This document shows positions 1 through 64,000 of a DNA stretch of 64,000 nt, piece by piece. Below the pieces are notes generated by a model. It saw nothing but the letters and a program-made list of their open reading frames with translations, had not been told where the DNA came from and searched no databases. How positions within the stretch are numbered: the stretch's first letter is position 1; every line of letters begins with the position of its first letter. A program made the translations under genes and the position numbers. The stretch is from Comamonadaceae bacterium (GTDB lineage Bacteria > Pseudomonadota > Gammaproteobacteria > Burkholderiales > Burkholderiaceae_C), in contig CANFOS010000009.1 of the NCBI GenBank assembly GCA_947448735.1, positions 62,001 to 126,000 on the forward strand, given 5' to 3'.

Positions 1-144
1 CACGATGGCGAGAACGTGCGCGTGGTTGAACGTTGGACCCAAACTCAGGATGAAATCCGCGAGGAGCTCGAGACGCTTACTGACGATTCAAGTTGGATCC
101 AATCGAAGACCGCCCACCTTCCTGCCACGCGAGAAAGTGCCTGA
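1..144 (+). CDS. C-terminal end of an unidentified protein (partial)
   Basis: The first reading frame is open from the window edge for 47 codons and ends at TGA 142-144. The fragment is very polar, with the core RVVERWTQTQDEIREELETL, which looks like a soluble helical tail. The start lies outside the window. It would converge on the FAH-family gene that ends at 199. I do not recognise the family. The frame is short, so it could be non-coding. Confidence 0.35.
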   Translation, partial: HDGENVRVVERWTQTQDEIREELETLTDDSSWIQSKTAHLPATRESA

Positions 145-198
145 AAGTGTTTCAGGTAGGCGCGGCGGTCACGCGTACCGTCGCCTTGTAGTTCTCGA

Positions 199-1074
199 TC
201 AGTGCACCTGCACCGACATATTTCCGATGCCCTCTATGTTTGCTTCAATGGTGTCACCGGTCTTGACCGGTCCAACACCAGCCGGTGTGCCTGTGTAGAT
301 CAGATCACCAGGTTCGAGGGTGTAGAAGGATGACGCGAACTCGATCAGTCTTGGAATGTCGTAGATCAGTTGTTGGGTGCTCGCGTTCTGACGAGATTCA
401 CCGTTGACGGACAGCGCAAGTCGGACATCACCGGGATCACCAAACTCGTCGGCTGTGACCATCCACGGCCCAAGTACGGCATAGGTGTCGATGGACTTCC
501 TGAATCCGGCGAATTGCGGCCCGCGCAGTGTCATGTCCAGTCCGATGCAATAGCCCGCCACGTATCCAAGCGCGTCATCCCGGGAAATGTGGGTGCCTTT
601 TTTTCCAATGACTGCCACCAGTTCCACTTCGTGATCGTTGCGGTTTTCCATGTCCGTGAATGGTTGACGCAGTTTGACCCCTTGGCTCGGGCCGACCAGA
701 GACGAGCGGGCCTTGAGGAAAAGCCCCCACTTGTAGATGGCGGCACCGCCCATGTCGCGTCCGTGCGCCAGCGATGCGTTGGCTGATACCTCGTTGATGT
801 GGTCGTGGTAGTTGATCGGGGCACCGATGATTTTCCCTGGATTAGCCACCGGCGCAAGCAGCTTTACCTTGTGAAGGGCAAGCTTTCTGGCCGTGGGTAG
901 TTCGGCGCGTATGGCACGCTTGATCTTAGGCAGTTCCTTGATCAGCAGGTCGTATCCGGGCAGCGGATAAGTTTGCATCCCCAGCACTTCCAGCGCGCGT
1001 GTCACATCGGACACAACCCCCTTTTCCAGATCGACCACGCCGAGCCGGTTGTTGTTGAATCTGCAGATCTTCAT
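199..1074 (-). CDS. Fumarylacetoacetate hydrolase (FAH) family protein
   Basis: A 291-residue soluble enzyme of the FAH superfamily, whose members hydrolyse, hydrate or decarboxylate beta- or 2-keto acids with a divalent metal. The C-terminal two thirds carries the fold: DHEVELVAVIGK near residue 148 supplies the acidic metal ligands, GLDMTLR follows, and TGTPAGVGP near residue 262 is the family signature. The N-terminal ~90 residues are the variable cap. It is the last gene of the minus-strand operon that starts with the ABC binding protein at 7660 and is the second FAH paralogue in it. The substrate cannot be read from sequence. A ring-cleavage or acylpyruvate-like product is possible. Confidence 0.88.
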   Translation of the reverse strand: MKICRFNNNRLGVVDLEKGVVSDVTRALEVLGMQTYPLPGYDLLIKELPKIKRAIRAELPTARKLALHKVKLLAPVANPGKIIGAPINYHDHINEVSANASLAHGRDMGGAAIYKWGLFLKARSSLVGPSQGVKLRQPFTDMENRNDHEVELVAVIGKKGTHISRDDALGYVAGYCIGLDMTLRGPQFAGFRKSIDTYAVLGPWMVTADEFGDPGDVRLALSVNGESRQNASTQQLIYDIPRLIEFASSFYTLEPGDLIYTGTPAGVGPVKTGDTIEANIEGIGNMSVQVH

Positions 1075-1098
1075 GGTGTGACGTCCTTGGTTTGGTGG

Positions 1099-1515
1099 CT
1101 AGCGGTACAGAGGGGTATTGCGTAGTTCCCGGATAAGCCATGCGCCGTTTTCTTGACCGAAGTCCACGTCCCAAGAAATCAGCATATCGGCCGGCCGTAT
1201 AGGCTGTGGCGGGATGATCGGGATTGCAGACTCTTTGCGAAACACCGTCATGTACGCAAAACCTTTCAGATGGCCGGGAACGACCAATTCGCAGGAAACC
1301 TCGTGCAGGATATGCTGCACGAACAAATGGGATGGTCTTGCTTGCAAGGCCAGAACAATGGCCTCGCGTCCCTGCAGAACCGCACCTTGGCGGTGCCATA
1401 CGCCGTCGTGCGTAAACTGACGGGCGACGCCAAGATAGTCGAATTGATCCAGCCGGGAAAACAGCCGGGCGAACGCCTGTGAGCAGGCGAGTTCGTCAAT
1501 GGGTTCGGGATTCAT
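1099..1515 (-). CDS. NTF2-like / SnoaL-like domain protein
   Basis: A 138-residue single-domain protein. The N-terminal helix with FSRLDQFDYLGVARQF, then FTHDGVWHRQGAVLQGREAI, and a C-terminal strand ending in WLIRELRNTPLYR fit the cone-shaped NTF2/SnoaL fold. Members include small dehydratases, isomerases, cyclases and ring-hydroxylating dioxygenase beta-like subunits. It sits between two FAH-family genes with gaps of only 24 bp, so it is probably co-translated and acts on an intermediate of the same pathway. The exact activity is unknown. Confidence 0.75.
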   Translation of the reverse strand: MNPEPIDELACSQAFARLFSRLDQFDYLGVARQFTHDGVWHRQGAVLQGREAIVLALQARPSHLFVQHILHEVSCELVVPGHLKGFAYMTVFRKESAIPIIPPQPIRPADMLISWDVDFGQENGAWLIRELRNTPLYR

Positions 1516-1539
1516 GGGCTATGCCTCATTGTTCGGGAC

Positions 1540-2502
1540 TCAAGCAAAATTCGGGGCGCGAAGACGCACGGGATTGCGCAGCGTGCCGATTTGGCCGATG
1601 CGACATTCGACCGTGTCACCCGGCTTGAGAAATTGCGGAGGGGTCATCGCATAACCAACGCCAGCAGGTGTGCCAGTAGCGATGATGTCCCCTGGCAGCA
1701 GGGTCATGCCTTGCGACAGATCAGAGATGATGCGATCAAGCTTGAAGTGCATGTTGCGCGTGTTGTCGGACTGACGCAACTCGCCGTTGACCCGCAACTC
1801 CAGTGACAGGTCGTACGGGTCTGCGACGTCATCGCTGGTGATCACCCACGGGCCTATCGGGCAGAAGGAATCTAGCCCCTTGCCCTTGAACCACTGGTCA
1901 TGCCGGCGCTGCAGATCGCGCGCTGTCACATCGTTCAGGATGGTGTATCCGAAGATCGCCTCATGCGCCTGGGCTGGTGCAATGTTACGCACGGCACGGC
2001 CTATAACCACGGCCAACTCAATTTCGTAGTCGATATGCTCGGACACCTGTGGCTCTAATTCAATGAATGCGCCAGTGCCGATGACAGATGTAGGGGGTTT
2101 GGTGAAAAATTGGGGATGTAATGGAACCGGAGTTTGCAGACCGCGCTTGGCATCGCCCTCTTTGACATGATCTAGGTAGTTTCGGCCGACACAGAAAACG
2201 TTGCGCCGGGGTGAGGGTATCGGGGCGAGCAGGGCGTCAAGTCCAATCACGCTTGTGCCCAGTGTGCCTTGCTCACTGGCGCTAAATGCAAGAAGCGCGG
2301 AAAGAAGTGATGGTGGCGACTGAATCAGCCCCAGCAAGCCATCCGAGGCCAGCAGGGCTTGTATGTCACGCTCGGCCGCGCCATGCTTGGACAACCGGAA
2401 CGCATTCGAGTACACGTCGATCACATGCAAATGAGCACCGTCTTCCTGAACCAGCACGGCGCAGCAGGGTGACTGGTCCTTGAGGTAGGTCAACAGTTTC
2501 AT
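1540..2502 (-). CDS. FAH-family hydrolase/hydratase (2-hydroxyhepta-2,4-diene-1,7-dioate isomerase type)
   Basis: A 320-residue FAH-superfamily enzyme. The catalytic domain shows FCVGRNYLDHVKE near residue 102, HIDYEIELAVVIG near 157 (metal-binding acids), YTILNDVTARDLQ near 189 and IATGTPAGVGYAM near 276, all strong signatures of acylpyruvase, FAHD1 and HpcE-like proteins. It differs from the neighbouring paralogue at 199-1074 by the complete NDVTARD motif, so the two probably handle different substrates or steps. It lies 12 bp from the cupin gene in the same operon. The family is certain, the substrate is not. Confidence 0.9.
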   Translation of the reverse strand: MKLLTYLKDQSPCCAVLVQEDGAHLHVIDVYSNAFRLSKHGAAERDIQALLASDGLLGLIQSPPSLLSALLAFSASEQGTLGTSVIGLDALLAPIPSPRRNVFCVGRNYLDHVKEGDAKRGLQTPVPLHPQFFTKPPTSVIGTGAFIELEPQVSEHIDYEIELAVVIGRAVRNIAPAQAHEAIFGYTILNDVTARDLQRRHDQWFKGKGLDSFCPIGPWVITSDDVADPYDLSLELRVNGELRQSDNTRNMHFKLDRIISDLSQGMTLLPGDIIATGTPAGVGYAMTPPQFLKPGDTVECRIGQIGTLRNPVRLRAPNFA

Positions 2503-2514
2503 CTCAAGGCCTGG

Positions 2515-2913
2515 TCAGCACTCGACGGTCGGGTACTCGGCGGGAATGGTGATCTCCAGGTTATGGCAATCGTCAGAGTAGTCCAGCACGGTATGCTTGA
2601 TATTGGGGGGCATCAGCCATGCGTCGCCAGCCTTCATCGTCATGGGCCCCTGGCCTTCGTGTTCGATCTTGATCCATCCCTGCATACAGTACACCAGTTG
2701 CAGTTGCACGCCATGCATATGGCGCTTGCGCACCTCGTCTGTACACGGGCCGATCAGCTTGATGATGTGCGCGTGAATCATCCCATCGGTGGCCTTGGAA
2801 AAACCAAAATCGCGGTACCTTGCGTAAGGTCGCAGCCCGTCCGACTTGTAATCGGCATCTCCGGTGGAGCGGCTCACGGCGAAGGACTGGGTTACATCGG
2901 AAAGTTGTTTCAT
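2515..2913 (-). CDS. Small cupin-domain protein
   Basis: A 132-residue single cupin. The first motif carries RHMHGVQLQLVYCMQG (two His and a Gln) and the second carries GDAWLMPPNIKHTVLDYS with the conserved His, so a metal-binding beta-barrel is expected. The start is supported by AAGGAG a few bases upstream. Small cupins in catabolic operons act as dioxygenases, isomerases, lyases or ligand sensors. Here it sits between the ABC permease and the FAH-family enzymes, fitting a role on the imported compound. Confidence 0.82.
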   Translation of the reverse strand: MKQLSDVTQSFAVSRSTGDADYKSDGLRPYARYRDFGFSKATDGMIHAHIIKLIGPCTDEVRKRHMHGVQLQLVYCMQGWIKIEHEGQGPMTMKAGDAWLMPPNIKHTVLDYSDDCHNLEITIPAEYPTVEC

Positions 2914-3014
2914 CTCATCATCTCCTTTTGTGAAAATTAACTATCTACGAGGGAAGTTTCAGGGGGCGGGGGATTGGGCTGGTGTGACTGGATATGTCCT
3001 TTTCGGGCGTTCTC

Positions 3015-4874
3015 TCAGGACTTTCTTCGGTTGATGCTGTCACTTATCTCCCCAACGATGCCCTTGCGAAATGCCAGCACGCAGAACATGAAGATGGCAC
3101 CCTGCACAACGTAGACCCAGGTGCCGAGGTGAGCCAAGTAGTTCTCGAGTGCCGCGACCACGATCGCTCCGATAAGCGGGCCCACCATGGTCGAAACGCC
3201 ACCTATGATGGTCATGAGGATCGCATGGCCAGACATTGTCCAATGCACATTGGTCAACGACGCCAGTTGGAAGGTCAAGGCGTCAAGTGCACCGGCAATA
3301 CCGGCGAAAAGTGCCGACAGCACAAATGCCATCAGCTTGTACGTGTCGGTTGAATAACCGAGTGACAGGGCACGCGACTCGTTGTCCCGGATCGATTTGA
3401 GCGCGAATCCGAACGGCGAGCGGATGATCGTGTTGATAGCGAAGAAACATACCAGGAAAAATGCCAGCACGAAGTAATACATGTTCAACTGGTCGCTAAG
3501 GTCGAGCCCCAGCAATTTGCCGCGAGGGACCGACTGAATGCCCTCGTCGTTGCCGCTGAAAGCCGATTGCACGATAAAGAAATAGAACATCTGGGCCAGC
3601 GCCAGAGTGATCATTGAAAAATAGATGCCCTGACGTTTGATCGATATGTATCCGAAAGCGACGCCCACGGCTGCCGCAGACAACCCGCCCAGTACCACCG
3701 AAGTAAATGGGTCTAAGCCCAGGGTCTTGGCGGCGACCGCCGCCATGTAGCTGCCCCCCCCATAAAAGGCCGCATGCCCAAATGAAAGCATCCCGCCATA
3801 GCCCAGCAAAAGGTTAAACGAACAAGCCAGTAAAGCGAAACACAATACCTTCATCAAAAAAGGCGGGTAGATGAAGAAAGGCGCGGCCACGCATATCAGT
3901 ACTATCAGTAAATAGGTAATGGGTGAGCTGTCAAACTTGTTGTTGATCGACTTGACTGTGGTGCTGTCGTCGGTCTTGTGCTTGACCAAGGTGCCGAAAA
4001 GGCCATTGGGCCGCGTCAGCAGGACGATGACCATCGCGACGAAGACGACTGTGGTGGATGCCTCCGGATAGAAGACCTTCGTCAACCCTTCCAGCAACCC
4101 GAGAGCGAAGCCACTCAGGATGGCGCCCAGGATCGAGCCCATGCCGCCTATCACAACGACTGCAAACACAACGATGATGAGCTCCGAACCCATACTCGCA
4201 TTGACCTGGTACAGCGGGGCGGCCATCACGCCGGCGAACCCGGCCAGGCCAACGCCGAAGGAGTAGGTCAACATCAGAATCAAAGGAACATTGATGCCAA
4301 AAGCACGGGTGAGGCTGGAGTTTTCTGTAGCAGCGCGCACGTAAGAGCCAATTTTGGTTTTCTCGATCAGCAGCCATGTGGATATGCAGATCACCAGCGA
4401 CGCCGCGATGACCCAGGCCCGGTAATGCGGCAACATCATGAATCCGACATTCCACGCCCCGGAAAGTGCCGCAGGGGCTCTGTAGCTGTTGCCGGAAGCA
4501 CCGTAAATATTTCGGACTATCCCTTCAATGACAAGTGTGATGCCAAAGGTCAACAGCATGCCGTAGAGGTGGTCTAGCTTGTACAAGTGCCGCAGAAACA
4601 GGCGCTCGATGATGAAGCCTGAAACGCCAACAACCAAAGGGGCTATGGCGAGTGCATACCAGTAGGAGATATTGAAATGGGTTAGCAGCAGGTAAGCAGT
4701 CAGAGCACCCAGCATGTACTGGGCACCGTGGGCGAAGTTGACCACGTTGAGGAGGCCGAATATCAGCGCCAAGCCCAGGCTCAACAGGGCATAAAAACTA
4801 CCGTTGATCAGCCCGACGATCAGTTGCCCGAACAACGCAGGCATTGGGGGCAACAAGCTAAGTAATTCTGTCAT
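3015..4874 (-). CDS. Fused branched-chain-type ABC permease (LivH-LivM fusion)
   Basis: A 619-residue inner-membrane protein. Residues 1 to about 300 are a full LivH-type permease (LINGSFYALLSLGLALIFGLL, VVIGGMGSILGAILSG). After a hydrophilic linker around HKTDDSTTVKSINNK the remaining ~310 residues are a full LivM-type permease (FNLLLGYGGMLSFGHAAFYG, IRDNESRALSLG). The two halves are normally separate genes, as they are in the second system of this window at 46874-48748. There is no stop or frameshift at the junction, so it is a genuine fusion. It works with the two ATPases and the binding protein just upstream to import an organic acid or amino-acid-like solute. Confidence 0.93.
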   Translation of the reverse strand: MTELLSLLPPMPALFGQLIVGLINGSFYALLSLGLALIFGLLNVVNFAHGAQYMLGALTAYLLLTHFNISYWYALAIAPLVVGVSGFIIERLFLRHLYKLDHLYGMLLTFGITLVIEGIVRNIYGASGNSYRAPAALSGAWNVGFMMLPHYRAWVIAASLVICISTWLLIEKTKIGSYVRAATENSSLTRAFGINVPLILMLTYSFGVGLAGFAGVMAAPLYQVNASMGSELIIVVFAVVVIGGMGSILGAILSGFALGLLEGLTKVFYPEASTTVVFVAMVIVLLTRPNGLFGTLVKHKTDDSTTVKSINNKFDSSPITYLLIVLICVAAPFFIYPPFLMKVLCFALLACSFNLLLGYGGMLSFGHAAFYGGGSYMAAVAAKTLGLDPFTSVVLGGLSAAAVGVAFGYISIKRQGIYFSMITLALAQMFYFFIVQSAFSGNDEGIQSVPRGKLLGLDLSDQLNMYYFVLAFFLVCFFAINTIIRSPFGFALKSIRDNESRALSLGYSTDTYKLMAFVLSALFAGIAGALDALTFQLASLTNVHWTMSGHAILMTIIGGVSTMVGPLIGAIVVAALENYLAHLGTWVYVVQGAIFMFCVLAFRKGIVGEISDSINRRKS

Positions 4875-4889
4875 TGAGGATGGTCCGGT

Positions 4890-5600
4890 TCAGATACCCA
4901 GATAAGCTTCCACTTTGGGGATGTTCCTGCCAAGCTCCTCCCTGTTGAACAGATCGACGATCAATCCGTTCTCTATGATGTAATTGCGGTCGGCAAGATT
5001 GGAGACGAAGTGAAAGTTTTGCTCGACCAGCAAAATGGTGTATCCCCGATCTTTCAGCAACTGAATGATCTGGCCGATCTTCTGGACGATCACCGGTGCA
5101 AGTCCTTCGGTTGGTTCGTCCAGCAGCAGCACTCTGGCTCCGGTACGCAGAATGCGCCCGATTGCCAGCATCTGCTGCTCACCCCCCGAAAGCTTGGTGC
5201 CCTGGTTGTTTTTTCGCTCGTGCAGATTCGGAAACATTTCGTAGACAGCTTCGGCCGAGAAGCCGCCATCGGCCACAACCGGAGGCAGCATCAGGTTTTC
5301 ATGCACTGTCAGGCTGGAATAGATGCCCCGCTCTTCGGGGCAATAGGCGATGCCCATCCATGCGATCTTCTCGGGCTCTAGCTTTTCGATATGGGTGCCG
5401 TTGAATACGATGGTTCCGGACCGCCGAGCCATGAGGCCCATGATCGCCTTAAGGCAAGTGGTCTTGCCGGCACCATTCCTTCCGATCAATGACACCACCT
5501 CCCCCTTGTGAACATCAAGAGAAACGCCATGCAGGGCCTGTGAGTCCCCGTACCATGCGCAGACGTCTCGCAGGGACAGTATGGTTTCGGTGCTAGGCAT
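4890..5600 (-). CDS. LivF-type ABC transporter ATP-binding protein
   Basis: A 236-residue ATPase of the high-affinity branched-chain/aromatic acid importer class. Walker A GRNGAGKTT, signature LSGGEQQML and Walker B VLLLDEPTEGLAP are all present, and VEQNF supplies the switch His region typical of LivF. The frame is open further upstream, but the ATG at 5600 gives MPSTETILSL, matching the usual family N-terminus, and overlaps the livG-like stop by eight bases, which implies translational coupling. It energises the fused permease 16 bp downstream. Confidence 0.93.
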   Translation of the reverse strand: MPSTETILSLRDVCAWYGDSQALHGVSLDVHKGEVVSLIGRNGAGKTTCLKAIMGLMARRSGTIVFNGTHIEKLEPEKIAWMGIAYCPEERGIYSSLTVHENLMLPPVVADGGFSAEAVYEMFPNLHERKNNQGTKLSGGEQQMLAIGRILRTGARVLLLDEPTEGLAPVIVQKIGQIIQLLKDRGYTILLVEQNFHFVSNLADRNYIIENGLIVDLFNREELGRNIPKVEAYLGI

Positions 5601-6357
5601 GGGCGGTGACAGAGGCGTTGCCGATGTAAGCAGTCTGAACTTCCGGCTCGACGGATACCTGCGCATAGGTACCTTCGGCAATCTTGCGGCCGCGGGCGAG
5701 CACGGTGATCTTGTCTGACAGTGATGCGACGACCGACAGATTGTGTTCCACCATCAGCACTGTCTTGTTGCCTTTAAACGACTGGATGATCTGCGTGATG
5801 CGATGGATGTCCTCACCACCAAGGCCGGACATCGGCTCGTCAAGCAGCAGTACCGCAGGATCAAGCGCGAGTGTGGTCGCTATCTCAAGAGCGCGACGCT
5901 TGCCGTAGGAAATGTCTCCAGCAATGCTGCCTGCCTCCTGCAGCAACCCGACCTGTTCAAGCAGTTGATTGATGCGGTCGTTGGTGTCGGCGTCAATTTT
6001 GCTGGCTCGCCAGAAAGTAAACGACTGGTGTGAATGCAACTGCATTGCAATAAGCAGGTTTTCACGCAGGGTCAGGCTCGGAAAGATCGCCGATATCTGA
6101 AACGACCTCACCATGCCCAGCTTGGCGATTTTGGCGGGTGGCATCCGCGTGATGTCTTGACCTCGGAAGAAAATCGAACCAGACGTCGGGTCAATGAATT
6201 TCGTCAGAAGATTGAAAGTGGTCGTCTTACCGGCCCCATTGGGACCGATCAGGGCGTGCACCGTGCCTTCCTCCACCTGTAGGTCCACCCCATCGACTGC
6301 CAGGAAACCCGAGAACTCCTTCCTGAGATCGCGGGCCTCAAGAATCACTTGGCCCAT
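5593..6357 (-). CDS. LivG-type ABC transporter ATP-binding protein
   Basis: A 254-residue ATPase with Walker A GPNGAGKTT, the LivG-specific NLLTKF and PPAKIAKLGMVRSFQ segments, an ABC signature in degenerate form (ISYGKRRALEIA) and Walker B AVLLLDEPMSGLG. The start at 6357 (MGQVILEARDLRKEF) was chosen because it begins the ABC fold. The open frame extends upstream into the binding-protein gene. It partners with the LivF-type ATPase that overlaps its 3' end. Confidence 0.92.
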   Translation of the reverse strand: MGQVILEARDLRKEFSGFLAVDGVDLQVEEGTVHALIGPNGAGKTTTFNLLTKFIDPTSGSIFFRGQDITRMPPAKIAKLGMVRSFQISAIFPSLTLRENLLIAMQLHSHQSFTFWRASKIDADTNDRINQLLEQVGLLQEAGSIAGDISYGKRRALEIATTLALDPAVLLLDEPMSGLGGEDIHRITQIIQSFKGNKTVLMVEHNLSVVASLSDKITVLARGRKIAEGTYAQVSVEPEVQTAYIGNASVTAHA

Positions 6358-6427
6358 CGTATTTCCTTGCCGCAGACCGATAAACGAAGGCGACATTCGC
6401 CCCACGCCTGCCTCGAAAAGCTGAGAC

Positions 6428-7660
6428 TCACTGCTTGACCATCGCGCAGGCAGGGTTGGGTTTGGCGTAGGCATCTTCGGCGCTGACTTTGCCGATGATT
6501 TCGTAATAGTCACCGGGAAATTTGGATTGCGATGGCGCCTTCACCCGGGTCAAGTACATCGGCCGGACAAGTTGGTGGTCATCGCGGATCACCCCTTTTT
6601 CGACAGAGAAGATATCGATGGGCATCTTCTTCATCATAGGCACCACTTGGCCAGCGTCGTCGGTGCCGACGGCCTTGACCGCCCGCAAGTAATGCAGCGT
6701 ACCTTCATAGTCAGCCATGTGGGCCCAGCTCGCAGGTTTGCCATGTTTCTGCTGAAAGCGCTTGGACCAGGCGATGGCCTGCGCATTCATCTCGTTGTAG
6801 GCAGGCATCACAAAAGTAATTCCTTTGGCGGATTCCTGGCCAATCGCTTCAAGGTCGGGGGCAAAGAAAACCAGCGCAGCGAAGTTCACGCCGGACTGCT
6901 GCAGACCGAACTGAAGACCGGACTTAACGATGTTGACAAGGTCGCCACCACTGAACCCGACCCCCACGACTTGGGCCTTGGATGCCTGGGCCTGAAGAAC
7001 GAATGATGAAACGTCGCCCGCATTGAAAGGAACACGTACATCGCCGACAACCTTACCGCCCGCGGCGGTGATGCCAGATGTGGCCGCCGCACGCGCCGGT
7101 GGCCCTGCCGCTGTGTCCTGAACCATCAGAAACCAATTCTTGCTGCCCTTCTCGGTGACGTTGCGGGTGACTGCCGCGGCCAGCGCATAAGAGTCAGGCG
7201 CCCAATGAATAGAGTTGGGAAGGCAGCTCTTGCCGATCAATTCTGAACTCAGTGGCACGGTGTGCAGCAAGGTTCGGGTGGGGCGGTCCTTCGCAATGGC
7301 CTGCGCCGCCAGCGCAACTGAGGAGCCTGCGAGACCAGCAATCATCGATACGCCATCGCGATCAAACCACTGCGTGATCAATGGTCCGCCCACACTGGGT
7401 TTCATCTGGTGATCGGCTACGAGCAGTTCGATCTTCTTGCCAAGCACCGTGCCGCCGAAGTCGTCGATGGCCATCTGAACAGCGACGGCAGAGCCCTTGC
7501 CTGTGATGTCGCTGTAGGCTGATGACATGTCGGTGGTCATGCCGATCTTGAATGTGGACCCCGTCTGCGCAGTGGCAGACGTCGCTAGCATGAAGGCACC
7601 AGCCAACAGAGCTGGGCAAAGCAAACGGGTGGAAACTCTGGTCAGAGGGCTAGTTGGCAT
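6428..7660 (-). CDS. Periplasmic ABC substrate-binding protein (Leu/Ile/Val-binding type)
   Basis: A 410-residue type I periplasmic binding protein (Peripla_BP_6 class). A cleavable signal peptide (LLCPALLAGAFMLATSATAQ) precedes FKIGMTTDMSSAYSDITGKG. It resembles the binding protein at 44050-45285 in layout and length. In-frame GTG 7672 and ATG 7660 are both possible; ATG is preferred. It is the first gene of an ABC/FAH operon and captures the solute for the fused permease. Such proteins in Burkholderiales often bind aromatic or short organic acids; the ligand is not known. Confidence 0.92.
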   Translation of the reverse strand: MPTSPLTRVSTRLLCPALLAGAFMLATSATAQTGSTFKIGMTTDMSSAYSDITGKGSAVAVQMAIDDFGGTVLGKKIELLVADHQMKPSVGGPLITQWFDRDGVSMIAGLAGSSVALAAQAIAKDRPTRTLLHTVPLSSELIGKSCLPNSIHWAPDSYALAAAVTRNVTEKGSKNWFLMVQDTAAGPPARAAATSGITAAGGKVVGDVRVPFNAGDVSSFVLQAQASKAQVVGVGFSGGDLVNIVKSGLQFGLQQSGVNFAALVFFAPDLEAIGQESAKGITFVMPAYNEMNAQAIAWSKRFQQKHGKPASWAHMADYEGTLHYLRAVKAVGTDDAGQVVPMMKKMPIDIFSVEKGVIRDDHQLVRPMYLTRVKAPSQSKFPGDYYEIIGKVSAEDAYAKPNPACAMVKQ

Positions 7661-7992
7661 AACGTTGCTCACTTTACGGGTAAGGTCGAATAGAAGGATT
7701 AATTGAGATGTCTCGTCATCCTAGGACTGGTGGAATACTCCGAAAATAGTGGATACCCTTGCGTTTAATCAGAAAAACTGAAGAAGGGAAAGGAAAATTT
7801 AAACAATAAAAGAATTCAAAATCTGCGGGATCTGTGAACTAATACTCGACGCAGTCTTGGGACCGGTCTGCGGGCTGCAGCTTATGGCACCGGCATCAAC
7901 GGCACACCTGTTGCACTTCCGAAAAAGTGATCCAAGAAGGGTGCTTGAACGGTGGACTGCTGAGAATCATTGGCTCTACAAAAAGGATAGAT
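7661..7992. promoter_or_regulatory. Divergent intergenic region
   Basis: About 330 bp separate the minus-strand ABC operon from the plus-strand SDR and must hold both promoters. The stretch around 7780-7840 is AT-rich. A partial, unconvincing resemblance to the 32-bp LysR-type element of the 24-42 kb region was seen near 7686. No clear -35/-10 pair or terminator could be assigned. Confidence 0.4.
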
Positions 7993-8778
7993 ATGGACCT
8001 CAAACTGCGTGGAAAAAAGGTACTGGTGACAGGCGGTTCTGCAGGCATCGGATTGTCGATTGCCGAGACATTCGCGTCTGAGGGCTGCTCTCTGGTACTT
8101 GTGTCACGGGGCGAGCCAGCATTGCGCCTTGTGGCGGACAAGCTAGCCAAGTTGTATCAGGTAGACGTTGCCATCGAGGCGCGGAATATCGAGTTGGATG
8201 CGACGATAGACTACCTCGCCGATGCACACGCAGACATTGACATCCTTGTGAACAACGCAGGAGCAATACCTGGCGGCTCGCTTGAACAGCTGTCGCAGCA
8301 ACGCTGGCGTGAAGGGTGGGAGCTTAAGGTATTCGGCTTTCTGGGGATGACTCGCGCGTTTTACCGGATCATGTGTGCGAGGAAACATGGCGTGATTGTG
8401 AACGTCATAGGCGCCTCGGCTTCGGGTATCGATGCCCGCTACATCGCGGGGAGCACCGGCAATGCTTCTCTTGAGGCGCTCACTAAAGGACTTGGCAGCG
8501 ATGCACCCGAACACGGGGTCCGTGTGGTCGGAGTGAGCCCCGGAATGGTGTTGACCGAACGATTGCAGGCGCTCCTCAAGACGCGGGCGCGCGACAAGTT
8601 TGGTGACGAAAATCGCTGGAAGGAACTCGCTGAACATGCGCCGTTCCATCGGGTGGCCAATGTAGAGGAGGTCTCTGCGGCTGCGGTGTTCTTGGCATCG
8701 CCGAGGTCCAGTTACACGTCGGGCTCTGTGCTGGTGGTCGATGGTGGCTTTAGCCAGCGATGCAATTGGTGGGGATGA
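7993..8778 (+). CDS. Short-chain dehydrogenase/reductase-like protein with non-canonical active site
   Basis: A 261-residue Rossmann-fold protein of the SDR superfamily. The cofactor motif TGGSAGIG, the NNAG motif (LVNNAGAIPGGS) and the C-terminal SGSVLVVDGGFSQR are intact. The catalytic YxxxK segment is not: where Y and K are expected the sequence reads GSTGNASLEALTKG, so Tyr and Lys are replaced by Gly and Asn. The protein may bind NAD(P)H but use a different chemistry or act non-enzymatically. The start at 7993 is set by an AAGGA Shine-Dalgarno sequence; an upstream in-frame ATG at 7927 lacks support. It converges on the crotonase gene. Confidence 0.85.
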   Translation: MDLKLRGKKVLVTGGSAGIGLSIAETFASEGCSLVLVSRGEPALRLVADKLAKLYQVDVAIEARNIELDATIDYLADAHADIDILVNNAGAIPGGSLEQLSQQRWREGWELKVFGFLGMTRAFYRIMCARKHGVIVNVIGASASGIDARYIAGSTGNASLEALTKGLGSDAPEHGVRVVGVSPGMVLTERLQALLKTRARDKFGDENRWKELAEHAPFHRVANVEEVSAAAVFLASPRSSYTSGSVLVVDGGFSQRCNWWG

Positions 8779-8925
8779 GCCAGATGATGTGGCCAAAGGT
8801 ACCAACAAGCCAGGCAAACGAGCACGGCCGCAGGGTCGTACCCGTTTGCTCGACCTCACGCGCTAAGACAGTAAGGCGAAGCCAATACGATTGACCGTTC
8901 AGCTTCGCACATTAGACCGCGATTG

Positions 8926-9702
8926 TCATGTTTTACGCAGGGCCTTAATCCGCCGACGAGACTCTTCCGATTTGACGCTTTTCCGAGCTGCGCTTGCAGC
9001 GGCCTCTATGTCGGGACATCCTTCTGCGAAGCCACGCAAATGCCTCTTCATAGAAGCAACGACGTCACCTTCGGTGCCGCCGATGGCCTCCAAATACGCT
9101 TGGACTCGGCCATCAAGGTCAATAGCTTCGACGACCTCGGTCAGAAAGCCTATGCGCAGCATTTCTGGCGCCTCGATTTCAAGCCCGGTCAAGAAAAGTT
9201 TTTTGGATGCAGCAAGACCAAGGTTGCTAACGTATCGACGCAATCCTCCCGGGTAATAGTGGATGGCGAACCTAGCCGCCGGCATGAACATTCGTGACTC
9301 TGCAACCCCTAGCCTGACGTCGCAACACAGTGCGAGGTCTGTCCCCCCGCCGTAAACGCCCCCCTGAATTACAGCGACAGTGGGCATGGGAAGCGACTCC
9401 AGTGAGTCCAGCATGCGCTCAAATCGGTCGTCCAATTGATCGCCGATCGCGTCGATGGTAAACCCTGAGCAGAAAGTACGACTGCCACGTGCCTGTAAAA
9501 CTACCGCCCGCGGCCCGAGGCCGACCGCGACCGACTCATTGATGCCGTCCAGTACAGCTTGAATGACGTCAATGTCGGAAGGGTCAAGGCGATTGTGCTG
9601 GTCTGGTCGGTTCAGTGTAATGAACAGGAAACCTCCGATTTGCTCCGCCGAAGGTAGGCCTGTGTCGAGAACCAACGTATTGAGCGGCGTGGGAGGTTTC
9701 AT
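8926..9702 (-). CDS. Enoyl-CoA hydratase/isomerase (crotonase) family protein
   Basis: A 258-residue crotonase-fold protein. The oxyanion-hole segments FCSGFTIDAI and GGVYGGGTDLALCCD are recognisable. The first catalytic Glu of true hydratases is Asp here (GGTDL), and the second, usually in a PEVxLG-like motif, is missing (ARFAIHYYPGG), so simple enoyl-CoA hydration is doubtful. Isomerase, hydrolase or lyase activity on a CoA ester is possible. The ATG at 9702 gives the usual family N-terminus. Confidence 0.83.
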   Translation of the reverse strand: MKPPTPLNTLVLDTGLPSAEQIGGFLFITLNRPDQHNRLDPSDIDVIQAVLDGINESVAVGLGPRAVVLQARGSRTFCSGFTIDAIGDQLDDRFERMLDSLESLPMPTVAVIQGGVYGGGTDLALCCDVRLGVAESRMFMPAARFAIHYYPGGLRRYVSNLGLAASKKLFLTGLEIEAPEMLRIGFLTEVVEAIDLDGRVQAYLEAIGGTEGDVVASMKRHLRGFAEGCPDIEAAASAARKSVKSEESRRRIKALRKT

Positions 9703-9925
9703 GCGCGGACCCTTGTCGCTGCTTGCGTGCCAGCGACACACGAATCGCCAATGAGATGGTGGCCCCTCACGAAATCCTCGGGCAGAACTTAGCTTGGGTC
9801 GTGCCCAACCACAACAAGCGCGGACGGTCGATTACGTCCAGGAGTTCAAACCAAGCCATCTGAGAATGCCCATGAAAGTAATTTTTCATCCACTAAACCT
9901 TCAAGATTAACATGCGTGAATAAAG

Positions 9926-9956
9926 ATACTCTCGCCATAAGAATTTCCGAGAGTAT
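9926..9956. repeat. Perfect 9-bp inverted repeat upstream of CoA-transferase
   Basis: ATACTCTCG at 9926-9934 and CGAGAGTAT at 9948-9956 are perfect reverse complements separated by 13 bp. The second arm ends 37 bp before the start at 9994, so the repeat lies in the promoter or 5' leader. It may be an operator for a dimeric regulator or a leader hairpin. No T-tract follows, so it is not a typical terminator. Confidence 0.6.
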
Positions 9957-9993
9957 TGCCAGCCATAGAAGTCGTGATCAGTGAGGAAACCAC

Positions 9994-11262
9994 ATGATAT
10001 TGAATAACGATACAAATACATCTGATGATTCTGATACCAAGTCTCTCACCTTAAAGGGCGACATGCTGAGCGGTATGAGGGTGCTTGACCTTAGTCGTGC
10101 ACTGTCAGGACCTTTTTGCACGATGACTTTAGGAGACTTGGGTGCTGACATCTGGAAGGTGGAACCAGCCGGAGAAGGTGATTTGGCACGCAGTTGGGGA
10201 CCTTTCGATCGAGGCCAGAGTGTTTACTATCTTTCTACCAATAGAAATAAGCGAGGAATCTGCATAGATTTTCGCAACCCTGAGGCGGTCAATGTTTTAC
10301 GCGAAATTGCTCTCTCGTGCGATGTCATTGTTGAGAACTTCAAACCCGGAACATTAGAAAAAATGGGGTTTGACGTAGAAGGATTGAGAGCAATTAAACC
10401 GAGTCTTATCGTCGCAAGTATCAGTGGTTTCGGATCGAGTGGTCCTATCAGCGACAGAGCGGGATTTGACCAAATTGCACAGGGCCAGTCAGGCTTTATG
10501 AGTTTTACAGGTACGCAGGAAACTGGATCGACCAGAGTAGGAGTGGCGATTGGCGATCTGACATCTGGCATGTGGCTCGTTATAGGGATACTTGCTGCAT
10601 GGTGTGAACGGCTCCAAACCGGAAAGGGTCGCATCATTGAGACATCCCTTTTTGCTGGATTGGTAGGGTTGCTCAGCGTTCAGGGCCAGCGGTATCTGAG
10701 CTTGGGCCAGGTTGCCAAGCCGAGCGGAAATTCACACCCCATCATTTCACCTTATGGCGTTTTCCGTGCATCCGATGGTGACTTGAATATTGGAGCCGCG
10801 ACCCAAAAAATGTGGCTTAAATTGTGTGACTTGATTGGTAGTCCTGAACTTAAATCTGACCCACGTTTTCGGGATAATGCGTGCCGCCATGAAAACCAGG
10901 CCATTCTCAAGAGCCTGATCGATCATCGGCTGAGTATGCAAACGCGTGAGCAATGGACGACTCTGTTTGTTGATGCGGGCATTCCTGCCGGCCCTATCAA
11001 CAGCATGAGTGACGTTTTTGCTGATCCACAATTAGCTCACTTGGCGTTGATAACTCAGGTTGAACATATCGAACTTGGACAAATCGACCAAGTCCTCACG
11101 CCGATCCATTCCAATGGTATGCCAGTAGCTGGTGGGCGCAAGGCTCCGCCTACGCTAGGTCAGCACACGCGAGAGTTACTCACGGAAGCGGGTCTCAGTA
11201 TTGACAAGATCGAGGATTTAATCAAAGAGCAAGTTGTATTCGAAAATTCGTTTGGCAAATAA
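9994..11262 (+). CDS. CaiB/BaiF (family III) CoA-transferase
   Basis: A 422-residue family III CoA-transferase that moves CoA between carboxylic acids. The fold signature MRVLDLSRALSGPFCTMTLGD starts near residue 28 and the catalytic Asp is D188 in AIGDLTSG. An extra Asn/Asp/Ser/Thr-rich N-terminal stretch of ~25 residues is absent from the three relatives in this window. The gene is visibly more AT-rich than its neighbours, which may mark recent acquisition. The start has an AGGAAA ribosome site. It stands alone, preceded by an inverted repeat. The acceptor acid is unknown. Confidence 0.92.
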   Translation: MILNNDTNTSDDSDTKSLTLKGDMLSGMRVLDLSRALSGPFCTMTLGDLGADIWKVEPAGEGDLARSWGPFDRGQSVYYLSTNRNKRGICIDFRNPEAVNVLREIALSCDVIVENFKPGTLEKMGFDVEGLRAIKPSLIVASISGFGSSGPISDRAGFDQIAQGQSGFMSFTGTQETGSTRVGVAIGDLTSGMWLVIGILAAWCERLQTGKGRIIETSLFAGLVGLLSVQGQRYLSLGQVAKPSGNSHPIISPYGVFRASDGDLNIGAATQKMWLKLCDLIGSPELKSDPRFRDNACRHENQAILKSLIDHRLSMQTREQWTTLFVDAGIPAGPINSMSDVFADPQLAHLALITQVEHIELGQIDQVLTPIHSNGMPVAGGRKAPPTLGQHTRELLTEAGLSIDKIEDLIKEQVVFENSFGK

Positions 11263-11423
11263 TTTGAAATTACTTTTCAGATACAAGCGTTCAAAACCCA
11301 ACGGAGGCGTGGGTCTCCGGGTCGGCTTGGTGGTAGTTGCGCACCAGCGGCCCTCAGGCTGCATGCACATATCACTGGGATAGACTGCGTCTGCATGACG
11401 CTTGAAGCTGCCCGGATGTTGTT

Positions 11424-11455
11424 GCTGGCCTAAGCTTTGGCCAGCTAAGTGTTTT
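11424..11455 (+). terminator. Possible Rho-independent terminator
   Basis: GCTGGCC at 11424-11430 pairs perfectly with GGCCAGC at 11439-11445 around an 8-nt loop, and GTTTTT follows at 11450-11455. This could end transcription of the CoA-transferase, though it lies ~160 bp past its stop. The T-tract is short and starts a few bases after the stem. Confidence 0.45.
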
Positions 11456-11483
11456 TCCCGCGGCGAAAGTCACTTTAAAAATA

Positions 11484-11529
11484 TTGCTGTTTGCTGTTTG
11501 CTGTTTGCTGTTTGCTGTTTGCTGTTTGC
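11484..11529. repeat. Heptanucleotide tandem repeat (TTGCTGT)6.6
   Basis: Six perfect tandem copies of the 7-mer TTGCTGT plus a partial TTGC run from 11484 to 11529. The repeat sits in the 465-bp gap between the CoA-transferase and the MarR gene, about 200 bp before the MarR start. Perfect short repeats of this kind are prone to slippage, so copy number may vary between strains. Confidence 0.95.
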
Positions 11530-11727
11530 ACTTTGACAGTCAAACCCACTCATCCGACCGATACGGCACCATAAGAAGTAGTAAAAGCAGCCATTTCACG
11601 ACCAGCCTAAACTGCGAGACGGCTCTTTCTTGACTTCGTCAAAACCACCATCCAGAAAAGGGACGCTAGCGTAAAATATACTGGTGATTTATCCGTGCCC
11701 ATCGCGACATGACATGAGGAGTACTCC

Positions 11728-12255
11728 GTGAAACGCGACTCGCCACAAGAAGGACTCAGGCCAACCAAAGGCAGAGCTACGAAGCCCAGCACCAAACCCG
11801 ATGACAGCGAAAACTGGGACAGCAGGCTCGGCTTTTTAATGCACGATGTATCCAGACTACGACGAAGTGTCTTCGATGAATTTATGAAGCCGATGGGCAT
11901 GACTCGATCGCAATGGTGGATCCTTGCACACCTGTCGCGCCATGACGGGATGATCCAGAGCGATCTTGCGAACGTTCTGGATATCGGCAAGGCTGCTTTG
12001 GGCGGCCTGATAGACAGGCTAGAAGCTTCGGAATTCATAGCCCGCCGTGCAGACGATAGCGATCGCCGGGTGAAGCGTATTTTCCTGAATTTAAAAGGCA
12101 CACAGATCATTGCGGACATGCGTCTTCGCAGCCATGAAATGAGCGAACGAATCCTTGAAGGCCTAGACAATACATCGCGACTGGCGCTTGTAGAAATGCT
12201 CACTCTCGTCAAACACAATTTGCTGACAATCAAGGGGGACGCGTCGGCAGCGTGA
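11728..12255 (+). CDS. MarR-family transcriptional regulator
   Basis: A 175-residue winged-helix regulator. Dimerisation helices flank the DNA-binding core: MTRSQWWILAHLSRHDGMIQ, DLANVLDIGKAALGGLIDRL (recognition helix) and the wing DDSDRRVKRIFLNL. The N-terminal ~35 residues are basic and probably disordered. The start is GTG at 11728 with GAGGA seven bases upstream. It precedes the acyl-CoA dehydrogenase gene, whose promoter carries a perfect TGCATAT-type palindrome, the form of site MarR dimers bind. The ligand may be a CoA ester or an aromatic acid. Confidence 0.92.
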   Translation: MKRDSPQEGLRPTKGRATKPSTKPDDSENWDSRLGFLMHDVSRLRRSVFDEFMKPMGMTRSQWWILAHLSRHDGMIQSDLANVLDIGKAALGGLIDRLEASEFIARRADDSDRRVKRIFLNLKGTQIIADMRLRSHEMSERILEGLDNTSRLALVEMLTLVKHNLLTIKGDASAA

Positions 12256-12367
12256 GCAGAACAGCCGCGTCCTTTTCATCGATGCGGGCTAGCTTTTTCA
12301 CTTGTTGGCGACGACCAGATTGAAGAAATAACCTTCTACCTTCTTTTAATCAAGCATATTGTCTGCT

Positions 12368-12382
12368 TGCATATAATATGCA
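12368..12382. promoter_or_regulatory. Perfect 15-bp palindrome (candidate MarR operator)
   Basis: TGCATATAATATGCA at 12368-12382 is a perfect odd palindrome. It contains a TATAAT -10-like hexamer at 12372-12377 and lies 37 bp before the acyl-CoA dehydrogenase start, so a bound dimer would block RNA polymerase. Related GCATA/TATGC sites occur near 15191, 23942 and 42373. Confidence 0.6.
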
Positions 12383-12418
12383 TTTGTAAAACTAAGCCGT
12401 CTTACTGGCGGACAACAT

Positions 12419-13585
12419 ATGAATTTCGATTTCACAGAAGATCAGATCTCAATAAGGAATGCTATCGAGGAAGTCTGCAAAGACTTCAATGATGACTACT
12501 GGCTGCGCAAAGACCGTGAAGGCGGCTTCCCCGAAGATTTTTATGCAGCCATTGCAAAAGCTGGCTGGCTCGGCATTGCCATGCCCGTGGAGTACGGCGG
12601 ATCAGGGCTTGGGATCGCCGAAGCCTGCTTGATGATGGAGACGGTTTCCAGTTCTGGGGCAGGTCTTTCGGGCGCCTCTGCGATTCACATGAACGTGTTT
12701 GGCCTGCATCCTGTCGTGATGTACGGCAACGATGAGCAAAAACGCCGTTGGTTGCCGCCCATCATCAACGGAGAGGCTAAGGCATGTTTTGGCGTTACAG
12801 AACCCAACACCGGCCTGAACACCCTTAAGCTCAAAACGATGGCAGTCCGCAAGGGAGACCGCTACATTGTCAATGGACAAAAAATTTGGATATCCACTGC
12901 GCAAGTGGCCCACAAAATCCTACTGCTCGCGCGCACGACCCCAATCGAGGAGGTCACTTCTCCCACTCATGGACTCAGCCTTTTTTACACCGACCTCGAC
13001 CGGTCGAAGATCGAGGTCCGGGAAATTGAAAAACTCGGACGCAAGGCTGTTGATTCCAATCAGCTTTTCATTGACGGGCTCGAGATTCCAGTCGAGGACC
13101 GAATTGGCGAGGAAGGCCGGGGTTTTGAATACATTCTCCATGGTCTCAACCCGGAACGTGTTCTGCTCGCCGCGGAAGCCATTGGCCTAGGCCGGGTTGC
13201 ACTCAAGCGAGCTGCAAAGTATGCGGGCGAACGCATCGTGTTCGACCGGCCTATTGGCAAAAATCAGGGTATTCAGCACCCTCTTGCCGAACGTTGGGTT
13301 GAGCTGGAAGCCGGCACCCTGCTGTACCAGCGTGCAGCCTGGCTGTACGACCAAGGACGGACGTGCGGCGCCGAAGCCAATGCGGCGAAATTCCTTTGTG
13401 CCGAGGCAGGCTTTCGTGCTTGCGAAACCGCAGTGCTCACACATGGTGGCATGGGCTACGCAAAGGAGTATCACGTCGAGCGATATTTCCGCGAATCCAT
13501 GCTGCCGCGGATTGCGCCTGTATCGCCACAGCTGATACTTTCTTTTATTGCGGAAAAAGTGTTGCAATTGCCCAGGTCGTACTGA
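12419..13585 (+). CDS. Acyl-CoA dehydrogenase
   Basis: A 388-residue FAD-dependent acyl-CoA dehydrogenase of normal length. The FAD-binding segments ACFGVTEPNTGLN near residue 122 and IVNGQKIWIST near 150, plus the C-terminal VLTHGGMGYAKEYHVERYF, are clear. The late Glu used by medium- and short-chain enzymes is absent (RIAPVSPQLI where an EGT-type motif is expected). However, E246 in GLNPERVLLA sits where isovaleryl-CoA and long-chain dehydrogenases carry their catalytic Glu, so a branched-chain substrate is plausible. It is probably controlled by the adjacent MarR protein. Confidence 0.92.
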   Translation: MNFDFTEDQISIRNAIEEVCKDFNDDYWLRKDREGGFPEDFYAAIAKAGWLGIAMPVEYGGSGLGIAEACLMMETVSSSGAGLSGASAIHMNVFGLHPVVMYGNDEQKRRWLPPIINGEAKACFGVTEPNTGLNTLKLKTMAVRKGDRYIVNGQKIWISTAQVAHKILLLARTTPIEEVTSPTHGLSLFYTDLDRSKIEVREIEKLGRKAVDSNQLFIDGLEIPVEDRIGEEGRGFEYILHGLNPERVLLAAEAIGLGRVALKRAAKYAGERIVFDRPIGKNQGIQHPLAERWVELEAGTLLYQRAAWLYDQGRTCGAEANAAKFLCAEAGFRACETAVLTHGGMGYAKEYHVERYFRESMLPRIAPVSPQLILSFIAEKVLQLPRSY

Positions 13586-13753
13586 TCATCGGCCGATTGC
13601 ACGAACGTGGCACCTCAAACCAGCCTCAACGGGCAACAGTGGCGAACGGCACTCACTTTTAAAAAGAACGGTACACAAGTCACAGATCAATTAGCGCAAG
13701 AGCTGTCAAGAAAATAATATTTGCCATAGCTTGGGCTCGAGGGCAAAAGATGC

Positions 13754-14689
13754 CTAAGCGGCAAACCGCTGGGCTAGAGCGAGAACGCGCTGAGCCTGCT
13801 TTAGGTGGGGCATGTCGAGCATTTTTCCCTCCAGCCCAACCGTCCCCATACCTGGATTACTAGCAAACAATTCAACAACCCTTCGCGACCAGACCAGTTC
13901 TTCATCACTTGGAGTGAAGGCTGCATTGATGGCTTCCACCTGATTCGGATGGATAGCAATTTTTCCGGTGAACCCGCGCTGTCGAGCGGCTTTCGCGTCG
14001 CGGACCAGACCGGCTTCATCGCCAAAATCACCCCAGATAGTATCAATGGGCTGGACGCCAGCGGCCACTGCTCCCGCCAGGCAGAGCGCACGAGCCAGCT
14101 GATATACAGAATCGTATTCGCCGTCGGTTCGGCGATTGGTGCTGGCGCCAAGCGCAGCGGCAATATCTTCCGCCCCCCAGGTCAGGGCAGCGAGCCTCGC
14201 GCTGCATCCCTCGTACGAACCCAGCGTGAACAAAGACTGAGCTGTTTCAGTGGCCACCGGCATGATGCGGATCGAACCCTGCCCGACGCCCTCCCGAGAC
14301 TCCAGCGCATCCAGGTAGTGTGCAAGCTGGACAATATCCAGCGCTGAATTGACCTTGGGCAGGACAATGCCGTCTGGCGCACCAGCCACAATTGCCAAGT
14401 CAAGAAGGGCTGCCGGTGTGGACAACGGGTTAATCCGAACCCAGAGTTGTTGCTTGCCGCGCTGACTGCGGCTGCGCAGGTAGTCCAGCGCCATCTCGCG
14501 TGCAATATGGGTACGCGACGGCGCCACCGCATCTTCAAGGTCAAGGATGAGGGCGTCTGCTCCCGTGGCTTCGCCCTTGGACAATTTTCGCTCACTGTCG
14601 GCCGGGATAAACAGCATGGAACGAAGCGGCGCAAAAGGGTCTGGCTCCCTGCTGAGACCAGCGCCGGCTGGAGGAATGAAAATTTTCAT
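13754..14689 (-). CDS. HpcH/HpaI aldolase/citrate lyase beta (CitE-like) CoA-ester lyase
   Basis: A 311-residue TIM-barrel lyase of the CitE-like class, which splits malyl-, methylmalyl- or citramalyl-CoA into acetyl-CoA and a keto acid. Signatures are RSMLFIPADSERKL, ALILDLEDAVAP (metal-binding acids), LWVRINPL, VLPKVNSA and LTWGAEDIAAALG. It starts three bases after the MaoC-type stop and forms a two-gene operon with it. A hydratase followed by a CoA-ester lyase resembles the itaconate/mesaconate route (itaconyl-CoA hydratase plus citramalyl-CoA lyase), which also needs a CoA-transferase such as the nearby CaiB proteins. Confidence 0.9.
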   Translation of the reverse strand: MKIFIPPAGAGLSREPDPFAPLRSMLFIPADSERKLSKGEATGADALILDLEDAVAPSRTHIAREMALDYLRSRSQRGKQQLWVRINPLSTPAALLDLAIVAGAPDGIVLPKVNSALDIVQLAHYLDALESREGVGQGSIRIMPVATETAQSLFTLGSYEGCSARLAALTWGAEDIAAALGASTNRRTDGEYDSVYQLARALCLAGAVAAGVQPIDTIWGDFGDEAGLVRDAKAARQRGFTGKIAIHPNQVEAINAAFTPSDEELVWSRRVVELFASNPGMGTVGLEGKMLDMPHLKQAQRVLALAQRFAA

Positions 14690-14692
14690 ATG

Positions 14693-15166
14693 TCAGGCCT
14701 TCGTTCCCACGCTGTCTAATGGACTTCTGTGCATCAACGCAACCCTTTTGCAGGTGGCAACCACTTCGTTGCGCTGGTTCCATGCGGTGTGCTGGAACAC
14801 CACAATGCCGTTGAGTGGACGGGACTTGCTTTCCCGCTTTTCAAGCACCGCAGTTTCTACATGCAGCGTATCGCCTGCAAAAACAGGCTTCGGAAAGCGA
14901 ACTTCGTCCCAACCGAGGTTACCTACGGTCGTGCCAAGTGTGGTGTCACCGACTGATATGCCAACCATCAGGCCAAGGGTAAAAACGCTGTTCATCAGCG
15001 GCTTGCCGAACTCGGTGCCTTTTGCGTATTCAGCGTCAAGATGAATTGCCGCAGGATTGTGGGTCATCGTGCTGAAAAGAACGTTATCGGTTTCGGTAAC
15101 CGTTCTCCGGATGTCGTGCCTGAAAACCTGTCCTACCTGAAATTGCTCAAAATAAAGTCCGGCCAT
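14693..15166 (-). CDS. MaoC-family dehydratase (itaconyl/mesaconyl-CoA hydratase-like)
   Basis: A 157-residue hot-dog fold protein. [21 protein letters not shown], the hydratase helix region [20 protein letters not shown] with conserved Asn/His, and [20 protein letters not shown] identify MaoC-type dehydratases close to mesaconyl- and itaconyl-CoA hydratases. The ATG at 15166 has AAGGG just upstream; GTG 15172 is an alternative. It is the first gene of an operon with the CitE-like lyase. A GCATA-N3-TATTG site lies ~25 bp upstream. Confidence 0.9.
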
Positions 15167-15189
15167 TGTCACCCTTTTATTTGATATGA

Positions 15190-15207
15190 TTGCATACAGT
15201 ATTGAAT
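15190..15207. promoter_or_regulatory. Candidate MarR-type operator upstream of MaoC-CitE pair
   Basis: TTGCATACAGTATTGAAT at 15190-15207 matches the TTGCATA start and the spacing of the palindrome at 12368, with an imperfect right arm. It lies 24 bp before the MaoC-type start, in the probable promoter. The surrounding 15167-15474 gap (308 bp) shows nothing else clear for the plus-strand gene that starts at 15475. Confidence 0.4.
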
Positions 15208-15474
15208 AGTACCTTATTTCTGAACCTTACCTTCTTGTGATGGCTGTCGTCTTTTTCATCAAAAAGTCTGCAAATCAGAGTCAAAGTTATCTGGTTGATA
15301 CCTATCAGAACCGTGAAGTTGGAGCCTTCAGTTGCTCATAGGCACAGTCGGGGGCCAGCTCAGCAGTCCCGACGTGACAGGGGACCGATCTGCGCGTCGC
15401 GCAAAGTACGGGCCAGCGGACATTGAATTCTTTTGAGTGCGAACTGAGACTAACCCTTTTTAATATTTCAGCGA

Positions 15475-16488
15475 ATGTCAATACCTTCTGAAACAAACAC
15501 GCAGGTGTTACTCACCTCCCGGCCCAATGGAATCCCACAAGCGGAACATTTTCAGATCGTTGAAACCGCAATGCCGGCTCTGGAGTCCGGGCAATTTCTG
15601 GTCCGCAACGAATTTCTGTCGGTAGAACCGGCCATGCGGGGCTGGGTCAATGCGGCAGCGAATTACTCTGACCCTGTTCCTTTGGGCAGCGTCATGCGCA
15701 GCTTTGCTGCGGGCGTGGTGGTGGCTTCGCGTCACCCAGCCTATGCAGAAGGCGATCGCGTGATGGGCATGCTGGGTTGGCAGACTTATGCTGTGAGCGA
15801 TGGCAGCACCATACGCCGCAAGGTGCTTGAGCACGATCTGCCTCTGTCCCTTTCTCTTGGTGTTTTGGGAATAAACGGCGTAACCGCTTATTTCGCGCTC
15901 ACCGAGGTGGGCGAGCCGCGTCCTGGTGACACGGTGGTGGTGTCCACCGGCGCTGGCTCGGTGGGATCTGCTGCAGGGCAAATCGCAAAACTGATGGGCT
16001 GCCGTACCGTTGCCATTACTGGCGGACCGGTAAAGATGCAGATGTGTCGGGATGAATTCGGCTATGACGTAGCCGTTGATTACAAAGCTGCTGGTTTTGC
16101 CGAAGCACTGGCACTGGCCTGCCCTGATGGCGTTGACGTGTATTACGACAATACATCAGGCCCGATCTCCGATGCGGTTGTGCGCCACATCAACAAGCGC
16201 GCAAGGATCGTCATTTGCGGCACAGCTTCGATCTCAAACTGGGAGCCCTGGCCTAGCGGTCCAAGGGTTGAGCGACACCTTTTAAACAAAGCTGCGCGCA
16301 TGCAGGGCTTTCTGGTGTGGGACTACGAACACCGCTATGAAGAAGCCATCTCAAAACTGGCTTGCTGGGTGCGCTCTGGCAGCCTGCGCTACCGGGAAGA
16401 AATCCTCGACGGAATGGTCGCCGCCCCTGATGCTATTGCCGGTCTCTATCGAGGAGAAAATTTCGGCAAACGGGTTATTCGCGTTTAG
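15475..16488 (+). CDS. NADP-dependent oxidoreductase, MDR superfamily (CurA/leukotriene B4 dehydrogenase type)
   Basis: A 337-residue zinc-independent medium-chain reductase. FLSVEPAMRGWVN near residue 47 and VVSTGAGSVGSAAGQIAKLMG near 153 (NADPH-binding) mark the CurA/prostaglandin reductase group, which reduces the double bond of enones and enals. No clear ribosome site precedes the ATG, and TTTTTAATATTT lies only ~10 bp upstream, so the leader may be very short. It leads a plus-strand series with the BKACE, CoA-transferase and Bug genes. Confidence 0.9.
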   Translation: MSIPSETNTQVLLTSRPNGIPQAEHFQIVETAMPALESGQFLVRNEFLSVEPAMRGWVNAAANYSDPVPLGSVMRSFAAGVVVASRHPAYAEGDRVMGMLGWQTYAVSDGSTIRRKVLEHDLPLSLSLGVLGINGVTAYFALTEVGEPRPGDTVVVSTGAGSVGSAAGQIAKLMGCRTVAITGGPVKMQMCRDEFGYDVAVDYKAAGFAEALALACPDGVDVYYDNTSGPISDAVVRHINKRARIVICGTASISNWEPWPSGPRVERHLLNKAARMQGFLVWDYEHRYEEAISKLACWVRSGSLRYREEILDGMVAAPDAIAGLYRGENFGKRVIRV

Positions 16489-16633
16489 CATATGGATTGA
16501 ATGCATCCAGTTTTCCATTAGAACCACTTATGCACCCCGCTGATAAATGCACTTAGGGCGGGAAGTAAGCGGTGTGAACGATGACCCGCCTTCAACAACG
16601 CAGCCTTACCAACCGTTAGCCCAGGAGACAAAG

Positions 16634-17566
16634 ATGTTCCAGCAGGAAAAAATCATCATCAGTTGCGCTGTAACGGGCGCCATTCACACGCCCTCCATGT
16701 CGGCACATTTGCCGATCACGGCAGACGAAATTGCGGAGGCTTCGATTGCCGCGTGCGAAGCGGGTGCGGCGATCATCCACCTGCACGCACGGGACCCTGT
16801 CACCGGCAAGCCCGACCAGCGACCTGTGGCCTTCGAACCCTTCCTCAAGCAGATCAAGGCGCGAAGCAAAGCCATCATCAATCTGACGACAGGCGGCTCG
16901 CCCTACATGACGGTGCAGGAGCGCATGCAGCCTGCCAAGGTGCTCAAGCCCGAAGTGGCATCGATGAACATGGGCACCATGAACTTCGGCCTCTTTCCCA
17001 TGCTGAACCGATACAAGGAGTTCAAATTCGACTGGGAAAAGCCTTACCTTGAAGGCAGCAAGGACCTGATATTTCGCAATACCTATGGCGACCTTGAAAC
17101 CGTGCTGACCGAACTCTCGGTCAATGACACGCGGTACGAGTTTGAATGCTATGACACCTCGCACCTTTACAACTTGGCGCACTTTGTCGAGCGTGGCTTG
17201 GTCAAGGCGCCCATTTTTATCCAAACCGTGTTCGGTATCTTGGGCGGCATAGGCACACACCCTGATGACGTCATGCACATGAAGCGCACCGCCGACCGTC
17301 TCTTTGGGGACAGCTACCGATGGTCTGTGCTGGGGGCGGGCGCCAGCCAGATGAAGATTGCCGCCATGGCCGCTTCGATGGGCGGCAATGTGCGAGTTGG
17401 TCTTGAAGACAATCTATGGATTGCCAAGGGAAAGCTGGCCACCAGCAATGCCGAGCAGGTGCTGAAGGTGCGCGAGATACTCGAAGGCCTGGGGCTGGCG
17501 ATTGCAACGCCTGATGAAGCGCGTGAAATACTTCAGCTCAAAGGCTCTTCAAAGGTAGCGTTTTGA
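16634..17566 (+). CDS. BKACE family beta-keto acid cleavage enzyme
   Basis: A 310-residue TIM-barrel enzyme of the 3-keto-5-aminohexanoate cleavage family. It condenses a beta-keto acid with acetyl-CoA, giving acetoacetate and a new acyl-CoA. The zinc site is visible: IIHLHARDP (HxH, near residue 48) and the late Glu in VRVGLEDNLW. VTGAIHTPSMS at the N-terminus and SLAVLGAG-like WSVLGAGASQ complete the family pattern. The start at 16634 has AGGAGA at ideal spacing; upstream in-frame codons do not. Substrates in the family range from amino-hexanoate to dehydrocarnitine, and the true one here is unknown. Confidence 0.92.
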   Translation: MFQQEKIIISCAVTGAIHTPSMSAHLPITADEIAEASIAACEAGAAIIHLHARDPVTGKPDQRPVAFEPFLKQIKARSKAIINLTTGGSPYMTVQERMQPAKVLKPEVASMNMGTMNFGLFPMLNRYKEFKFDWEKPYLEGSKDLIFRNTYGDLETVLTELSVNDTRYEFECYDTSHLYNLAHFVERGLVKAPIFIQTVFGILGGIGTHPDDVMHMKRTADRLFGDSYRWSVLGAGASQMKIAAMAASMGGNVRVGLEDNLWIAKGKLATSNAEQVLKVREILEGLGLAIATPDEAREILQLKGSSKVAF

Positions 17567-17734
17567 TGTTTGCCCGTCACGGTTTTTTTGGCCTGAATTC
17601 CGGTGCAAGTTGATCTGGAAACAGGCAGCAGCTAAGCCCCATGCAGTAGACGCTACCGATCACCTTCTAGCGGGCCACAAGCGCTTCAGACGCCCCTTCT
17701 GGCAACGTTTCCACCCAGAACAGAAAGTTCTCCA

Positions 17735-18931
17735 ATGAATCCCTCACCCCTTGCCGGCATTCGCGTACTTGACCTATCAAAAGTGCTGGCAGGACCTCTG
17801 TGTGCACAGTACCTAGGCGACATGGGTGCCGATGTCATCAAAATCGAAACGCCAGATCAGGGAGACGAAACCCGCCGCTGGCCGCCGTTCCGCGAGGCTG
17901 GAAACAACACGACAGGGGCCGTTTTTTTGAGCGCCAACCGCAATAAGCGCAGTCTTTGCGTAGATTTAAAAACCGAGGCAGGCCGAGACGTGATCCACCG
18001 GCTCGCGAAATGGGCAGATATCGCAGTGGCCAGCTTCGGCCCTGGCGTTGCAGAAAAACTGGGGGTAGATGCAAAGACTTTACGCAGTTGCAACGCGCGC
18101 CTGATTTACTGCGACATCTCGGGCTTTGGCAGTCAGGGACCGATGCGTGATGGCAAGGGCTACGATGTCATTTTGCAATCCTTCACCGGCATGCTCGCTA
18201 TCACCGGCGAGCCGAACGGGCCGCCGGTACGCAGCCCATTTTCACCCGTCGATCAGGCCACTGGCCTTCAGGCAATGATAGGCATACTCGCCGCGCTTTA
18301 CCGTCGCGAACGCACCGGTGATGGCGGCACTGTTGAAGCCTCGCTGTTTGACACGGCGACCGGCCTGCTGGGCTATTTCCTGCAAAGCTTCTGGGAGCGG
18401 GGTACGGAACCCGAAAAGCCAGGATCTGGCCACGAGTCGCTGTGCCCGTACCAAGTGTTTGAAACGGCAGACAAACCCCTGATCCTCGGAGTTGCCAACG
18501 ACACCCTTTGGAAGAGGTTCTGTGAGATGAGCGCAATGAACGACATCGTCGACCATCCAGATTACAGAACCAATGCCGACCGGGTACGCAATCGTGCTAA
18601 AACCGTTGCGCTTGTCGCGCGAGCATTGCTGAGCCGCGGGCGAGATGCTTGGTTAAAACAGCTTGACGAAGCCGGCATACCGGCTTCGCCATTGCACACG
18701 CTTGGCGAACTGTCAGAGCATCCGCACACGCGAGAAAGTGGGATGAAATTTGACTACAACCACCCGGTGCTTGGAAAACTCAAGGGCGTCGCACAACCTC
18801 TGCGCTTTGACGGCGAGCGCACACAACTGCGCAGGCCCCCGCCGCTACATGGCGAGCACAGCCAGGAAATACTTCAGGAGCTGGGATATAGCGACCAGGA
18901 AATCCAGGATCTGCTGAAGGAAAAAACCTAG
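17735..18931 (+). CDS. CaiB/BaiF (family III) CoA-transferase
   Basis: A 398-residue CoA-transferase. IRVLDLSKVLAGPLCAQYLGD and ADVIKIETPDQGD open the Rossmann domain, and the catalytic Asp is D173 in SPVDQATGL. It resembles the enzyme at 58279 throughout, including SPFSPVD and SLCPYQVFETADKP, more than the other two in the window. It lies between the BKACE gene and a Bug receptor and probably activates the imported acid or recycles CoA from a product acid. Confidence 0.92.
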   Translation: MNPSPLAGIRVLDLSKVLAGPLCAQYLGDMGADVIKIETPDQGDETRRWPPFREAGNNTTGAVFLSANRNKRSLCVDLKTEAGRDVIHRLAKWADIAVASFGPGVAEKLGVDAKTLRSCNARLIYCDISGFGSQGPMRDGKGYDVILQSFTGMLAITGEPNGPPVRSPFSPVDQATGLQAMIGILAALYRRERTGDGGTVEASLFDTATGLLGYFLQSFWERGTEPEKPGSGHESLCPYQVFETADKPLILGVANDTLWKRFCEMSAMNDIVDHPDYRTNADRVRNRAKTVALVARALLSRGRDAWLKQLDEAGIPASPLHTLGELSEHPHTRESGMKFDYNHPVLGKLKGVAQPLRFDGERTQLRRPPPLHGEHSQEILQELGYSDQEIQDLLKEKT

Positions 18932-19037
18932 GACGAATCAGACCCCAGTGGCCTGCGCGGAGGCTAACTTGATCTTTCAAAGATCAAGCAAGTACCTCGC
19001 GCCAAATTTCAATACAAACAGTTTTGGAGACATCACG

Positions 19038-19997
19038 ATGACATTATTCAAGAGCCTGACTTTTTTAATATTCGCCGCCTCCGCGTTGGCTGGCCATGCA
19101 CAGGTTTATCCCTCAAGGCCGATCAAGCTCATCGTTCCTTACGCGGTCGGCCAGGGCACTGATATTGCTGCTCGCTATTTAGGCGACGAACTGGGTAAAT
19201 CCTTGAAGCAGACAATTGTTGTGGATAACCGGCCGGGCGCTGGTGGGAACATTGGCACACAAATAGCAGCAAAGTCGGCGCCCGATGGCTACACCCTCAT
19301 TATTGGTACCAACGCGACACATGCGGCCAACTCATTTTTGTACACCAATCCAGGGTTTGATCCACAGACCGATTTCGAGCCTATCGGAATGGTTGGCATA
19401 TTGCCTCTCGTGTATGTCACCGCACCAAACAACACGATCAATAACATTTCCGATCTGGTGCGTGCCTCTCGCGTGAAGCCGGACGCACTCAATGTGGCGA
19501 TTTCAACAACGACCTGCCGCATGGCGCATGAGCTGTTCAAGCAACGCGCCGAGGCGCCGATGTTTCCTGTGGATTTCAAAGGCAGTGCGCAGGCACTTAC
19601 CGCAGTGATAGGTGGCCAGGTTGAATACATGGTCGACACCATTACCTCTTTACGCACTGCTGTCCTGAATGGTCAGGTCAAGGCATTGGGCGTTACCTCT
19701 GCCAAGTCAAGCAGGCTGTTGCCCGGCGTGAAGTCGATTGCAGAACAGGGCATAGCGGGCTACGAACTGGTGGGCTGGACAGTGTTGTTTGCACCGAAAG
19801 GCCTGCCGCCTGATGCGGCGCGAACTTTGACAGCCGCAGTCGCCGCTACGCTAGGACGACCAGATGTGCAGGAAAAACTGCTTCAACTGGGCATAGACCC
19901 CGTGGCAATTACTGGCGAGCAGCTCAAGGCATTCACTGCCAGCGAGAAAGAAAAATGGGGGCGTCTGATTCAAGGCGCCGGCCTTAAACCCGGTTGA
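19038..19997 (+). CDS. Bug/TctC family periplasmic binding protein
   Basis: A 319-residue tripartite-tricarboxylate-transporter-type receptor. A signal peptide (LTFLIFAASALAGHAQ) is followed by the family pattern YPSRPIKLIVPYAVGQGTD, VVDNRPGAGGNIGT and PDGYTLIIGTNATH. No TctA or TctB membrane genes are found in the window, so like most Bug proteins it is an orphan that must use distant permeases or act as a sensor. The start at 19038 has TGGAGA upstream. It follows the CoA-transferase and likely binds its substrate acid. Confidence 0.92.
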   Translation: MTLFKSLTFLIFAASALAGHAQVYPSRPIKLIVPYAVGQGTDIAARYLGDELGKSLKQTIVVDNRPGAGGNIGTQIAAKSAPDGYTLIIGTNATHAANSFLYTNPGFDPQTDFEPIGMVGILPLVYVTAPNNTINNISDLVRASRVKPDALNVAISTTTCRMAHELFKQRAEAPMFPVDFKGSAQALTAVIGGQVEYMVDTITSLRTAVLNGQVKALGVTSAKSSRLLPGVKSIAEQGIAGYELVGWTVLFAPKGLPPDAARTLTAAVAATLGRPDVQEKLLQLGIDPVAITGEQLKAFTASEKEKWGRLIQGAGLKPG

Positions 19998-20213
19998 CGA
20001 GGTGATGGGTTTGCCGACTTGCCGAGTTACTTGTGCGGTCGCTTTGAGGACCTTATGAAGCACAGATGAACGTGCTCGCCTCAATTGAGCAGCATGTATC
20101 CGGCATCATTACCGATTAAACAAGACCGAGGCTTTAGCCAACGACATATCGGCCCTAGACCGAATCAAGCGGTTTCGTCGTGGCGCTTCGTGCCTGCTGA
20201 ATATTGTGTTTGG

Positions 20214-21854
20214 CTACCCTGGCTGACGAGCTGACAGGTTAAAACCCGTGTAGCCGTTGGCCGCTACCTCAGCGCACTTCTTGCGGTAGACGCCAACGCC
20301 GCCGACATAAGGCATGAAGACGCGAGGCTTGCCGGGCACATTGGCGCCGACATACCAGGATGCGCCCTTGGGCATCAGGGTGCGATCGGCCAGCTCGTTG
20401 ACGTGTGAGACCCAGGCTTCCTGCGCACCTGCTTCTGGGTCTATGCGCTGGACATTGTTCTTGCGCAGATAGGTCAGGCAATCGGTAATCCATTCGACAT
20501 GCTGCTCGATGGACACCACCACATTGCTCAAGACCGACGGGCTACCCGGCGCGGTAATCATGAACAGGTTGGGCAGGCCTGCCGTCATGATGCCTAAATA
20601 AGTACGCGGGCCGTGCTCCCACTGGTCGCGCAGGTTTGCACCACCCTTCACACGAATGTCCATTGCCAGCAGCGTACCGGTCATCGCGTCAAAGCCAGTG
20701 GCAAAGATGATCACGTCCAGCGCGTAGTCGCCATCCGGCGTGCTAACGCCGTCTGGCCTGATGTTGGTAATGGGGGCTTTCTTGATGTCGACCAGATGCA
20801 CATGCGGCTGATTGAAGGTCTGGAAGTAGTCCGAATCGGCACACAGGCGTTTGGTGCCAATGCGGTAGGTGGGTGCCAGCAAATCGGCGACTTTAGGATC
20901 CTTGACGATGCTGCGGATCTTGCCCCGTACAAAGTCGGCTGCCGTCTGGTTAGCCTTCTCGCTCACCAGCAAATCGTTGAAGGCGCGCGTCAGACCTATG
21001 CCGCCATCGTTCCATAACGCTTCGTAAGTACCCTCGCGCTCTTCGGCAGACACCTCCAGCGCAGACTTGGTGGGTACGTTGAAGTACGAGACGCCGGAAG
21101 GCGATTCACGCGCCTGCTTGCGTACCTGAGGATAACGCTGCTTGGTGGATGTTTCCATTTCAGGCGTAATCGTCTTGTTGCGTGCAGGCAGACTGTAGTT
21201 GGCCGTGCGCTGAAAGACGTAAAGCGCTTTGGCCTGCTTTGCCACCTGCGGAATCAGCTGTATACCGGATGAACCTGTGCCAATCACGCCAACGCGCTTG
21301 CCAGTCAGGTCAACCGCCTCCTGCGGCCAGAAGCCGGTGTGGTACCACTTGCCCCGGAAGCTGTCGAGACCCGCCACTTCGGGCAGCTTAGCAGTCGACA
21401 AGCAACCCGTTGCCATGATGCAGAACGGCGCCTGCACGGCATCGCCCTGGTTGGTTTTGACCGTCCAGATGTTTGCAACCGGGTCAAACTCTGCGCCTTC
21501 AACCCGGGTCTCAAGCTGGACATGGCGGCGCAGGTCAAAGCGGTCCGCCACGTGGTGTATGTACTTGAGGATCTCAGGCTGGGTCGCGTAGCGCTCGCTC
21601 CATTTCCACTCCTGCTGCAGCTCTTCTGAAAAGGAGTATGAGTACTCCATGCTTTCGACGTCACAGCGGGCACCCGGGTAACGGTTCCAGTACCAAGTGC
21701 CACCCACGTTGTCACCAGACTCAAAAACCTTAACCTTCATGCCCAGCTTCTGAAGTCGGTAAAGCATGTACAGGCCGGCGAATCCGGCTCCCACGATCAC
21801 TGCATCGTAGCGGTCAGTATCGGCAGTCCTGCCAGCTTGTTTGTCATCCAACAT
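20214..21854 (-). CDS. Flavin-containing Baeyer-Villiger monooxygenase
   Basis: A 546-residue FAD/NADPH enzyme that inserts oxygen next to a ketone carbonyl to give an ester or lactone. It has a first Rossmann motif VGAGFAGL near residue 21, the type I fingerprint FRGKWYHTGFWP (FxGxxxHxxxWP) and a second Rossmann motif VIGTGSSGIQL. YWNRYPGARCDVES is typical of cyclohexanone/cyclododecanone-type enzymes. ATG 21854 is preferred, six bases after GAGAG; ATG 21860 is nearly as likely. It is third in an operon with an alcohol dehydrogenase and an esterase, giving the classic order alcohol to ketone to ester to acid plus alcohol. Confidence 0.94.
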   Translation of the reverse strand: MLDDKQAGRTADTDRYDAVIVGAGFAGLYMLYRLQKLGMKVKVFESGDNVGGTWYWNRYPGARCDVESMEYSYSFSEELQQEWKWSERYATQPEILKYIHHVADRFDLRRHVQLETRVEGAEFDPVANIWTVKTNQGDAVQAPFCIMATGCLSTAKLPEVAGLDSFRGKWYHTGFWPQEAVDLTGKRVGVIGTGSSGIQLIPQVAKQAKALYVFQRTANYSLPARNKTITPEMETSTKQRYPQVRKQARESPSGVSYFNVPTKSALEVSAEEREGTYEALWNDGGIGLTRAFNDLLVSEKANQTAADFVRGKIRSIVKDPKVADLLAPTYRIGTKRLCADSDYFQTFNQPHVHLVDIKKAPITNIRPDGVSTPDGDYALDVIIFATGFDAMTGTLLAMDIRVKGGANLRDQWEHGPRTYLGIMTAGLPNLFMITAPGSPSVLSNVVVSIEQHVEWITDCLTYLRKNNVQRIDPEAGAQEAWVSHVNELADRTLMPKGASWYVGANVPGKPRVFMPYVGGVGVYRKKCAEVAANGYTGFNLSARQPG

Positions 21855-21915
21855 CGTCATCTCTCTTTGTTCTGTGGTTTCATGAAGCAATCAATGCAGC
21901 ACCAACTGCGGTAGT

Positions 21916-22848
21916 TTATTTTTTTGCGCGCGCGTCGCAATAACCTTTGAGCGCTGCGCCTGCTTCTTGCAGCAACTCAGCAACCTGCTCGACGTGGTTA
22001 GACAGACGGGCAAAACCGTGCGCCAGTCCCTCGACGCGGCGCAGCTCGACATGAACGCCCGCCTCTTTCAACCGACGGGCGTAGTCTTCACCCTCGTCGC
22101 GCAAAACGTCGTACTCAGCGGTCGCAATCCAGGCCGGTGGGCTGCCTGCCAACGACGGGTGTTGCAGTGGTGAGATACGCGGGTCCGCCCACAGCGCCTT
22201 CGGGGCGTAATGGCCGAAGAACCACTGCATGTCTGAGCGCGTCAGCGGCAGTCCCTCGCCAAAGTCGATGTAACTTGACCGCTCCGTGTTGGCATCCGTC
22301 ACCGGGTATAGCAACAGCTGCAGCGCGCAGTCAACCTTGCCGCGCAGGCTGTTGAGCGCCGCGGTAGCCAGATTGCCGCCCGCACTATCGCCACCGACTG
22401 CCAGTGGAAGACGCTTGCCCATGAGAGTTTCAAGCTCTTTCGCGGCCCAGGTGATCGCGTCTTCGGCATCTTCAAGGCCGGCCGGAAACGCAAACTCCGG
22501 CGCAAGGCGATAGTCCACCATCAGCACAGCGCAGTCGCTGTAATGCACCAGGTTGCGCGCCAGGATGTCGTAATCGTCTAGCGTGCCACATACCCAGCCG
22601 CCACCGTGAAAGTAAACGGTCAGGCCATGCTCGGCATTTTGGGAGCGGTACAGTCGCGCCGGCACCGAACCTGATCGCATGGGTATCTTGAAGTCGGAGA
22701 CATTGCCAACCTCAGGACCCGCGCCCAGACCACTGCGGCCACTCGCCACCAGGTCGCGCGCCTGCTGCGGCGACCCGCCAGATAACGCCGGCCGGTTTGC
22801 AGCGCGCGCTGCGTCCATCATCTTTATAACGAAGGGGTGTAAGGGCAT
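21916..22848 (-). CDS. Alpha/beta hydrolase (hormone-sensitive-lipase-type esterase)
   Basis: A 310-residue esterase. The oxyanion motif FHGGGWVCG, the nucleophile elbow GGDSAGGN, the Asp in EYDVLRDEG and the His in LAHGFARL form the full HSL-family triad. Translation probably starts at ATG 22848, nine bases after GGGAGG. It lies between the alcohol dehydrogenase and the monooxygenase in one minus-strand operon and is the likely hydrolase for the ester or lactone that the monooxygenase makes. Confidence 0.93.
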   Translation of the reverse strand: MPLHPFVIKMMDAARAANRPALSGGSPQQARDLVASGRSGLGAGPEVGNVSDFKIPMRSGSVPARLYRSQNAEHGLTVYFHGGGWVCGTLDDYDILARNLVHYSDCAVLMVDYRLAPEFAFPAGLEDAEDAITWAAKELETLMGKRLPLAVGGDSAGGNLATAALNSLRGKVDCALQLLLYPVTDANTERSSYIDFGEGLPLTRSDMQWFFGHYAPKALWADPRISPLQHPSLAGSPPAWIATAEYDVLRDEGEDYARRLKEAGVHVELRRVEGLAHGFARLSNHVEQVAELLQEAGAALKGYCDARAKK

Positions 22849-22863
22849 GTTTCGCAACCTCCC

Positions 22864-23919
22864 TCAGGGCACCAGCACCACGCGGCCCATCACCTTGCCT
22901 GCTCGCAGGTCTGCTAGCGCCTCGTTGGCGTCTTCTAACCGGCGTTTGTCCAGTGGAATCACCGGCATGCCTTTGGTCTGCACCAGCTGCACCAGCTCGC
23001 GCAACTCACCCGGGCTGCCAATGTAGCTGCCGACAATACTTGCCGCGCGCATGGTGACCATGGGGACCGAAAGCGACATTGCGCCGCCAAAAAGTCCCAC
23101 GACAACCAGCTTGCCACCCTTATCCAGCAACCTGAAACCAAGTGCAGCCGTTTCGCCGCTACCCACCAGATCGAGTACAAAATAAACCGGCGCACCCAGC
23201 TCGTGACGAATCTGCTTATCAACGTCAGGCGCCTTCGGGTCTATGGCTGCAATCGCTCCCGCATCCAGAGCCGCCTTGCGCTTGAGCGGGTCCAGCTCGA
23301 CCACAACCGCTCCCTTGCCGCCCATCACCCTGACCAAGTTGATGGCCATCATGCCCAGACCACCAGCGCCAATGACGAGTACCGGGTCGTCGGCCAGTCG
23401 TGGGCCGGCTTTTTTTAATGCGCTGTAAGTCGTGAGTCCAGAGCACGCCAGCGGCGCCGCAGCAACAGGGTCTACGCCTTTAAGGTCTATGAGGTAACGG
23501 TCGTGGGGTACCACGATATGGTCGGCATAACCGCCTTCGCGGTTAACGCCCAAAAATCGCGGTGCGGTGCACAGATGCTCATCGCCCTGCTTGCAAAAGG
23601 CGCATTCGCGGCAACCTATCCAGCTGCAGATCAGGCATTTGTCGCCCACCTTCACATCTTTTGAATCCGGGCCAACGGCAACGACCTGACCACTCGATTC
23701 ATGACCCATGGTCAGCGGAAATTTCACGCGTCCCTCAAACGACATGGTCTGGTCATTGCCCAGGTCATAGCCCCCCTCCCAAATGTGTACATCGCTGTGG
23801 CATACACCGGCGGCTAGCACCTTGAGGACGACCTCAGATCCGGTCGGTTGAGGCAAGGGTTTGTCCGCCGGCACCAGTTTCGCGCGAAAACCAGGCAGGT
23901 GAAAGCATCTCATGTTCAT
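22864..23919 (-). CDS. Zinc-dependent alcohol dehydrogenase
   Basis: A 351-residue medium-chain zinc dehydrogenase. The catalytic zinc region VCHSDVHI and GHESSGQV, the four-Cys structural zinc loop CSWIGCRECAFCKQGDEHLC and the NAD motif VIGAGGLGMMAI are intact. Three in-frame ATGs (23925, 23919, 23913) follow AAGGAG; 23919 has the best spacing. It is a close paralogue of the enzyme at 26921, in the divergent operon. It is first in its operon and probably oxidises a secondary alcohol to the ketone used by the monooxygenase. A copy of the shared LysR-type element lies upstream at 24062-24093. Confidence 0.94.
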   Translation of the reverse strand: MNMRCFHLPGFRAKLVPADKPLPQPTGSEVVLKVLAAGVCHSDVHIWEGGYDLGNDQTMSFEGRVKFPLTMGHESSGQVVAVGPDSKDVKVGDKCLICSWIGCRECAFCKQGDEHLCTAPRFLGVNREGGYADHIVVPHDRYLIDLKGVDPVAAAPLACSGLTTYSALKKAGPRLADDPVLVIGAGGLGMMAINLVRVMGGKGAVVVELDPLKRKAALDAGAIAAIDPKAPDVDKQIRHELGAPVYFVLDLVGSGETAALGFRLLDKGGKLVVVGLFGGAMSLSVPMVTMRAASIVGSYIGSPGELRELVQLVQTKGMPVIPLDKRRLEDANEALADLRAGKVMGRVVLVP

Positions 23920-23941
23920 CGTCATGTCTCCTTTTGTCTCT

Positions 23942-23961
23942 TGCATATTATATTTATGCAT
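23942..23961. promoter_or_regulatory. Inverted repeat TGCATA-N7-TATGCA with -10-like core
   Basis: TGCATA at 23942-23947 and TATGCA at 23955-23960 are separated by seven AT-rich bases. On the minus strand this overlaps TAATAT/TATAAT boxes with a TTGACT hexamer upstream (spacer 17 or 15), so it may be a second promoter for the alcohol dehydrogenase operon. Its half-sites match the palindrome near the MarR gene. Confidence 0.45.
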
Positions 23962-24038
23962 ACTACCAGTCAAGAGTGATTGTGCAGACGCTGCACCTAG
24001 TTTGAGATGCGTAGGCCGCCAGCTCAGCCACGGGTCAA

Positions 24039-24093
24039 ATACTATGGGCTAGGACCCTGCGCAACAAGTCAAATAAACAGAATGATTGTTCAG
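24039..24093 (-). promoter_or_regulatory. LysR-type operator/promoter element (site A')
   Basis: The 32-bp element occupies 24062-24093 on the minus strand. It begins CTGAACAATC and contains ATTTGACTTGT. Its last six bases, TTGTTG (24062-24067), act as the -35, and TAGTAT (24039-24044) lies exactly 17 bp further as the -10. It is placed to drive the alcohol dehydrogenase/esterase/monooxygenase operon and stands back to back with site A. Confidence 0.72.
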
Positions 24094-24186
24094 TAAATCT
24101 GACGCCGGCATGACTACCACTGGAACCCATTTTTGATTTGCAGTATTGTTTGATTCGGCCATGACCTTGCGAATTACTATTGAATT

Positions 24187-24241
24187 TTGAATAGTCCTTC
24201 AATTCATTTGACTTGTCATGAGGGGCGTTGAGGCGTACCTT
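24187..24241 (+). promoter_or_regulatory. LysR-type operator/promoter element (site A)
   Basis: The 32-bp element at 24187-24218 starts TTGAATAGTC, has TTCA at positions 12-15 and ATTTGACTTGT at 20-30. TTGTCA (24213-24218) forms the -35 and TACCTT (24236-24241) the -10 with a 17-bp spacer. It drives the Bug/aldehyde dehydrogenase/alcohol dehydrogenase operon. It differs from site B, 18 kb away, at only two of 32 positions. Confidence 0.78.
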
Positions 24242-24280
24242 AGCTGACCATACAACATCAAAGTTCGTAGGAGACAAGCA

Positions 24281-25258
24281 ATGCTCAATCGCAGATCTGC
24301 CATCGCCGCTGGTTTGGCCCTTCTGCTTTTGGGCGCCATGTCAGAGCCTTTTGCGCAGACTGGCGACTTCCCATCGCGCCCTATTACGCTGATCGCACCT
24401 TTTCCGGCGGGGTCAGTGACCGATGCCGTGACCCGCGTGCTTGCCAATGCGCTGACACAATCGCTTGGCAAGCCGGTGATTGTGGAGAACAAGGCTGGCG
24501 CCCAAGGCACGATTGGAGCCGCGTATGTGGCAAAGGCAAAACCAGATGGGTACACGCTTCTGGTCGGCTCTTCAGTCATGTTTGTGGCCAACAGTCTGTT
24601 CAAGGAGTTGTCATACGATCCCGTTGCGAGTTTCACGCCAGTAGCAAACGTCGGCTCAACCGCAATGATGTTCATGGTGTCGCAGTCTTCCCCGTACCGG
24701 ACAGTTGCCGATCTGGCAGCAGCCCAGCGGACAAGCGCCCAGCCCGTCAGTATGGGTTATGGCTCACCAAGCGGCCAGGTTGCCGTGGCATTGTTTTCAA
24801 CCGTCACCAAATCGGAACCTCTTGGCATAGCTTACCGTGGCATTCCTCAAGCCCTGACGGACATGTTGGGCGGACAGATCCAAGTCGCTGTGGTGGATAT
24901 CGGGAGCGCGATGGCACAGATAAACGGGCAAAAGGCGCGAGCTCTCGCTATTTCATCTGCAAGCCGCTACCAAGGTGCGCCTGATGTACCAACTTTGCAA
25001 GAGGCTTTTCCTCGCGCTAGCGGCACGCTAGAGACGCTTATATCCGTGATGGCGCCAGCCGGTACGCCAGCGCCCATAGTCGCTTCTCTGAACTCGGCCA
25101 TACGGTCTGCGATGGCGACAACAGAGGTCAAGGCGCGGTTTCAGGTTCTGAATACCAAGGTCATGCCGATGGACAGCAAGCAGCTGGAAGAACGCATACG
25201 CACAGACAATCCGCGTTGGGTTGAATTGATTAAAAAAGCGGGCATTGAACGGCAGTGA
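24281..25258 (+). CDS. Bug/TctC family periplasmic binding protein
   Basis: A 325-residue receptor with signal peptide (GLALLLLGAMSEPFAQ) and family motifs DFPSRPITLIAPFPAGSVTD, VIVENKAGAQGTIGA and PDGYTLLVGSSVMF. It resembles the receptor at 38853 (shared GSSTMMF-like and MAPAGTP-like stretches). AGGAGA precedes the ATG. It is first in the operon driven by site A, ahead of two dehydrogenases. No cognate membrane components are nearby. Confidence 0.92.
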   Translation: MLNRRSAIAAGLALLLLGAMSEPFAQTGDFPSRPITLIAPFPAGSVTDAVTRVLANALTQSLGKPVIVENKAGAQGTIGAAYVAKAKPDGYTLLVGSSVMFVANSLFKELSYDPVASFTPVANVGSTAMMFMVSQSSPYRTVADLAAAQRTSAQPVSMGYGSPSGQVAVALFSTVTKSEPLGIAYRGIPQALTDMLGGQIQVAVVDIGSAMAQINGQKARALAISSASRYQGAPDVPTLQEAFPRASGTLETLISVMAPAGTPAPIVASLNSAIRSAMATTEVKARFQVLNTKVMPMDSKQLEERIRTDNPRWVELIKKAGIERQ

Positions 25259-25328
25259 TCCGCACGGCGCTGAATCGCATACGTACAGAGCAGAATGAAT
25301 TTGAACAAGCAATTTACATGGAGATGAA

Positions 25329-26831
25329 GTGAACGAAACACTGACCACAGTGGCAACTCCCAAAGTGCCCAAGGCCCTTGCCTCAATGGCCGCAAAAAAG
25401 CTGCTGATCAACGGCAAATGGGTTAACGCCGCATCCGGCAAGACTTTTGAAAGCATCAACCCGGCCACGGGCGAAGTCCTGGCGCACATCGCTGAGGCTG
25501 GTGAAAGTGATGTAGATGCTGCCGTTAAGGCCGCACGCAAGGCATTCAATACCACCTGGGGAAGTACCAAACCGGTCGAACGCCAGCGGCTGCTGCTTAA
25601 ACTGGCCGATCTCATCGACCGTGACTACGACGAGTTCGCGATGCTGGACACCCTGGAAATGGGAATGCCCATTTCACGCAGCTCTGCCGGCCGGCAAAGA
25701 GTCGTTGGCATGATCCGCTTTTACGCCGGATTAGCCACCGCCATTCATGGACAGAATATTTCAAACTCACTGCCTGGTTCCGTACTGTCGTACACAGTCA
25801 AGGAGCCTGTCGGCGTGGTCGGCGCCATCGTTCCATGGAACGGCCCACTCAGCCAAGCAGTATGGAAAGTTGCACCGGCTCTGGCTACAGGTTGCACTTT
25901 AGTGCTGAAACCTTCCGAGCAGGCCAGCCTTTCCCCGCTGAAATTGGCAGAACTGATAGAAGAAGCCGGCTTTCCGCCCGGCGTGATGAACGTGGTCACT
26001 GGCGCAGGAGCCACAGGTGCAGCCGTCGCGGCGCATCCAGACATTGACAAGGTGGGCTTTACCGGCTCTACCGCGACAGGCCAGGCCATCGTTCGAGCAT
26101 CAGCCGGTAACCTGAAACGGCTCTCACTGGAGCTGGGTGGCAAGTCACCCGACATCATCTTCGCCGATGCCGACCTTGATGCGGCCGTGGCCGGAGCAGC
26201 CATGGCCGTGTTTACCAACTGCGGACAGATATGTATCGCCGGCAGCCGACTGTTTGTAGAGCGCAGCATCCATGACGAATTCGTTCACCGTGTCGCTGAA
26301 CTAGCGGGCAAAATGCGCGTCGGCTCTCCGCTGAACCCGTCGACAGAGCTGGGACCGCTTGCTTCAAGGCTGCAGTTCGACAAGGTGATGGGATACATCA
26401 AAAGCGGGCATGACGAAGGCGCCAAAGCACTTTCAGGCGGCGCAAGTGCAAACACCGGAGAACTCGCGAACGGATGTTATGTGCAGCCGACTGTGTTTTC
26501 GGGCGCACGGGACGACATGAAAATCGTGCGCGAGGAAATTTTTGGCCCCGTCATCAGTGCCATGCCCTTCGACAGCGTGGAAGAAGTTGTCCAGCGCGCC
26601 AACAACACCAGCTACGGCCTTGGTTCCGGCGTCTGGACGCGCGACGTGAGCAAGGCACACCAGGTTGCTGGCGCCCTCAAGGCCGGCACGGTATGGGTCA
26701 ATTGCTACCTGCAGCTCGACCCGGCCATTCCTTTTGGCGGCTACAAAATGAGCGGCTATGGCCGTGAGTCCGGCACCGAGCACATGGATCACTATCTCAA
26801 TACAAAGTCGGTGGTCGTCAGACTCAGCTGA
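25329..26831 (+). CDS. NAD(P)-dependent aldehyde dehydrogenase
   Basis: A 500-residue aldehyde dehydrogenase. The catalytic Glu is in LELGGKSPD, the Cys in NCGQICIAGSR, the cofactor Rossmann element is FTGSTATGQ and the oxyanion/anchor Asn is in VPWNGPLSQ. It oxidises an aldehyde to a carboxylic acid. The likely start is GTG 25329 after GGAGATGAA. Located between a Bug receptor and an alcohol dehydrogenase, it would finish oxidation of the alcohol released by the esterase. Confidence 0.94.
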   Translation: MNETLTTVATPKVPKALASMAAKKLLINGKWVNAASGKTFESINPATGEVLAHIAEAGESDVDAAVKAARKAFNTTWGSTKPVERQRLLLKLADLIDRDYDEFAMLDTLEMGMPISRSSAGRQRVVGMIRFYAGLATAIHGQNISNSLPGSVLSYTVKEPVGVVGAIVPWNGPLSQAVWKVAPALATGCTLVLKPSEQASLSPLKLAELIEEAGFPPGVMNVVTGAGATGAAVAAHPDIDKVGFTGSTATGQAIVRASAGNLKRLSLELGGKSPDIIFADADLDAAVAGAAMAVFTNCGQICIAGSRLFVERSIHDEFVHRVAELAGKMRVGSPLNPSTELGPLASRLQFDKVMGYIKSGHDEGAKALSGGASANTGELANGCYVQPTVFSGARDDMKIVREEIFGPVISAMPFDSVEEVVQRANNTSYGLGSGVWTRDVSKAHQVAGALKAGTVWVNCYLQLDPAIPFGGYKMSGYGRESGTEHMDHYLNTKSVVVRLS

Positions 26832-26920
26832 TCCGCTATTGCAGCAAGAAAAGCAGCTGGCGACTAAGCATTTTTCCGCACATATAGCGCTATGAATATG
26901 TCAGTTCACAAGGGGATCAC

Positions 26921-27976
26921 TTGAACAGTTACCAGATCGTCGAGTGGGGCAAGCCACTACAGCTTCGACTGCTCGAAAAACCGGTGCCGCAAGGCGACGA
27001 AGTGCTCGTCAAAATCACTGCCGCGGGTGTGTGTCACAGCGATGTGCATATTCGTGCAGGATATTTTGATCTTGGGGGCGGCAAAAAACTGACCGCCGAA
27101 CAATTTGGCTCCAAATTGCCAATGACACTGGGCCACGAGATGGCTGGAACCGTCGCTGCCGTGGGTGGCGACGTCAAAGGTCTGACAATTGGGGAGCCGG
27201 TGGTGGTCTACCCCTGGATCGGATGCGGCGTCTGCTCGCACTGCCTGGACGAGCGGGACACCGACTGCGAAGCACAACGCAGCCTTGGCTCGCGGCGTGA
27301 TGGTGGTTTCAGCCAATACGTCCTGGTGCCGAAAAGTCGATATATCGTCGCGTCCCATGACGTGGACCTGAATCTTGCTGCAACATTTGCCTGCTCGGGT
27401 CTGACTTCTTACGGCGCCTTGAAGAAAATGCCGGCCATGACCTCAACCGACCGGTTGCTGATCATTGGTGCCGGAGGCCTGGGACTGGCGGCAGTATCGA
27501 TTGCACCACTTGTGACGAAGGCGGAGCTGATCGTCGCTGACCTTGATGATGACAAACTTCAGGCGGCTTCTGCTCTTGGCGCGCACCAGATATTCAATAG
27601 CAGCGGCAGTGATGTAGCGGCAGACCTCAAACGTGCGGCAGGCGGGCCAATAAGAGGCATCATTGATTTTGTCGGCACGCGTCAAACTGCTGAGCTCGCG
27701 ATGGCAGTTGCGGTCAAGGGCTCCGTCATCGTCATCGTCGGGATGATGGGCGGCAGCCTGGAGATTCCTCTGGCCATGTTGTCTCCCAGAAATCTCACCA
27801 TTCGCGGCTCTCATGTCGGCACGCTTGATGAACTCAAGGAGCTTATCCGCTTTGCGTCAGATGGCCTCTTGCAGCCAATACCTGTTTCCACTAAACCGAT
27901 GAACGAAATCAACCAGATCATTGACGATCTCGAACTTCGGCGGTTTGTCGGGCGGGTCGTCGTCAAGCCGCAATGA
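26921..27976 (+). CDS. Zinc-dependent alcohol dehydrogenase
   Basis: A 351-residue medium-chain alcohol dehydrogenase, paralogous to the one at 22864-23919. It has catalytic zinc motif VCHSDVHI and GHEMAGTV, structural zinc loop around GCGVCSHCLDERDTDC, and Rossmann motif IIGAGGLGLAAV. The start appears to be TTG at 26921, supported by AAGGGGAT just upstream; nearby ATGs are out of frame. The structural loop's spacing and the start differ from its paralogue, so the two may serve different alcohols in the same route. Confidence 0.93.
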   Translation: MNSYQIVEWGKPLQLRLLEKPVPQGDEVLVKITAAGVCHSDVHIRAGYFDLGGGKKLTAEQFGSKLPMTLGHEMAGTVAAVGGDVKGLTIGEPVVVYPWIGCGVCSHCLDERDTDCEAQRSLGSRRDGGFSQYVLVPKSRYIVASHDVDLNLAATFACSGLTSYGALKKMPAMTSTDRLLIIGAGGLGLAAVSIAPLVTKAELIVADLDDDKLQAASALGAHQIFNSSGSDVAADLKRAAGGPIRGIIDFVGTRQTAELAMAVAVKGSVIVIVGMMGGSLEIPLAMLSPRNLTIRGSHVGTLDELKELIRFASDGLLQPIPVSTKPMNEINQIIDDLELRRFVGRVVVKPQ

Positions 27977-28039
27977 CTGAATTCAGCAAGACTGACCTGC
28001 TCCCCACAAACCGTACCCCTTATTCTTCCAAGAAGTCCG

Positions 28040-29851
28040 TCACTCAGGCGGCGGATTTTCATAGAGCCGGTCTTTGTCCAGCATGATTTCATGGTGACCC
28101 GCACCACTTGCCATCATCGGGAAGCAGTTCTCCTGTGCAGCGACGGCCACATCCAACAAGTAAGGCCCGTCATGCGCAAGGCAACTCTTCAAGGCCTGCT
28201 CCAGCTCGGCCGGGTCACTGACCTTGGCGCCGCGCCAGCCAAAGGCAGCAGCCAGCGCCACAAAATCAGGCAGCGAGTCGGTATAGCTGTGGCTGTAGCG
28301 GCTGCCGTGGTTTAACTGCTGCCACTGCCTTACCATGCCCATGTAGCCGTTGTTTGAGATGATCAGCTTGACCGGCAATCCGTGCTGCTTGCCGGTGGCC
28401 AGTTCCTGGATGTTCATGAGCACAGACGCATCGCCGCTGACACAAACGACTGTCTTGTCAGGATGAGCGATCTGCGCGCCAAGCGCGGCTGGCAGACCAT
28501 AACCCATGGTGCCAGCACCGCCCGACGTCAGCCAGCGCCCGGGCTTGTCAAACCGCAGATACTGCGCCGCCCACATTTGGTGTTGACCAACATCCGTAGA
28601 GACGATGTAGTCATCACCGCGCTGGTGCAACAACTTGTCGAGTGTGTGTAAAAGATTTTGGGGGCGGATGGCTGTGTCGTGGTCGGCAAACGCAAAACAG
28701 TCCGCCTCGCGCCATTGAGCGATCCGCTTCCACCAGGCTTGCAGGTCAGCAGCAAAGGGCACACCGGCCAGTTCAGCTTCAATCAGCGCAAGTATTTCAC
28801 CGCAATCACCCACGATGGGCACGTCGACCTGGATGATCTTGTTGATCGACGACGGGTCGATGTCAATATGGATTTTTTTTGCAAAGGGCGCAAAGTCTTC
28901 CAGACGACCCGTGATGCGGTCGTCAAAGCGCGCGCCGACGCAAACGATCAGATCGGCCTCGTGCATCGCCAGGTTAGCCTCTACTGTGCCATGCATGCCC
29001 AGCATACCGAGAAAGCTGTCGTGACTAGCCGGGAAAGCACCCAGACCCATCAGAGTCAATGTGCAAGGCGCGCCAGTGGCTTTGACCAGGCGCGTAAAAC
29101 CAGCGCAGGCAGCTTCGCCTGAGTTGACCAGACCGCCACCCCCATAAAAAATCGGCCGACGCGAATGTCGAATCAGTTCTGCTGCGGCATGAATGTTTTC
29201 ACCCAACGGTTGCAGCGGCGGTCCAAGGTCCGCTTGCGGCATATCGCGCGCCAGTTGCGGCAAGGAAAGCTCCTGCTGGATATCTTTTGGGAAATCAATC
29301 ACCACCGGACCAGGCCGTCCACCAGCGGCCACCGCGAACGCCTTACGAACCACTTCAGCGACTTCGCCGACATGGCTGATTTGGTGGTTCCACCGCGTTG
29401 CGGCTTTGGTCAGACCGACAGCATCACACTCTTGGAAAGCATCGGTGCCGATCAGCTTTGACGATACCTGCCCGCTGATGCAAACAATGGGAATCGAATC
29501 ACACAATGCATCAACCAAGCCGGAGATGGTATTGCATATGCCGGGTCCAGAGGTGACCAAGACAACCCCTACCTTGCCCGTGCTCCTTGCGTAGCCTTCA
29601 GCCGCGTGAACTGCGGCCTGTTCGTGCCGTACCAGTACATGACGCAGCCGCGCGTCCTGAAACAGCGCATCGTACACGGGTAGTACAGCGCCGCCCGGGT
29701 AGCCAAACAGCGTGTCAACGCCGATCTCCACCAGGGTATCGACCAGGATTTCGGCACCATTGCTACGAGCTGGTGGGTCTGCCAAAGCGGTGTCAGCTGA
29801 CTCCTGTTGGCTCCGATTGCCACGAACCTTGCCGGTTAAAGATGCGGTCAT
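28040..29851 (-). CDS. Acetolactate-synthase-like ThDP-dependent enzyme (large subunit)
   Basis: A 603-residue ThDP enzyme of the IlvB class. The cofactor Glu is E77 in [16 protein letters not shown], the FAD-associated middle domain is present, and the ThDP/Mg motif runs from GDASVLMN to [11 protein letters not shown]. Sequence and length match biosynthetic acetolactate synthase, but no IlvN small subunit or ilvC gene is nearby. It ends a minus-strand operon with a TauD-type dioxygenase and a tartrate-dehydrogenase-like enzyme and is under site D, which suggests a catabolic role in carboligation or decarboxylation of a 2-keto acid. Confidence 0.9.
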
Positions 29852-29860
29852 TGCAACGGG

Positions 29861-30937
29861 CTACCGGATAGCGGCGGCGATCGTCTTTCCAAGATCGCGT
29901 GTGCTGCCGGTTCCACCCATGTCGCGAGTCAATGGGGCATGTGCAGGTCCTGCTGCCAGAACTTCCCGAATGGCCTTGAGAACCGCATCGTGAGCATCTT
30001 GGTGTCCAAGAAATTCAAGCATCAACGCGCCAGACCAGATCTGTCCAATTGGATTGGCAATACCCTTGCCCGCAATATCAGGTGCAGATCCGTGTACAGG
30101 CTCAAAAAGGCTCGGGTGGGTTCGAGCCGGATTGATATTGCCCGAAGGGGCTATGCCGATGGTTCCAGTGCACGCAGGCCCCAAGTCCGACAGGATGTCG
30201 CCGAAAAGGTTGCTGGCGACAACAACATCGAACCAGTCAGGATGCAGGACGAAGTTTGCAGTGAGTATGTCGATGTGAAACTTGTCGGTACGAACGTCAG
30301 GATAATTTTTTGCCATGGCCTCTACCCGCTCATCCCAGAACGGCATGGTGATAGAAATTCCGTTCGACTTGGTGGCCGATGTCAAGTGTTTTTTCGGTCG
30401 CTTTGACGCAAGCTCGTACGCATACTTGAGTACACGATCAGTTCCAACGCGGGTAAAAACGGATTCCTGAATGGCCATTTCCCGTTCTGTTCCGGCGAAC
30501 ATGCGACCGCCCGCATTGCTGTATTCACCCTCGGTATTTTCGCGAACGATGTAGAAGTCAATGTCGCCCTCTTTACGGCCGACCAGCGGTGATGGAACCC
30601 CAGGCATCAGCCTTGCTGGCCTGAGATTCACGTATTGATCAAACTCGCGGCGGATGGTGAGAAGTGACTCCCAGACTGAGATGTGATCGGGCACCTGTGC
30701 AGGTGCGCCGACAGCACCGAAAAAGATCGCATCGTGCCCGCCAATCTGGTCTTTCCAATTTTCCGGCATCATGTTTCCATGTTTGGCGCGGTAGTCGCAT
30801 GACGCAAAATCGAAGTGATCGAAGTCAAAGGAAACACCGTACTTTCGCGCCACGGCGTCGAGCACCGCCAGCCCTTCAGGCATGACCTCTTTGCCTATGC
30901 CATCTCCTGCCAGCACGGCAATCCTGTATTGACTCAT
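29861..30937 (-). CDS. Isopropylmalate/isocitrate-type dehydrogenase (tartrate dehydrogenase/decarboxylase-like)
   Basis: A 358-residue beta-decarboxylating dehydrogenase. LAGDGIGKEVMPEGL opens the protein, VRENTEGEYSNAGG and the dimer motif ASNLFGDILSDLGP hold substrate and metal, and FEPVHGSAPDIAGKGIANP binds NAD. AIQESVFTR and the 358-residue length are typical of tartrate dehydrogenases (TtuC/YeaU type) rather than LeuB. ATG 30937 was chosen because SQYRIAVLAGDG is the normal N-terminus. It acts on a 2-hydroxy diacid or D-malate-like compound in the site D operon. Confidence 0.92.
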   Translation of the reverse strand: MSQYRIAVLAGDGIGKEVMPEGLAVLDAVARKYGVSFDFDHFDFASCDYRAKHGNMMPENWKDQIGGHDAIFFGAVGAPAQVPDHISVWESLLTIRREFDQYVNLRPARLMPGVPSPLVGRKEGDIDFYIVRENTEGEYSNAGGRMFAGTEREMAIQESVFTRVGTDRVLKYAYELASKRPKKHLTSATKSNGISITMPFWDERVEAMAKNYPDVRTDKFHIDILTANFVLHPDWFDVVVASNLFGDILSDLGPACTGTIGIAPSGNINPARTHPSLFEPVHGSAPDIAGKGIANPIGQIWSGALMLEFLGHQDAHDAVLKAIREVLAAGPAHAPLTRDMGGTGSTRDLGKTIAAAIR

Positions 30938-31045
30938 AACATTCTTTCTGACTTTATTGGCCTGCAGATCACTATCTAAAACACCAGGCGGCTTGTGACC
31001 ATGCATGCACAGACCGCCGCTCACCGGCGTTCCGGCTTATCTGGA

Positions 31046-31870
31046 TCAATGGGGCTTGTCGCCTTTGAGGGTGATTCGGTTCATGACCCTGCGATAGCCG
31101 TGATAGTCGTTGACAGGGTTGTGCTGGGTGCAGCGATTGTCCCAAAAGGCAATTGCATTGGGCTCCCATTGGAAGCGACAGGTGAACTCCGGCTTGACCT
31201 GGTGCTTAAAAAGATAGTCCAGAATGGGTGCGCTTTCCTCGTCCAGCATGCTCTTGATGCCAGATGTGTGAGCCGTGTTCACGTACAGGGCTTTCCGACC
31301 GGTTTCAGGGTGGGTTCGCACGATGGGATGCTCTGCCCTGAACTCCCGCGGGACGACATCCTTTCCATCTGACTTGATTCGGTCCTCCCGGGTTTTTGAA
31401 ACGTCAGCACGTGCCGAGCTGCTGATGCCGACGAGTCCGTCCAGCATGTTCTTCATCACACTCGAAAGCGACTCGTAGGCAAGGTATTGGTTGGCGAATA
31501 GGGTGTCACCACCAAAGGGCGGTACTTCGCGGGAAAGCAGCATGGATCCCATGGGAGGTTCATCCAGATAGGTGGTGTCTGAATGCCAGATACCGCCAAA
31601 GTTTACTTTCTCATGTTCGAGTTTCTTGACCTCGATGATGTGCGGGAAGCCCTCAAGGCCTTTCACAAAAGGGTATTCGATCGGCTCACCCATTGCTTTT
31701 GCGAAGTCAAGGAATTGCTGGGAACTCAAGTCCTGCTTTTTCAAAAAAATTACCTGATGATCCAGCAGAACCTGCCTGATGTCACGAGCCAGGCTATCGG
31801 ACAGGCCTTTTGAAAGATCAACGCCAAGAATTTCCGCACCAAGTGCTCCTGCAATCCGTTTTACCTGCAT
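31046..31870 (-). CDS. TauD/TfdA-family Fe(II)/2-oxoglutarate dioxygenase
   Basis: A 274-residue non-haem iron dioxygenase. The HxD facial triad starts at H96-D98 in GGIWHSDTTYL, the distal His is near residue 250 in TQHNPVNDY, and the 2-oxoglutarate-binding Arg follows in YRRVMNR. Family members hydroxylate taurine, 2,4-D, alkyl sulfates or carnitine-like acids. ATG 31870 has GAGGA upstream. It is the first gene of the operon driven by site D and lies next to a LysR gene. Confidence 0.92.
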   Translation of the reverse strand: MQVKRIAGALGAEILGVDLSKGLSDSLARDIRQVLLDHQVIFLKKQDLSSQQFLDFAKAMGEPIEYPFVKGLEGFPHIIEVKKLEHEKVNFGGIWHSDTTYLDEPPMGSMLLSREVPPFGGDTLFANQYLAYESLSSVMKNMLDGLVGISSSARADVSKTREDRIKSDGKDVVPREFRAEHPIVRTHPETGRKALYVNTAHTSGIKSMLDEESAPILDYLFKHQVKPEFTCRFQWEPNAIAFWDNRCTQHNPVNDYHGYRRVMNRITLKGDKPH

Positions 31871-31934
31871 ATTGTTCCTCACAGTTTCTGTATCCGAAGC
31901 ACAAATACCCGGAAGTAGATAGTCATCAACACAG

Positions 31935-31989
31935 AATGTAAGAAGCTACGGTCTGAATCACAAGTCAAATAATCTTAGTGATTCTTCAA
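31935..31989 (-). promoter_or_regulatory. LysR-type operator/promoter element (site D)
   Basis: On the minus strand, 31989-31958 carries the 32-bp element (TTGAAGAATC at the start, ATTTGACTTGT at positions 20-30). TTGTGA (31958-31963) is the -35 and TACATT (31935-31940) the -10, spacer 17. The segment also holds GAATCAC (31955-31961) and GTGATTC (31978-31984) as an inverted pair. It drives the dioxygenase operon that starts at 31870. Confidence 0.76.
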
Positions 31990-32028
31990 TACGCGTGATT
32001 TATTTGTCCGGTCGTGAAGCGCACCATG

Positions 32029-32913
32029 CTATTTTGAAGCGAGTTGCTGATTGCAAAGGTCAACGAGTCGTGCTGCAGCCGGAGAAAGTGTGTGTCCCTT
32101 GATCTTCACGATGCCAACGGTTCGGGTCAAGGCCGGATTGATAATCCTGACGGTTTTTAGTCTTGTCTTACCAGGTATGGCTACCCTTGGGAGTATTGCA
32201 ATACCCAGACCGGCCTCGGCCATAGCCACCAATGTTGTGACATGTGTAAATTCATAGTTGTGCTCTGACAACAGCCCATTTGTGCTTAGCGCTTCATTCA
32301 GATGTTCCCGAAAAAGGGTGGACGTTCCAAGCGTCAGCAAGGGCATCTTCGAAAGCTCGCGCAGGGATATGCCTGCCCTTCCCTTGTCTTCGTAACTTTT
32401 CGGCAGCAACGCCACGTATTCATCGATAAAAATCGACGAAAAGTCAAGGTCGCTCTTTTCCTCTACAGGGCATATACCGAAATCCACCTCGCTTCGTCGC
32501 ACGGCCTCGACAAGCTCACGTTGGGCCAGTTCCCTTACATGCACCGACACACCAGGATACTTTTTCGCAAACTCAGTAAGAATTGCAGGCAGACGGGTGC
32601 TGGCGATGGTTGGCACACATCCAAACGACAGATGACCTTGCTGGACGTCGACGATTTTCTGAAGACGCGCAAGACCGGACTCAAGTTCTGCCATCGCCCT
32701 TCGGGCAGTGATCATGAGTTGCTCGCCTTCGGCTGTGAGCTCAACCTTCCTGGTCGTCCGCTGAAAGAGAGCAACGCCCAGCTGCTCTTCAAGCTGCTTG
32801 ATTTGCATGCTCACCGCAGGCATAGAAATGAACATGGCGTCTGCGGCCTTCTTGAAGCTAGAGTGTTCAGCGACGGCCAGAAATGTCTGCAGCAGTTTGA
32901 AATTGATCTTCAT
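32029..32913 (-). CDS. LysR-family transcriptional regulator
   Basis: A 294-residue LysR protein. The winged helix-turn-helix covers residues 1-60 (FKLLQTFLAVAEHSSFKKAA, MPAVSMQIKQLEEQLG), and the effector domain follows from about residue 90 (GHLSFGCVPTIAS). It is a close paralogue of the regulator at 40911-41816, including the unusual MKINFKL start and the C-terminal KIKSHTLSP-like segment. It is divergent from the citryl-CoA-lyase-like gene, with site C between them, and next to site D, so it is the leading candidate to bind these sites and regulate itself. Confidence 0.93.
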   Translation of the reverse strand: MKINFKLLQTFLAVAEHSSFKKAADAMFISMPAVSMQIKQLEEQLGVALFQRTTRKVELTAEGEQLMITARRAMAELESGLARLQKIVDVQQGHLSFGCVPTIASTRLPAILTEFAKKYPGVSVHVRELAQRELVEAVRRSEVDFGICPVEEKSDLDFSSIFIDEYVALLPKSYEDKGRAGISLRELSKMPLLTLGTSTLFREHLNEALSTNGLLSEHNYEFTHVTTLVAMAEAGLGIAILPRVAIPGKTRLKTVRIINPALTRTVGIVKIKGHTLSPAAARLVDLCNQQLASK

Positions 32914-32966
32914 GACGGTGCCCGAATGGTAGTAGCCCAATTGTTGCCACTATTTAATCGCATAAA

Positions 32967-33020
32967 TTGAATAATTAATCAGTTTATTTGACTTATTGCA
33001 TGGGCCACCGCACTTACCAT
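32967..33020 (+). promoter_or_regulatory. LysR-type operator/promoter element (site C)
   Basis: The 32-bp element at 32967-32998 begins TTGAATAATT and contains ATTTGACTTAT. TTATTG (32993-32998) is the -35 position and TACCAT (33015-33020) the -10 with a 16-bp spacer. It lies in the 137-bp divergent gap between the LysR gene (32913) and the citryl-CoA-lyase-like gene (33051), the classic place for a LysR operator. Confidence 0.74.
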
Positions 33021-33050
33021 AGCTGACGAAGCAACCATCAAGGCTACCAA

Positions 33051-33845
33051 ATGAGCAGAAAGAAAAAGGAAATCAGTACCAACATTGGCTGGAGCAACGC
33101 CTCTAGCATTACGGTGTTTGGGAAAGATTTTGTCAACGACATTTTAGGTAATCTGAATCTTGGCGACATGGGTTTTTTAGAACTCACCGGACGATTTCCC
33201 AACCCGAATGAGTCGAGAATGTTCAATGCCATGGTTGTAACCCTCGTCGAGCATGGGCTTACCCCCAGCTCTATCGTTGCACGCATGACCTACCTTGGCG
33301 CGCCAGAGTCCCTTCAGGGCGCTGTGGCAGCGGGGCTTAACGGTCTGGGCACGGTCTTCGTTGGCAGCATTGAGGGAGCGGCGAAAATGCTGTCAGAAAC
33401 GATGCCAGAAGCCGACGCCGAGGCAAACTTTCAATCGCTGGCATCTGGCGCGGTCGATGCATTCAGGTCGCAGAAAAAAATTGTCCCGGGCATCGGGCAC
33501 CCATTTCATAAGCCGATTGATCCCCGCACGCCGCGTTTGCTGCAGATTGCAAAAGAAACGGGATTCGATGGGCCTTACGTCAAGCTCATGCTGGCCATCG
33601 CCGAGGACGCGGCTGAGAAAAGCGGCAAAGTCCTGCCTGTAAATGCGACTGGCGCAATCGGCGCCCTCTGTTGCGAAATGAACTTCGACTGGAAGATCTG
33701 CCGTGGTCTGGGTGTTATGGGGCGTGCAGTTGGACTGGTAGGACACATCCTCGAAGAATCTCGTAACCCGATGTCAGAAGAGGTGTGGCATAGCGTGGAA
33801 GCACGCGCCACAGCACACATGAACCCCGACCTGGCGAGCGAATAA
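33051..33845 (+). CDS. Citryl-CoA lyase-like (small citrate synthase superfamily) protein
   Basis: A 264-residue protein of the citrate synthase superfamily but far shorter than citrate synthase (~430). The three active-site regions are still visible: VEHGLTPSS (first His), VPGIGHPFHKPIDPR (second His) and EMNFDWKICRG (Asp). Its length fits citryl-CoA lyase-type proteins, which cleave a 3-hydroxy-acyl-CoA into acetyl-CoA and a keto acid, or the reverse. It is first in a two-gene unit with an SDR and divergent from a LysR gene through site C. The substrate may be a citramalyl- or HMG-like CoA ester. Confidence 0.87.
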   Translation: MSRKKKEISTNIGWSNASSITVFGKDFVNDILGNLNLGDMGFLELTGRFPNPNESRMFNAMVVTLVEHGLTPSSIVARMTYLGAPESLQGAVAAGLNGLGTVFVGSIEGAAKMLSETMPEADAEANFQSLASGAVDAFRSQKKIVPGIGHPFHKPIDPRTPRLLQIAKETGFDGPYVKLMLAIAEDAAEKSGKVLPVNATGAIGALCCEMNFDWKICRGLGVMGRAVGLVGHILEESRNPMSEEVWHSVEARATAHMNPDLASE

Positions 33846-33862
33846 TTCGATTGGAGACCGAG

Positions 33863-34783
33863 ATGGACAAGGGCAGTTTTGTCAAAGACAAGGTAGTGCT
33901 GGTAACGGGTGCAGGTGGCGGGATTGGCCGCGATTTCGCACTCGCACTGGGCGCTGAAGGCGCAAAAGTCATCGTCAATGACTTGGGAACCTCCATGAAC
34001 GGTGAGGGGCGGGATGTCGCTCGCGCACAAACAGTTGCTGATGAAGTGGTCGCTGCCGGCGGCCAAGCTGTTGCCAACGGTGACAGCGTGGCTGACTGGG
34101 ACGGTGCAAACAACATGATCCGTCAGGCAGTGGAAACTTATGGGCGGATCGACTGCGTGATCAATAACGCCGGTATTCTTCGAGATCGGTTTTTCTTCAA
34201 TATGAGTGTCGATGAATGGCGTGCGGTGATTGACGTTCACTTGAATGGCCCCTTTTATATTTCCCGCGCTGCCGCGCCACATTTCAAGGCCCAGGAGTCA
34301 GGGTCATACATTCACATGGTCTCGACATCCGGTCTCATTGGCAACCTGGGACAGGCCAACTATTCGGCGGCAAAGCTTGGACTCGCCGCGCTCTCCAAGT
34401 CAATTGCGATGGACATGGCTAGGTTCAACGTGCGGTCAAACTGCATAGCCCCGTTTGCCTGGAGCCGGATGATAGGCGGCATAGCGACGGAGACAGACGA
34501 GCAGAAAGCTCGGGTAGCCAGGCTGCAAAAAATGGAGTCATCGAAAATCGCGCCTCTGGCCGTGTACCTGGCCAGTGATGCAGCCAAAGATGTCTCTGGC
34601 CAGATCTTCGCAGTGAGGGCCAATGAAATTTTTCTGATGAGTCAGATGCGCCCGATCCGCTCCATGCATACCGCCGAAGGCTGGACACCACAGTCAGTCG
34701 CGGAACGCGCCATGCCAGCCATGCGGCCCAGCTTCTACAAGCTTGACCGTTCGCAGGACGTATTCGATTGGGATCCGGTTTAG
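33863..34783 (+). CDS. SDR oxidoreductase (3-hydroxyacyl-CoA dehydrogenase, HSD17B4-like)
   Basis: A 306-residue classical SDR. TGAGGGIG binds the cofactor, VINNAGILRD follows, the catalytic Ser is in VSTSGLIG and Tyr/Lys in YSAAK. The extended nucleotide loop (VNDLGTSMNGEG) and the long C-terminal tail resemble the dehydrogenase part of peroxisomal multifunctional enzyme 2. ATG 33863 is preferred over TTG 33851 because GGAGACCGAG precedes it. It likely oxidises a 3-hydroxyacyl-CoA made by the hydratase that converges on it. Confidence 0.91.
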   Translation: MDKGSFVKDKVVLVTGAGGGIGRDFALALGAEGAKVIVNDLGTSMNGEGRDVARAQTVADEVVAAGGQAVANGDSVADWDGANNMIRQAVETYGRIDCVINNAGILRDRFFFNMSVDEWRAVIDVHLNGPFYISRAAAPHFKAQESGSYIHMVSTSGLIGNLGQANYSAAKLGLAALSKSIAMDMARFNVRSNCIAPFAWSRMIGGIATETDEQKARVARLQKMESSKIAPLAVYLASDAAKDVSGQIFAVRANEIFLMSQMRPIRSMHTAEGWTPQSVAERAMPAMRPSFYKLDRSQDVFDWDPV

Positions 34784-34830
34784 AGCGTCATTTTTGAGAA
34801 TGGTGACAAGTTGCAGGACGCCTGTCTTGA

Positions 34831-35721
34831 TCACCAGCGACCACTCACGGATCCGCTGGCGATCAGCACCGAATTCCGATCAGGAATGTGCACCTGATAT
34901 CGGGCACTGGAGGCTGCTACTGTCCATTCGATCCGAAGCCGTTCTCCGGGAAACATCGGCGCAAGAAAGCGGATCTCAACGGATCGAAGATTTGAGGCCA
35001 TCCCACCGCACAGAAACTCGATGGCGCCGCGTGCGACCATTCCAAAAGTGCATAGCCCGTGCATGATTGGCCGGTCAAATCCTGCAGCTTTCGCGACAGC
35101 CGGGTCAATGTGAAGCGGATTCGGATCTGCTCCGAGCCTGTAAATAAGCGCCGCCTGTGGGCTGGCGACATATTCCACCACGTGATCTGGCGCGCGGTCC
35201 GGCAGCTGCGCAGAACCCGACTTAGCGGCCGCTCTACCGGCATCAGGATTGTTGCTGAATCCGCCATCTGCACGACACAGCGTACTGTGTCTGATGGTAG
35301 CAATGAGGGTATTGGTGCTGTCGTCGTAGATCTCACGACCAAAAACCAGCATGGCTCCCTTGCCGCTACCCCGGTCGATGATGTCGAGGATTTTTGTCTG
35401 TGCACGTACGCTTCCCGCCGCTGGCACCAATGAATGAAAGTCAACCCGATGATGAGCATGCACCGCACGACTTGAATCAATGCCTGTGAGGGGGTCTGAT
35501 ATCCAAAACCCGGGATGGCACAGGTTGTTCACCAGCGTTGGTATGGCCTGCAGGTTTTTTTCATAAACAAAAGACAGATCGCCAGGGTGATCGCCTTGCA
35601 TTCCACAGCTCAAGGAGAGCGCATAAAGAATGGCGTCTTTCTCCGTGTATTGCTGTCGCAGAACCGGGAAGGCCCAATTTTTAACGATATCAACATTCAA
35701 AGTCATTGTGCGTTGGCTCAT
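34831..35721 (-). CDS. MaoC-type (R)-enoyl-CoA hydratase (double hot-dog)
   Basis: A 296-residue protein of two hot-dog halves, like hydratase 2. The active half carries the signature YRLGADPNPLHIDPAVAKAA followed by FDRPIMHGLCTFG. The N-terminal half has lost the motif, as usual. It converges with the SDR gene that ends 47 bp away; hydratase 2 and this SDR type are fused in eukaryotic multifunctional enzyme 2, so the two probably act in sequence. No strong ribosome site was seen at ATG 35721 or 35706. A long inverted repeat lies just upstream at 35740-35780. Confidence 0.9.
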   Translation of the reverse strand: MSQRTMTLNVDIVKNWAFPVLRQQYTEKDAILYALSLSCGMQGDHPGDLSFVYEKNLQAIPTLVNNLCHPGFWISDPLTGIDSSRAVHAHHRVDFHSLVPAAGSVRAQTKILDIIDRGSGKGAMLVFGREIYDDSTNTLIATIRHSTLCRADGGFSNNPDAGRAAAKSGSAQLPDRAPDHVVEYVASPQAALIYRLGADPNPLHIDPAVAKAAGFDRPIMHGLCTFGMVARGAIEFLCGGMASNLRSVEIRFLAPMFPGERLRIEWTVAASSARYQVHIPDRNSVLIASGSVSGRW

Positions 35722-35739
35722 TCATAGGGGTATTCAGAT

Positions 35740-35780
35740 TGAATCACGCGCTTGGCTCATTTTTCAGGGCGAGTGATTCA
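35740..35780. repeat. 12-bp inverted repeat in divergent promoter region
   Basis: TGAATCACGCGC (35740-35751) and GCGAGTGATTCA (35769-35780) are reverse complements at 11 of 12 positions, with a 17-bp spacer. The repeat starts 18 bp upstream of the hydratase start at 35721 and may be an operator. The GAATCAC/GTGATTC core also occurs in site D. Confidence 0.6.
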
Positions 35781-35891
35781 GATGTGTTGGCGCGGATCTT
35801 AATACCAGTCTCTCATTTATTGCACTAAAAAAACACCACTCATGTGGGAATAAACGCGCGCTGCGGTGGATATTTGAAAGACGACCCATTT

Positions 35892-35946
35892 AATAACAAT
35901 GATTCAAATCTTATGAATTGTGGGCAGGATAACGATTCCGTAGACT
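35892..35946 (+). promoter_or_regulatory. Diverged LysR-type operator/promoter element (site F)
   Basis: The 32 bases at 35892-35923 match site B at 20 positions, including TTCAA and the TGA-TTGT end. TTGTGG (35918-35923) is the -35 and TAGACT (35941-35946) the -10, spacer exactly 17. It would drive the Bug receptor at 36005. It is weaker than A-E but shares their architecture. Confidence 0.55.
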
Positions 35947-36004
35947 CATCACGCCTTAAGCACACATTCGATTCCAATGCATTAAAAAATTCAGGAGACA
36001 CTAG

Positions 36005-36970
36005 ATGTTTTTCATACGACGCTCTGTGGCCTTGCTAGCGCCCGTTTTGTTGCTGGCATCGGCTTTGTCCGCCTATGCTCAAACATTCCCGATGCGGCCG
36101 GTCCGGCTTGTGATTCCATTTGGAGCCGGTGGCTCTGCGGATGTGGTCGCAAGAACAATTGCACAAAAACTTTCTGACAAGTGGGGCCAACAAGTATTGG
36201 TCGACAACAAACCTGGTGGCGATACGGTGATTGCTGCTTCGGAAGTGCAGCGTGCCGTTCCAGACGGCTACACCCTGCTTCTCGCCATTAATTCAACACT
36301 GACGTTAACCCCGCACACCATGAAGGTGCCATATGACCCAGCCAACGATTTCACGATCATTGGCCAGACGACAGCGGTACCGATGCTGATACTCGTCAAT
36401 GAGAATCTGCCAGTCAAAACTCTCGCAGAGCTGATCGCGCTAGCTCGCAGCAAGCCTGGTGTACTCAATGCGGGTGGGCCGGCTACCGTGACCCACATTC
36501 TTCAAGAACAGTTTGCCCGCGAGGCAAAGATCAAGTTCACCTGGGTTCCCTACAAGAGTGGTCCTGATACGACCAAGGGCCTTTTGGGCGATGAAATTCA
36601 GGTCGGCGTAGATGGCGTGACCAACAATCTGGCATTTATACAGTCGGGCAAGCTGAGGGCCCTAGGAGTCAGCACGCTCACCCGCCTCAAAACCCTGCCC
36701 CAGGTACCAACGCTTCTAGAGCAGGGAATCCGCGATCAGCGTGTCTCGCTGTCGCATGTGATGATGGGACCGCGCGGAATGCCAAAGCTGATCGTGGACA
36801 AGATCAAAGCCGATCTGGAAGCCATTCTCTCCACACCCGACCTGAACGACAAACTCACAAGTGTCGGCATCCAGGCAGCCTGGGTCGATGGGGACTCGCT
36901 CGTCAAATCATTCCAGACCGAAAGTGCTGTCACGGCCACCTTGGTGAAAGACCTCGGCCTCAAACCGTAA
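36005..36970 (+). CDS. Bug/TctC family periplasmic binding protein
   Basis: A 321-residue receptor. The signal peptide (ALLAPVLLLASALSAYAQ) is followed by FPMRPVRLVIPFGAGGSADVV, VDNKPGGDTVIAA and PDGYTLLLAINSTL. AGGAGA precedes the ATG. It lies behind site F and ahead of a MaoC-type gene, with no membrane component nearby. The sequence has drifted from the other four Bug proteins, so a different ligand is likely. Confidence 0.92.
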   Translation: MFFIRRSVALLAPVLLLASALSAYAQTFPMRPVRLVIPFGAGGSADVVARTIAQKLSDKWGQQVLVDNKPGGDTVIAASEVQRAVPDGYTLLLAINSTLTLTPHTMKVPYDPANDFTIIGQTTAVPMLILVNENLPVKTLAELIALARSKPGVLNAGGPATVTHILQEQFAREAKIKFTWVPYKSGPDTTKGLLGDEIQVGVDGVTNNLAFIQSGKLRALGVSTLTRLKTLPQVPTLLEQGIRDQRVSLSHVMMGPRGMPKLIVDKIKADLEAILSTPDLNDKLTSVGIQAAWVDGDSLVKSFQTESAVTATLVKDLGLKP

Positions 36971-37143
36971 GATGATGTGATGTTAGACGAGCCCTGCCCC
37001 TTGATCTCGCGTGGGCCGTTTTCCAGGTTATGGCCGGCCACATTGCGCTACGGCTGGGCATCAATTGAACTGACCCATAGCTTCAAGGGTAAAGACATCG
37101 AATCTATGCGATCGCGCGCCGATATCAACCAGGCTGAAATGTC

Positions 37144-37650
37144 ATGACAACACCAATCACCCCGCATCTGACCACCACCTTCGACCCGCGCAACCACCGC
37201 ATGTGCGCTACACGCTGGCTCGAGGACTTCACCGTGGGTGAAAAATTCATACTGCCTTCGCGCACCATGACTGACGCGTTATTCGCCGCCTTCCAGCTGG
37301 CGAGCGGCGACAACCACCCTGTGCATTACGACGTTGAATACTGCCGCGCGCGTGGCATGCCCCACATGCTGGCCCACGGCTTCCAGGTTGTGGCCCAGAC
37401 CTGCGGTGGCGCAGGATTGTTCGCACACTATGTCGAGGATTCGCTCAAAGGCTTCATCGAGCAGAGCAGCCGCTTTCTGGGCATGGTGTTTGTAGGGGAT
37501 ACGCTGTATGTGACGCTGGAGGTCTGCGAGATCGTGCCCCAGCGGACAACCGGACTGCTGACGCTAAAGTCCACCGTCCACAACCAGCGAGGAGAGCTGG
37601 TGATGGACGGGTTGCAAAAGTATTTGCTGCTGAAAAAACCGAAGGGCTGA
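37144..37650 (+). CDS. MaoC-type dehydratase (hot-dog fold)
   Basis: A 168-residue single hot-dog protein. EDFTVGEKFILPSRTMTDA, the active-site helix SGDNHPVHYDVEYCRARG with Asp and His, and SSRFLGMVFVGDTLYV identify a MaoC-like hydratase. It stops three bases before the convergent CoA-transferase stop. The 173-bp gap to the Bug gene holds no recognisable feature. It probably hydrates an enoyl-CoA formed after CoA transfer. Confidence 0.88.
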   Translation: MTTPITPHLTTTFDPRNHRMCATRWLEDFTVGEKFILPSRTMTDALFAAFQLASGDNHPVHYDVEYCRARGMPHMLAHGFQVVAQTCGGAGLFAHYVEDSLKGFIEQSSRFLGMVFVGDTLYVTLEVCEIVPQRTTGLLTLKSTVHNQRGELVMDGLQKYLLLKKPKG

Positions 37651-37653
37651 AGC

Positions 37654-38856
37654 TCAAACTCCAAGTACGTCACGCAGTATTTCGTCGCCGTGCTCGCCGA
37701 GCTTGGGCGGCGGGCGTTGGTAGGTGAGAGGAGTGCGTGACATGCGGATGGGGCTAGCGATCATGCGGGCGGGCTTGCCTCCTGCTTCGCCGAGTTCCCG
37801 CACCATGCCGCGCTCGATGACCTGCGGGTCAGCGAAAACCTGTTGCAAGTTGTTGATGGGTCCGGCAGGAACGCCCGCCTCGTCTAGCAGCGCCTGACAT
37901 TGGGCGACTGTAAGACTAGCTATTGCACCTGCGATCAGCGGCCCGAGCTCTTCCACATGGCGCAGCCGCGCCTCGTTCCGTGCAAATCGGGGATCGCTTG
38001 CCAGACCGTCCAAACCCAGCGCCTGGCACATGCTGCGGAACTGCGCGTCATTGCCCACGATGAGCATGATGTCGCCATCACGACAACAGAAGTTGTCGCT
38101 GGGGTACACCGTGGTGAGCCGGTTGCCGCCGCGCAGTGGCACCCTGCCAGTTGCCAGATAGTTCATACCCAAGTTGGACAGCGCTGCGACCTGCACGTCA
38201 AGCAGCGACATGTCGATGAACTGCCCCAGTCCCGAGCGGTGGCGCTCGTTGATAGCAGCAAGGATGGCAATAGTGGAGTACAGAGCCGTCATCTGATCTG
38301 CTACGGCCACGCCGGACTTGCGCGGCCCAGCGCCGTCCGTGCCATCAGGATTGCCGGTGATACTCATCAAGCCACCAATGGCCTGCACGATGGTGTCGTA
38401 GCCCGGCCGCGCGCTGTATGGCCCCGTCTGACCAAAACCGGTGATCGAGCAATAGATCAACCCTGGATTGTCCAGCGAGAGCGTCGAGTAGTCCAGGCCA
38501 TACCGCGCCAGAGCACCGACCTTGTAGTTCTCGATGACCACATCGCATTTAGCGGCCAGGCGTGCCGCAAGAATGCTGCCTTGCGGCGAGGCGATGTCGA
38601 TTTCTATCGACCGCTTGCCGCGGTTGCAGGTCCAGAAATACGCAGACTCGTCCAACGGGTCTTTGGGTGTGGACGACATGAATGGCGGCGCCCATTCACG
38701 CGAGTCGTCTCCCCTACCCGGCCGCTCGACCTTGATGACATCGGCTCCGAGGTCGGCCAGAACCTGCGCTGCCAGCGGGCCGGCAAGCACGCGGGAAAGG
38801 TCCAGCACGCGTAGGCCGTCGAGAGCGCCCTTGCTTGGCATCTTTGCCATTGTCAT
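37654..38856 (-). CDS. CaiB/BaiF (family III) CoA-transferase
   Basis: A 400-residue CoA-transferase. LRVLDLSRVLAGPLAAQVLADLG opens it, and catalytic Asp D187 lies in VAVADQMTALY. ATG 38856 is taken as the start because it overlaps the upstream Bug stop by four bases (ATGA), implying coupling; ATG 38850 is possible. It is third in the operon crotonase, Bug, CoA-transferase under site E. Confidence 0.92.
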   Translation of the reverse strand: MTMAKMPSKGALDGLRVLDLSRVLAGPLAAQVLADLGADVIKVERPGRGDDSREWAPPFMSSTPKDPLDESAYFWTCNRGKRSIEIDIASPQGSILAARLAAKCDVVIENYKVGALARYGLDYSTLSLDNPGLIYCSITGFGQTGPYSARPGYDTIVQAIGGLMSITGNPDGTDGAGPRKSGVAVADQMTALYSTIAILAAINERHRSGLGQFIDMSLLDVQVAALSNLGMNYLATGRVPLRGGNRLTTVYPSDNFCCRDGDIMLIVGNDAQFRSMCQALGLDGLASDPRFARNEARLRHVEELGPLIAGAIASLTVAQCQALLDEAGVPAGPINNLQQVFADPQVIERGMVRELGEAGGKPARMIASPIRMSRTPLTYQRPPPKLGEHGDEILRDVLGV

Positions 38857-39821
38857 TCGGGCTGAATGCCCGCCTCCTTGATCAGTTCGAGCCATAGCGT
38901 CCGGTCACGCTGCATGCGTCGCGTTAACTCCTGGTGGCTGACGGGCTCGACCTCGGTCACGGCTGCCGCGTACTGCTGTCTGACCTCGGGCGACGCCAGG
39001 GCAGAAGTGATGGCAGCGTTGAGCTTCTCCACGATAGTCATGGGTGTGCCCGCGGGCGCAACGAGTCCGATCCACGTAACCAGTTGCGTGCCGGGCCAGG
39101 TTTCGGCGAGCGTCGGCACTTCGGGCGCGGCCGTGCTACGTGTGGCGGCCGACACGGCCAAGGCATTGGCTTTGCCGGACTTCAGGTGCGGCACGCCGTT
39201 GCCCACATCAACAATCGCCACCGGTACCTGTCCGCCCAGCAGGTCAGTGATGGCCTGCGGCGTGCCTTTGTACGGTACGGCCGTGAACTTCACGCCGCTG
39301 ATCTTGGTCAGCAAGGCCAGCGCAACCTGCGCGCTCGACGATCCGTAGGCGACGGGCAAAGGCGAAGATTGCTTCGAGGCGTAGGTCAGAAAGCTCTTGA
39401 TATCTTTGGCCGCAAAATCCGAACGCACCAGGAACATCATCGACGTTGACCCGAGTCCTGACACGGCCTGGAAGTCTTTCTGCGTGTCATAGGGGAGCGT
39501 CTTGAACAGTCCAGCATTGGCGGCCAGCGTGGTACTGGAGCCTACCAGCAGCGTATAACCATCAGGCTTGGCACGCGCGCCGGCCTGGGTGCCGATGACG
39601 CCGTTGGCGCCCGCCTTGTTGTCAATGATGACGCTCTGGCCTAACGATTTACTCAGTGCCTGCGCAATCGGCCTTGCTGTATTGTCAGTGGCACTGCCAG
39701 GACCATAAGGCACGATGATGGTGATGGGTCGCGACGGAAAGTCTGCCTGCGCAAACGCACCCACTGGGGAAAGTGCAGCAGCCAGGGTGAGTGCAGCGAA
39801 TATGGTGTTGGTCATTGTCAT
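38853..39821 (-). CDS. Bug/TctC family periplasmic binding protein
   Basis: A 322-residue receptor with signal peptide (LTLAAALSPVGAFAQ), then DFPSRPITIIVPYGPGSATDN, IIDNKAGANGVIGT and PDGYTLLVGSSTTL. It is close to the receptor at 24281, sharing the LVGSS and SMMF elements. ATG 39821 has GGAGA at good spacing. It is translationally coupled to the CoA-transferase, so the two very likely share a substrate acid. Confidence 0.92.
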   Translation of the reverse strand: MTMTNTIFAALTLAAALSPVGAFAQADFPSRPITIIVPYGPGSATDNTARPIAQALSKSLGQSVIIDNKAGANGVIGTQAGARAKPDGYTLLVGSSTTLAANAGLFKTLPYDTQKDFQAVSGLGSTSMMFLVRSDFAAKDIKSFLTYASKQSSPLPVAYGSSSAQVALALLTKISGVKFTAVPYKGTPQAITDLLGGQVPVAIVDVGNGVPHLKSGKANALAVSAATRSTAAPEVPTLAETWPGTQLVTWIGLVAPAGTPMTIVEKLNAAITSALASPEVRQQYAAAVTEVEPVSHQELTRRMQRDRTLWLELIKEAGIQPE

Positions 39822-39877
39822 ACGTGTCTCCGTTTTGTGGGGGCTCATGCCTTGGTCACCATGACCTCAAGGCTGCT

Positions 39878-40657
39878 TCAGGGGTTTTTCCAGACGGGTT
39901 TGCGTTTCTCCACAAAGGCCTTGAGGCCCTCGACCGAATCTTCCATGCCGGTAGTCGTGCTCACCAGGTCGACAGCGGCGGCAATGCCCTTGCGGTAGTC
40001 GCTGTCGATCGCTCGGGTGAAGGCCGTCTTGCCCAAAGCCATCAGCTGCGGCGACTTGCTGGCCAGCACTTGCGCCACTTTGCGAGCCTCAGCCATGACT
40101 TGGTCTTCGGGCGCCAATCGGCTCACGAGTCCGAGTGAAGCTGCCTCCTGCGCACTGAAGACGCGACCAGTGAACAGCAGATCAAACGCTCGATAGCGAC
40201 CCACAATTCGATGCAGCGTCGCGTAGTGGATGGCAGGCACGAGGCCAATGTCGAGCTCCGGATAGCCGAAGGTGGAATTATCCGCCGCGACCATCATGTC
40301 GCACGAGATCGCCAGCGACATACCGCCGCCGCGTGCCGCGCCAGTGATCGCAGCAATGCAGGGCTTGCCCAGGTCAAACTGCAGATCGCACAGCTTCGCA
40401 TACAGCTTATCGACCATGGCATGCTTTTGCGCTGGCGTGCTGTCCAAGAAGACCCCCAGGTCTAGCCCCCCACAGAATCGCCCGGGAATAGCGCTGGCGA
40501 TGATGACTGCACGCACCTGGGCATCGTCTCTGGCTCGCGACAACGCCGCCATCAGCGCATCCATAACCTCGTGAGACAGGCCGTTTACAGGCGGATTATT
40601 AAAGAGAATTTCGGCGACGCTGTCTTTGACGACATATTGAATGGTTTTGCTGGACAT
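39878..40657 (-). CDS. Enoyl-CoA hydratase/isomerase family protein
   Basis: A 259-residue crotonase. Oxyanion segments GRFCGGLDLGVFL and GAARGGGMSLAISCD are present. The first catalytic Glu position is Ser (GGGMSL), while the second Glu is kept (FGYPELDIGLVP). One-Glu crotonases act as isomerases or hydratases with altered specificity. It is first in the operon driven by site E. Confidence 0.91.
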   Translation of the reverse strand: MSSKTIQYVVKDSVAEILFNNPPVNGLSHEVMDALMAALSRARDDAQVRAVIIASAIPGRFCGGLDLGVFLDSTPAQKHAMVDKLYAKLCDLQFDLGKPCIAAITGAARGGGMSLAISCDMMVAADNSTFGYPELDIGLVPAIHYATLHRIVGRYRAFDLLFTGRVFSAQEAASLGLVSRLAPEDQVMAEARKVAQVLASKSPQLMALGKTAFTRAIDSDYRKGIAAAVDLVSTTTGMEDSVEGLKAFVEKRKPVWKNP

Positions 40658-40703
40658 GGGTACCGTTGGTTACTGCAGCCTCAAGTGGGCCAGCCTGCAA
40701 CAG

Positions 40704-40758
40704 ATGGTAGAGAAGAAAATTTGTACGCACAAATCAAATAACGTGAACGACTATTCAG
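40704..40758 (-). promoter_or_regulatory. LysR-type operator/promoter element (site E)
   Basis: On the minus strand, 40758-40727 carries the 32-bp element (CTGAATAGTC, then TTCA, then ATTTGATTTGT). TTGTGC (40727-40732) is the -35 and TACCAT (40704-40709) the -10, spacer 17. It drives crotonase, Bug and CoA-transferase. The rest of the 40658-40910 gap shows no gene. Confidence 0.76.
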
Positions 40759-40910
40759 CTTTTCTGGGTAGAACTTTCTCGATGAGTCAGCCCTGTTTTG
40801 CATCACCGCTCATAACCTTCGCACAGTTCTTATTAACCTGCAACAGTAAGAGCCGCTGATAAATATTAGCGTTGTTAAAAATTAGCCGTATGACGATTGA
40901 CCGGCGGTAA

Positions 40911-41816
40911 CTAGCCAGTCTTCTTGCCTGGTAGCGGTTCCAACATGCCGCACAACTGGACGAAGCGTGCAGCCGAAGGCGACAGAGTGTGGCTCTTTAT
41001 TTTCATGATGGCAATCGTGCGAGACAGTGAGGGGCGAACAATGCGAAGGCTTTTCAGTTTTGTCCTGGGCGGTGCAGCCATCGCTGGAAGGATGCAAATG
41101 CCCAGTCCCGCTTCTGCCATAGCCACCAGGGTGTTAACGTGGGTGACCACGTAACTCATACTTGGCGACATGTCGTCATCCTCCAGTGCCTGGTTTAACT
41201 TTCGCTGAAACTGGGATGCGCCAAGGGACAACAACGGCAGTGGTAGGCGGGAAAGCTCGCGCAGGGAAATACTGGTCTTGTCTAGCGATACCAACGCTGC
41301 GGGCATGAGCGCAACGCTATCGTCAACGAATATCGGCTCAAACTCGAGATCGCCGTGTTTTTCGGGCATGGGGCCGATGCCGAAGTCAACCTCACGTCGG
41401 CGTACCGCCTCAAGTAGATCGGGCTGCGAAAGCTCACGCACGCTCACGGAAATGGCAGGGTAGGTTTTTGCAAATGCCACCAGCAAGGCGGGTAACCGCG
41501 TACCGGCCACAGTGGGCACGCAGCCCAGTGACAACTGACCCTGCTGCACCTCAGCCGCCTGCTGGATACGCGCCAAGGCACCCTCAAGTTCTGCAAGCGC
41601 CTTGCGGGTGCTGATCATCAGATCCTCGCCTTCCCGCGTCAATTCCACCCGTCGCGTTGTGCGCTGAAACACGGCAACGCCCAACCGTTCCTCCAGCTGC
41701 TTGATCTGCATGCTGACGGCCGGCAGTGACAGGTGGGTTTGCTCAGCAGCTTTGCGAAAGCTGGCATTTTCTGCCACGGCAAGAAATGTGGTGAAGAGCT
41801 TGAAGTTGATTTTCAC
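40911..41816 (-). CDS. LysR-family transcriptional regulator (paralogue)
   Basis: A 301-residue LysR regulator, paralogous to the one at 32029-32913 along its full length. The winged helix-turn-helix (FKLFTTFLAVAENASFRKAA, LPAVSMQIKQLEERLG) is followed by an effector domain from ~residue 90 (GQLSLGCVPTVAGTRLP). The start is GTG (GTGAAAATCAAC). It lies between sites E and B. A weak element copy sits upstream at 41837-41868. The near-identical recognition helices suggest that both regulators read the same operator with different effectors. Confidence 0.93.
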   Translation of the reverse strand: MKINFKLFTTFLAVAENASFRKAAEQTHLSLPAVSMQIKQLEERLGVAVFQRTTRRVELTREGEDLMISTRKALAELEGALARIQQAAEVQQGQLSLGCVPTVAGTRLPALLVAFAKTYPAISVSVRELSQPDLLEAVRRREVDFGIGPMPEKHGDLEFEPIFVDDSVALMPAALVSLDKTSISLRELSRLPLPLLSLGASQFQRKLNQALEDDDMSPSMSYVVTHVNTLVAMAEAGLGICILPAMAAPPRTKLKSLRIVRPSLSRTIAIMKIKSHTLSPSAARFVQLCGMLEPLPGKKTG

Positions 41817-41836
41817 AAAGGCAACAATACTTAATT

Positions 41837-41868
41837 GAACAATGGAAATTATTATTCATTTTGTATAT
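41837..41868 (+). promoter_or_regulatory. Weak LysR-type element upstream of second LysR gene
   Basis: The 32 bases at 41837-41868 start TTGAACAAT and end near TTTTGT, matching site B at 16 of 32 positions, mostly in the left half. It lies 20 bp upstream of the GTG at 41816 and may be an autoregulatory site. No matching -10 was found in this orientation. Confidence 0.35.
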
Positions 41869-42191
41869 TACGGCAATCGGCGCAAAGTATCCCTTGATTG
41901 ACAGGGCCGCCAAACCAGCCAAGCTATCAGACCTCAGCTGCTGGGCACGGAGGCCGAATTTTGGTCGGACGCTCGGGTTTTCGCAGCGGCGTACATCGCA
42001 CGGGTTCGAACAGGTGTCGTGCGTGCGTCCAATCACGGAATCCTCTACAAAATTTCGCGTGTTAGCTTAAGGATCCTTCAACACCGCGACCTGTTGTTGA
42101 TAGGAGCTGCCGGGATTGCTGATCATTGCCGGCCATCAGCACGGTCTCGCCATCTGAGACAGCTGTAGCTTAGGCAGATTGATACTGGAAA

Positions 42192-42246
42192 TTGAATAAT
42201 CCTTCAATTCATTTGAGTTGTCATGAAGGTCAATGAAGCGTAACTT
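42192..42246 (+). promoter_or_regulatory. LysR-type operator/promoter element (site B)
   Basis: The 32-bp element at 42192-42223 starts TTGAATAATC, has TTCAA at 12-16 (with TTGAA this makes a TTGAA-N6-TTCAA dyad) and ATTTGAGTTGT. TTGTCA (42218-42223) is the -35 and TAACTT (42241-42246) the -10, spacer 17. It drives the aldehyde dehydrogenase and possibly the following ABC genes. No gene was seen in the rest of the 646-bp gap. Confidence 0.78.
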
Positions 42247-42372
42247 CAGGTTGTGGATCACACCGAGTCACTTCTTCGGCCAAACGCTGCCCACGGCTTC
42301 AAACTCGATGCATAACCGGTTCGATTTTGCAGCTCAAGCAGAGCGAAAGGAGCAAAGTTTTGAATTTTTAAG

Positions 42373-42385
42373 GCATAACTTATGC
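42373..42385. promoter_or_regulatory. Perfect palindrome GCATAACTTATGC
   Basis: A 13-bp perfect odd palindrome of the form GCATA-N3-TATGC, identical in arm and spacing to the core at 12369-12381 near the MarR gene. It lies 77 bp before the aldehyde dehydrogenase start and downstream of site B's predicted transcription start, where a bound repressor could block elongation. Confidence 0.45.
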
Positions 42386-42462
42386 TAAATTACTGTTCGC
42401 TAGCAAATAATAGTAGGTGCGTACGTATCCCATGATGACGTGAAGCTACAGGAGATACAGAC

Positions 42463-43941
42463 ATGAAGTCGGGCAGCTCATCGCCATTTTCAAAAACAGG
42501 GTCTGGTCTTCGTGCTTACCCTTTGCCGCTGCAATTCATCGGTGGTGAATGGCGCCTTGGCGGGGACGGCACCGCAGGCCAGGTTTCAAACCCTGCCACA
42601 CATGAAGTGCTGGCTGAAGTGCCCCGTGCCAGCAAACAAGATCTAGACGATGCGCTGGCGGCTGCTTCCAATGCGTTTGACCCCTGGCGCCGTATGTCAG
42701 CGGTCGATCGCGGAAACATCCTCACCGCTGCGGCCCACCTTCTGCGTCAGCGCGCCGATGAACTGGCCCGCATCATGAGCCTGGAGCAAGGCAAGACGCT
42801 GGCCGAAGCCAAACTTGAATTCATGTTGTCCGCAGAAACCTTTGAATGGTACGCCGCAGAAGGCCGTCGCGCCAACGGCCGCATCATGCCGGCCCGTCTT
42901 CCGGGCGCGCGACAAATGGTGTTGCCGCAACCGCTAGGCCCGGTTGCAGCCTTTACACCGTGGAACTTCCCCGGCCTGCTGCCAGCCCGCAAGATTGCAC
43001 CCGCTCTGGCTGCCGGCTGCACCATGGTCATGAAGCCGTCCGAAGAAACACCAGCGTCTGCGCTTGTGCTGGCAGCAGTACTGGCAGAAGCTGGTTTGCC
43101 CTCCGGTGTACTCAACATGGTGCTTGGTGTGCCGCAAGATATTTCAGAACATCTGATTGCCTCGCCGATTATTCGCAAGATCACCTTTACAGGCTCGGTG
43201 CCCGTGGGCAAGCAGCTTGCGCGCCTGGCGGCCGAAGGCGTCAAGCCCTGCACGCTTGAACTCGGTGGCCATTCAGCAGCGCTGATTTTCGCCGATGCCG
43301 ACATGGACCGTGCCGTTGCTACCTGTGTGCAAGGCAAGACGCGCAACGCCGGTCAGGTCTGCACCTCACCAACACGTTTCCTGGTACACGAATCCATCCA
43401 TGACGAGTTCGTCAAACGCTTTGCAAAGGCTCTGGGCGATGTGGTGATCGGCCCAGGCAACTCACCCAGCAGCCAAATGGGTCCGCTCGCCAACGGCCGT
43501 CGTGTTGAGGCGATGGAGCAACTCGTCAAGGACGCCACCTCAGCTGGCGGTGAACTGTATGCTGGCGGCGAACGGCTTGGCAACACAGGCAACTTCTTTC
43601 GCCCGACGATATTGGTTGACACCCCCATCAGCGCCGGTCCGATGTGCGTCGAACCCTTTGGCCCTGTTGCGCTTGTCAGCCGCTTCTCGCGCACCGAAGA
43701 CGCGATTGCCGAAGCCAATCGCCTGCCCTACGGCTTGGCCGCCTATGCCTTCACGCAATCCGCGGCGACAGCCGTCACCGTGAGCGAAGAACTCGACGCC
43801 GGCGGCATAGGAATTAATTCTTTCGCGGTCTCGCATGTTGAGGCACCTTTCGGCGGAATCAAGGAAAGCGGTATAGGTTACGAAGGCGGCAGTGAAGGCC
43901 TAGCCGCCTTCATGCACCATAAGTACGTGCACCACGCTTGA
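42463..43941 (+). CDS. NAD(P)-dependent aldehyde dehydrogenase (succinate-semialdehyde type)
   Basis: A 492-residue aldehyde dehydrogenase. It shows TPWNFPG (Asn anchor), FTGSVPVGKQ (cofactor), LELGGHSAALIF (catalytic Glu) and NAGQVCTSPTRFL (catalytic Cys). MKPSEETPASA and the overall pattern resemble succinate- and glutarate-semialdehyde dehydrogenases. AGGAGA precedes the ATG. It follows site B and precedes an ABC importer; it probably makes a (di)carboxylic acid from a semialdehyde intermediate. Confidence 0.93.
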   Translation: MKSGSSSPFSKTGSGLRAYPLPLQFIGGEWRLGGDGTAGQVSNPATHEVLAEVPRASKQDLDDALAAASNAFDPWRRMSAVDRGNILTAAAHLLRQRADELARIMSLEQGKTLAEAKLEFMLSAETFEWYAAEGRRANGRIMPARLPGARQMVLPQPLGPVAAFTPWNFPGLLPARKIAPALAAGCTMVMKPSEETPASALVLAAVLAEAGLPSGVLNMVLGVPQDISEHLIASPIIRKITFTGSVPVGKQLARLAAEGVKPCTLELGGHSAALIFADADMDRAVATCVQGKTRNAGQVCTSPTRFLVHESIHDEFVKRFAKALGDVVIGPGNSPSSQMGPLANGRRVEAMEQLVKDATSAGGELYAGGERLGNTGNFFRPTILVDTPISAGPMCVEPFGPVALVSRFSRTEDAIAEANRLPYGLAAYAFTQSAATAVTVSEELDAGGIGINSFAVSHVEAPFGGIKESGIGYEGGSEGLAAFMHHKYVHHA

Positions 43942-44049
43942 TGCCATCAGCCGCAAAACCAAGTTCAGTTTCGGTTAGTTATCAGAGTTATCGATTTCCA
44001 AGTTACCCATCGTTAAACCAAAGGACGCAAGTCCACATCAGGAGACTTT

Positions 44050-45285
44050 ATGTTGAAATTCAAAACGACCAACAGCCAACCCGCCACGTTGCGCCGCATG
44101 ACGATGGTTGCAGTACTATGCGCCGGCACCTTGGGTTTCTCAGGCCTGCTGCAGGCACAGGCCCCCGCACCGCTGCAAATCGGCATTCTCAGCGACATGT
44201 CTGGCCCTTACATTGACCTGTCAGGCCCTGGCTCAGTCGTGTCAGCCAAGCTGGCTATTGAAGATTTTGGCGGCAAGGTGCTGGGTCGCCCCATCCAGTT
44301 GCTCGAAGGCGATCACCTGAACAAACCCGACGTCGGCCTGAACATAGCCCGCAAATGGTTTGACGGCGGCGTGCGCACCATTTTCGACATCGGCGTCACC
44401 ACTGTGGCACTGGGGGTACAGGACCTGGCCAGGGAAAAAGACCGCTTGGCCATCTTCACCAGCTCTGCCAGCAGCGATTTGACCGGCGTGAAATGTTCGC
44501 CCAACAGCATCAGCTGGGTTTACAACAGCTACATGCAGTCAGTCGGTATCGTCAAGGCGCTGCAGGCCAAAGGTGGCAAGAGCTGGTACTTCATCACCAT
44601 TGACTACACCTATGGTAAGAACGTACAGCGCGACACCACGCAGCTTATCGAGGCGGGTGGAGGCAAGGTGATCGGCTCGACGCCCCACGCCATCAGTTCC
44701 ACCGACTTTTCTTCACAGTTGCTGCAGGCGCAGGCCTCCAAGGCCGACGTGATTGCACTGGCCACCACCACAGCGCATGCCGCTGCGGCCATCAAACAGG
44801 CTGAAGAATTCGGCATCTCTGGCAAGCAGGCTATTGCGCCTCTGAGCCTGACGCTGCACGATACCAAGGCGATTGGACTGAAAATTGGTCAGGGCCTGCT
44901 TGAAACATCGGCCTTTTACTGGGATCAGAATGATGGCACGCGCAAATTCGCTGCGCGTTACAAGGATCGTCATGGCAAGATGCCCAATATGATGCAGGCC
45001 AGCGTCTACGGTGCAGTCACCCACTACCTCAAGGCAGTGGCCGCCGCCGGTACCGACGACTCGGCCAAAGTGATGGCAAAGATGAAAGAGTTGCCAGTCA
45101 ATGACTTCATGACCAAGAACGCAAAAATCCGTGAGGACGGCCAAGTCATGCGCGAGGTCTATGTGCTCCAGACCAAAACGCCTGCCGAGTCCAAGGGCGA
45201 GTGGGACCTTTCGAAGGTTGTTGCCACCATTCCTGCGAATGAAGCCTTCCAGCCTGCCAGCAAGGCTTGTCCTCTGGTCAAGTAA
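44050..45285 (+). CDS. Periplasmic ABC substrate-binding protein (Leu/Ile/Val-binding type)
   Basis: A 411-residue type I binding protein. The signal region (VAVLCAGTLGFSGLLQAQA) precedes PLQIGILSDMSGPYIDLSGPG. It is paralogous to the protein at 6428-7660. GGAGA lies upstream. It leads a complete LivK-G-F-H-M set. The ligand is probably an organic acid of the same pathway rather than a branched amino acid, judged from the neighbours. Confidence 0.93.
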   Translation: MLKFKTTNSQPATLRRMTMVAVLCAGTLGFSGLLQAQAPAPLQIGILSDMSGPYIDLSGPGSVVSAKLAIEDFGGKVLGRPIQLLEGDHLNKPDVGLNIARKWFDGGVRTIFDIGVTTVALGVQDLAREKDRLAIFTSSASSDLTGVKCSPNSISWVYNSYMQSVGIVKALQAKGGKSWYFITIDYTYGKNVQRDTTQLIEAGGGKVIGSTPHAISSTDFSSQLLQAQASKADVIALATTTAHAAAAIKQAEEFGISGKQAIAPLSLTLHDTKAIGLKIGQGLLETSAFYWDQNDGTRKFAARYKDRHGKMPNMMQASVYGAVTHYLKAVAAAGTDDSAKVMAKMKELPVNDFMTKNAKIREDGQVMREVYVLQTKTPAESKGEWDLSKVVATIPANEAFQPASKACPLVK

Positions 45286-45388
45286 GCGCATCACCCATAC
45301 GTGATGCAGGCATGGGCAGGCGAGCGAACAGTGCAAACACAGCCGCATAGCCCATGCCCAACAAAAAACAGGGACGAGAGGGTCATGC

Positions 45389-46141
45389 ATGAGTGACGAC
45401 TACATCATTGAAACCACAGCACTGTCTAAACAGTTCAAGGGTTTCACGGCCGTCAACAGCGTCAACCTGAAGGTCAAGCGCGGTACGGTGCATGCGTTGA
45501 TTGGCCCCAATGGCGCCGGAAAGACAACTTGCTTTAACCTGCTGACTAAGTTTCTGGAACCCACCAGCGGCAGCATCGTTTTCAATGGACGCGACATCAC
45601 CCGTATGGCCCCCGCTGACGTGGCACGCCTGGGCATGGTGCGCAGCTTCCAGATTTCGGCGGTGTTCCCGCTGATGACAGTGCTCGACAACGTTCGTGTG
45701 GCTCTGCAACGGCCTGTGGGCCAGTCCTTTCACTTCTGGCGTGACGAAACGATGCTGGATCAGTTCAGTGACAAGGCGATGGCACTGCTGGCAGATGTCG
45801 GCCTGACTGATTATGCTTTTGAAAATGCTGGTGACCTGTCCTATGGCCGCAAGCGTGCACTGGAGATTGCCACGACCCTCGCGCTAGACCCGACCATGCT
45901 GCTGCTTGATGAACCCACTTCCGGCATGGGCCGCGAAGACATCGGCGTTGTTGCCACGCTTATCCATCGCGTGGCAGCATCACGCACCGTTTTGATGGTC
46001 GAACACAACCTAGGATTTGTGTCCGACCTTGCGGACACCATCACGGTACTGGCACGCGGCGAGGTCCTTGCCGAAGGCACTTATGACCAGGTCTCGAAAA
46101 ACAGCGAAGTCATGGCCGCATACATCGGGACACCCGAATGA
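45389..46141 (+). CDS. LivG-type ABC transporter ATP-binding protein
   Basis: A 250-residue ATPase. Walker A GPNGAGKTT, NLLTKFLEPTSG, ADVARLGMVRSFQ, LSYGRKRALEIA as signature and TMLLLDEPTSGMG as Walker B. It parallels the LivG-type protein at 5593 over most of its length. Its stop overlaps the start of the LivF-type gene by four bases. Confidence 0.94.
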   Translation: MSDDYIIETTALSKQFKGFTAVNSVNLKVKRGTVHALIGPNGAGKTTCFNLLTKFLEPTSGSIVFNGRDITRMAPADVARLGMVRSFQISAVFPLMTVLDNVRVALQRPVGQSFHFWRDETMLDQFSDKAMALLADVGLTDYAFENAGDLSYGRKRALEIATTLALDPTMLLLDEPTSGMGREDIGVVATLIHRVAASRTVLMVEHNLGFVSDLADTITVLARGEVLAEGTYDQVSKNSEVMAAYIGTPE

Positions 46142-46851
46142 CCGAGATCGTCGCACCCCCCATCATCGTGCGCGACTTGCACGGCCACTATGGCCAGTCG
46201 CATGTATTGCACGGTATGAACTTTAAAGTACACAGCGGCGAAGTCGTGACTCTACTTGGCCGCAACGGCGCGGGCAAGACAAGTACCCTGCGTGCCATCA
46301 TCGGCATCCTCGGTAAACGCAGTGGCTCGGTGGTTGTGGAAGGTGTTGAAACCATCGCCATGACTTCTGACCGGATTGCCTCCATAGGTTTGGGTTATTG
46401 CCCAGAAGAGCGCGGAATCTTCTCGGCCCTGACAGTACACGAGAACCTGCTGCTGCCGCCTATTTTGAAGCCAGGCGGCATGACTGTCGATGAAATTCAT
46501 GCATTGTTCCCGCGCCTCAAGGAGCGCGCAAAAAGCCAGGGCACCAAGCTGTCCGGCGGCGAGCAGCAGATGCTGGCGATCGCACGCATCTTGCGTACCG
46601 GTGCCAAAACCCTGCTGCTGGACGAACCCACCGAAGGTCTGGCACCCATCATCGTGCAGCACATCGGAGAGATCATCCGCACACTCAAGCAGCGCGGCTA
46701 CACCATCGTGCTGGTCGAACAGAACCTGCGCTTTGCGATGTCGGTCGCCGACCGCCACTATGTGGTTGAACACGGCCATGTGGTCGACGAAGTGTCCAAC
46801 GACCAGCTGAGAGCTACCCCCGAGCGGCTCGACAGATACCTGAGCGTATGA
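46138..46851 (+). CDS. LivF-type ABC transporter ATP-binding protein
   Basis: A 237-residue ATPase. Walker A GRNGAGKTS, signature LSGGEQQMLAIARIL, Walker B TLLLDEPTEGLAP and the VEQNLRFA region are all present. ATGA overlap with the upstream LivG-type gene implies coupled translation of the two nucleotide-binding subunits. Confidence 0.94.
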   Translation: MTEIVAPPIIVRDLHGHYGQSHVLHGMNFKVHSGEVVTLLGRNGAGKTSTLRAIIGILGKRSGSVVVEGVETIAMTSDRIASIGLGYCPEERGIFSALTVHENLLLPPILKPGGMTVDEIHALFPRLKERAKSQGTKLSGGEQQMLAIARILRTGAKTLLLDEPTEGLAPIIVQHIGEIIRTLKQRGYTIVLVEQNLRFAMSVADRHYVVEHGHVVDEVSNDQLRATPERLDRYLSV

Positions 46852-46873
46852 AAGACAAAAACGGAGCCCAGAC

Positions 46874-47755
46874 ATGACGGATATTTTCGGTGTGCCACTG
46901 CCCGCCCTGATGGGGCAGTTGACCCTGGGGCTGATCAGCGGTTCTTTCTACGCCATGCTCAGCTTGGGTCTGGCGGTGATATTCGGCTTGCTGAACGTGG
47001 TCAACTTCACGCACGGCGCGCAGTTCACGCTCGGTGCTTTCGGCGCATGGGCCTTGCTGCGCTACTTCGGTATCCCCTACTGGGGTTCACTGGTGCTGGC
47101 GCCGCTGCTTGTCGGATTGATCGGCGTGGCGCTTGAAAAGACACTGCTTCGCCGGCTGTACGGTATGAGCGATCTTTACCAGTTGCTGCTGACATTCGGC
47201 ATGGCGCTGGTGTTTGAAGGCCTGTTGGCCATCCTGTTCGGCTCGTCCGGCATGCCCTACGACAATCCGATGCCAGGGGGCTTCAACCTTGGCTTCATGT
47301 TTTTACCCTACTACCGCGCCTGGGTCGTCACTTTTTCCATCGTCATGTGTGCCGTGACGTGGTTCGCTATTGAGCGCACACGCTTGGGCGCATACCTGCG
47401 CGCAGCAACAGAAAAGCCAGAGCTGGTGCGCGCCTTTGGTGTCAATGTGCCGCGCATGATCACCATCACCTACGGCATGGGCGTGGCACTGGCCGCACTG
47501 GCAGGCGTGCTGGCCGCACCCATGGACCAGGTCAAGCCCTCGATGGGCACGGGGCTCATCATCACCGTGTTCGCCGTCGTGGTAATTGGCGGCATGGGCT
47601 CCCTGTTTGGGGCCATCCTCACAGGCTTCGGGCTGGGCATCATTGAGGCACTGACCAAAGTCTATTACCCACAGGGTTCCAGCGTAGCCATCTTTCTCAT
47701 CATGACCATTGTGCTGCTACTCAAGCCCTCAGGCCTGTTCGGTAAAGCCCAATGA
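46874..47755 (+). CDS. LivH-type ABC transporter permease
   Basis: A 293-residue inner-membrane permease with about eight hydrophobic segments. LISGSFYAMLSLGLAVIFGLL and VVVIGGMGSLFGAILTG are the LivH signatures. It corresponds to the N-terminal half of the fused permease at 3015-4874. It pairs with the LivM-type protein that starts 39 bp downstream. Confidence 0.94.
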   Translation: MTDIFGVPLPALMGQLTLGLISGSFYAMLSLGLAVIFGLLNVVNFTHGAQFTLGAFGAWALLRYFGIPYWGSLVLAPLLVGLIGVALEKTLLRRLYGMSDLYQLLLTFGMALVFEGLLAILFGSSGMPYDNPMPGGFNLGFMFLPYYRAWVVTFSIVMCAVTWFAIERTRLGAYLRAATEKPELVRAFGVNVPRMITITYGMGVALAALAGVLAAPMDQVKPSMGTGLIITVFAVVVIGGMGSLFGAILTGFGLGIIEALTKVYYPQGSSVAIFLIMTIVLLLKPSGLFGKAQ

Positions 47756-47794
47756 CTGGTCCATCTTTAACCCACAGCACCCCAAAGGAAAACC

Positions 47795-48748
47795 ATGCGC
47801 CGCGCTGACCTGATTGCCTTTGCCCTGCTGCTGCTGGTGGGTGCCGTTGCGCCGCTGCTGGTCTACCCCGCATTTCTCACCAAGCTGCTATGTTTTGCCA
47901 TTTTCGCCATGGCCTTCAACTTACTGGTCGGCTACACCGGCCTTTTGTCGTTCGGCCACGCCATGTTCTTCGGCGGCGCAGCCTACGTCAGTGGCCATGC
48001 CATGAAGGTCTGGGGTTGGCCGCCCGAACTGGCCATCCTGACCGGCATGGGTAGCGCCGCCGTCATGGGCCTGCTGGTCGGCCTGATCGTCATCAAGCGA
48101 CAGGGAATTTATTTCGCCATGATCACGCTGGCGCTGGCTCAGATGTTTTTCTTCTTTTGTGTAGGCGCGCATTTCACGGGCGGTGAGGATGGCATCTCGG
48201 CCATCCCGCGCAGGCCCGTGTTTGGCTTGATCAACATCTCCGACGACAAGGCGCTTTATTACGTCGTATTGGCCGTATTTACGGTCTGCTTCCTTTTAAT
48301 CTATCGCACCATTCACTCGCCGTTCGGGCAGGTGCTGCAGGCCATACGCGAGAACGAGCCGCGCGCGGTGTCTCTGGGCTACCGCGTACACCAATACAAG
48401 CTGGTGGCCTTTGTGCTGTCTGCCACACTAGCAGGGCTGGCGGGCGCGCTGAAGGTACTGGTCTTCCAACTGGCATCCCTAGTCGATGTGAGCTGGGGCC
48501 TGTCGGGTGAAGTGATCCTGATGACGCTGGTGGGTGGCATCGGCACGGCCTTCGGCCCTGTCATAGGCGCGGCTTTCATCATCACCATGCAAAACTACCT
48601 CACCGGGCTGGCGCAGTGGGTGCCTGTCGTGCAAGGCACCATCTTCATCGTCGTCGTCGTGCTCTTTCAGCGCGGGATTGCCGGCGAAATCGGCGAGTGG
48701 TTGCGACGAATGAAACGGCGCTCGACACTTAAAACACAGCGAGACTAG
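47795..48748 (+). CDS. LivM-type ABC transporter permease
   Basis: A 317-residue inner-membrane permease. FNLLVGYTGLLSFGHAMFFGG, IAIKRQG-like VIKRQGIYFAMITLALAQM and IRENEPRAVSLGYRV are LivM signatures. It corresponds to the C-terminal half of the fused permease. AAAGGAAAA precedes the ATG. Confidence 0.94.
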   Translation: MRRADLIAFALLLLVGAVAPLLVYPAFLTKLLCFAIFAMAFNLLVGYTGLLSFGHAMFFGGAAYVSGHAMKVWGWPPELAILTGMGSAAVMGLLVGLIVIKRQGIYFAMITLALAQMFFFFCVGAHFTGGEDGISAIPRRPVFGLINISDDKALYYVVLAVFTVCFLLIYRTIHSPFGQVLQAIRENEPRAVSLGYRVHQYKLVAFVLSATLAGLAGALKVLVFQLASLVDVSWGLSGEVILMTLVGGIGTAFGPVIGAAFIITMQNYLTGLAQWVPVVQGTIFIVVVVLFQRGIAGEIGEWLRRMKRRSTLKTQRD

Positions 48749-48753
48749 TCGGT

Positions 48754-49518
48754 ATGACCAACCCGCGCTACAACGAATTTTCCGGCAAGGTAGCGCTGGT
48801 CACGGGCGGCGCGTCGGGCATAGGCGCCTGCGTGGCGCGCCTGCTGGCCGCGGGCGGCGCGCAGGTGGTGGTGGCCGACATTGACGGCGCCGGCGCAGCC
48901 CACATAGCCGACGAGCTCAAGGCCGATGGCGGACAGGCCATGGCCCATACGGTTGACGTGGGGGATATCACCGCAGTAGAGGCAATGATTGCCTTTACGG
49001 TCAAACAATTCGGCGCGCTGCACCTGGCCGTCAACAATGCCGGCATCAGCGGCATACGGGTTCCGCTGGCCGAGCAGACCTTTGAAAACTGGCATCGCGT
49101 GATCGACGTGAACCTGAACGCGGTTTTCTACGCCATGAAGTATGAGATACCGGCGATGCTGAATGCCGGCGGCGGCGCCATCGTCAACATCGCATCGGTG
49201 CTGGGCAGCGTGGGATCGGCACTGTCACCTGCCTATGTGGCGGCCAAGCACGGTGTGGTCGGCCTGACCAAAAGCGCGGCCATCGCCTATTCAGCCAAAG
49301 GTATACGCGTGAACTCTGTCGGGCCGGGCTATATCGATACGCCCTTGCTGCAGGTGCTGGACCAGGCAGCGCTACCGGCCCTGATCGCCAACCACCCGAT
49401 AGGCCGCCTCGGCCAACCCGAAGAAGTTGCTGAGATGGTAGGTTTCCTGCTGTCCGACCGCGCCTCATTTGTCACCGGCAGCTACCAGCTGGTAGATGGC
49501 GGGTTTACCGCTCGCTGA
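48754..49518 (+). CDS. SDR family oxidoreductase
   Basis: A 254-residue classical SDR. TGGASGIG (cofactor), VNNAGISG, NIASVLGS (catalytic Ser), YVAAKHGV (Tyr/Lys) and SYQLVDGGFTAR at the C-terminus are complete. It starts five bases after the LivM-type stop, so it belongs to the ABC operon. Probably a NAD(P)-dependent alcohol or 3-hydroxyacyl dehydrogenase for the imported compound. Confidence 0.92.
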   Translation: MTNPRYNEFSGKVALVTGGASGIGACVARLLAAGGAQVVVADIDGAGAAHIADELKADGGQAMAHTVDVGDITAVEAMIAFTVKQFGALHLAVNNAGISGIRVPLAEQTFENWHRVIDVNLNAVFYAMKYEIPAMLNAGGGAIVNIASVLGSVGSALSPAYVAAKHGVVGLTKSAAIAYSAKGIRVNSVGPGYIDTPLLQVLDQAALPALIANHPIGRLGQPEEVAEMVGFLLSDRASFVTGSYQLVDGGFTAR

Positions 49519-49572
49519 TGCTCATAAACAGTGCATCACAGGGACCAAAATCCTACTAAAAATTCATGGCGA

Positions 49573-49600
49573 GATCCTTGCAAAGCGATCCTTGCAAAAC
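49573..49600. repeat. 14-bp tandem duplication
   Basis: GATCCTTGCAAAGC and GATCCTTGCAAAAC are adjacent (49573-49586, 49587-49600) and differ at one base. They lie just after the ABC operon, at the border of a degraded zone. No gene is recognised between 49519 and 49741. Confidence 0.85.
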
Positions 49601-49741
49601 TACCCTTGTCGGTTTCAGTTCCCTCTGGTAGTCTTGGCATCGAATCTTCTCATGTTTTAATTGCCTCAAAAGGCATCGATGGGTTGCAAGGACGCTGGAT
49701 CGACGCCGTCTCGCCAGCAGAAAATGAATGTCGTGCCGTCG

Positions 49742-49996
49742 TTAGTGCAGCCATGAGCTCAGCCAGGAGGCTGCATCAAATATCGCTTTAGTCGCAGGTT
49801 CGCAGGCACCTGCCCAGCAAAGGAAGCCATGGTTCATATCGGCGTAAAACCGATAGTTCGCGTCGACACCTTCGGCCACCAGACGACCGGCAAATTCCCG
49901 ACCTTCGTCGCTCAAAACGTCATGCGCCGCTGTAATGACGTAGGTGGGCGGCAGGCAGCTAGATGACTTCGCACGAAGCGGCGTGGCTCGCTCCAC
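49742..49996 (-). pseudogene. C-terminal fragment of an HSL-type esterase
   Basis: An 84-codon open frame matching only the last quarter of the alpha/beta hydrolase family: PPTYVITAAHDVLSDEGREF holds the triad Asp and ADMNHGFLCWAG the triad His. The HGGG and GDSAG parts (~220 residues) are missing. It aligns with the C-terminal end of the intact esterase at 21916-22848. It is a truncated remnant and cannot be an active esterase alone. Confidence 0.75.
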
Positions 49997-50220
49997 GTTT
50001 GGTCAGTGGAGGTGCGTGTGCTGGATCACGTGATCGTCACGAGAACGGCTGCGCTAAGTTTTGCTGAGCGTGGATTGATTTAGGTGTTTGCAGCGTGCCG
50101 GGTTCGCCCGGATAAAGTGGCACTGCGGGTGCATGCGCAATGCACTAAGCCTGTGGTGAAGTAGTCCAAGCAACTCCGTTGTAGGCACCGTGTAGGCACC
50201 TGAGATTGGCGAAAAGCCAG
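49997..50220. other. Non-coding, degraded stretch
   Basis: No gene is recognised. It contains a perfect palindrome GATCACGTGATC at 50024-50035 and an 11-bp near-perfect tandem pair, TGTAGGCACCG at 50180-50190 and TGTAGGCACCT at 50191-50201, close to the tRNA. Confidence 0.5.
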
Positions 50221-50258
50221 AAAGAAGAAAGGACTTAGAGCCTTTCGACTCTAAGTCC
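50221..50258 (-). terminator. Rho-independent terminator of tRNA-Arg
   Basis: GGACTTAGAG (50231-50240) and CTCTAAGTCC (50249-50258) form a perfect 10-bp stem with an 8-nt loop. In the minus direction it is followed by the T-rich TTTCTTCTTT (50230-50221). It lies just downstream of the tRNA 3' end. Confidence 0.85.
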
Positions 50259-50268
50259 TTGATTCATA

Positions 50269-50345
50269 TGGTGCGGCTGGCAGGAATTGAACCCACGACC
50301 CCTTGGTTCGTAGCCAAGTACTCTATCCAACTGAGCTACAGCCGC
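50269..50345 (-). tRNA. tRNA-Arg (anticodon ACG)
   Basis: The minus strand reads a complete cloverleaf of 77 nt with encoded CCA. The acceptor stem is GCGGCTG/CAGCCGC, the D-arm contains AGCTCAGTTGGATAGAG, the anticodon stem TTGG/CCAA encloses loop CTACGAA with anticodon ACG, and the T-loop is GGTTCAATTCC. ACG (inosine-modified) reads CGU/CGC/CGA arginine codons. Confidence 0.97.
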
Positions 50346-50363
50346 TAAGCCTCATAGTATAGC

Positions 50364-50594
50364 TTATTCAACATCTGAAATGGTAGGGCGAGTATTTTCC
50401 AAATAAGGTATGAGCCTGAACGTTGTGTGATTCAGTAGTCTGAATAAGGCGGCTGTTTTGGATCGTCGGTTGAACAAGTCAAAGAGTTTAAGCCTGGCGA
50501 CATTCATGGCCATTGCGGCTTGCAGATCAGTCTGGGCTCGAGCTTTTGACTGCGTTTGCTCAATGGTCGTGCCATGGCGAAGAAATGAGTTCAC
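50364..50594 (-). pseudogene. Possible transposase C-terminal remnant
   Basis: A 76-codon frame with SKARAQTDLQAAMAMNVARL, a pattern resembling the C-terminal ends of DDE transposases (lysine-rich segment, then a helix with an A-x-N-x-x-R-L core). No catalytic DDE part or terminal inverted repeats were found. It sits beside the tRNA among other fragments. The assignment is tentative. Confidence 0.35.
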
Positions 50595-50598
50595 GTCC

Positions 50599-50757
50599 GG
50601 CAGACTGGCCTACTGGTTCAGCGGCGTTTGGATCAACTCCTGCGGATACGTCTTTCTCACATTTGCCTTGGCATCGACCACGATCCTGGGTATGGCCAAC
50701 GATTCGCTGTGGCGCTCGTTCTGTGATATGGCAAGACTGGCAGATATTATGGGCCCG
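50599..50757 (+). pseudogene. CaiB/BaiF CoA-transferase remnant
   Basis: The frame reads LAYWFSGVW at one end and ILGMANDSLWRSFCDMARLA at the other. These match LGYILQGFW and LLGVANDSLWRKFCAVA of the intact CoA-transferase at 58279-59505, but the ~18 residues between them no longer align, so the fragment is internally rearranged. Less than one eighth of the gene remains. Confidence 0.7.
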
Positions 50758-50824
50758 CGACAGCATCACGCGATCTGTGATCATACAAGTAAGGAGTTGA
50801 GTCATAAAAAGTACACTAGTGCTC

Positions 50825-51622
50825 ATGACCCACGCAAAGGCAACCCCCACCACCGTCCGCCAGGACATCCGCGAGGCGGACATGCTCGAGGACATTGGAA
50901 CCATCAAGGTACCGAAGTCCTGCGAAGTGCTGGCGAACAGGCTACAGCAGCAGATTCTGGGGGGTGCCTACCCACCGGGCTCGGCCCTTCCCACCGAACG
51001 TGAACTGGTCGCAGGCACAGGCCTGAGCCGTGGCTCGGTGCGCGAAGCACTTCGAATTTTGGAGGCCCAAGGCCTCATTGAAACCCGCGCCGGTCGATAC
51101 GGTGGTTCAGTGGTCTCCCGACCTACAGACGCGCTGTTAGCGAGCCATATCAACCTGTTCGCCAAAGGTCGTAGCGTTGCGCTAGGTGCGCTGGTCGAAG
51201 CGCGTCAGGCGCTCGAGCCGATGGTGGCTTATCTCGCGGCAAGAAACCGGACAGATGATGATTTAAAAGCTTTGGGTCTGATTTCTGATCGGCTGGATGA
51301 AGCGGCCTTGTCAGACGTTCCGCAGTTTCTTGAAGAGAATGCAAACTGGCATTCTGCTCTTGCTGTAGCAAGCCACAACGACCTACTCCGCGCATTTATG
51401 AGTTCGATCTCCGACCTCATGCTCGAAGCTTCGCGGATCGAGAACATGGCTTCACCTGACATCCGTAAGCTGGTAACCCAAACACATCGTCGAATCTTCG
51501 ATGCCATCCAAAAACAGGATCCTGAAGCTGCACGTCGCCGTTCGGAGCGGGACGTGCAGGCCTACGCAAAATATCTTGAGGCAGCCGTCAAGGCCGCCGG
51601 CGGTGAGATGATCAAAGGATGA
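50825..51622 (+). CDS. GntR/FadR-family transcriptional regulator (FCD domain)
   Basis: A 265-residue regulator. The N-terminal winged helix is LANRLQQQILGGAYPPGSAL with PTERELVAGTGLSRGSVREA, followed by LRILEAQGLIETRAG. The C-terminal all-helical FCD effector domain (residues ~110-250) contains VEARQALEPMVAYLAA. ATG 50825 or ATG 50882 (with GAGG upstream) may be the true start. It converges with the thiolase/acyl-CoA synthetase operon and probably responds to an acyl-CoA or organic acid from it. Confidence 0.91.
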   Translation: MTHAKATPTTVRQDIREADMLEDIGTIKVPKSCEVLANRLQQQILGGAYPPGSALPTERELVAGTGLSRGSVREALRILEAQGLIETRAGRYGGSVVSRPTDALLASHINLFAKGRSVALGALVEARQALEPMVAYLAARNRTDDDLKALGLISDRLDEAALSDVPQFLEENANWHSALAVASHNDLLRAFMSSISDLMLEASRIENMASPDIRKLVTQTHRRIFDAIQKQDPEAARRRSERDVQAYAKYLEAAVKAAGGEMIKG

Positions 51623-51625
51623 ATA

Positions 51626-53110
51626 TTAAGCAGCGGCGATTGAAACTAACTGGTTGTCCGCAATCCTCACGCCTCCACCGACCAGTTCATCCGCCTCCAT
51701 CGCCGCAATCAGCGCGGCATCTTCCGTCGTCGCCATGGCCCGCTTCCCATCGGAGGTGTCGACAAGCAGCACTCCTTTGGGCAGCTGTCCCCGCCCATAC
51801 AGCACGGTGTAACCGGCAACCGTCGCCTCTCCGCTGAAATCTTCCAGCACTTCGCGCACCTCCATCTCGCGTGCTACCTGAGCCGTCAGATCAGCGTGCA
51901 AAAAAGGCCGCGTCGGCTCGTCGATTGACCAAAGCGCGAAAGCCTGCTTGGTCACGATGCCGGATACACACGACACCAGTGCGTTGCGACCCTTGCCTTC
52001 GCGCAGCAGTTCAGCTGCGCGGCAGGTCGATTGCAAAAAGTAGTTGTTGTAAGGACCACCCGCAAAGGCCATTCCGCCTGTCACTGTGAGATCACGGGAC
52101 AGTGGAAATCCCATCTCTGCAGCGTAGGTCTCAACAGCCAGTGGAAAGCAGCTGTAGAGCTCGAGGAGATCGACTTTCTCTGCAGTCAGGCCGCCCGCTT
52201 GGAGGGCCGCGCGCCCAGTGATTCCGGCTCCCGGGCAAGCGGCGAGATCGGCGCGTGCGGACACGGCAACCATATGATTGGACTCAGTGCTTGCAAGCGG
52301 GAACACCCATTTCGAGCGGGGAATGCCGAGTTCTTCGGCGCGTGCAGCCGAGCAGAACAGCAAAGCAGAAGCCTGGTCGACGTTCCAGGTTGAACAGTGG
52401 TATCGCGTATACGGAAATGCCTGCATGGGGTTGCTGTCGCAAGCCTGCCTGATAGCTGCCGCCGGTATGTATTTCTTTTGCCAGGCGTGCGGATTCTTTT
52501 CGGCAATCTCGCTGAACTTGCTCCACAGCGCGGCCAGCCGGTCCCGGTGCTCGTCAATCGACCAGCCCTGCTTCGCCCGATACGCGCTTTCCATAATCGC
52601 GTACAGACCCACAGGCATCTGCATGCCGGCACGTTTTTCAACGTCGTGGCGAAGCTCGTCCTTGGGCTGCATATAAATATCGGGCTCGTCCGTCTGCACA
52701 CGCTCCGCCGCCCGCTGCTTGGCGATTTGCGCCTTCAGAATCCTGTAACCCGAGTCAGCACCAGTGACCAGCGTCGTATGAGCCTGACCGCTGGCGATGC
52801 GCGCACAGGCTTGGCCGATGAGGGTTTGCTGCAGAACTCCGGGCGTCGCAAGTACAGTCACCGCATCTGGCGCGTTGAACCTGCGGGCGATTTCACCGGC
52901 GGGATTGCTGTACTGCCAGCGGCCACGGGGTACCGCGATGTACTGAAGGCCTTGCAAGGCATCTTCCGATGTCGTGTCAGCGCCCGCTGCGGCGACCGCT
53001 TCGAGCATCAGGTCCATCGGCTCAAGCGCCTCGTTATAGTCCTCCTCGCGGCGTGTGGACAGGCCGATCCCAACCAGGACAGGCGTGCGGTCTGCTGTGC
53101 TTGCGCTCAT
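51626..53110 (-). CDS. Thiolase-superfamily protein (SCP-x/acetyl-CoA acetyltransferase-like)
   Basis: A 494-residue thiolase-fold protein with an extra C-terminal ~90-residue domain (VAGYTVLYGRGQLPKGVLLV). The usual acylated Cys is not visible: the segment TVLATPGVLQQTLIGQAC has Thr-Pro-Gly there. The GHP motif is GGP (FAGGPYNN), while a late Cys-Gly motif (SCVSGIVTK) remains. This fits the SCP-2-like subgroup lacking classic thiolase residues. Its start overlaps the acyl-CoA synthetase stop by four bases. Confidence 0.87.
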   Translation of the reverse strand: MSASTADRTPVLVGIGLSTRREEDYNEALEPMDLMLEAVAAAGADTTSEDALQGLQYIAVPRGRWQYSNPAGEIARRFNAPDAVTVLATPGVLQQTLIGQACARIASGQAHTTLVTGADSGYRILKAQIAKQRAAERVQTDEPDIYMQPKDELRHDVEKRAGMQMPVGLYAIMESAYRAKQGWSIDEHRDRLAALWSKFSEIAEKNPHAWQKKYIPAAAIRQACDSNPMQAFPYTRYHCSTWNVDQASALLFCSAARAEELGIPRSKWVFPLASTESNHMVAVSARADLAACPGAGITGRAALQAGGLTAEKVDLLELYSCFPLAVETYAAEMGFPLSRDLTVTGGMAFAGGPYNNYFLQSTCRAAELLREGKGRNALVSCVSGIVTKQAFALWSIDEPTRPFLHADLTAQVAREMEVREVLEDFSGEATVAGYTVLYGRGQLPKGVLLVDTSDGKRAMATTEDAALIAAMEADELVGGGVRIADNQLVSIAAA

Positions 53111-54732
53111 GCGGCGGCTCCTTTGACTGACTTGCTGGCGACCTTGTGAGTCCGTGAAGAAGGCGGTAGCGATTTCGCAGTCTCGCGCAAGTCCGCCTTC
53201 TGGATCTTTCCGTTCGCATTACGCGGCAAAGGCGTTTTGCCGATCACCACCCGCCCCGGCACCTTGTAGTCGGCCATGCGCTCGGCACAATATGCCCGCA
53301 CCATCGCCTCGTCTATATCGTCAGAAACAACATTGAGGAAGGCGATCACGCTTTCGCCAAGAATCTCGTCCGGGTGCCCAATGACCGCAGCCTCCACCAC
53401 GCCATCGATACCGGTCAGCACACTTTCAACCTCCGCCGGATAGACCTTGAAGCCGCCGCGGTTGACCATGTCCTTCTTTCGATCAGCAATGCGAACGTAG
53501 CCGTCAGCGTCGATCGCGCCGATGTCGCCCGATTTCCAGTAGCCGCCACCGAACGAAGTCGCATTGGCTTCGGGGTTTTGCCAGTAGCCGGGCACCACCA
53601 TCGGGCCACCAATCCAAAGCTCGCCCTCCTCCCCTGCCGGGAGCTCGCGGCCCTGATCGTCCATGACCCGAATGTCGCCGCAAGGTACGGTCTTGCCGAT
53701 ACTTTCGGCATGGGCGACGCCATCGCCGCGCGGCATCATCGTCGCCGGAGAAGTGGTTTCGGTAGCGCCATAACAGTTGCACATTTGCAACTTCGGGAAG
53801 GCCTGCGCAAACCGCTGGATCGTCGGCTCGGGCATCGGCGCGCTACCGTAGGCACCGATACGCCACTGGCCGAGATCGAACGACTCAAGGTCCGGCTCGA
53901 GAAGGCAAAGCCCGTACATTGCGGGAACCATCAGTGCGTGCGTGATGCGCTCCTGCTGTGCGAGCACCAGGAAGTCACGCCGTCCGAATTCAGCCATCAG
54001 GACGAGGGCCCCTGCGATGGACAGGAATGGCAGTACAACCCCGCAAAGTCCGGCGACGTGCGACCACGGCACGCACACGAGCGTGCGCTCGTCCCGCGTG
54101 AGCTGGTGCGCATCCTGCCAGTGCATGCAGGAGTGCACCACATTCAGATGCGTCAGCATCGCGCCCTTGGGCTTACCTGTCGTACCCGAGGTGTAGAGGA
54201 TGCCGAAGAGGTCATGCTCGTCGATTTTCACCGCAGCCATAGCGGGAAGGGGCTCGACTTGCTTTTCGAGCATCTGCCGCCAAGCCGCATTACCGCACTC
54301 GAACCGCATGCCGCTGGTTGGCCCCGCGTCCGGAATCTCCTGGGCAAAAGCAGGCGAGTAGATGATGGCTACCGGATCGGCATCTTCGAAGATGTAGCTG
54401 ATCTCGGGCTTTTTCAGGCGCGTGCCCAAAGGCACCAATATCGCGCCGAGCCGCGCGATGGCCAGCACCGAAAGTACGGCCTCTGCCTGATTGGCCAACA
54501 TCACCGCAACGCGATCGCCCTGACGAACGCCTTTTGACGAAAGGCCTGTCGCCAAGGCATTCACGATCCGGTCAAGCTCGCTGTAGGTCGTCCGTCTCGC
54601 GCCATCGACCAGTGCGGGTTTTTCCGGCGACGACGCGAAGACCAAAGCCATCATTGCGTTGACGTTCTGTGGCCTTTCGGCGTAGCAGGAAATTACCCTG
54701 TCCCAGTGAAATTCTTTGCGTATCTTTGGCAT
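53107..54732 (-). CDS. Acyl-CoA synthetase (AMP-forming)
   Basis: A 541-residue adenylate-forming ligase. YTSGTTGKPKGAMLTH (P-loop), CNCYGATETT, KSGDIGAIDADGYVRI with RKKDMVNRGGFKVYP (hinge) and the catalytic Lys in PRNANGKIQK are complete. It activates a carboxylic acid with ATP and CoA. ATG 54732 has GGAGAT seven bases upstream. It lies third in the kinase/dehydrogenase/synthetase/thiolase operon, the same order of functions as LvaA, LvaC and LvaE of levulinate catabolism. Confidence 0.94.
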   Translation of the reverse strand: MPKIRKEFHWDRVISCYAERPQNVNAMMALVFASSPEKPALVDGARRTTYSELDRIVNALATGLSSKGVRQGDRVAVMLANQAEAVLSVLAIARLGAILVPLGTRLKKPEISYIFEDADPVAIIYSPAFAQEIPDAGPTSGMRFECGNAAWRQMLEKQVEPLPAMAAVKIDEHDLFGILYTSGTTGKPKGAMLTHLNVVHSCMHWQDAHQLTRDERTLVCVPWSHVAGLCGVVLPFLSIAGALVLMAEFGRRDFLVLAQQERITHALMVPAMYGLCLLEPDLESFDLGQWRIGAYGSAPMPEPTIQRFAQAFPKLQMCNCYGATETTSPATMMPRGDGVAHAESIGKTVPCGDIRVMDDQGRELPAGEEGELWIGGPMVVPGYWQNPEANATSFGGGYWKSGDIGAIDADGYVRIADRKKDMVNRGGFKVYPAEVESVLTGIDGVVEAAVIGHPDEILGESVIAFLNVVSDDIDEAMVRAYCAERMADYKVPGRVVIGKTPLPRNANGKIQKADLRETAKSLPPSSRTHKVASKSVKGAAA

Positions 54733-54794
54733 GGTTCGTATCTCCATTGTTCCCTTGTGCGGAAAGCCCCTGGCGGCTGGTATCCGTCGAAAAG

Positions 54795-55997
54795 CTACTC
54801 GTACTTTGCCAGCTCGAGCTTGCCGATCTGGTTGCGATGGACCTCATCAGGGCCATCGGCAAGCCGCAGTAGCCGCGCCGAAGCGTAAGCCGCCGCTATG
54901 CCGTGATCGTTGTTGGTGCCGCCGCCACCAAAGGACTGCATCGCCCAATCGATCACCTGGAAAGCCATTTTCGGTGCCGCCACCTTGATCATCGCAATTT
55001 CTGCCTTGGCGGCTTTGTTGCCGACCGTGTCCATCATGTGCGCCGCCTTCAGAGTCAGCAGTCGCGATTGCTCGATCATGATCCGGGCTTCAGCGATGCG
55101 CTCGATCGTCACGCCCTGCTGCGAGATTTTCTTGCCAAATGCCACCCGCGACATTGTTCGCCGGCACATAAGCTCAAGCATGCGCTCGGCCAGGCCCACC
55201 AAGCGCATGCAGTGATGGATACGGCCAGGTCCGAGGCGACCTTGTGCGATCTCGAATCCCCTCCCCTCTCCCAGAAGGATATTGGAAACCGGTACCCGCA
55301 CATCGGTAAAAGTCACCTCCGACGCACGGTCGGGCACCCCGTAAAACCCGAGCACCGAAATCGGCCTGACAACTTTGACACCCGGCGTATCCATTGGCAC
55401 GAGCACCATCGACTGCTGCTTATGGCGATTCGGATTGTCCGGATCGGTCTTGCCCATGAAGATGATGATCTTGCAACGCGGATCGGTGGCGTTCGTGGTG
55501 TACCACTTGTGCCCGTTGATGACGTACTCGTCGCCTTCGCGCACGATCGACGACTGTATATTCGTCGCGTCGCTGGATGCCACAGCAGGCTCCGTCATTG
55601 CGAATGCCGAGCGGGTCTCCCCGGCGAGCAAAGGTTTGAGCCAGCGCTCCTTATGTTCTTCCGAGCCGTATCGCTCCAGTACTTCCATGTTGCCAGTGTC
55701 CGGTGCGGAGCAATTGAAAACTTCGGGCGCGAGGTGGGAGCGTCCCATGATTTCGCAAAGTGGTGCGTATTCGAAGTTGGACAGTCCGGCGCCATGCTCG
55801 GACGTCGGCAGGAACAAATTCCAGAGGCCAGCGGCCTTGGCCTTGGGCTTGATCTCTTCTATGACCGGATAGATCTTCCAGGGACCGAGTTCCTCTGCCT
55901 GCCTGTAGAGCGTTTGCTCGTTAGGGTAGATATGCTCGTCCATGAACGCAGTCAGGCGCTTTTGCAGTTGCTGAACTTCGGGTGAATAATCGAACAT
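54795..55997 (-). CDS. Acyl-CoA dehydrogenase (ACAD10/11-, LvaC-like)
   Basis: A 400-residue flavoprotein. [16 protein letters not shown] and [14 protein letters not shown] bind FAD, and the C-terminal [14 protein letters not shown] is the marker of the ACAD10/11 group rather than straight-chain enzymes. It lies next to an APH-type kinase; in mammals ACAD10/11 carries both domains in one chain, and in bacterial 4-hydroxyacid catabolism they are partner genes that convert 4-hydroxyacyl-CoA through a phosphorylated form. Confidence 0.93.
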
Positions 55998-56031
55998 GAT
56001 TTTTGCCTTGCGTTTAAATTTGCGAATCTAT

Positions 56032-57075
56032 TCAGGCAGGCTTGTCTGCCAGTAGTTTCTTGACCTGCTGCCACGCCACATCAGCAATCGTGCGGGCGCG
56101 GCGGCCAACGGTCAGCGCTTCGCTATTCGACGCGTTGCCGTCGAGTGCCCGTCGAACAATCCCCTGCAGAATTGCCGCGAGACGGAACATACTGAAGGCC
56201 ATATGGAATTCCCATTCGGCAGGATCGATCTTCCCGCGCCCTAGCCGTTCACAGTAGCGCTCGAGATACTCTTCCTCGCTCGGAAGACCGAGCGAGGGAA
56301 GGTCGTGTTCGGCCATGCCGCGAAACTGTTCCGAGGTCAGGCGCCAGGACATCACGTGATACGCGAGGTCGGGCAGCGGATGACCCAAGGTCGATAGTTC
56401 CCAGTCAAGCACCGCAATGATGCGGGGCTCCACAGGATGAAACATGAGGTTGTCGATGCGCAAGTCGCCGTGAACGATGGCGGTATCATCCCCCGCGGGG
56501 ATATTGAGGGGCAACCATTCGATCAGGCGCTCCATGGTCTCGATGCGCTCGGTCTCCGAAGCACGGTATTGTTTTGTCCAGCGAGCGATCTGACGCGCGA
56601 GGAAGTTTCCCGGCCTCCCATAGTCCCCAAGGCCAAGAGCTGCATAGTCGACAGAATGAAGTGTCGCGATGACGCGGTTGAACTCATCCCAGATCAATGC
56701 GCGTTCTTTTGCAGACAGCTCCGGAAGCGCAGGGTCCATAAACTGCCGACCCTCGACAAAGTCCATGACATAAAACGGCGTGCCAATTACCGCGGCATCG
56801 TCGCAATAGCATTGCGCTTTTGCGACCGGTACACCGCTGCCCTTCAATGCGCTTATGACGCGGTACTCCCGATCGACAGCGTGCGCAGATGGCAACAGCG
56901 CCCCGCCAGGCTTTTTCCGGAGCACAAGTTTCTGGCCTTTGCCCGTGAGCACGAAGGTCGGATTGGACTGCCCACCGCTCAGTGCCGACACACTGTAACG
57001 ACCCGCATAGGATCGAAGGTTGGCATGGAGATAGGCATCAAGCGCAGTCTCGTCGAGTCCTGAGTTGATCGTCAC
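56032..57075 (-). CDS. APH-family hydroxyacyl-CoA kinase-like protein (LvaA-like)
   Basis: A 347-residue protein of the aminoglycoside/choline phosphotransferase fold. LSGGQSNPTFVLTGKGQKLV forms the nucleotide loop, LVLRKKPGG the Lys, VHGDLRIDNLMF the Brenner catalytic motif and VLDWELSTLGHPLPDLA the metal-binding Asp. It matches the kinase part of ACAD10/11 and LvaA, not drug-resistance enzymes. GTG 57075 (TINSGLDE) follows GGTGG; TTG 57114 is an alternative. It is first in the minus operon. Confidence 0.91.
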   Translation of the reverse strand: MTINSGLDETALDAYLHANLRSYAGRYSVSALSGGQSNPTFVLTGKGQKLVLRKKPGGALLPSAHAVDREYRVISALKGSGVPVAKAQCYCDDAAVIGTPFYVMDFVEGRQFMDPALPELSAKERALIWDEFNRVIATLHSVDYAALGLGDYGRPGNFLARQIARWTKQYRASETERIETMERLIEWLPLNIPAGDDTAIVHGDLRIDNLMFHPVEPRIIAVLDWELSTLGHPLPDLAYHVMSWRLTSEQFRGMAEHDLPSLGLPSEEEYLERYCERLGRGKIDPAEWEFHMAFSMFRLAAILQGIVRRALDGNASNSEALTVGRRARTIADVAWQQVKKLLADKPA

Positions 57076-57161
57076 AGCGCCACCAGGGAAAAATTGGGTG
57101 GATTGAAGGCGCAAAAATTACCCCAACTCAGGAGGCAAACGCTGCATGTAGAGGCATGGGT

Positions 57162-57176
57162 GTGAAATGCTTTCAC
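57162..57176. promoter_or_regulatory. Perfect palindrome GTGAAATGCTTTCAC
   Basis: GTGAAA and TTTCAC flank three bases, a perfect 15-bp dyad, 86 bp upstream of the kinase gene start and inside the 343-bp divergent region. It is a good candidate operator for one of the GntR/FCD-type regulators or another dimeric repressor. Confidence 0.55.
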
Positions 57177-57257
57177 GGTTTGTCTCTCTTCGTTCTAGCT
57201 TCGTTTTTATAAAGGCTCATCGACCTGAAGCAGCAATCAAAATCTATGGTAAGACAA

Positions 57258-57286
57258 TTGACATTAGTTAAATGTAGCATTATATT
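57258..57286 (+). promoter_or_regulatory. Strong sigma-70 promoter with internal dyad
   Basis: TTGACA (57258-57263) and TATATT (57281-57286) are separated by exactly 17 bp, near the consensus. The spacer start overlaps a dyad ACATT-N5-AATGT (57262-57276), so a repressor could sit on the promoter. It points at the MaoC-like gene starting at 57419. Confidence 0.72.
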
Positions 57287-57418
57287 TCCCTTTATTCAAG
57301 TGGAATTGCCGCGCGCCGCAGAGGCGAAGCAGATGTAAAAACCAGCCGATGTTTCGATTGAATGCACGCCTGCGCTCAATCCGATCAAACGGCCAAACAA
57401 CGTGGAGACAAATTCCAA

Positions 57419-58282
57419 ATGACAGCAACAATAGATGAACCACTGGTTGGCCTAGCTCAGCAGGCCGACGACGTCTGCGCGCTGCCACTGGTGCGTCGGC
57501 TGAGTGCGACCCTGGACATCGACCCCAGCCGCTGGCATGAAGGCGATGCCCTTCCGCGCGGCTGGCACCTCGCATTTTTCTCAGTAGATACCTGCCAGGC
57601 TGACCTCAGAGGTGACGGCTTTGCCGGACTTGGCGTGACCCTGCCCAACCTCGGTCTTCCCCGCATCGTTTTCGGCGGACGAAACATCCGTTTCATCAGG
57701 GACATTCCGATAGGCTCCAAAATGAAGCGGGTCAGCAAACTTACCGCTGTCGATCGGAAAGAAGGCCGGTCCGGAAAATTTGCTGTCGCCTCGATCCAGC
57801 ATGACACGTTTATCGCGGACGACGCTGAACCGGCGATCGTCGAAATCTACAACTATGTGATGCGCGAGGCAGCGAAACCGGCGGTCCCGGGAGCACCCGC
57901 CGCTGCGCCGCCGAAACCACCCTCCATGCCAGAACCGACACATCGCAAGATCGTCGTGCCCGATGAGATGCTTCTGTTCAGGGTGTCGGCCGTCATGTTC
58001 AATCCGCACCGGATTCACTACGATCTGCCCTATGCGACCGACAAGGAAGCTTACCCGTCGCTGGTTGTGAACGGATCGGTCACATCGCTAATGCTGCTGG
58101 AGTTTTTCAGGTCCGAAGCGGCCGTCGAGCCCACCTCGATCGTTCTGCGAAATGCTGGCCTCGCCTACTGTAGACGCCCCCTTCGCCTGAATGCAGTCGA
58201 GGGCGAGAACGAATGGCGGGTATGGGCTGATGACGAAGAAGGCAACGTTGTGGTCGAGGGCACGATGGGAGTGACGGCGTGA
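57419..58282 (+). CDS. Mesaconyl-C4-CoA hydratase/HTD2-like MaoC protein
   Basis: A 287-residue double hot-dog protein of the HTD2/mesaconyl-C4-CoA hydratase group. The N-terminal half carries HLAFFSVDTCQADLRGDGF and the active half NPHRIHYDLPYATDKEAY followed by LVVNGSVTSLMLLEF. ATG 57419 follows GGAGAC; upstream in-frame codons lack support. Its stop overlaps the GTG of the CoA-transferase. Members hydrate or dehydrate branched or dicarboxylic CoA thioesters. Confidence 0.9.
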   Translation: MTATIDEPLVGLAQQADDVCALPLVRRLSATLDIDPSRWHEGDALPRGWHLAFFSVDTCQADLRGDGFAGLGVTLPNLGLPRIVFGGRNIRFIRDIPIGSKMKRVSKLTAVDRKEGRSGKFAVASIQHDTFIADDAEPAIVEIYNYVMREAAKPAVPGAPAAAPPKPPSMPEPTHRKIVVPDEMLLFRVSAVMFNPHRIHYDLPYATDKEAYPSLVVNGSVTSLMLLEFFRSEAAVEPTSIVLRNAGLAYCRRPLRLNAVEGENEWRVWADDEEGNVVVEGTMGVTA

Positions 58283-59505
58283 CCAGGCTCAAGGCGCTTG
58301 AAAAGATTCGGGTGCTTGACTTTTCCAAGATATTGGCTGGCCCGCTTTGCTCCCAGTATCTCGGAGATATGGGTGCCGACGTCATCAAGATTGAGCCTCT
58401 CGAAGAAGGCGACGACACGCGCCGTTATCCACCGTTCGTTAAAAATGGTGCGCACCATGATGGCACCATCTTTCTCAGCACCAACCGAAACAAGCGCAGC
58501 ATTGCGCTTGATCTCAAAAGCCCCAAGGGGCAGGAAATTTGCCATAAGCTGGTGGAGGATGCAGACGTCGTCATCGAAAGCTTCGGTCCTGGCGTTGCCG
58601 AACGGCTCGGCATCGACCATGCCACGCTGATCGAAGTCAATCCGCGCCTGATCCATTGCAGTATTTCCGGATACGGAAACGTCGGCTCGATGAAAGAAGG
58701 CAAGGGCTACGACGCCGTCCTGCAAGCCTTCTCAGGCATGCTCTCGATCACCGGCGAACGTGGCGGAAAACATGCCAGAAGCCCGTTTTCTCCAGTAGAC
58801 CAAGGCACTGGCATGCACGCACTTGTCGGCATTCTTGCCGCCCTTTTCGAACGTACGGTGACTGGCAAAGGCATGCGTGTCGAGGCGAACCTGTTCGATA
58901 CCTCCATCGGTTTTCTCGGCTACATCCTGCAAGGCTTCTGGCACCACGGCCGCGAGCCGGAACCGCCTGGCTCTTCGCACGACTCCCTGTGTCCGTATGA
59001 GGTTTTTTCTACCGCTGACAGGCCCATGCTTCTGGGTGTGGCGAACGATTCGCTGTGGCGAAAGTTCTGCGCTGTCGCGGGTCAACCTGCGATTGCAGCA
59101 GATCCGCGTTTCGCCACCAACGCCTTGCGCGTGGCCAACCGCACGGAAACCGTGGCGACAGTCGCCGCACTATTGGCAACCCGCGGACGGGACGACTGGC
59201 TTGCCACTCTCGGCGAAGCGGGCATTCCATCGTCTCCCGTCCACAGCCTAGGCGAGATGACAGCTCACCCGCACACAACCGAAGGCGGCATGGTCAAAAC
59301 TTATGTGCACCCTGTCTACGGCGAACTCAAAACCGTATCCCAGCCGCTCAAGCTGGAGGGCGAACGAAACAGCGTCATACGCGCGGCACCGCTCTTCGGT
59401 CAGCACACGGCAGAAATTCTGGAAGCGGCAGGCTATTCTGCGAAAGAGATAGATGAGCTGGGTTCATCAGGCGTCATCAACTCAGCGAAGCCGACCGCGT
59501 CCTGA
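58279..59505 (+). CDS. CaiB/BaiF (family III) CoA-transferase
   Basis: A 408-residue CoA-transferase. IRVLDFSKILAGPLCSQYLGD opens it, and catalytic Asp D174 is in SPVDQGTGM. It is closest in this window to the enzyme at 17735-18931. The start is GTG overlapping the hydratase stop (GTGA), so the two are coupled. A Bug receptor follows, as at 17735-19997 and, in the reverse order, at 37654-39821. Confidence 0.92.
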   Translation: MTRLKALEKIRVLDFSKILAGPLCSQYLGDMGADVIKIEPLEEGDDTRRYPPFVKNGAHHDGTIFLSTNRNKRSIALDLKSPKGQEICHKLVEDADVVIESFGPGVAERLGIDHATLIEVNPRLIHCSISGYGNVGSMKEGKGYDAVLQAFSGMLSITGERGGKHARSPFSPVDQGTGMHALVGILAALFERTVTGKGMRVEANLFDTSIGFLGYILQGFWHHGREPEPPGSSHDSLCPYEVFSTADRPMLLGVANDSLWRKFCAVAGQPAIAADPRFATNALRVANRTETVATVAALLATRGRDDWLATLGEAGIPSSPVHSLGEMTAHPHTTEGGMVKTYVHPVYGELKTVSQPLKLEGERNSVIRAAPLFGQHTAEILEAAGYSAKEIDELGSSGVINSAKPTAS

Positions 59506-59581
59506 GGAAATTGGAAATTGGTACTTTTTTGAAGTACTCCCATCAGTAGTCAAACGGTTCACAAATAAACAGGAGACAAAT

Positions 59582-60553
59582 ATGGTTCAGCATTTTCTCA
59601 AGGTTTTCATCTGCTTACTCGTAACGTGCGCAAGTGCCAGCGCAAGCGCCCAAGCCTGGCCCACGGCCAAACCGATCCGCATTGAGATTGCATTCGGACC
59701 GGGGTCTGCCAGTGACATCTTTGCGCGGATCATCGCCGACCCTTTGTCCAAGGCACTGGGGCAGACGGTCATTGTCGAGTCCAAACCCGGCGCGTCGGGA
59801 CAGATCGCTGCCGAATACGTCGCCCGCTCAGCACCCGATGGCTACACCCTGTTCCTCACAACCAACACCACGCACTCGGCCAATCCATATCTCTTCAAAA
59901 AGCTGAGCTATGACCCGATCAAAGACTTCACGCCAGTCGTTCGTATCGGCTATTTCCCGTTTCTTCTGCTGGTCGATTCAAAGCTTCCTATCAACAATGT
60001 GCAGGAGTTGATTACCTATGGCAAAGCCAATCCGCAGGGCATCAGCTACGCGTACACGAGCAGCGCGGGCCAGGTCGCGGCAGCAGCGCTGAGCAACTCC
60101 ACCAAAATGGGCGCGGTTGGCGTTGCGTACAAGTCGGCACCGGAAGCCATGACCAGTGTTGCGGGCGGGCAGGTGACTTTCACCGTGCTTGATTTCGCGA
60201 CCAGCCAGGGGCTGGTCAAGAGCGGCCGACTTCGTGCACTTGCTGTGAGCCCGGCCACACGTACTGTCCTCGCACCGAACCTTCCGACCGTCGGCGAGGC
60301 GGCTGGACTGCCTGAATTTGGTGTCGTGGCCTGGCAAGGGCTCTTCGGCCCCGCCAACATGCCACCCGCCATAGTGGACCGCCTCAACACTGAAATCCAG
60401 AAGATTCTTGCTCCGAAAGAAATGCAGGAGAAATTCCTGTCAATGGGTGTCGAGCCAAATGTTGCAGGCCCGGAAGAATTCCGGCGCTTTGTTCAAAAGG
60501 AGCTTCAAGTCTGGGAGCGCCAGATAAAGATCGCGGGCATGAAACCCGAATAA
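59582..60553 (+). CDS. Bug/TctC family periplasmic binding protein
   Basis: A 323-residue receptor. The signal peptide (KVFICLLVTCASASASAQA) precedes WPTAKPIRIEIAFGPGSASD, IVESKPGASGQIAA and PDGYTLFLTTNTTH. AGGAGA sits before the ATG. It is the fifth Bug protein of the window and the third found directly beside a CaiB-type gene, which suggests that receptor and transferase recognise the same acid. Confidence 0.92.
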   Translation: MVQHFLKVFICLLVTCASASASAQAWPTAKPIRIEIAFGPGSASDIFARIIADPLSKALGQTVIVESKPGASGQIAAEYVARSAPDGYTLFLTTNTTHSANPYLFKKLSYDPIKDFTPVVRIGYFPFLLLVDSKLPINNVQELITYGKANPQGISYAYTSSAGQVAAAALSNSTKMGAVGVAYKSAPEAMTSVAGGQVTFTVLDFATSQGLVKSGRLRALAVSPATRTVLAPNLPTVGEAAGLPEFGVVAWQGLFGPANMPPAIVDRLNTEIQKILAPKEMQEKFLSMGVEPNVAGPEEFRRFVQKELQVWERQIKIAGMKPE

Positions 60554-60644
60554 ACCGTGAGCATCCCGCCACCGGCGTTCGGGGCGGTGCTGTCGCCACA
60601 GGATCGAACATCCAGCAAACGCCCACTGAATTTCAAAGCTACTT

Positions 60645-61436
60645 ATGTCCAAGAACATCAAACAACTTTTCGACCTAACAGGCAAGACGGCCCTGGTCAC
60701 CGGAGGATCGCGCGGTCTCGGATTTCAACTCGCACAGGCGCTTGGCGAGGCCGGAGCCAAGGTGCTGTTGAGCGCTCGCAAAGCAGACGACCTCAAGGAG
60801 TCCACCGCCGTGCTGAAAGCATCCGGCATCGATGCCGACTGGATTTCTGCCGACTGCTCCAGGGAAGAAGATACACGCAGACTCGCTGCAGAAGCTGTGA
60901 AACGGGTTGGTCACGTCGATATCCTCGTCAACAACGCAGGCGCAGCATGGGGTTCTCCCGCAGAAACCCATCCGGTCGATGTCTGGGACAAGATCATGAA
61001 CCTTAACGTGCGTGGCTATTTCATCCTCAGCCAAGAGATCGCAACGCGAAGCATGATCCCGCGCAAATCGGGACGAATCATCAACCTCGCCTCTATCGCC
61101 GGACTCGGCGGCAATCCTCCAGGCATGACCACGTTGGCCTACAACACGTCCAAGGGCGCTGTCCTCAACTTCACCCGCACACTGGGTGCCGAATGGGGCA
61201 AGTACAACATCACCGTCAACGCGATCTGCCCGGGCTTTTTTCCGAGCCGGATGACGGTCGGCTTGTTCAAGGACATGGGCGAAGAAAATCTCATCAAGCG
61301 AGCGCCCCTGGGCCGGCTCGGCGACGACGATGATCTCAAGGGACTGTGCGTTCTTTACGCGTCGGATGCAGGCAAACACATCACAGGCCAGTGGATGGCG
61401 GTCGATGGCGGCGTATCGATCATCACGGTCGCCTGA
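60645..61436 (+). CDS. SDR family oxidoreductase
   Basis: A 263-residue classical SDR with TGGSRGLG, LVNNAGAAWG, NLASIAGLGG (Ser), AYNTSKGAVLNF (Tyr/Lys) and GQWMAVDGGVSI. The pattern is typical of gluconate-5-dehydrogenase-like and 3-oxoacyl reductase-like SDRs. It ends the plus-strand series and converges with the flavoprotein gene. Confidence 0.92.
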   Translation: MSKNIKQLFDLTGKTALVTGGSRGLGFQLAQALGEAGAKVLLSARKADDLKESTAVLKASGIDADWISADCSREEDTRRLAAEAVKRVGHVDILVNNAGAAWGSPAETHPVDVWDKIMNLNVRGYFILSQEIATRSMIPRKSGRIINLASIAGLGGNPPGMTTLAYNTSKGAVLNFTRTLGAEWGKYNITVNAICPGFFPSRMTVGLFKDMGEENLIKRAPLGRLGDDDDLKGLCVLYASDAGKHITGQWMAVDGGVSIITVA

Positions 61437-61495
61437 TGATCATCTCGGTTGCTTGAGATACCCGGCGTTCACGCTGCAGCAAACAAGCAAGCTCA

Positions 61496-63553
61496 TCAAA
61501 AATCAAGCGCATCAGCCAGCTTGCGGACAGCTGTATGGCCAGCATGCACCGCATCTCCAATGCGCCCCACTGCCTCGGCATCCCCGATCACTTCGCAAGG
61601 GACACCAGCCATTACGAGGGCCTCGGCAAGTTCCTCGGCGGGGTCCCTACCCTGAGCAACGATGAGCGCCGAACCATGAATCATGATGCCTCTGCCATCC
61701 ACAAGCTGGATCTGCAGCCCATCCGTTTGAAGATCAGAGATGGTTGCGTGCGCAATCACCTCTATCAGCGGATTGGCTCCCAAGCGGGAACGTAACTGCC
61801 GCCTGTAGATGGGTTCGGCGGAACGCGCCAGTTCGTTCAGGCCTGATCGTGTCACCAGCTTTACGCTCAAGCCGCGCGCCGCAAGAAACTCCGCAGTTTC
61901 ACAACCCGTCTCTCCGCCACCATACACAATCAACGTGCTACCGGGGACACCCAGCGAGTCGACAGACACATCCCCTGTCAATACATCGGTCGCATCATGG
62001 ACTGCAAGGCCATCGCTGATTACATGGATGGGCCATGGCCGCGAACGGGTTCCAGTCGCCAGGACCACCAGGTCCGGCTGGAGCGCCAGCACGTCCTTGA
62101 AGCGCGCACGAAAATCCAAAACAGTACGGACAGTACTTTCAGCAATCCGGTGCCGAAGATGATGCCAATACCAGTAAAGCGGTTCCTTGAAAGGGGGTGC
62201 CGCAGATACGAGCAAACCCCCGCCGATCTCGTGCCGTGCTTCGAGAAGATGCGTCGTGAAGCCCCTGCGTTCGAACTCAAGCGCAGCATGTAGCCCACCA
62301 GGACCGGCGCCGACCACAACTGCGACCCGGCCATGTCCTTGCCGTGCGTCAGACACGTTTGCAAGCTCGCGACCAGTGACCGGATTCTCCGCGCATCCGA
62401 TCGCCGCATGCTCACGGACCCGCTCCATGCACCAGTTGCAGTTCGTGCATGGCGTGATGTCCTCAAGACGTCCCTCCCGGGCTTTTTTGGCCCAGGCTGG
62501 ATCTGCCAGAAGCGGGCGCCCCAAGCCAATCATGTCTGCGTCGCCTTCTTGCAGCGCACGTTCTGCCGTCTCGGGCCAGCGCACCGGTCCCACGGCAATC
62601 ACTGGCAGACCACTCGCCTTCCTAAGCCTGCGACCGAGAGGAAAGCGCCAGCCTTCCTGCGACGACATGGGGTCAACGATCTTGTCCAGAGCACCCTCCA
62701 CCGCACCGGTCGAGACATGCAGCGCGTCGCAACCCGCTTTCGCGAGTTTCGGGACGATGCGCTCCATGTCACCAATCGAGAGACCTGACTCAACGAATTC
62801 GGCCGCCGATACCCGATAAATCAGTGGACGGGACGGGCCAATCTCTTTTTTGATGGCTGCAACTATGGCCAACGGGAAGGCGAGCCGCCTATCAAAGTCG
62901 CCGCCCCACGCGTCGTCTCGCTGATTCTTTCGCGGTGACATGAAAGCCATGGGCAGGTAACCGTGGGCGCCGTGGATTTCGATAGCTTCATACCCAGCCT
63001 CGACTGCACGGCGCGCACCTTCTGCGAACCGCATCACAAGCTGTGAAATTTCAACAGAGGTCATTGCGCGCGCTCTCTGTTTACCGTTTCTTCCAAACAC
63101 GTCTGACGGCGCGACCGCAATTCCATCCCTTGCGGTGCCGGGGATGATGTACTGACCAGGCATGTGCAATTGCAGACAGGCGCGGGCGTCTGTCTTCCTG
63201 ATGGCGCTGACCAGCTCAGCGTGGCCTGCGATGTATGCGTCTTGGTCAAGGCGCGGTTGCCGCAGTTCGCCGAGACCGTACTGGGCATCGACGCAAGTGA
63301 ACTCGACCACGATCATCCCCGTGCCTCCCGCAGCGCGAGCTTCGATGAAGGCAATGAGTTCCGGGGTTACAAACCCCTCCAGGTCCGCAAGGCTTGAGGA
63401 CATCGGCGCCATCACGACGCGGTTGGGAAGCAACAGGCCGCCCAGTTGCAAGGGACTGAACAGCAAAGGGTAAGAACCACCACCCTTCGGCGGACGACCT
63501 CGTTCAGGTATCTGGACCGGAAACCGGCGCATGGGCGCCGAAGGCTGGTTCAT
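61496..63553 (-). CDS. Old-Yellow-Enzyme-type FAD/FMN/4Fe-4S oxidoreductase (2,4-dienoyl-CoA reductase-like)
   Basis: A 685-residue three-part flavoprotein. Residues ~25-370 are the FMN TIM barrel (NRVVMAPM, AIEIHGAHGYLPMAF). Then comes a C-x2-C-x2-C-x11-C cluster (CTNCNWCMERVREHAAIGC), then an FAD/NADPH module (VVGAGPGGLHAALEFE, IVYGGGETGCETAEFLA). The layout matches FadH-type 2,4-dienoyl-CoA reductases and related enal, trimethylamine or bile-acid enzymes. ATG 63553 is chosen; it starts five bases after the upstream regulator's stop, so both are one transcript. Confidence 0.93.
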   Translation of the reverse strand: MNQPSAPMRRFPVQIPERGRPPKGGGSYPLLFSPLQLGGLLLPNRVVMAPMSSSLADLEGFVTPELIAFIEARAAGGTGMIVVEFTCVDAQYGLGELRQPRLDQDAYIAGHAELVSAIRKTDARACLQLHMPGQYIIPGTARDGIAVAPSDVFGRNGKQRARAMTSVEISQLVMRFAEGARRAVEAGYEAIEIHGAHGYLPMAFMSPRKNQRDDAWGGDFDRRLAFPLAIVAAIKKEIGPSRPLIYRVSAAEFVESGLSIGDMERIVPKLAKAGCDALHVSTGAVEGALDKIVDPMSSQEGWRFPLGRRLRKASGLPVIAVGPVRWPETAERALQEGDADMIGLGRPLLADPAWAKKAREGRLEDITPCTNCNWCMERVREHAAIGCAENPVTGRELANVSDARQGHGRVAVVVGAGPGGLHAALEFERRGFTTHLLEARHEIGGGLLVSAAPPFKEPLYWYWHHLRHRIAESTVRTVLDFRARFKDVLALQPDLVVLATGTRSRPWPIHVISDGLAVHDATDVLTGDVSVDSLGVPGSTLIVYGGGETGCETAEFLAARGLSVKLVTRSGLNELARSAEPIYRRQLRSRLGANPLIEVIAHATISDLQTDGLQIQLVDGRGIMIHGSALIVAQGRDPAEELAEALVMAGVPCEVIGDAEAVGRIGDAVHAGHTAVRKLADALDF

Positions 63554-63557
63554 CAAG

Positions 63558-64000
63558 TCACTTTCGTCTCTTGGCCTGCTTTGCTTCGTCACCGCCGAGA
63601 GAAGCCTTGAGGTGGTCGCGAATCTGCGTGGTCGAGAATCGACGCATCACGTCGAGCGCCGTGACCGCCGCTTCGACGTCACGTCTCTCGCAAGCTTTGA
63701 AAAGTGCACGATTACGGTCGCGCCATTCGCCAACGTGCTCGGCAAAAAACTCCTGTTCCATGATGTAGCGCCCGATGTTCTTGCGACACTCGTCAACGAT
63801 CCGGATGCAACGCTGCCAGCCCGATGCCACCAGGATCATGCGATGGAACGCCACACTGGTGCGATACCACTCGACCGGGTCATCGACGCGATCCATCTGC
63901 ATCACGATTTTTTCCATCGTGGCGATCTCCTCGTCGGAGAGCCGCGGCACGCCAGCACGCACTGCCAGCGTTTCCAGGGACCAGATGATCCCGTAAAGCT
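63558..64000 (-). CDS. GntR/FCD-family regulator, C-terminal part (cut by window edge)
   Basis: The frame is open to the window edge and gives 146 residues of an all-helical FCD effector domain: YGIIWSLETLAVRAGVPRLS, then SVAFHRMILVASGWQRC (metal or ligand region His) and EHVGEWRDRNRALFKACERR. The DNA-binding half lies outside. It is cotranscribed with the flavoprotein gene and probably controls it. Confidence 0.85.
   Translation of the reverse strand, partial: LYGIIWSLETLAVRAGVPRLSDEEIATMEKIVMQMDRVDDPVEWYRTSVAFHRMILVASGWQRCIRIVDECRKNIGRYIMEQEFFAEHVGEWRDRNRALFKACERRDVEAAVTALDVMRRFSTTQIRDHLKASLGGDEAKQAKRRK

What the first reader, a model, noticed from the sequence alone, without database searches (positions are those of the whole stretch)
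24039..42246. One 32-bp promoter element at seven transcription units suggests a large LysR regulon
Sites A' (24062-24093, minus), A (24187-24218), D (31958-31989, minus), C (32967-32998), F (35892-35923), E (40727-40758, minus) and B (42192-42223) align without gaps. The common pattern is TTGAATARTC, TTCA at positions 12-15, then ATTTGACTTGT at 20-30. In each copy the last six bases serve as a -35, with a TAnnnT -10 placed 17 bp on (16 in C): TAGTAT, TACCTT, TACATT, TACCAT, TAGACT, TACCAT, TAACTT. A and B differ at two of 32 positions although 18 kb apart. Orientation always agrees with the downstream gene. Two LysR paralogues lie among the sites. Operator overlap with the -35 is typical of LysR activation, so the element probably joins more than 20 genes into one regulon. 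Sequence and spacing are observed; the LysR link is inferred.
Basis: partly seen in the sequence, partly recalled or inferred. Interest (0 to 1): 0.93.

Follow-up and report, generated by a model that had tools for sequence, protein, structure and literature searches.

The report
LysR operator repeated at seven promoters
Seven promoters in one catabolic gene island of a Comamonadaceae bacterium carry the same built-in switch, and comparison across genera shows that it travels with one small branch of LysR regulators, so this is a new, well-supported example of a known kind of gene control.

Summary
In detail: all seven 32-bp sites are where stated and stand well above background. Genome-wide profile scans of the 3.83-Mb assembly find only these seven; a profile trained on 20 sites from other organisms ranks them first to seventh, with the next hit at chance level. 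All 19 of 19 fetched loci whose LysR matches the window's at 52% or more carry the element, against 0 of 61 loci with more distant LysRs. In relatives it mostly stands before homologues of the same target genes. The parent operator looks like a 23-bp inverted repeat, TGAAYAAT-N7-ATTRTTCA; its only perfect copy in the genome lies 19 bp upstream of the LysR2 gene, presumably for autoregulation. The promoter element is this repeat with its inner arm altered and run into the -35. The -10 (TAnnnT, 17 bp on) is conserved; the spacer mostly is not. The two LysRs belong to different branches, yet in other genomes a single LysR goes with the same targets, so they probably share operators. About 23 genes are covered. 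Binding, direction of control and inducer are untested.

The parts
24062..24093 (-). Site A': operator/-35 element; -10 TAGTAT at 24039-24044; before Zn-ADH, esterase, flavin monooxygenase unit (20214-23973)
24187..24218 (+). Site A; -10 TACCTT at 24236-24241; before TctC, aldehyde dehydrogenase, Zn-ADH unit (24281-27976)
31958..31989 (-). Site D; -10 TACATT at 31935-31940; before TauD, tartrate-dehydrogenase-like, acetolactate-synthase-like unit (28040-31882)
32967..32998 (+). Site C; -10 TACCAT at 33015-33020 (16-bp spacer); between divergent LysR1 and the citryl-CoA-lyase-like + SDR unit (33051-34783)
35892..35923 (+). Site F (weakest); -10 TAGACT at 35941-35946; before TctC + MaoC unit (36005-37650)
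40727..40758 (-). Site E; -10 TACCAT at 40704-40709; before enoyl-CoA hydratase, TctC, CoA-transferase III unit (37654-40657)
42192..42223 (+). Site B; -10 TAACTT at 42241-42246; before aldehyde dehydrogenase + branched-chain-type ABC transporter + SDR unit (42463-49518)
41836..41858 (.). Perfect 23-bp inverted repeat TGAACAAT-N7-ATTATTCA, 19 bp upstream of the LysR2 start; proposed autoregulatory operator; only perfect copy in the genome
32029..32913 (-). LysR1 (LysR-type regulator; start taken at MKINFK)
40911..41816 (-). LysR2 (61% identical to LysR1; other branch of the clade)
20214..23973 (-). Unit A': Zn-alcohol dehydrogenase, alpha/beta hydrolase (esterase), flavin monooxygenase (Baeyer-Villiger type is inferred from a below-cut-off NCBIfam resemblance)
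24281..27976 (+). Unit A: TctC solute receptor, aldehyde dehydrogenase, Zn-alcohol dehydrogenase
28040..31882 (-). Unit D: TauD-family dioxygenase, tartrate-dehydrogenase family, TPP enzyme (acetolactate-synthase family)
33051..34783 (+). Unit C: citryl-CoA-lyase-like, SDR
36005..37650 (+). Unit F: TctC, MaoC
37654..40657 (-). Unit E: enoyl-CoA hydratase, TctC, CoA-transferase family III
42463..49518 (+). Unit B: aldehyde dehydrogenase, ABC transporter of the branched-chain type (5 genes), SDR

Best explanation
The element is the promoter-borne operator of one small clade of LysR-type regulators, here represented by LysR1 and LysR2. Its parent form is a 23-bp inverted repeat TGAAYAAT-N7-ATTRTTCA; a symmetric copy in front of LysR2 most likely serves autoregulation. 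In target promoters the outer arm is kept (positions 2-9), while the inner arm is altered (ATTATTTG, positions 17-24) and runs into ACTTGT, whose TTGT is a weak -35 for a TAnnnT -10 placed 17 bp on. A LysR tetramer bound across about -61 to -30 would, with inducer, recruit RNA polymerase at seven weak promoters and switch on 23 genes for uptake and breakdown of an alicyclic or branched acid. Shown by sequence: the sites, promoter geometry, restriction to the island, co-occurrence with this LysR clade, shared targets, the inverted repeat. Inferred: that the element derives from the repeat, direct binding, tetramer, activation, inducer, use by both LysRs (my estimate about 0.65) and the substrate class.
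For: Seven genome-wide hits, all in 18 kb (19, 44; next E 1.0 and 4.7). 19 of 19 loci with LysR of 52% identity or more carry it, 0 of 61 others. In those 19 loci 36 positions score 24 or more, against a mean of 0.04 (maximum 2) for 200 column-permuted matrices. Of 34 sites in relatives, 33 lie before a homologue of a window regulon gene (40, caveats in Tried and rejected). T13-N11-A25 in 40 of 41 sites. Conserved -10, spacer with little information. Perfect inverted repeat 19 bp upstream of LysR2, the only perfect copy in the genome; versions with 0-1 mismatch upstream of the LysR in L060, L079 and L098. Element 206/210 identical between the window and G058, against 0.86 upstream, 0.85 in the spacer and 0.91 downstream. 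The consensus scan calls none of the seven proposed hexamer pairs, as expected for activator dependence. HTH residues S30 and A33-E42 are invariant over 8 clade rows, some of them near copies.
Against: No binding or expression data. G044 (82% complete) has two sites but no LysR hit. G551 has one site before a citryl-CoA lyase homologue and no LysR in the 18 kb fetched, nor in its genome at E 1e-85 with 6 candidates scored per genome. In G376 the LysR beside the site matches only in pieces in different frames. A LysR only 48% identical (L170, genome G169) also has a good site beside it (34.2 with the 35-site matrix, 54; E 0.008 with R2, 45), so the 52% border is not sharp. L085 and L097 pass only at 24.7 and 26.2, while one of 80 reversed-sequence controls reached 26.6. 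The loci were fetched by LysR and the score and bit cut-offs were set. The draw of 399 family genomes not chosen by LysR had just 3 with the motif, the window's own included. The T-N11-A box (centre 19), the 16-bp near-palindrome (centre 8.5) and the 23-bp repeat (centre 13) have different centres, so the exact footprint is unsettled.
Confidence: 0.85

Rival explanations
1. Only one of the two LysRs uses the element; the other has kept the fold but answers to another site or signal.
For: LysR1 stands divergently beside site C and site D lies just past its 3' end; LysR2 has its own symmetric operator (71), which differs from the promoter form. The proteins are only 61% identical (27).
Against: Recognition-helix residues are invariant across the clade rows aligned. 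A lone LysR nearer LysR2 in G158 (L079, L174) and G153 (L074, L173) goes with sites before TauD, citryl-CoA lyase, ECH and TctC genes, and a lone LysR nearer LysR1 by identity in G149 (L070) goes with much the same set; the tree, however, puts L070 weakly on the LysR2 side.
Confidence: 0.3
2. A different activator encoded elsewhere (for example IclR or AraC type) reads the palindrome plus half-site, and LysR is a passenger.
For: Positions 1-16 alone form a near-palindrome (strongest dyad, centre 8.5), and a half-site recurs 21 bp on, an arrangement recalled from IclR- and AraC-type operators.
Against: Among the 58 window ORFs scanned with Pfam the only regulator domains were LysR (two proteins) and GntR/FCD (two); a short cupin (2515-2913) weakly hits the AraC ligand-binding model but has no HTH hit. 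The same half-site forms a perfect inverted repeat in front of LysR2. Presence of the motif follows LysR identity. Regulators elsewhere in the genome were not surveyed.
Confidence: 0.05
3. The LysRs act as repressors relieved by inducer rather than as activators.
For: The element overlaps the -35, where bound protein could block polymerase; the inverted repeat near the LysR2 start suggests at least autorepression (71).
Against: The promoters have weak -35 and -10 hexamers, none called by the consensus scan (62, 63), as expected if they need an activator.
Confidence: 0.12
4. The sites are copies of a duplicated promoter with no dedicated regulator.
For: A and B are alike beyond the element (spacer 12 of 17).
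Against: Mean pairwise identity is 0.70 in the element but 0.27-0.30 in flanks and spacer (61), and the element is kept in other organisms before homologous genes (40).
Confidence: 0.02

Closest known systems
BenM/CatM regulons of Acinetobacter (recalled, no paper read)
   Same: Two related LysR regulators sharing operators of half-site-N7-half-site form at several catabolic operons.
   Different: Half-sites here are TGAAYAAT, not ATAC/GTAT; seven units with their sites within 18 kb; the promoter form is asymmetric.
NodD and nod boxes of rhizobia (recalled, no paper read)
   Same: Long, well-conserved LysR-type element at several operons, read by several NodD paralogues.
   Different: Different sequence and shorter conserved core; catabolic genes, not symbiosis genes.
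CynR, GltC, PsrA (best NCBIfam hits)
   Same: Whole-length LysR architecture.
   Different: Scores well below the curated cut-offs in the 25 best rows shown for each protein, so not members of those named groups.
Nearest solved chains by sequence: 5y2v 'Rubisco operon transcriptional regulator', 6g1b 'Hydrogen peroxide-inducible genes activator', also BenM 2h99
   Same: LysR proteins.
   Different: Distant (best E about 1e-22; BenM 5e-19); ligands not transferable.

Membership tests
LysR-type regulator (proteins) | N-terminal HTH_1 and C-terminal LysR substrate-binding domain above Pfam cut-offs | tested here: met
   both proteins
LysR-type operon control (sites) | T-N11-A box within an imperfect dyad | tested here: met
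   T13-N11-A25 in 40 of 41 sites, all 7 window sites; dyad 12-26 pairs at 3-5 of 7 in the window sites
LysR-type operon control (sites) | Operator reaches the -35 of the target promoter | tested here: met
   conserved TTGT at 27-30 and TAnnnT 17 bp on; transcription starts not mapped
LysR-type operon control (sites) | Regulator gene divergent from a target with the operator between | tested here: met
   LysR1/site C; also L074, L081, L084, L086
LysR-type operon control (sites) | Autoregulatory operator at the regulator's own promoter | tested here: inconclusive
   perfect repeat 19 bp upstream of LysR2; function untested
LysR-type operon control (sites) | Direct binding and inducer-dependent activation | not testable with these tools
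   needs EMSA, footprint, expression data
Named NCBIfam groups (CynR, GltC, PsrA) | Score above curated cut-off | tested here: not met
   LysR1: CynR 166.3 against 277, GltC 164.9 against 350, PsrA 164.0 against 540; LysR2 lower on all three

The most novel reading that the evidence does not exclude
Two LysR lineages that occur singly in other genomes have been brought together in one island and now read one common operator at seven promoters. If their effector domains sense different intermediates (upper-pathway and lower-pathway acids), each promoter becomes a two-input switch on a single site. The set appears to have grown from one site (TauD unit only) in four of four Bordetella genomes to seven here, so it could show step by step how a LysR regulon is recruited.
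Probability: 0.3. Interest if true: 0.62.

Novelty: new member of a known kind. Interest (0 to 1): 0.47.

Why it matters
The operator of a LysR clade that fits none of the named NCBIfam groups can be read from sequence and tested with two purified proteins and eight short DNAs. It assigns 23 genes, many of broad families (TctC, CoA-transferase III, MaoC, TauD), to one pathway, which should help find the substrate. It also gives a series of genomes with one to seven sites for watching a LysR regulon grow.

Tried and rejected
Considered and set aside: an IclR- or AraC-type regulator (none among the 58 window ORFs scanned; no link to the element). Promoter duplication without a regulator (flanks unalike). 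A strict split into a LysR1 module and a LysR2 module: relatives with a single LysR have sites at genes from both sides. The dyad centred at 8.5 as the main operator: it scores highest in the column test but holds at only 3-6 of 8 pairs in the window sites, while the 23-bp repeat is the form found perfect at LysR2; this choice is a judgement. The 399-genome family draw was thin because the clade is rare: 3 genomes with motif, 1 with an intact clade LysR; only 13 (motif) and 6 (protein) candidates per genome were scored, and 6 of the own genome's 7 sites were found. In the 149 relatives, seven genomes had weak hits (E 0.009-0.039); only G069 of these has a clade LysR and about seven such hits are expected by chance. 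C9 flanks L007, L008 and L009 held nothing above 9.2.

Of 49 site rows, 15 were left out of the 41-site logo (8 near-copies from G058 and G015 in L060-L062; 4 from L091, L093, L094; 3 scoring under 24), leaving 34 plus the window's 7 (recounted). Of those 34, L071 has no target homologue; L085 and L097 match ALDH at only 41-42%; for L078, L080 and L083 the homologue is the second-listed ORF; for L098:14129 it lies 375 bp on.
Full report
OBSERVATION. The seven sites are present as described. Leave-one-out scoring puts six of the seven above every non-site position of the window; F is beaten only by the reverse-strand match that overlaps site C. In the full matrix there is a gap from 34.5 (F) to 20.4 (that overlap) and 11.9; 300 column-permuted matrices averaged 0.007 hits at or above 24. 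A pattern search of the whole 3.83-Mb genome with up to 3 mismatches gave 6 hits, all in the island, and none for the reversed pattern. A 59-position profile of the seven sites gave 7 hits plus two at E 1.0 and 5.5. A profile trained on 20 sites from 13 other organisms' loci returned the same seven on top (E 1e-9 to 0.005), next E 4.7. In these two scans 150 of 360 and 150 of 460 first-look candidates were scored.

ANATOMY. From 41 sites (7 window, 34 relatives) information is mostly high from position 2 to 30 (low at 10-12, 16 and 26), near zero in most of the spacer, and rises again at TAnnnT: T 0.88, A 0.88 and final T 0.88. T13-N11-A25 holds in 40 of 41. Upstream of LysR2 I then saw a cleaner form: TGAAYAAT-N7-ATTRTTCA. 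It is perfect at 41836-41858, 19 bp from the LysR2 start, perfect in G058, and has one mismatch in L079 and L098; in these relatives it begins 31-42 bp before the LysR start. It is the only perfect match in the genome; three others with two mismatches lie on other contigs. In 29 other genomes, at up to one mismatch, 9 places were found in 7 genomes, of which 3 (G058, G158, G166) are the LysR-adjacent ones. With half-site letters shuffled, 12 control repeats gave 0-2 hits at up to two mismatches against 13 for the true one, and 0-9 against 33 at up to three, in 396,520 bases. The pattern was defined after looking at these sequences, so this control flatters it. Positions 2-24 of the promoter element read as this repeat with the last two bases changed, running into the -35; that reading is my inference.

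LINK TO LysR. The window's LysR1 and LysR2 are 61% identical, both pass Pfam LysR cut-offs, and share invariant recognition-helix residues with six more clade rows, three of them near copies. Among 149 relatives the element (E 1e-3 or better) was in 6 genomes and a LysR at 54% or more in 6; five are shared. G044 has sites without LysR (82% complete), and G069 has LysR with a weaker site (E 0.009). A scan of species genomes with the LysR alignment returned 80 loci. With the window-only matrix, 19 of 19 loci with LysR at 52% identity or more have a site scoring 24 or more, and 0 of 61 others do; one reversed control among 80 reached 26.6. The cut-offs were set. Beyond the 52% border, L170 (48%) has a good site beside its LysR (34.2), and L091 and L094 have poor ones. 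In 399 family genomes not chosen by LysR, 3 had the element: the window's own; G376, where it lies between a LysR in pieces and TauD; and G551, where it precedes a citryl-CoA lyase homologue with no LysR found. I read the last as a relic.

TARGETS. Of 34 sites in relatives, 33 precede a homologue of a window regulon gene: TauD, citryl-CoA lyase, enoyl-CoA hydratase, TctC or aldehyde dehydrogenase (exceptions in Tried and rejected). Four of four Bordetella genomes have a single site, before TauD. The window's seven units hold 23 genes, all gaps but one under 110 bp, one of 173 bp in F; no same-strand terminator-like hairpin was listed in a gap between genes of a unit. Units A' and A (flavin monooxygenase, esterase, alcohol and aldehyde dehydrogenases) recall, from memory, ring-opening pathways of the cyclohexanone type, and the rest look like CoA-thioester breakdown with C-C cleavage; this substrate class is inference from families.

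TWO REGULATORS. In a 35-row tree LysR1 and LysR2 fall in different branches: LysR2 with a Rhodoferax MAG (100/100) and, more weakly, Ramlibacter; LysR1 with G058 and G015 (100/100). Of the 18 genomes behind the fetched loci with LysR at 52% or more, 17 have one match at E 1e-60 and G166 has a second, distant one at 39%; G058, like the window's genome, has both. A lone LysR nearer LysR2 goes with TauD, citryl-CoA lyase, ECH and TctC sites (G153, G158), and a lone LysR nearer LysR1 by identity (G149) with much the same set plus an ALDH site, although the tree puts it weakly on the LysR2 side. So shared operator use in the window is likely, not shown.

VERDICT. The genus is Polaromonas-like by the names on same-genus contigs (L073, L086), which is an inference.

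Noticed in passing
window 34831-35721: MaoC gene (minus strand) in the middle of the island has no element of its own; in L079 and L081 its homologue (51% and 48%) lies beside and in line with the SDR and citryl-CoA lyase genes, so it seems to have been inverted here.
   Followed up: partly
window 50229-50260: 14-pair-stem terminator-like hairpin (minus strand) in the stretch 49519-50457, where no ORF of 100 aa or more was listed.
   Followed up: no
window 50819-51622: GntR/FCD regulator just after the island, with no copy of the element nearby.
   Followed up: no
L219 18385-18877: In G376 the LysR beside the site matches only in pieces in different frames while the site and TauD remain.
   Followed up: partly
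L218 9640: In G551 a full operator stands before citryl-CoA lyase with a poor -35 and no LysR in the 18 kb fetched: a possible relic.
   Followed up: partly
L085 10926-12503, L097 8541-10121: A flavin monooxygenase 53% identical to the window's lies next to the LysR in both, suggesting a link of this clade to that step.
   Followed up: no
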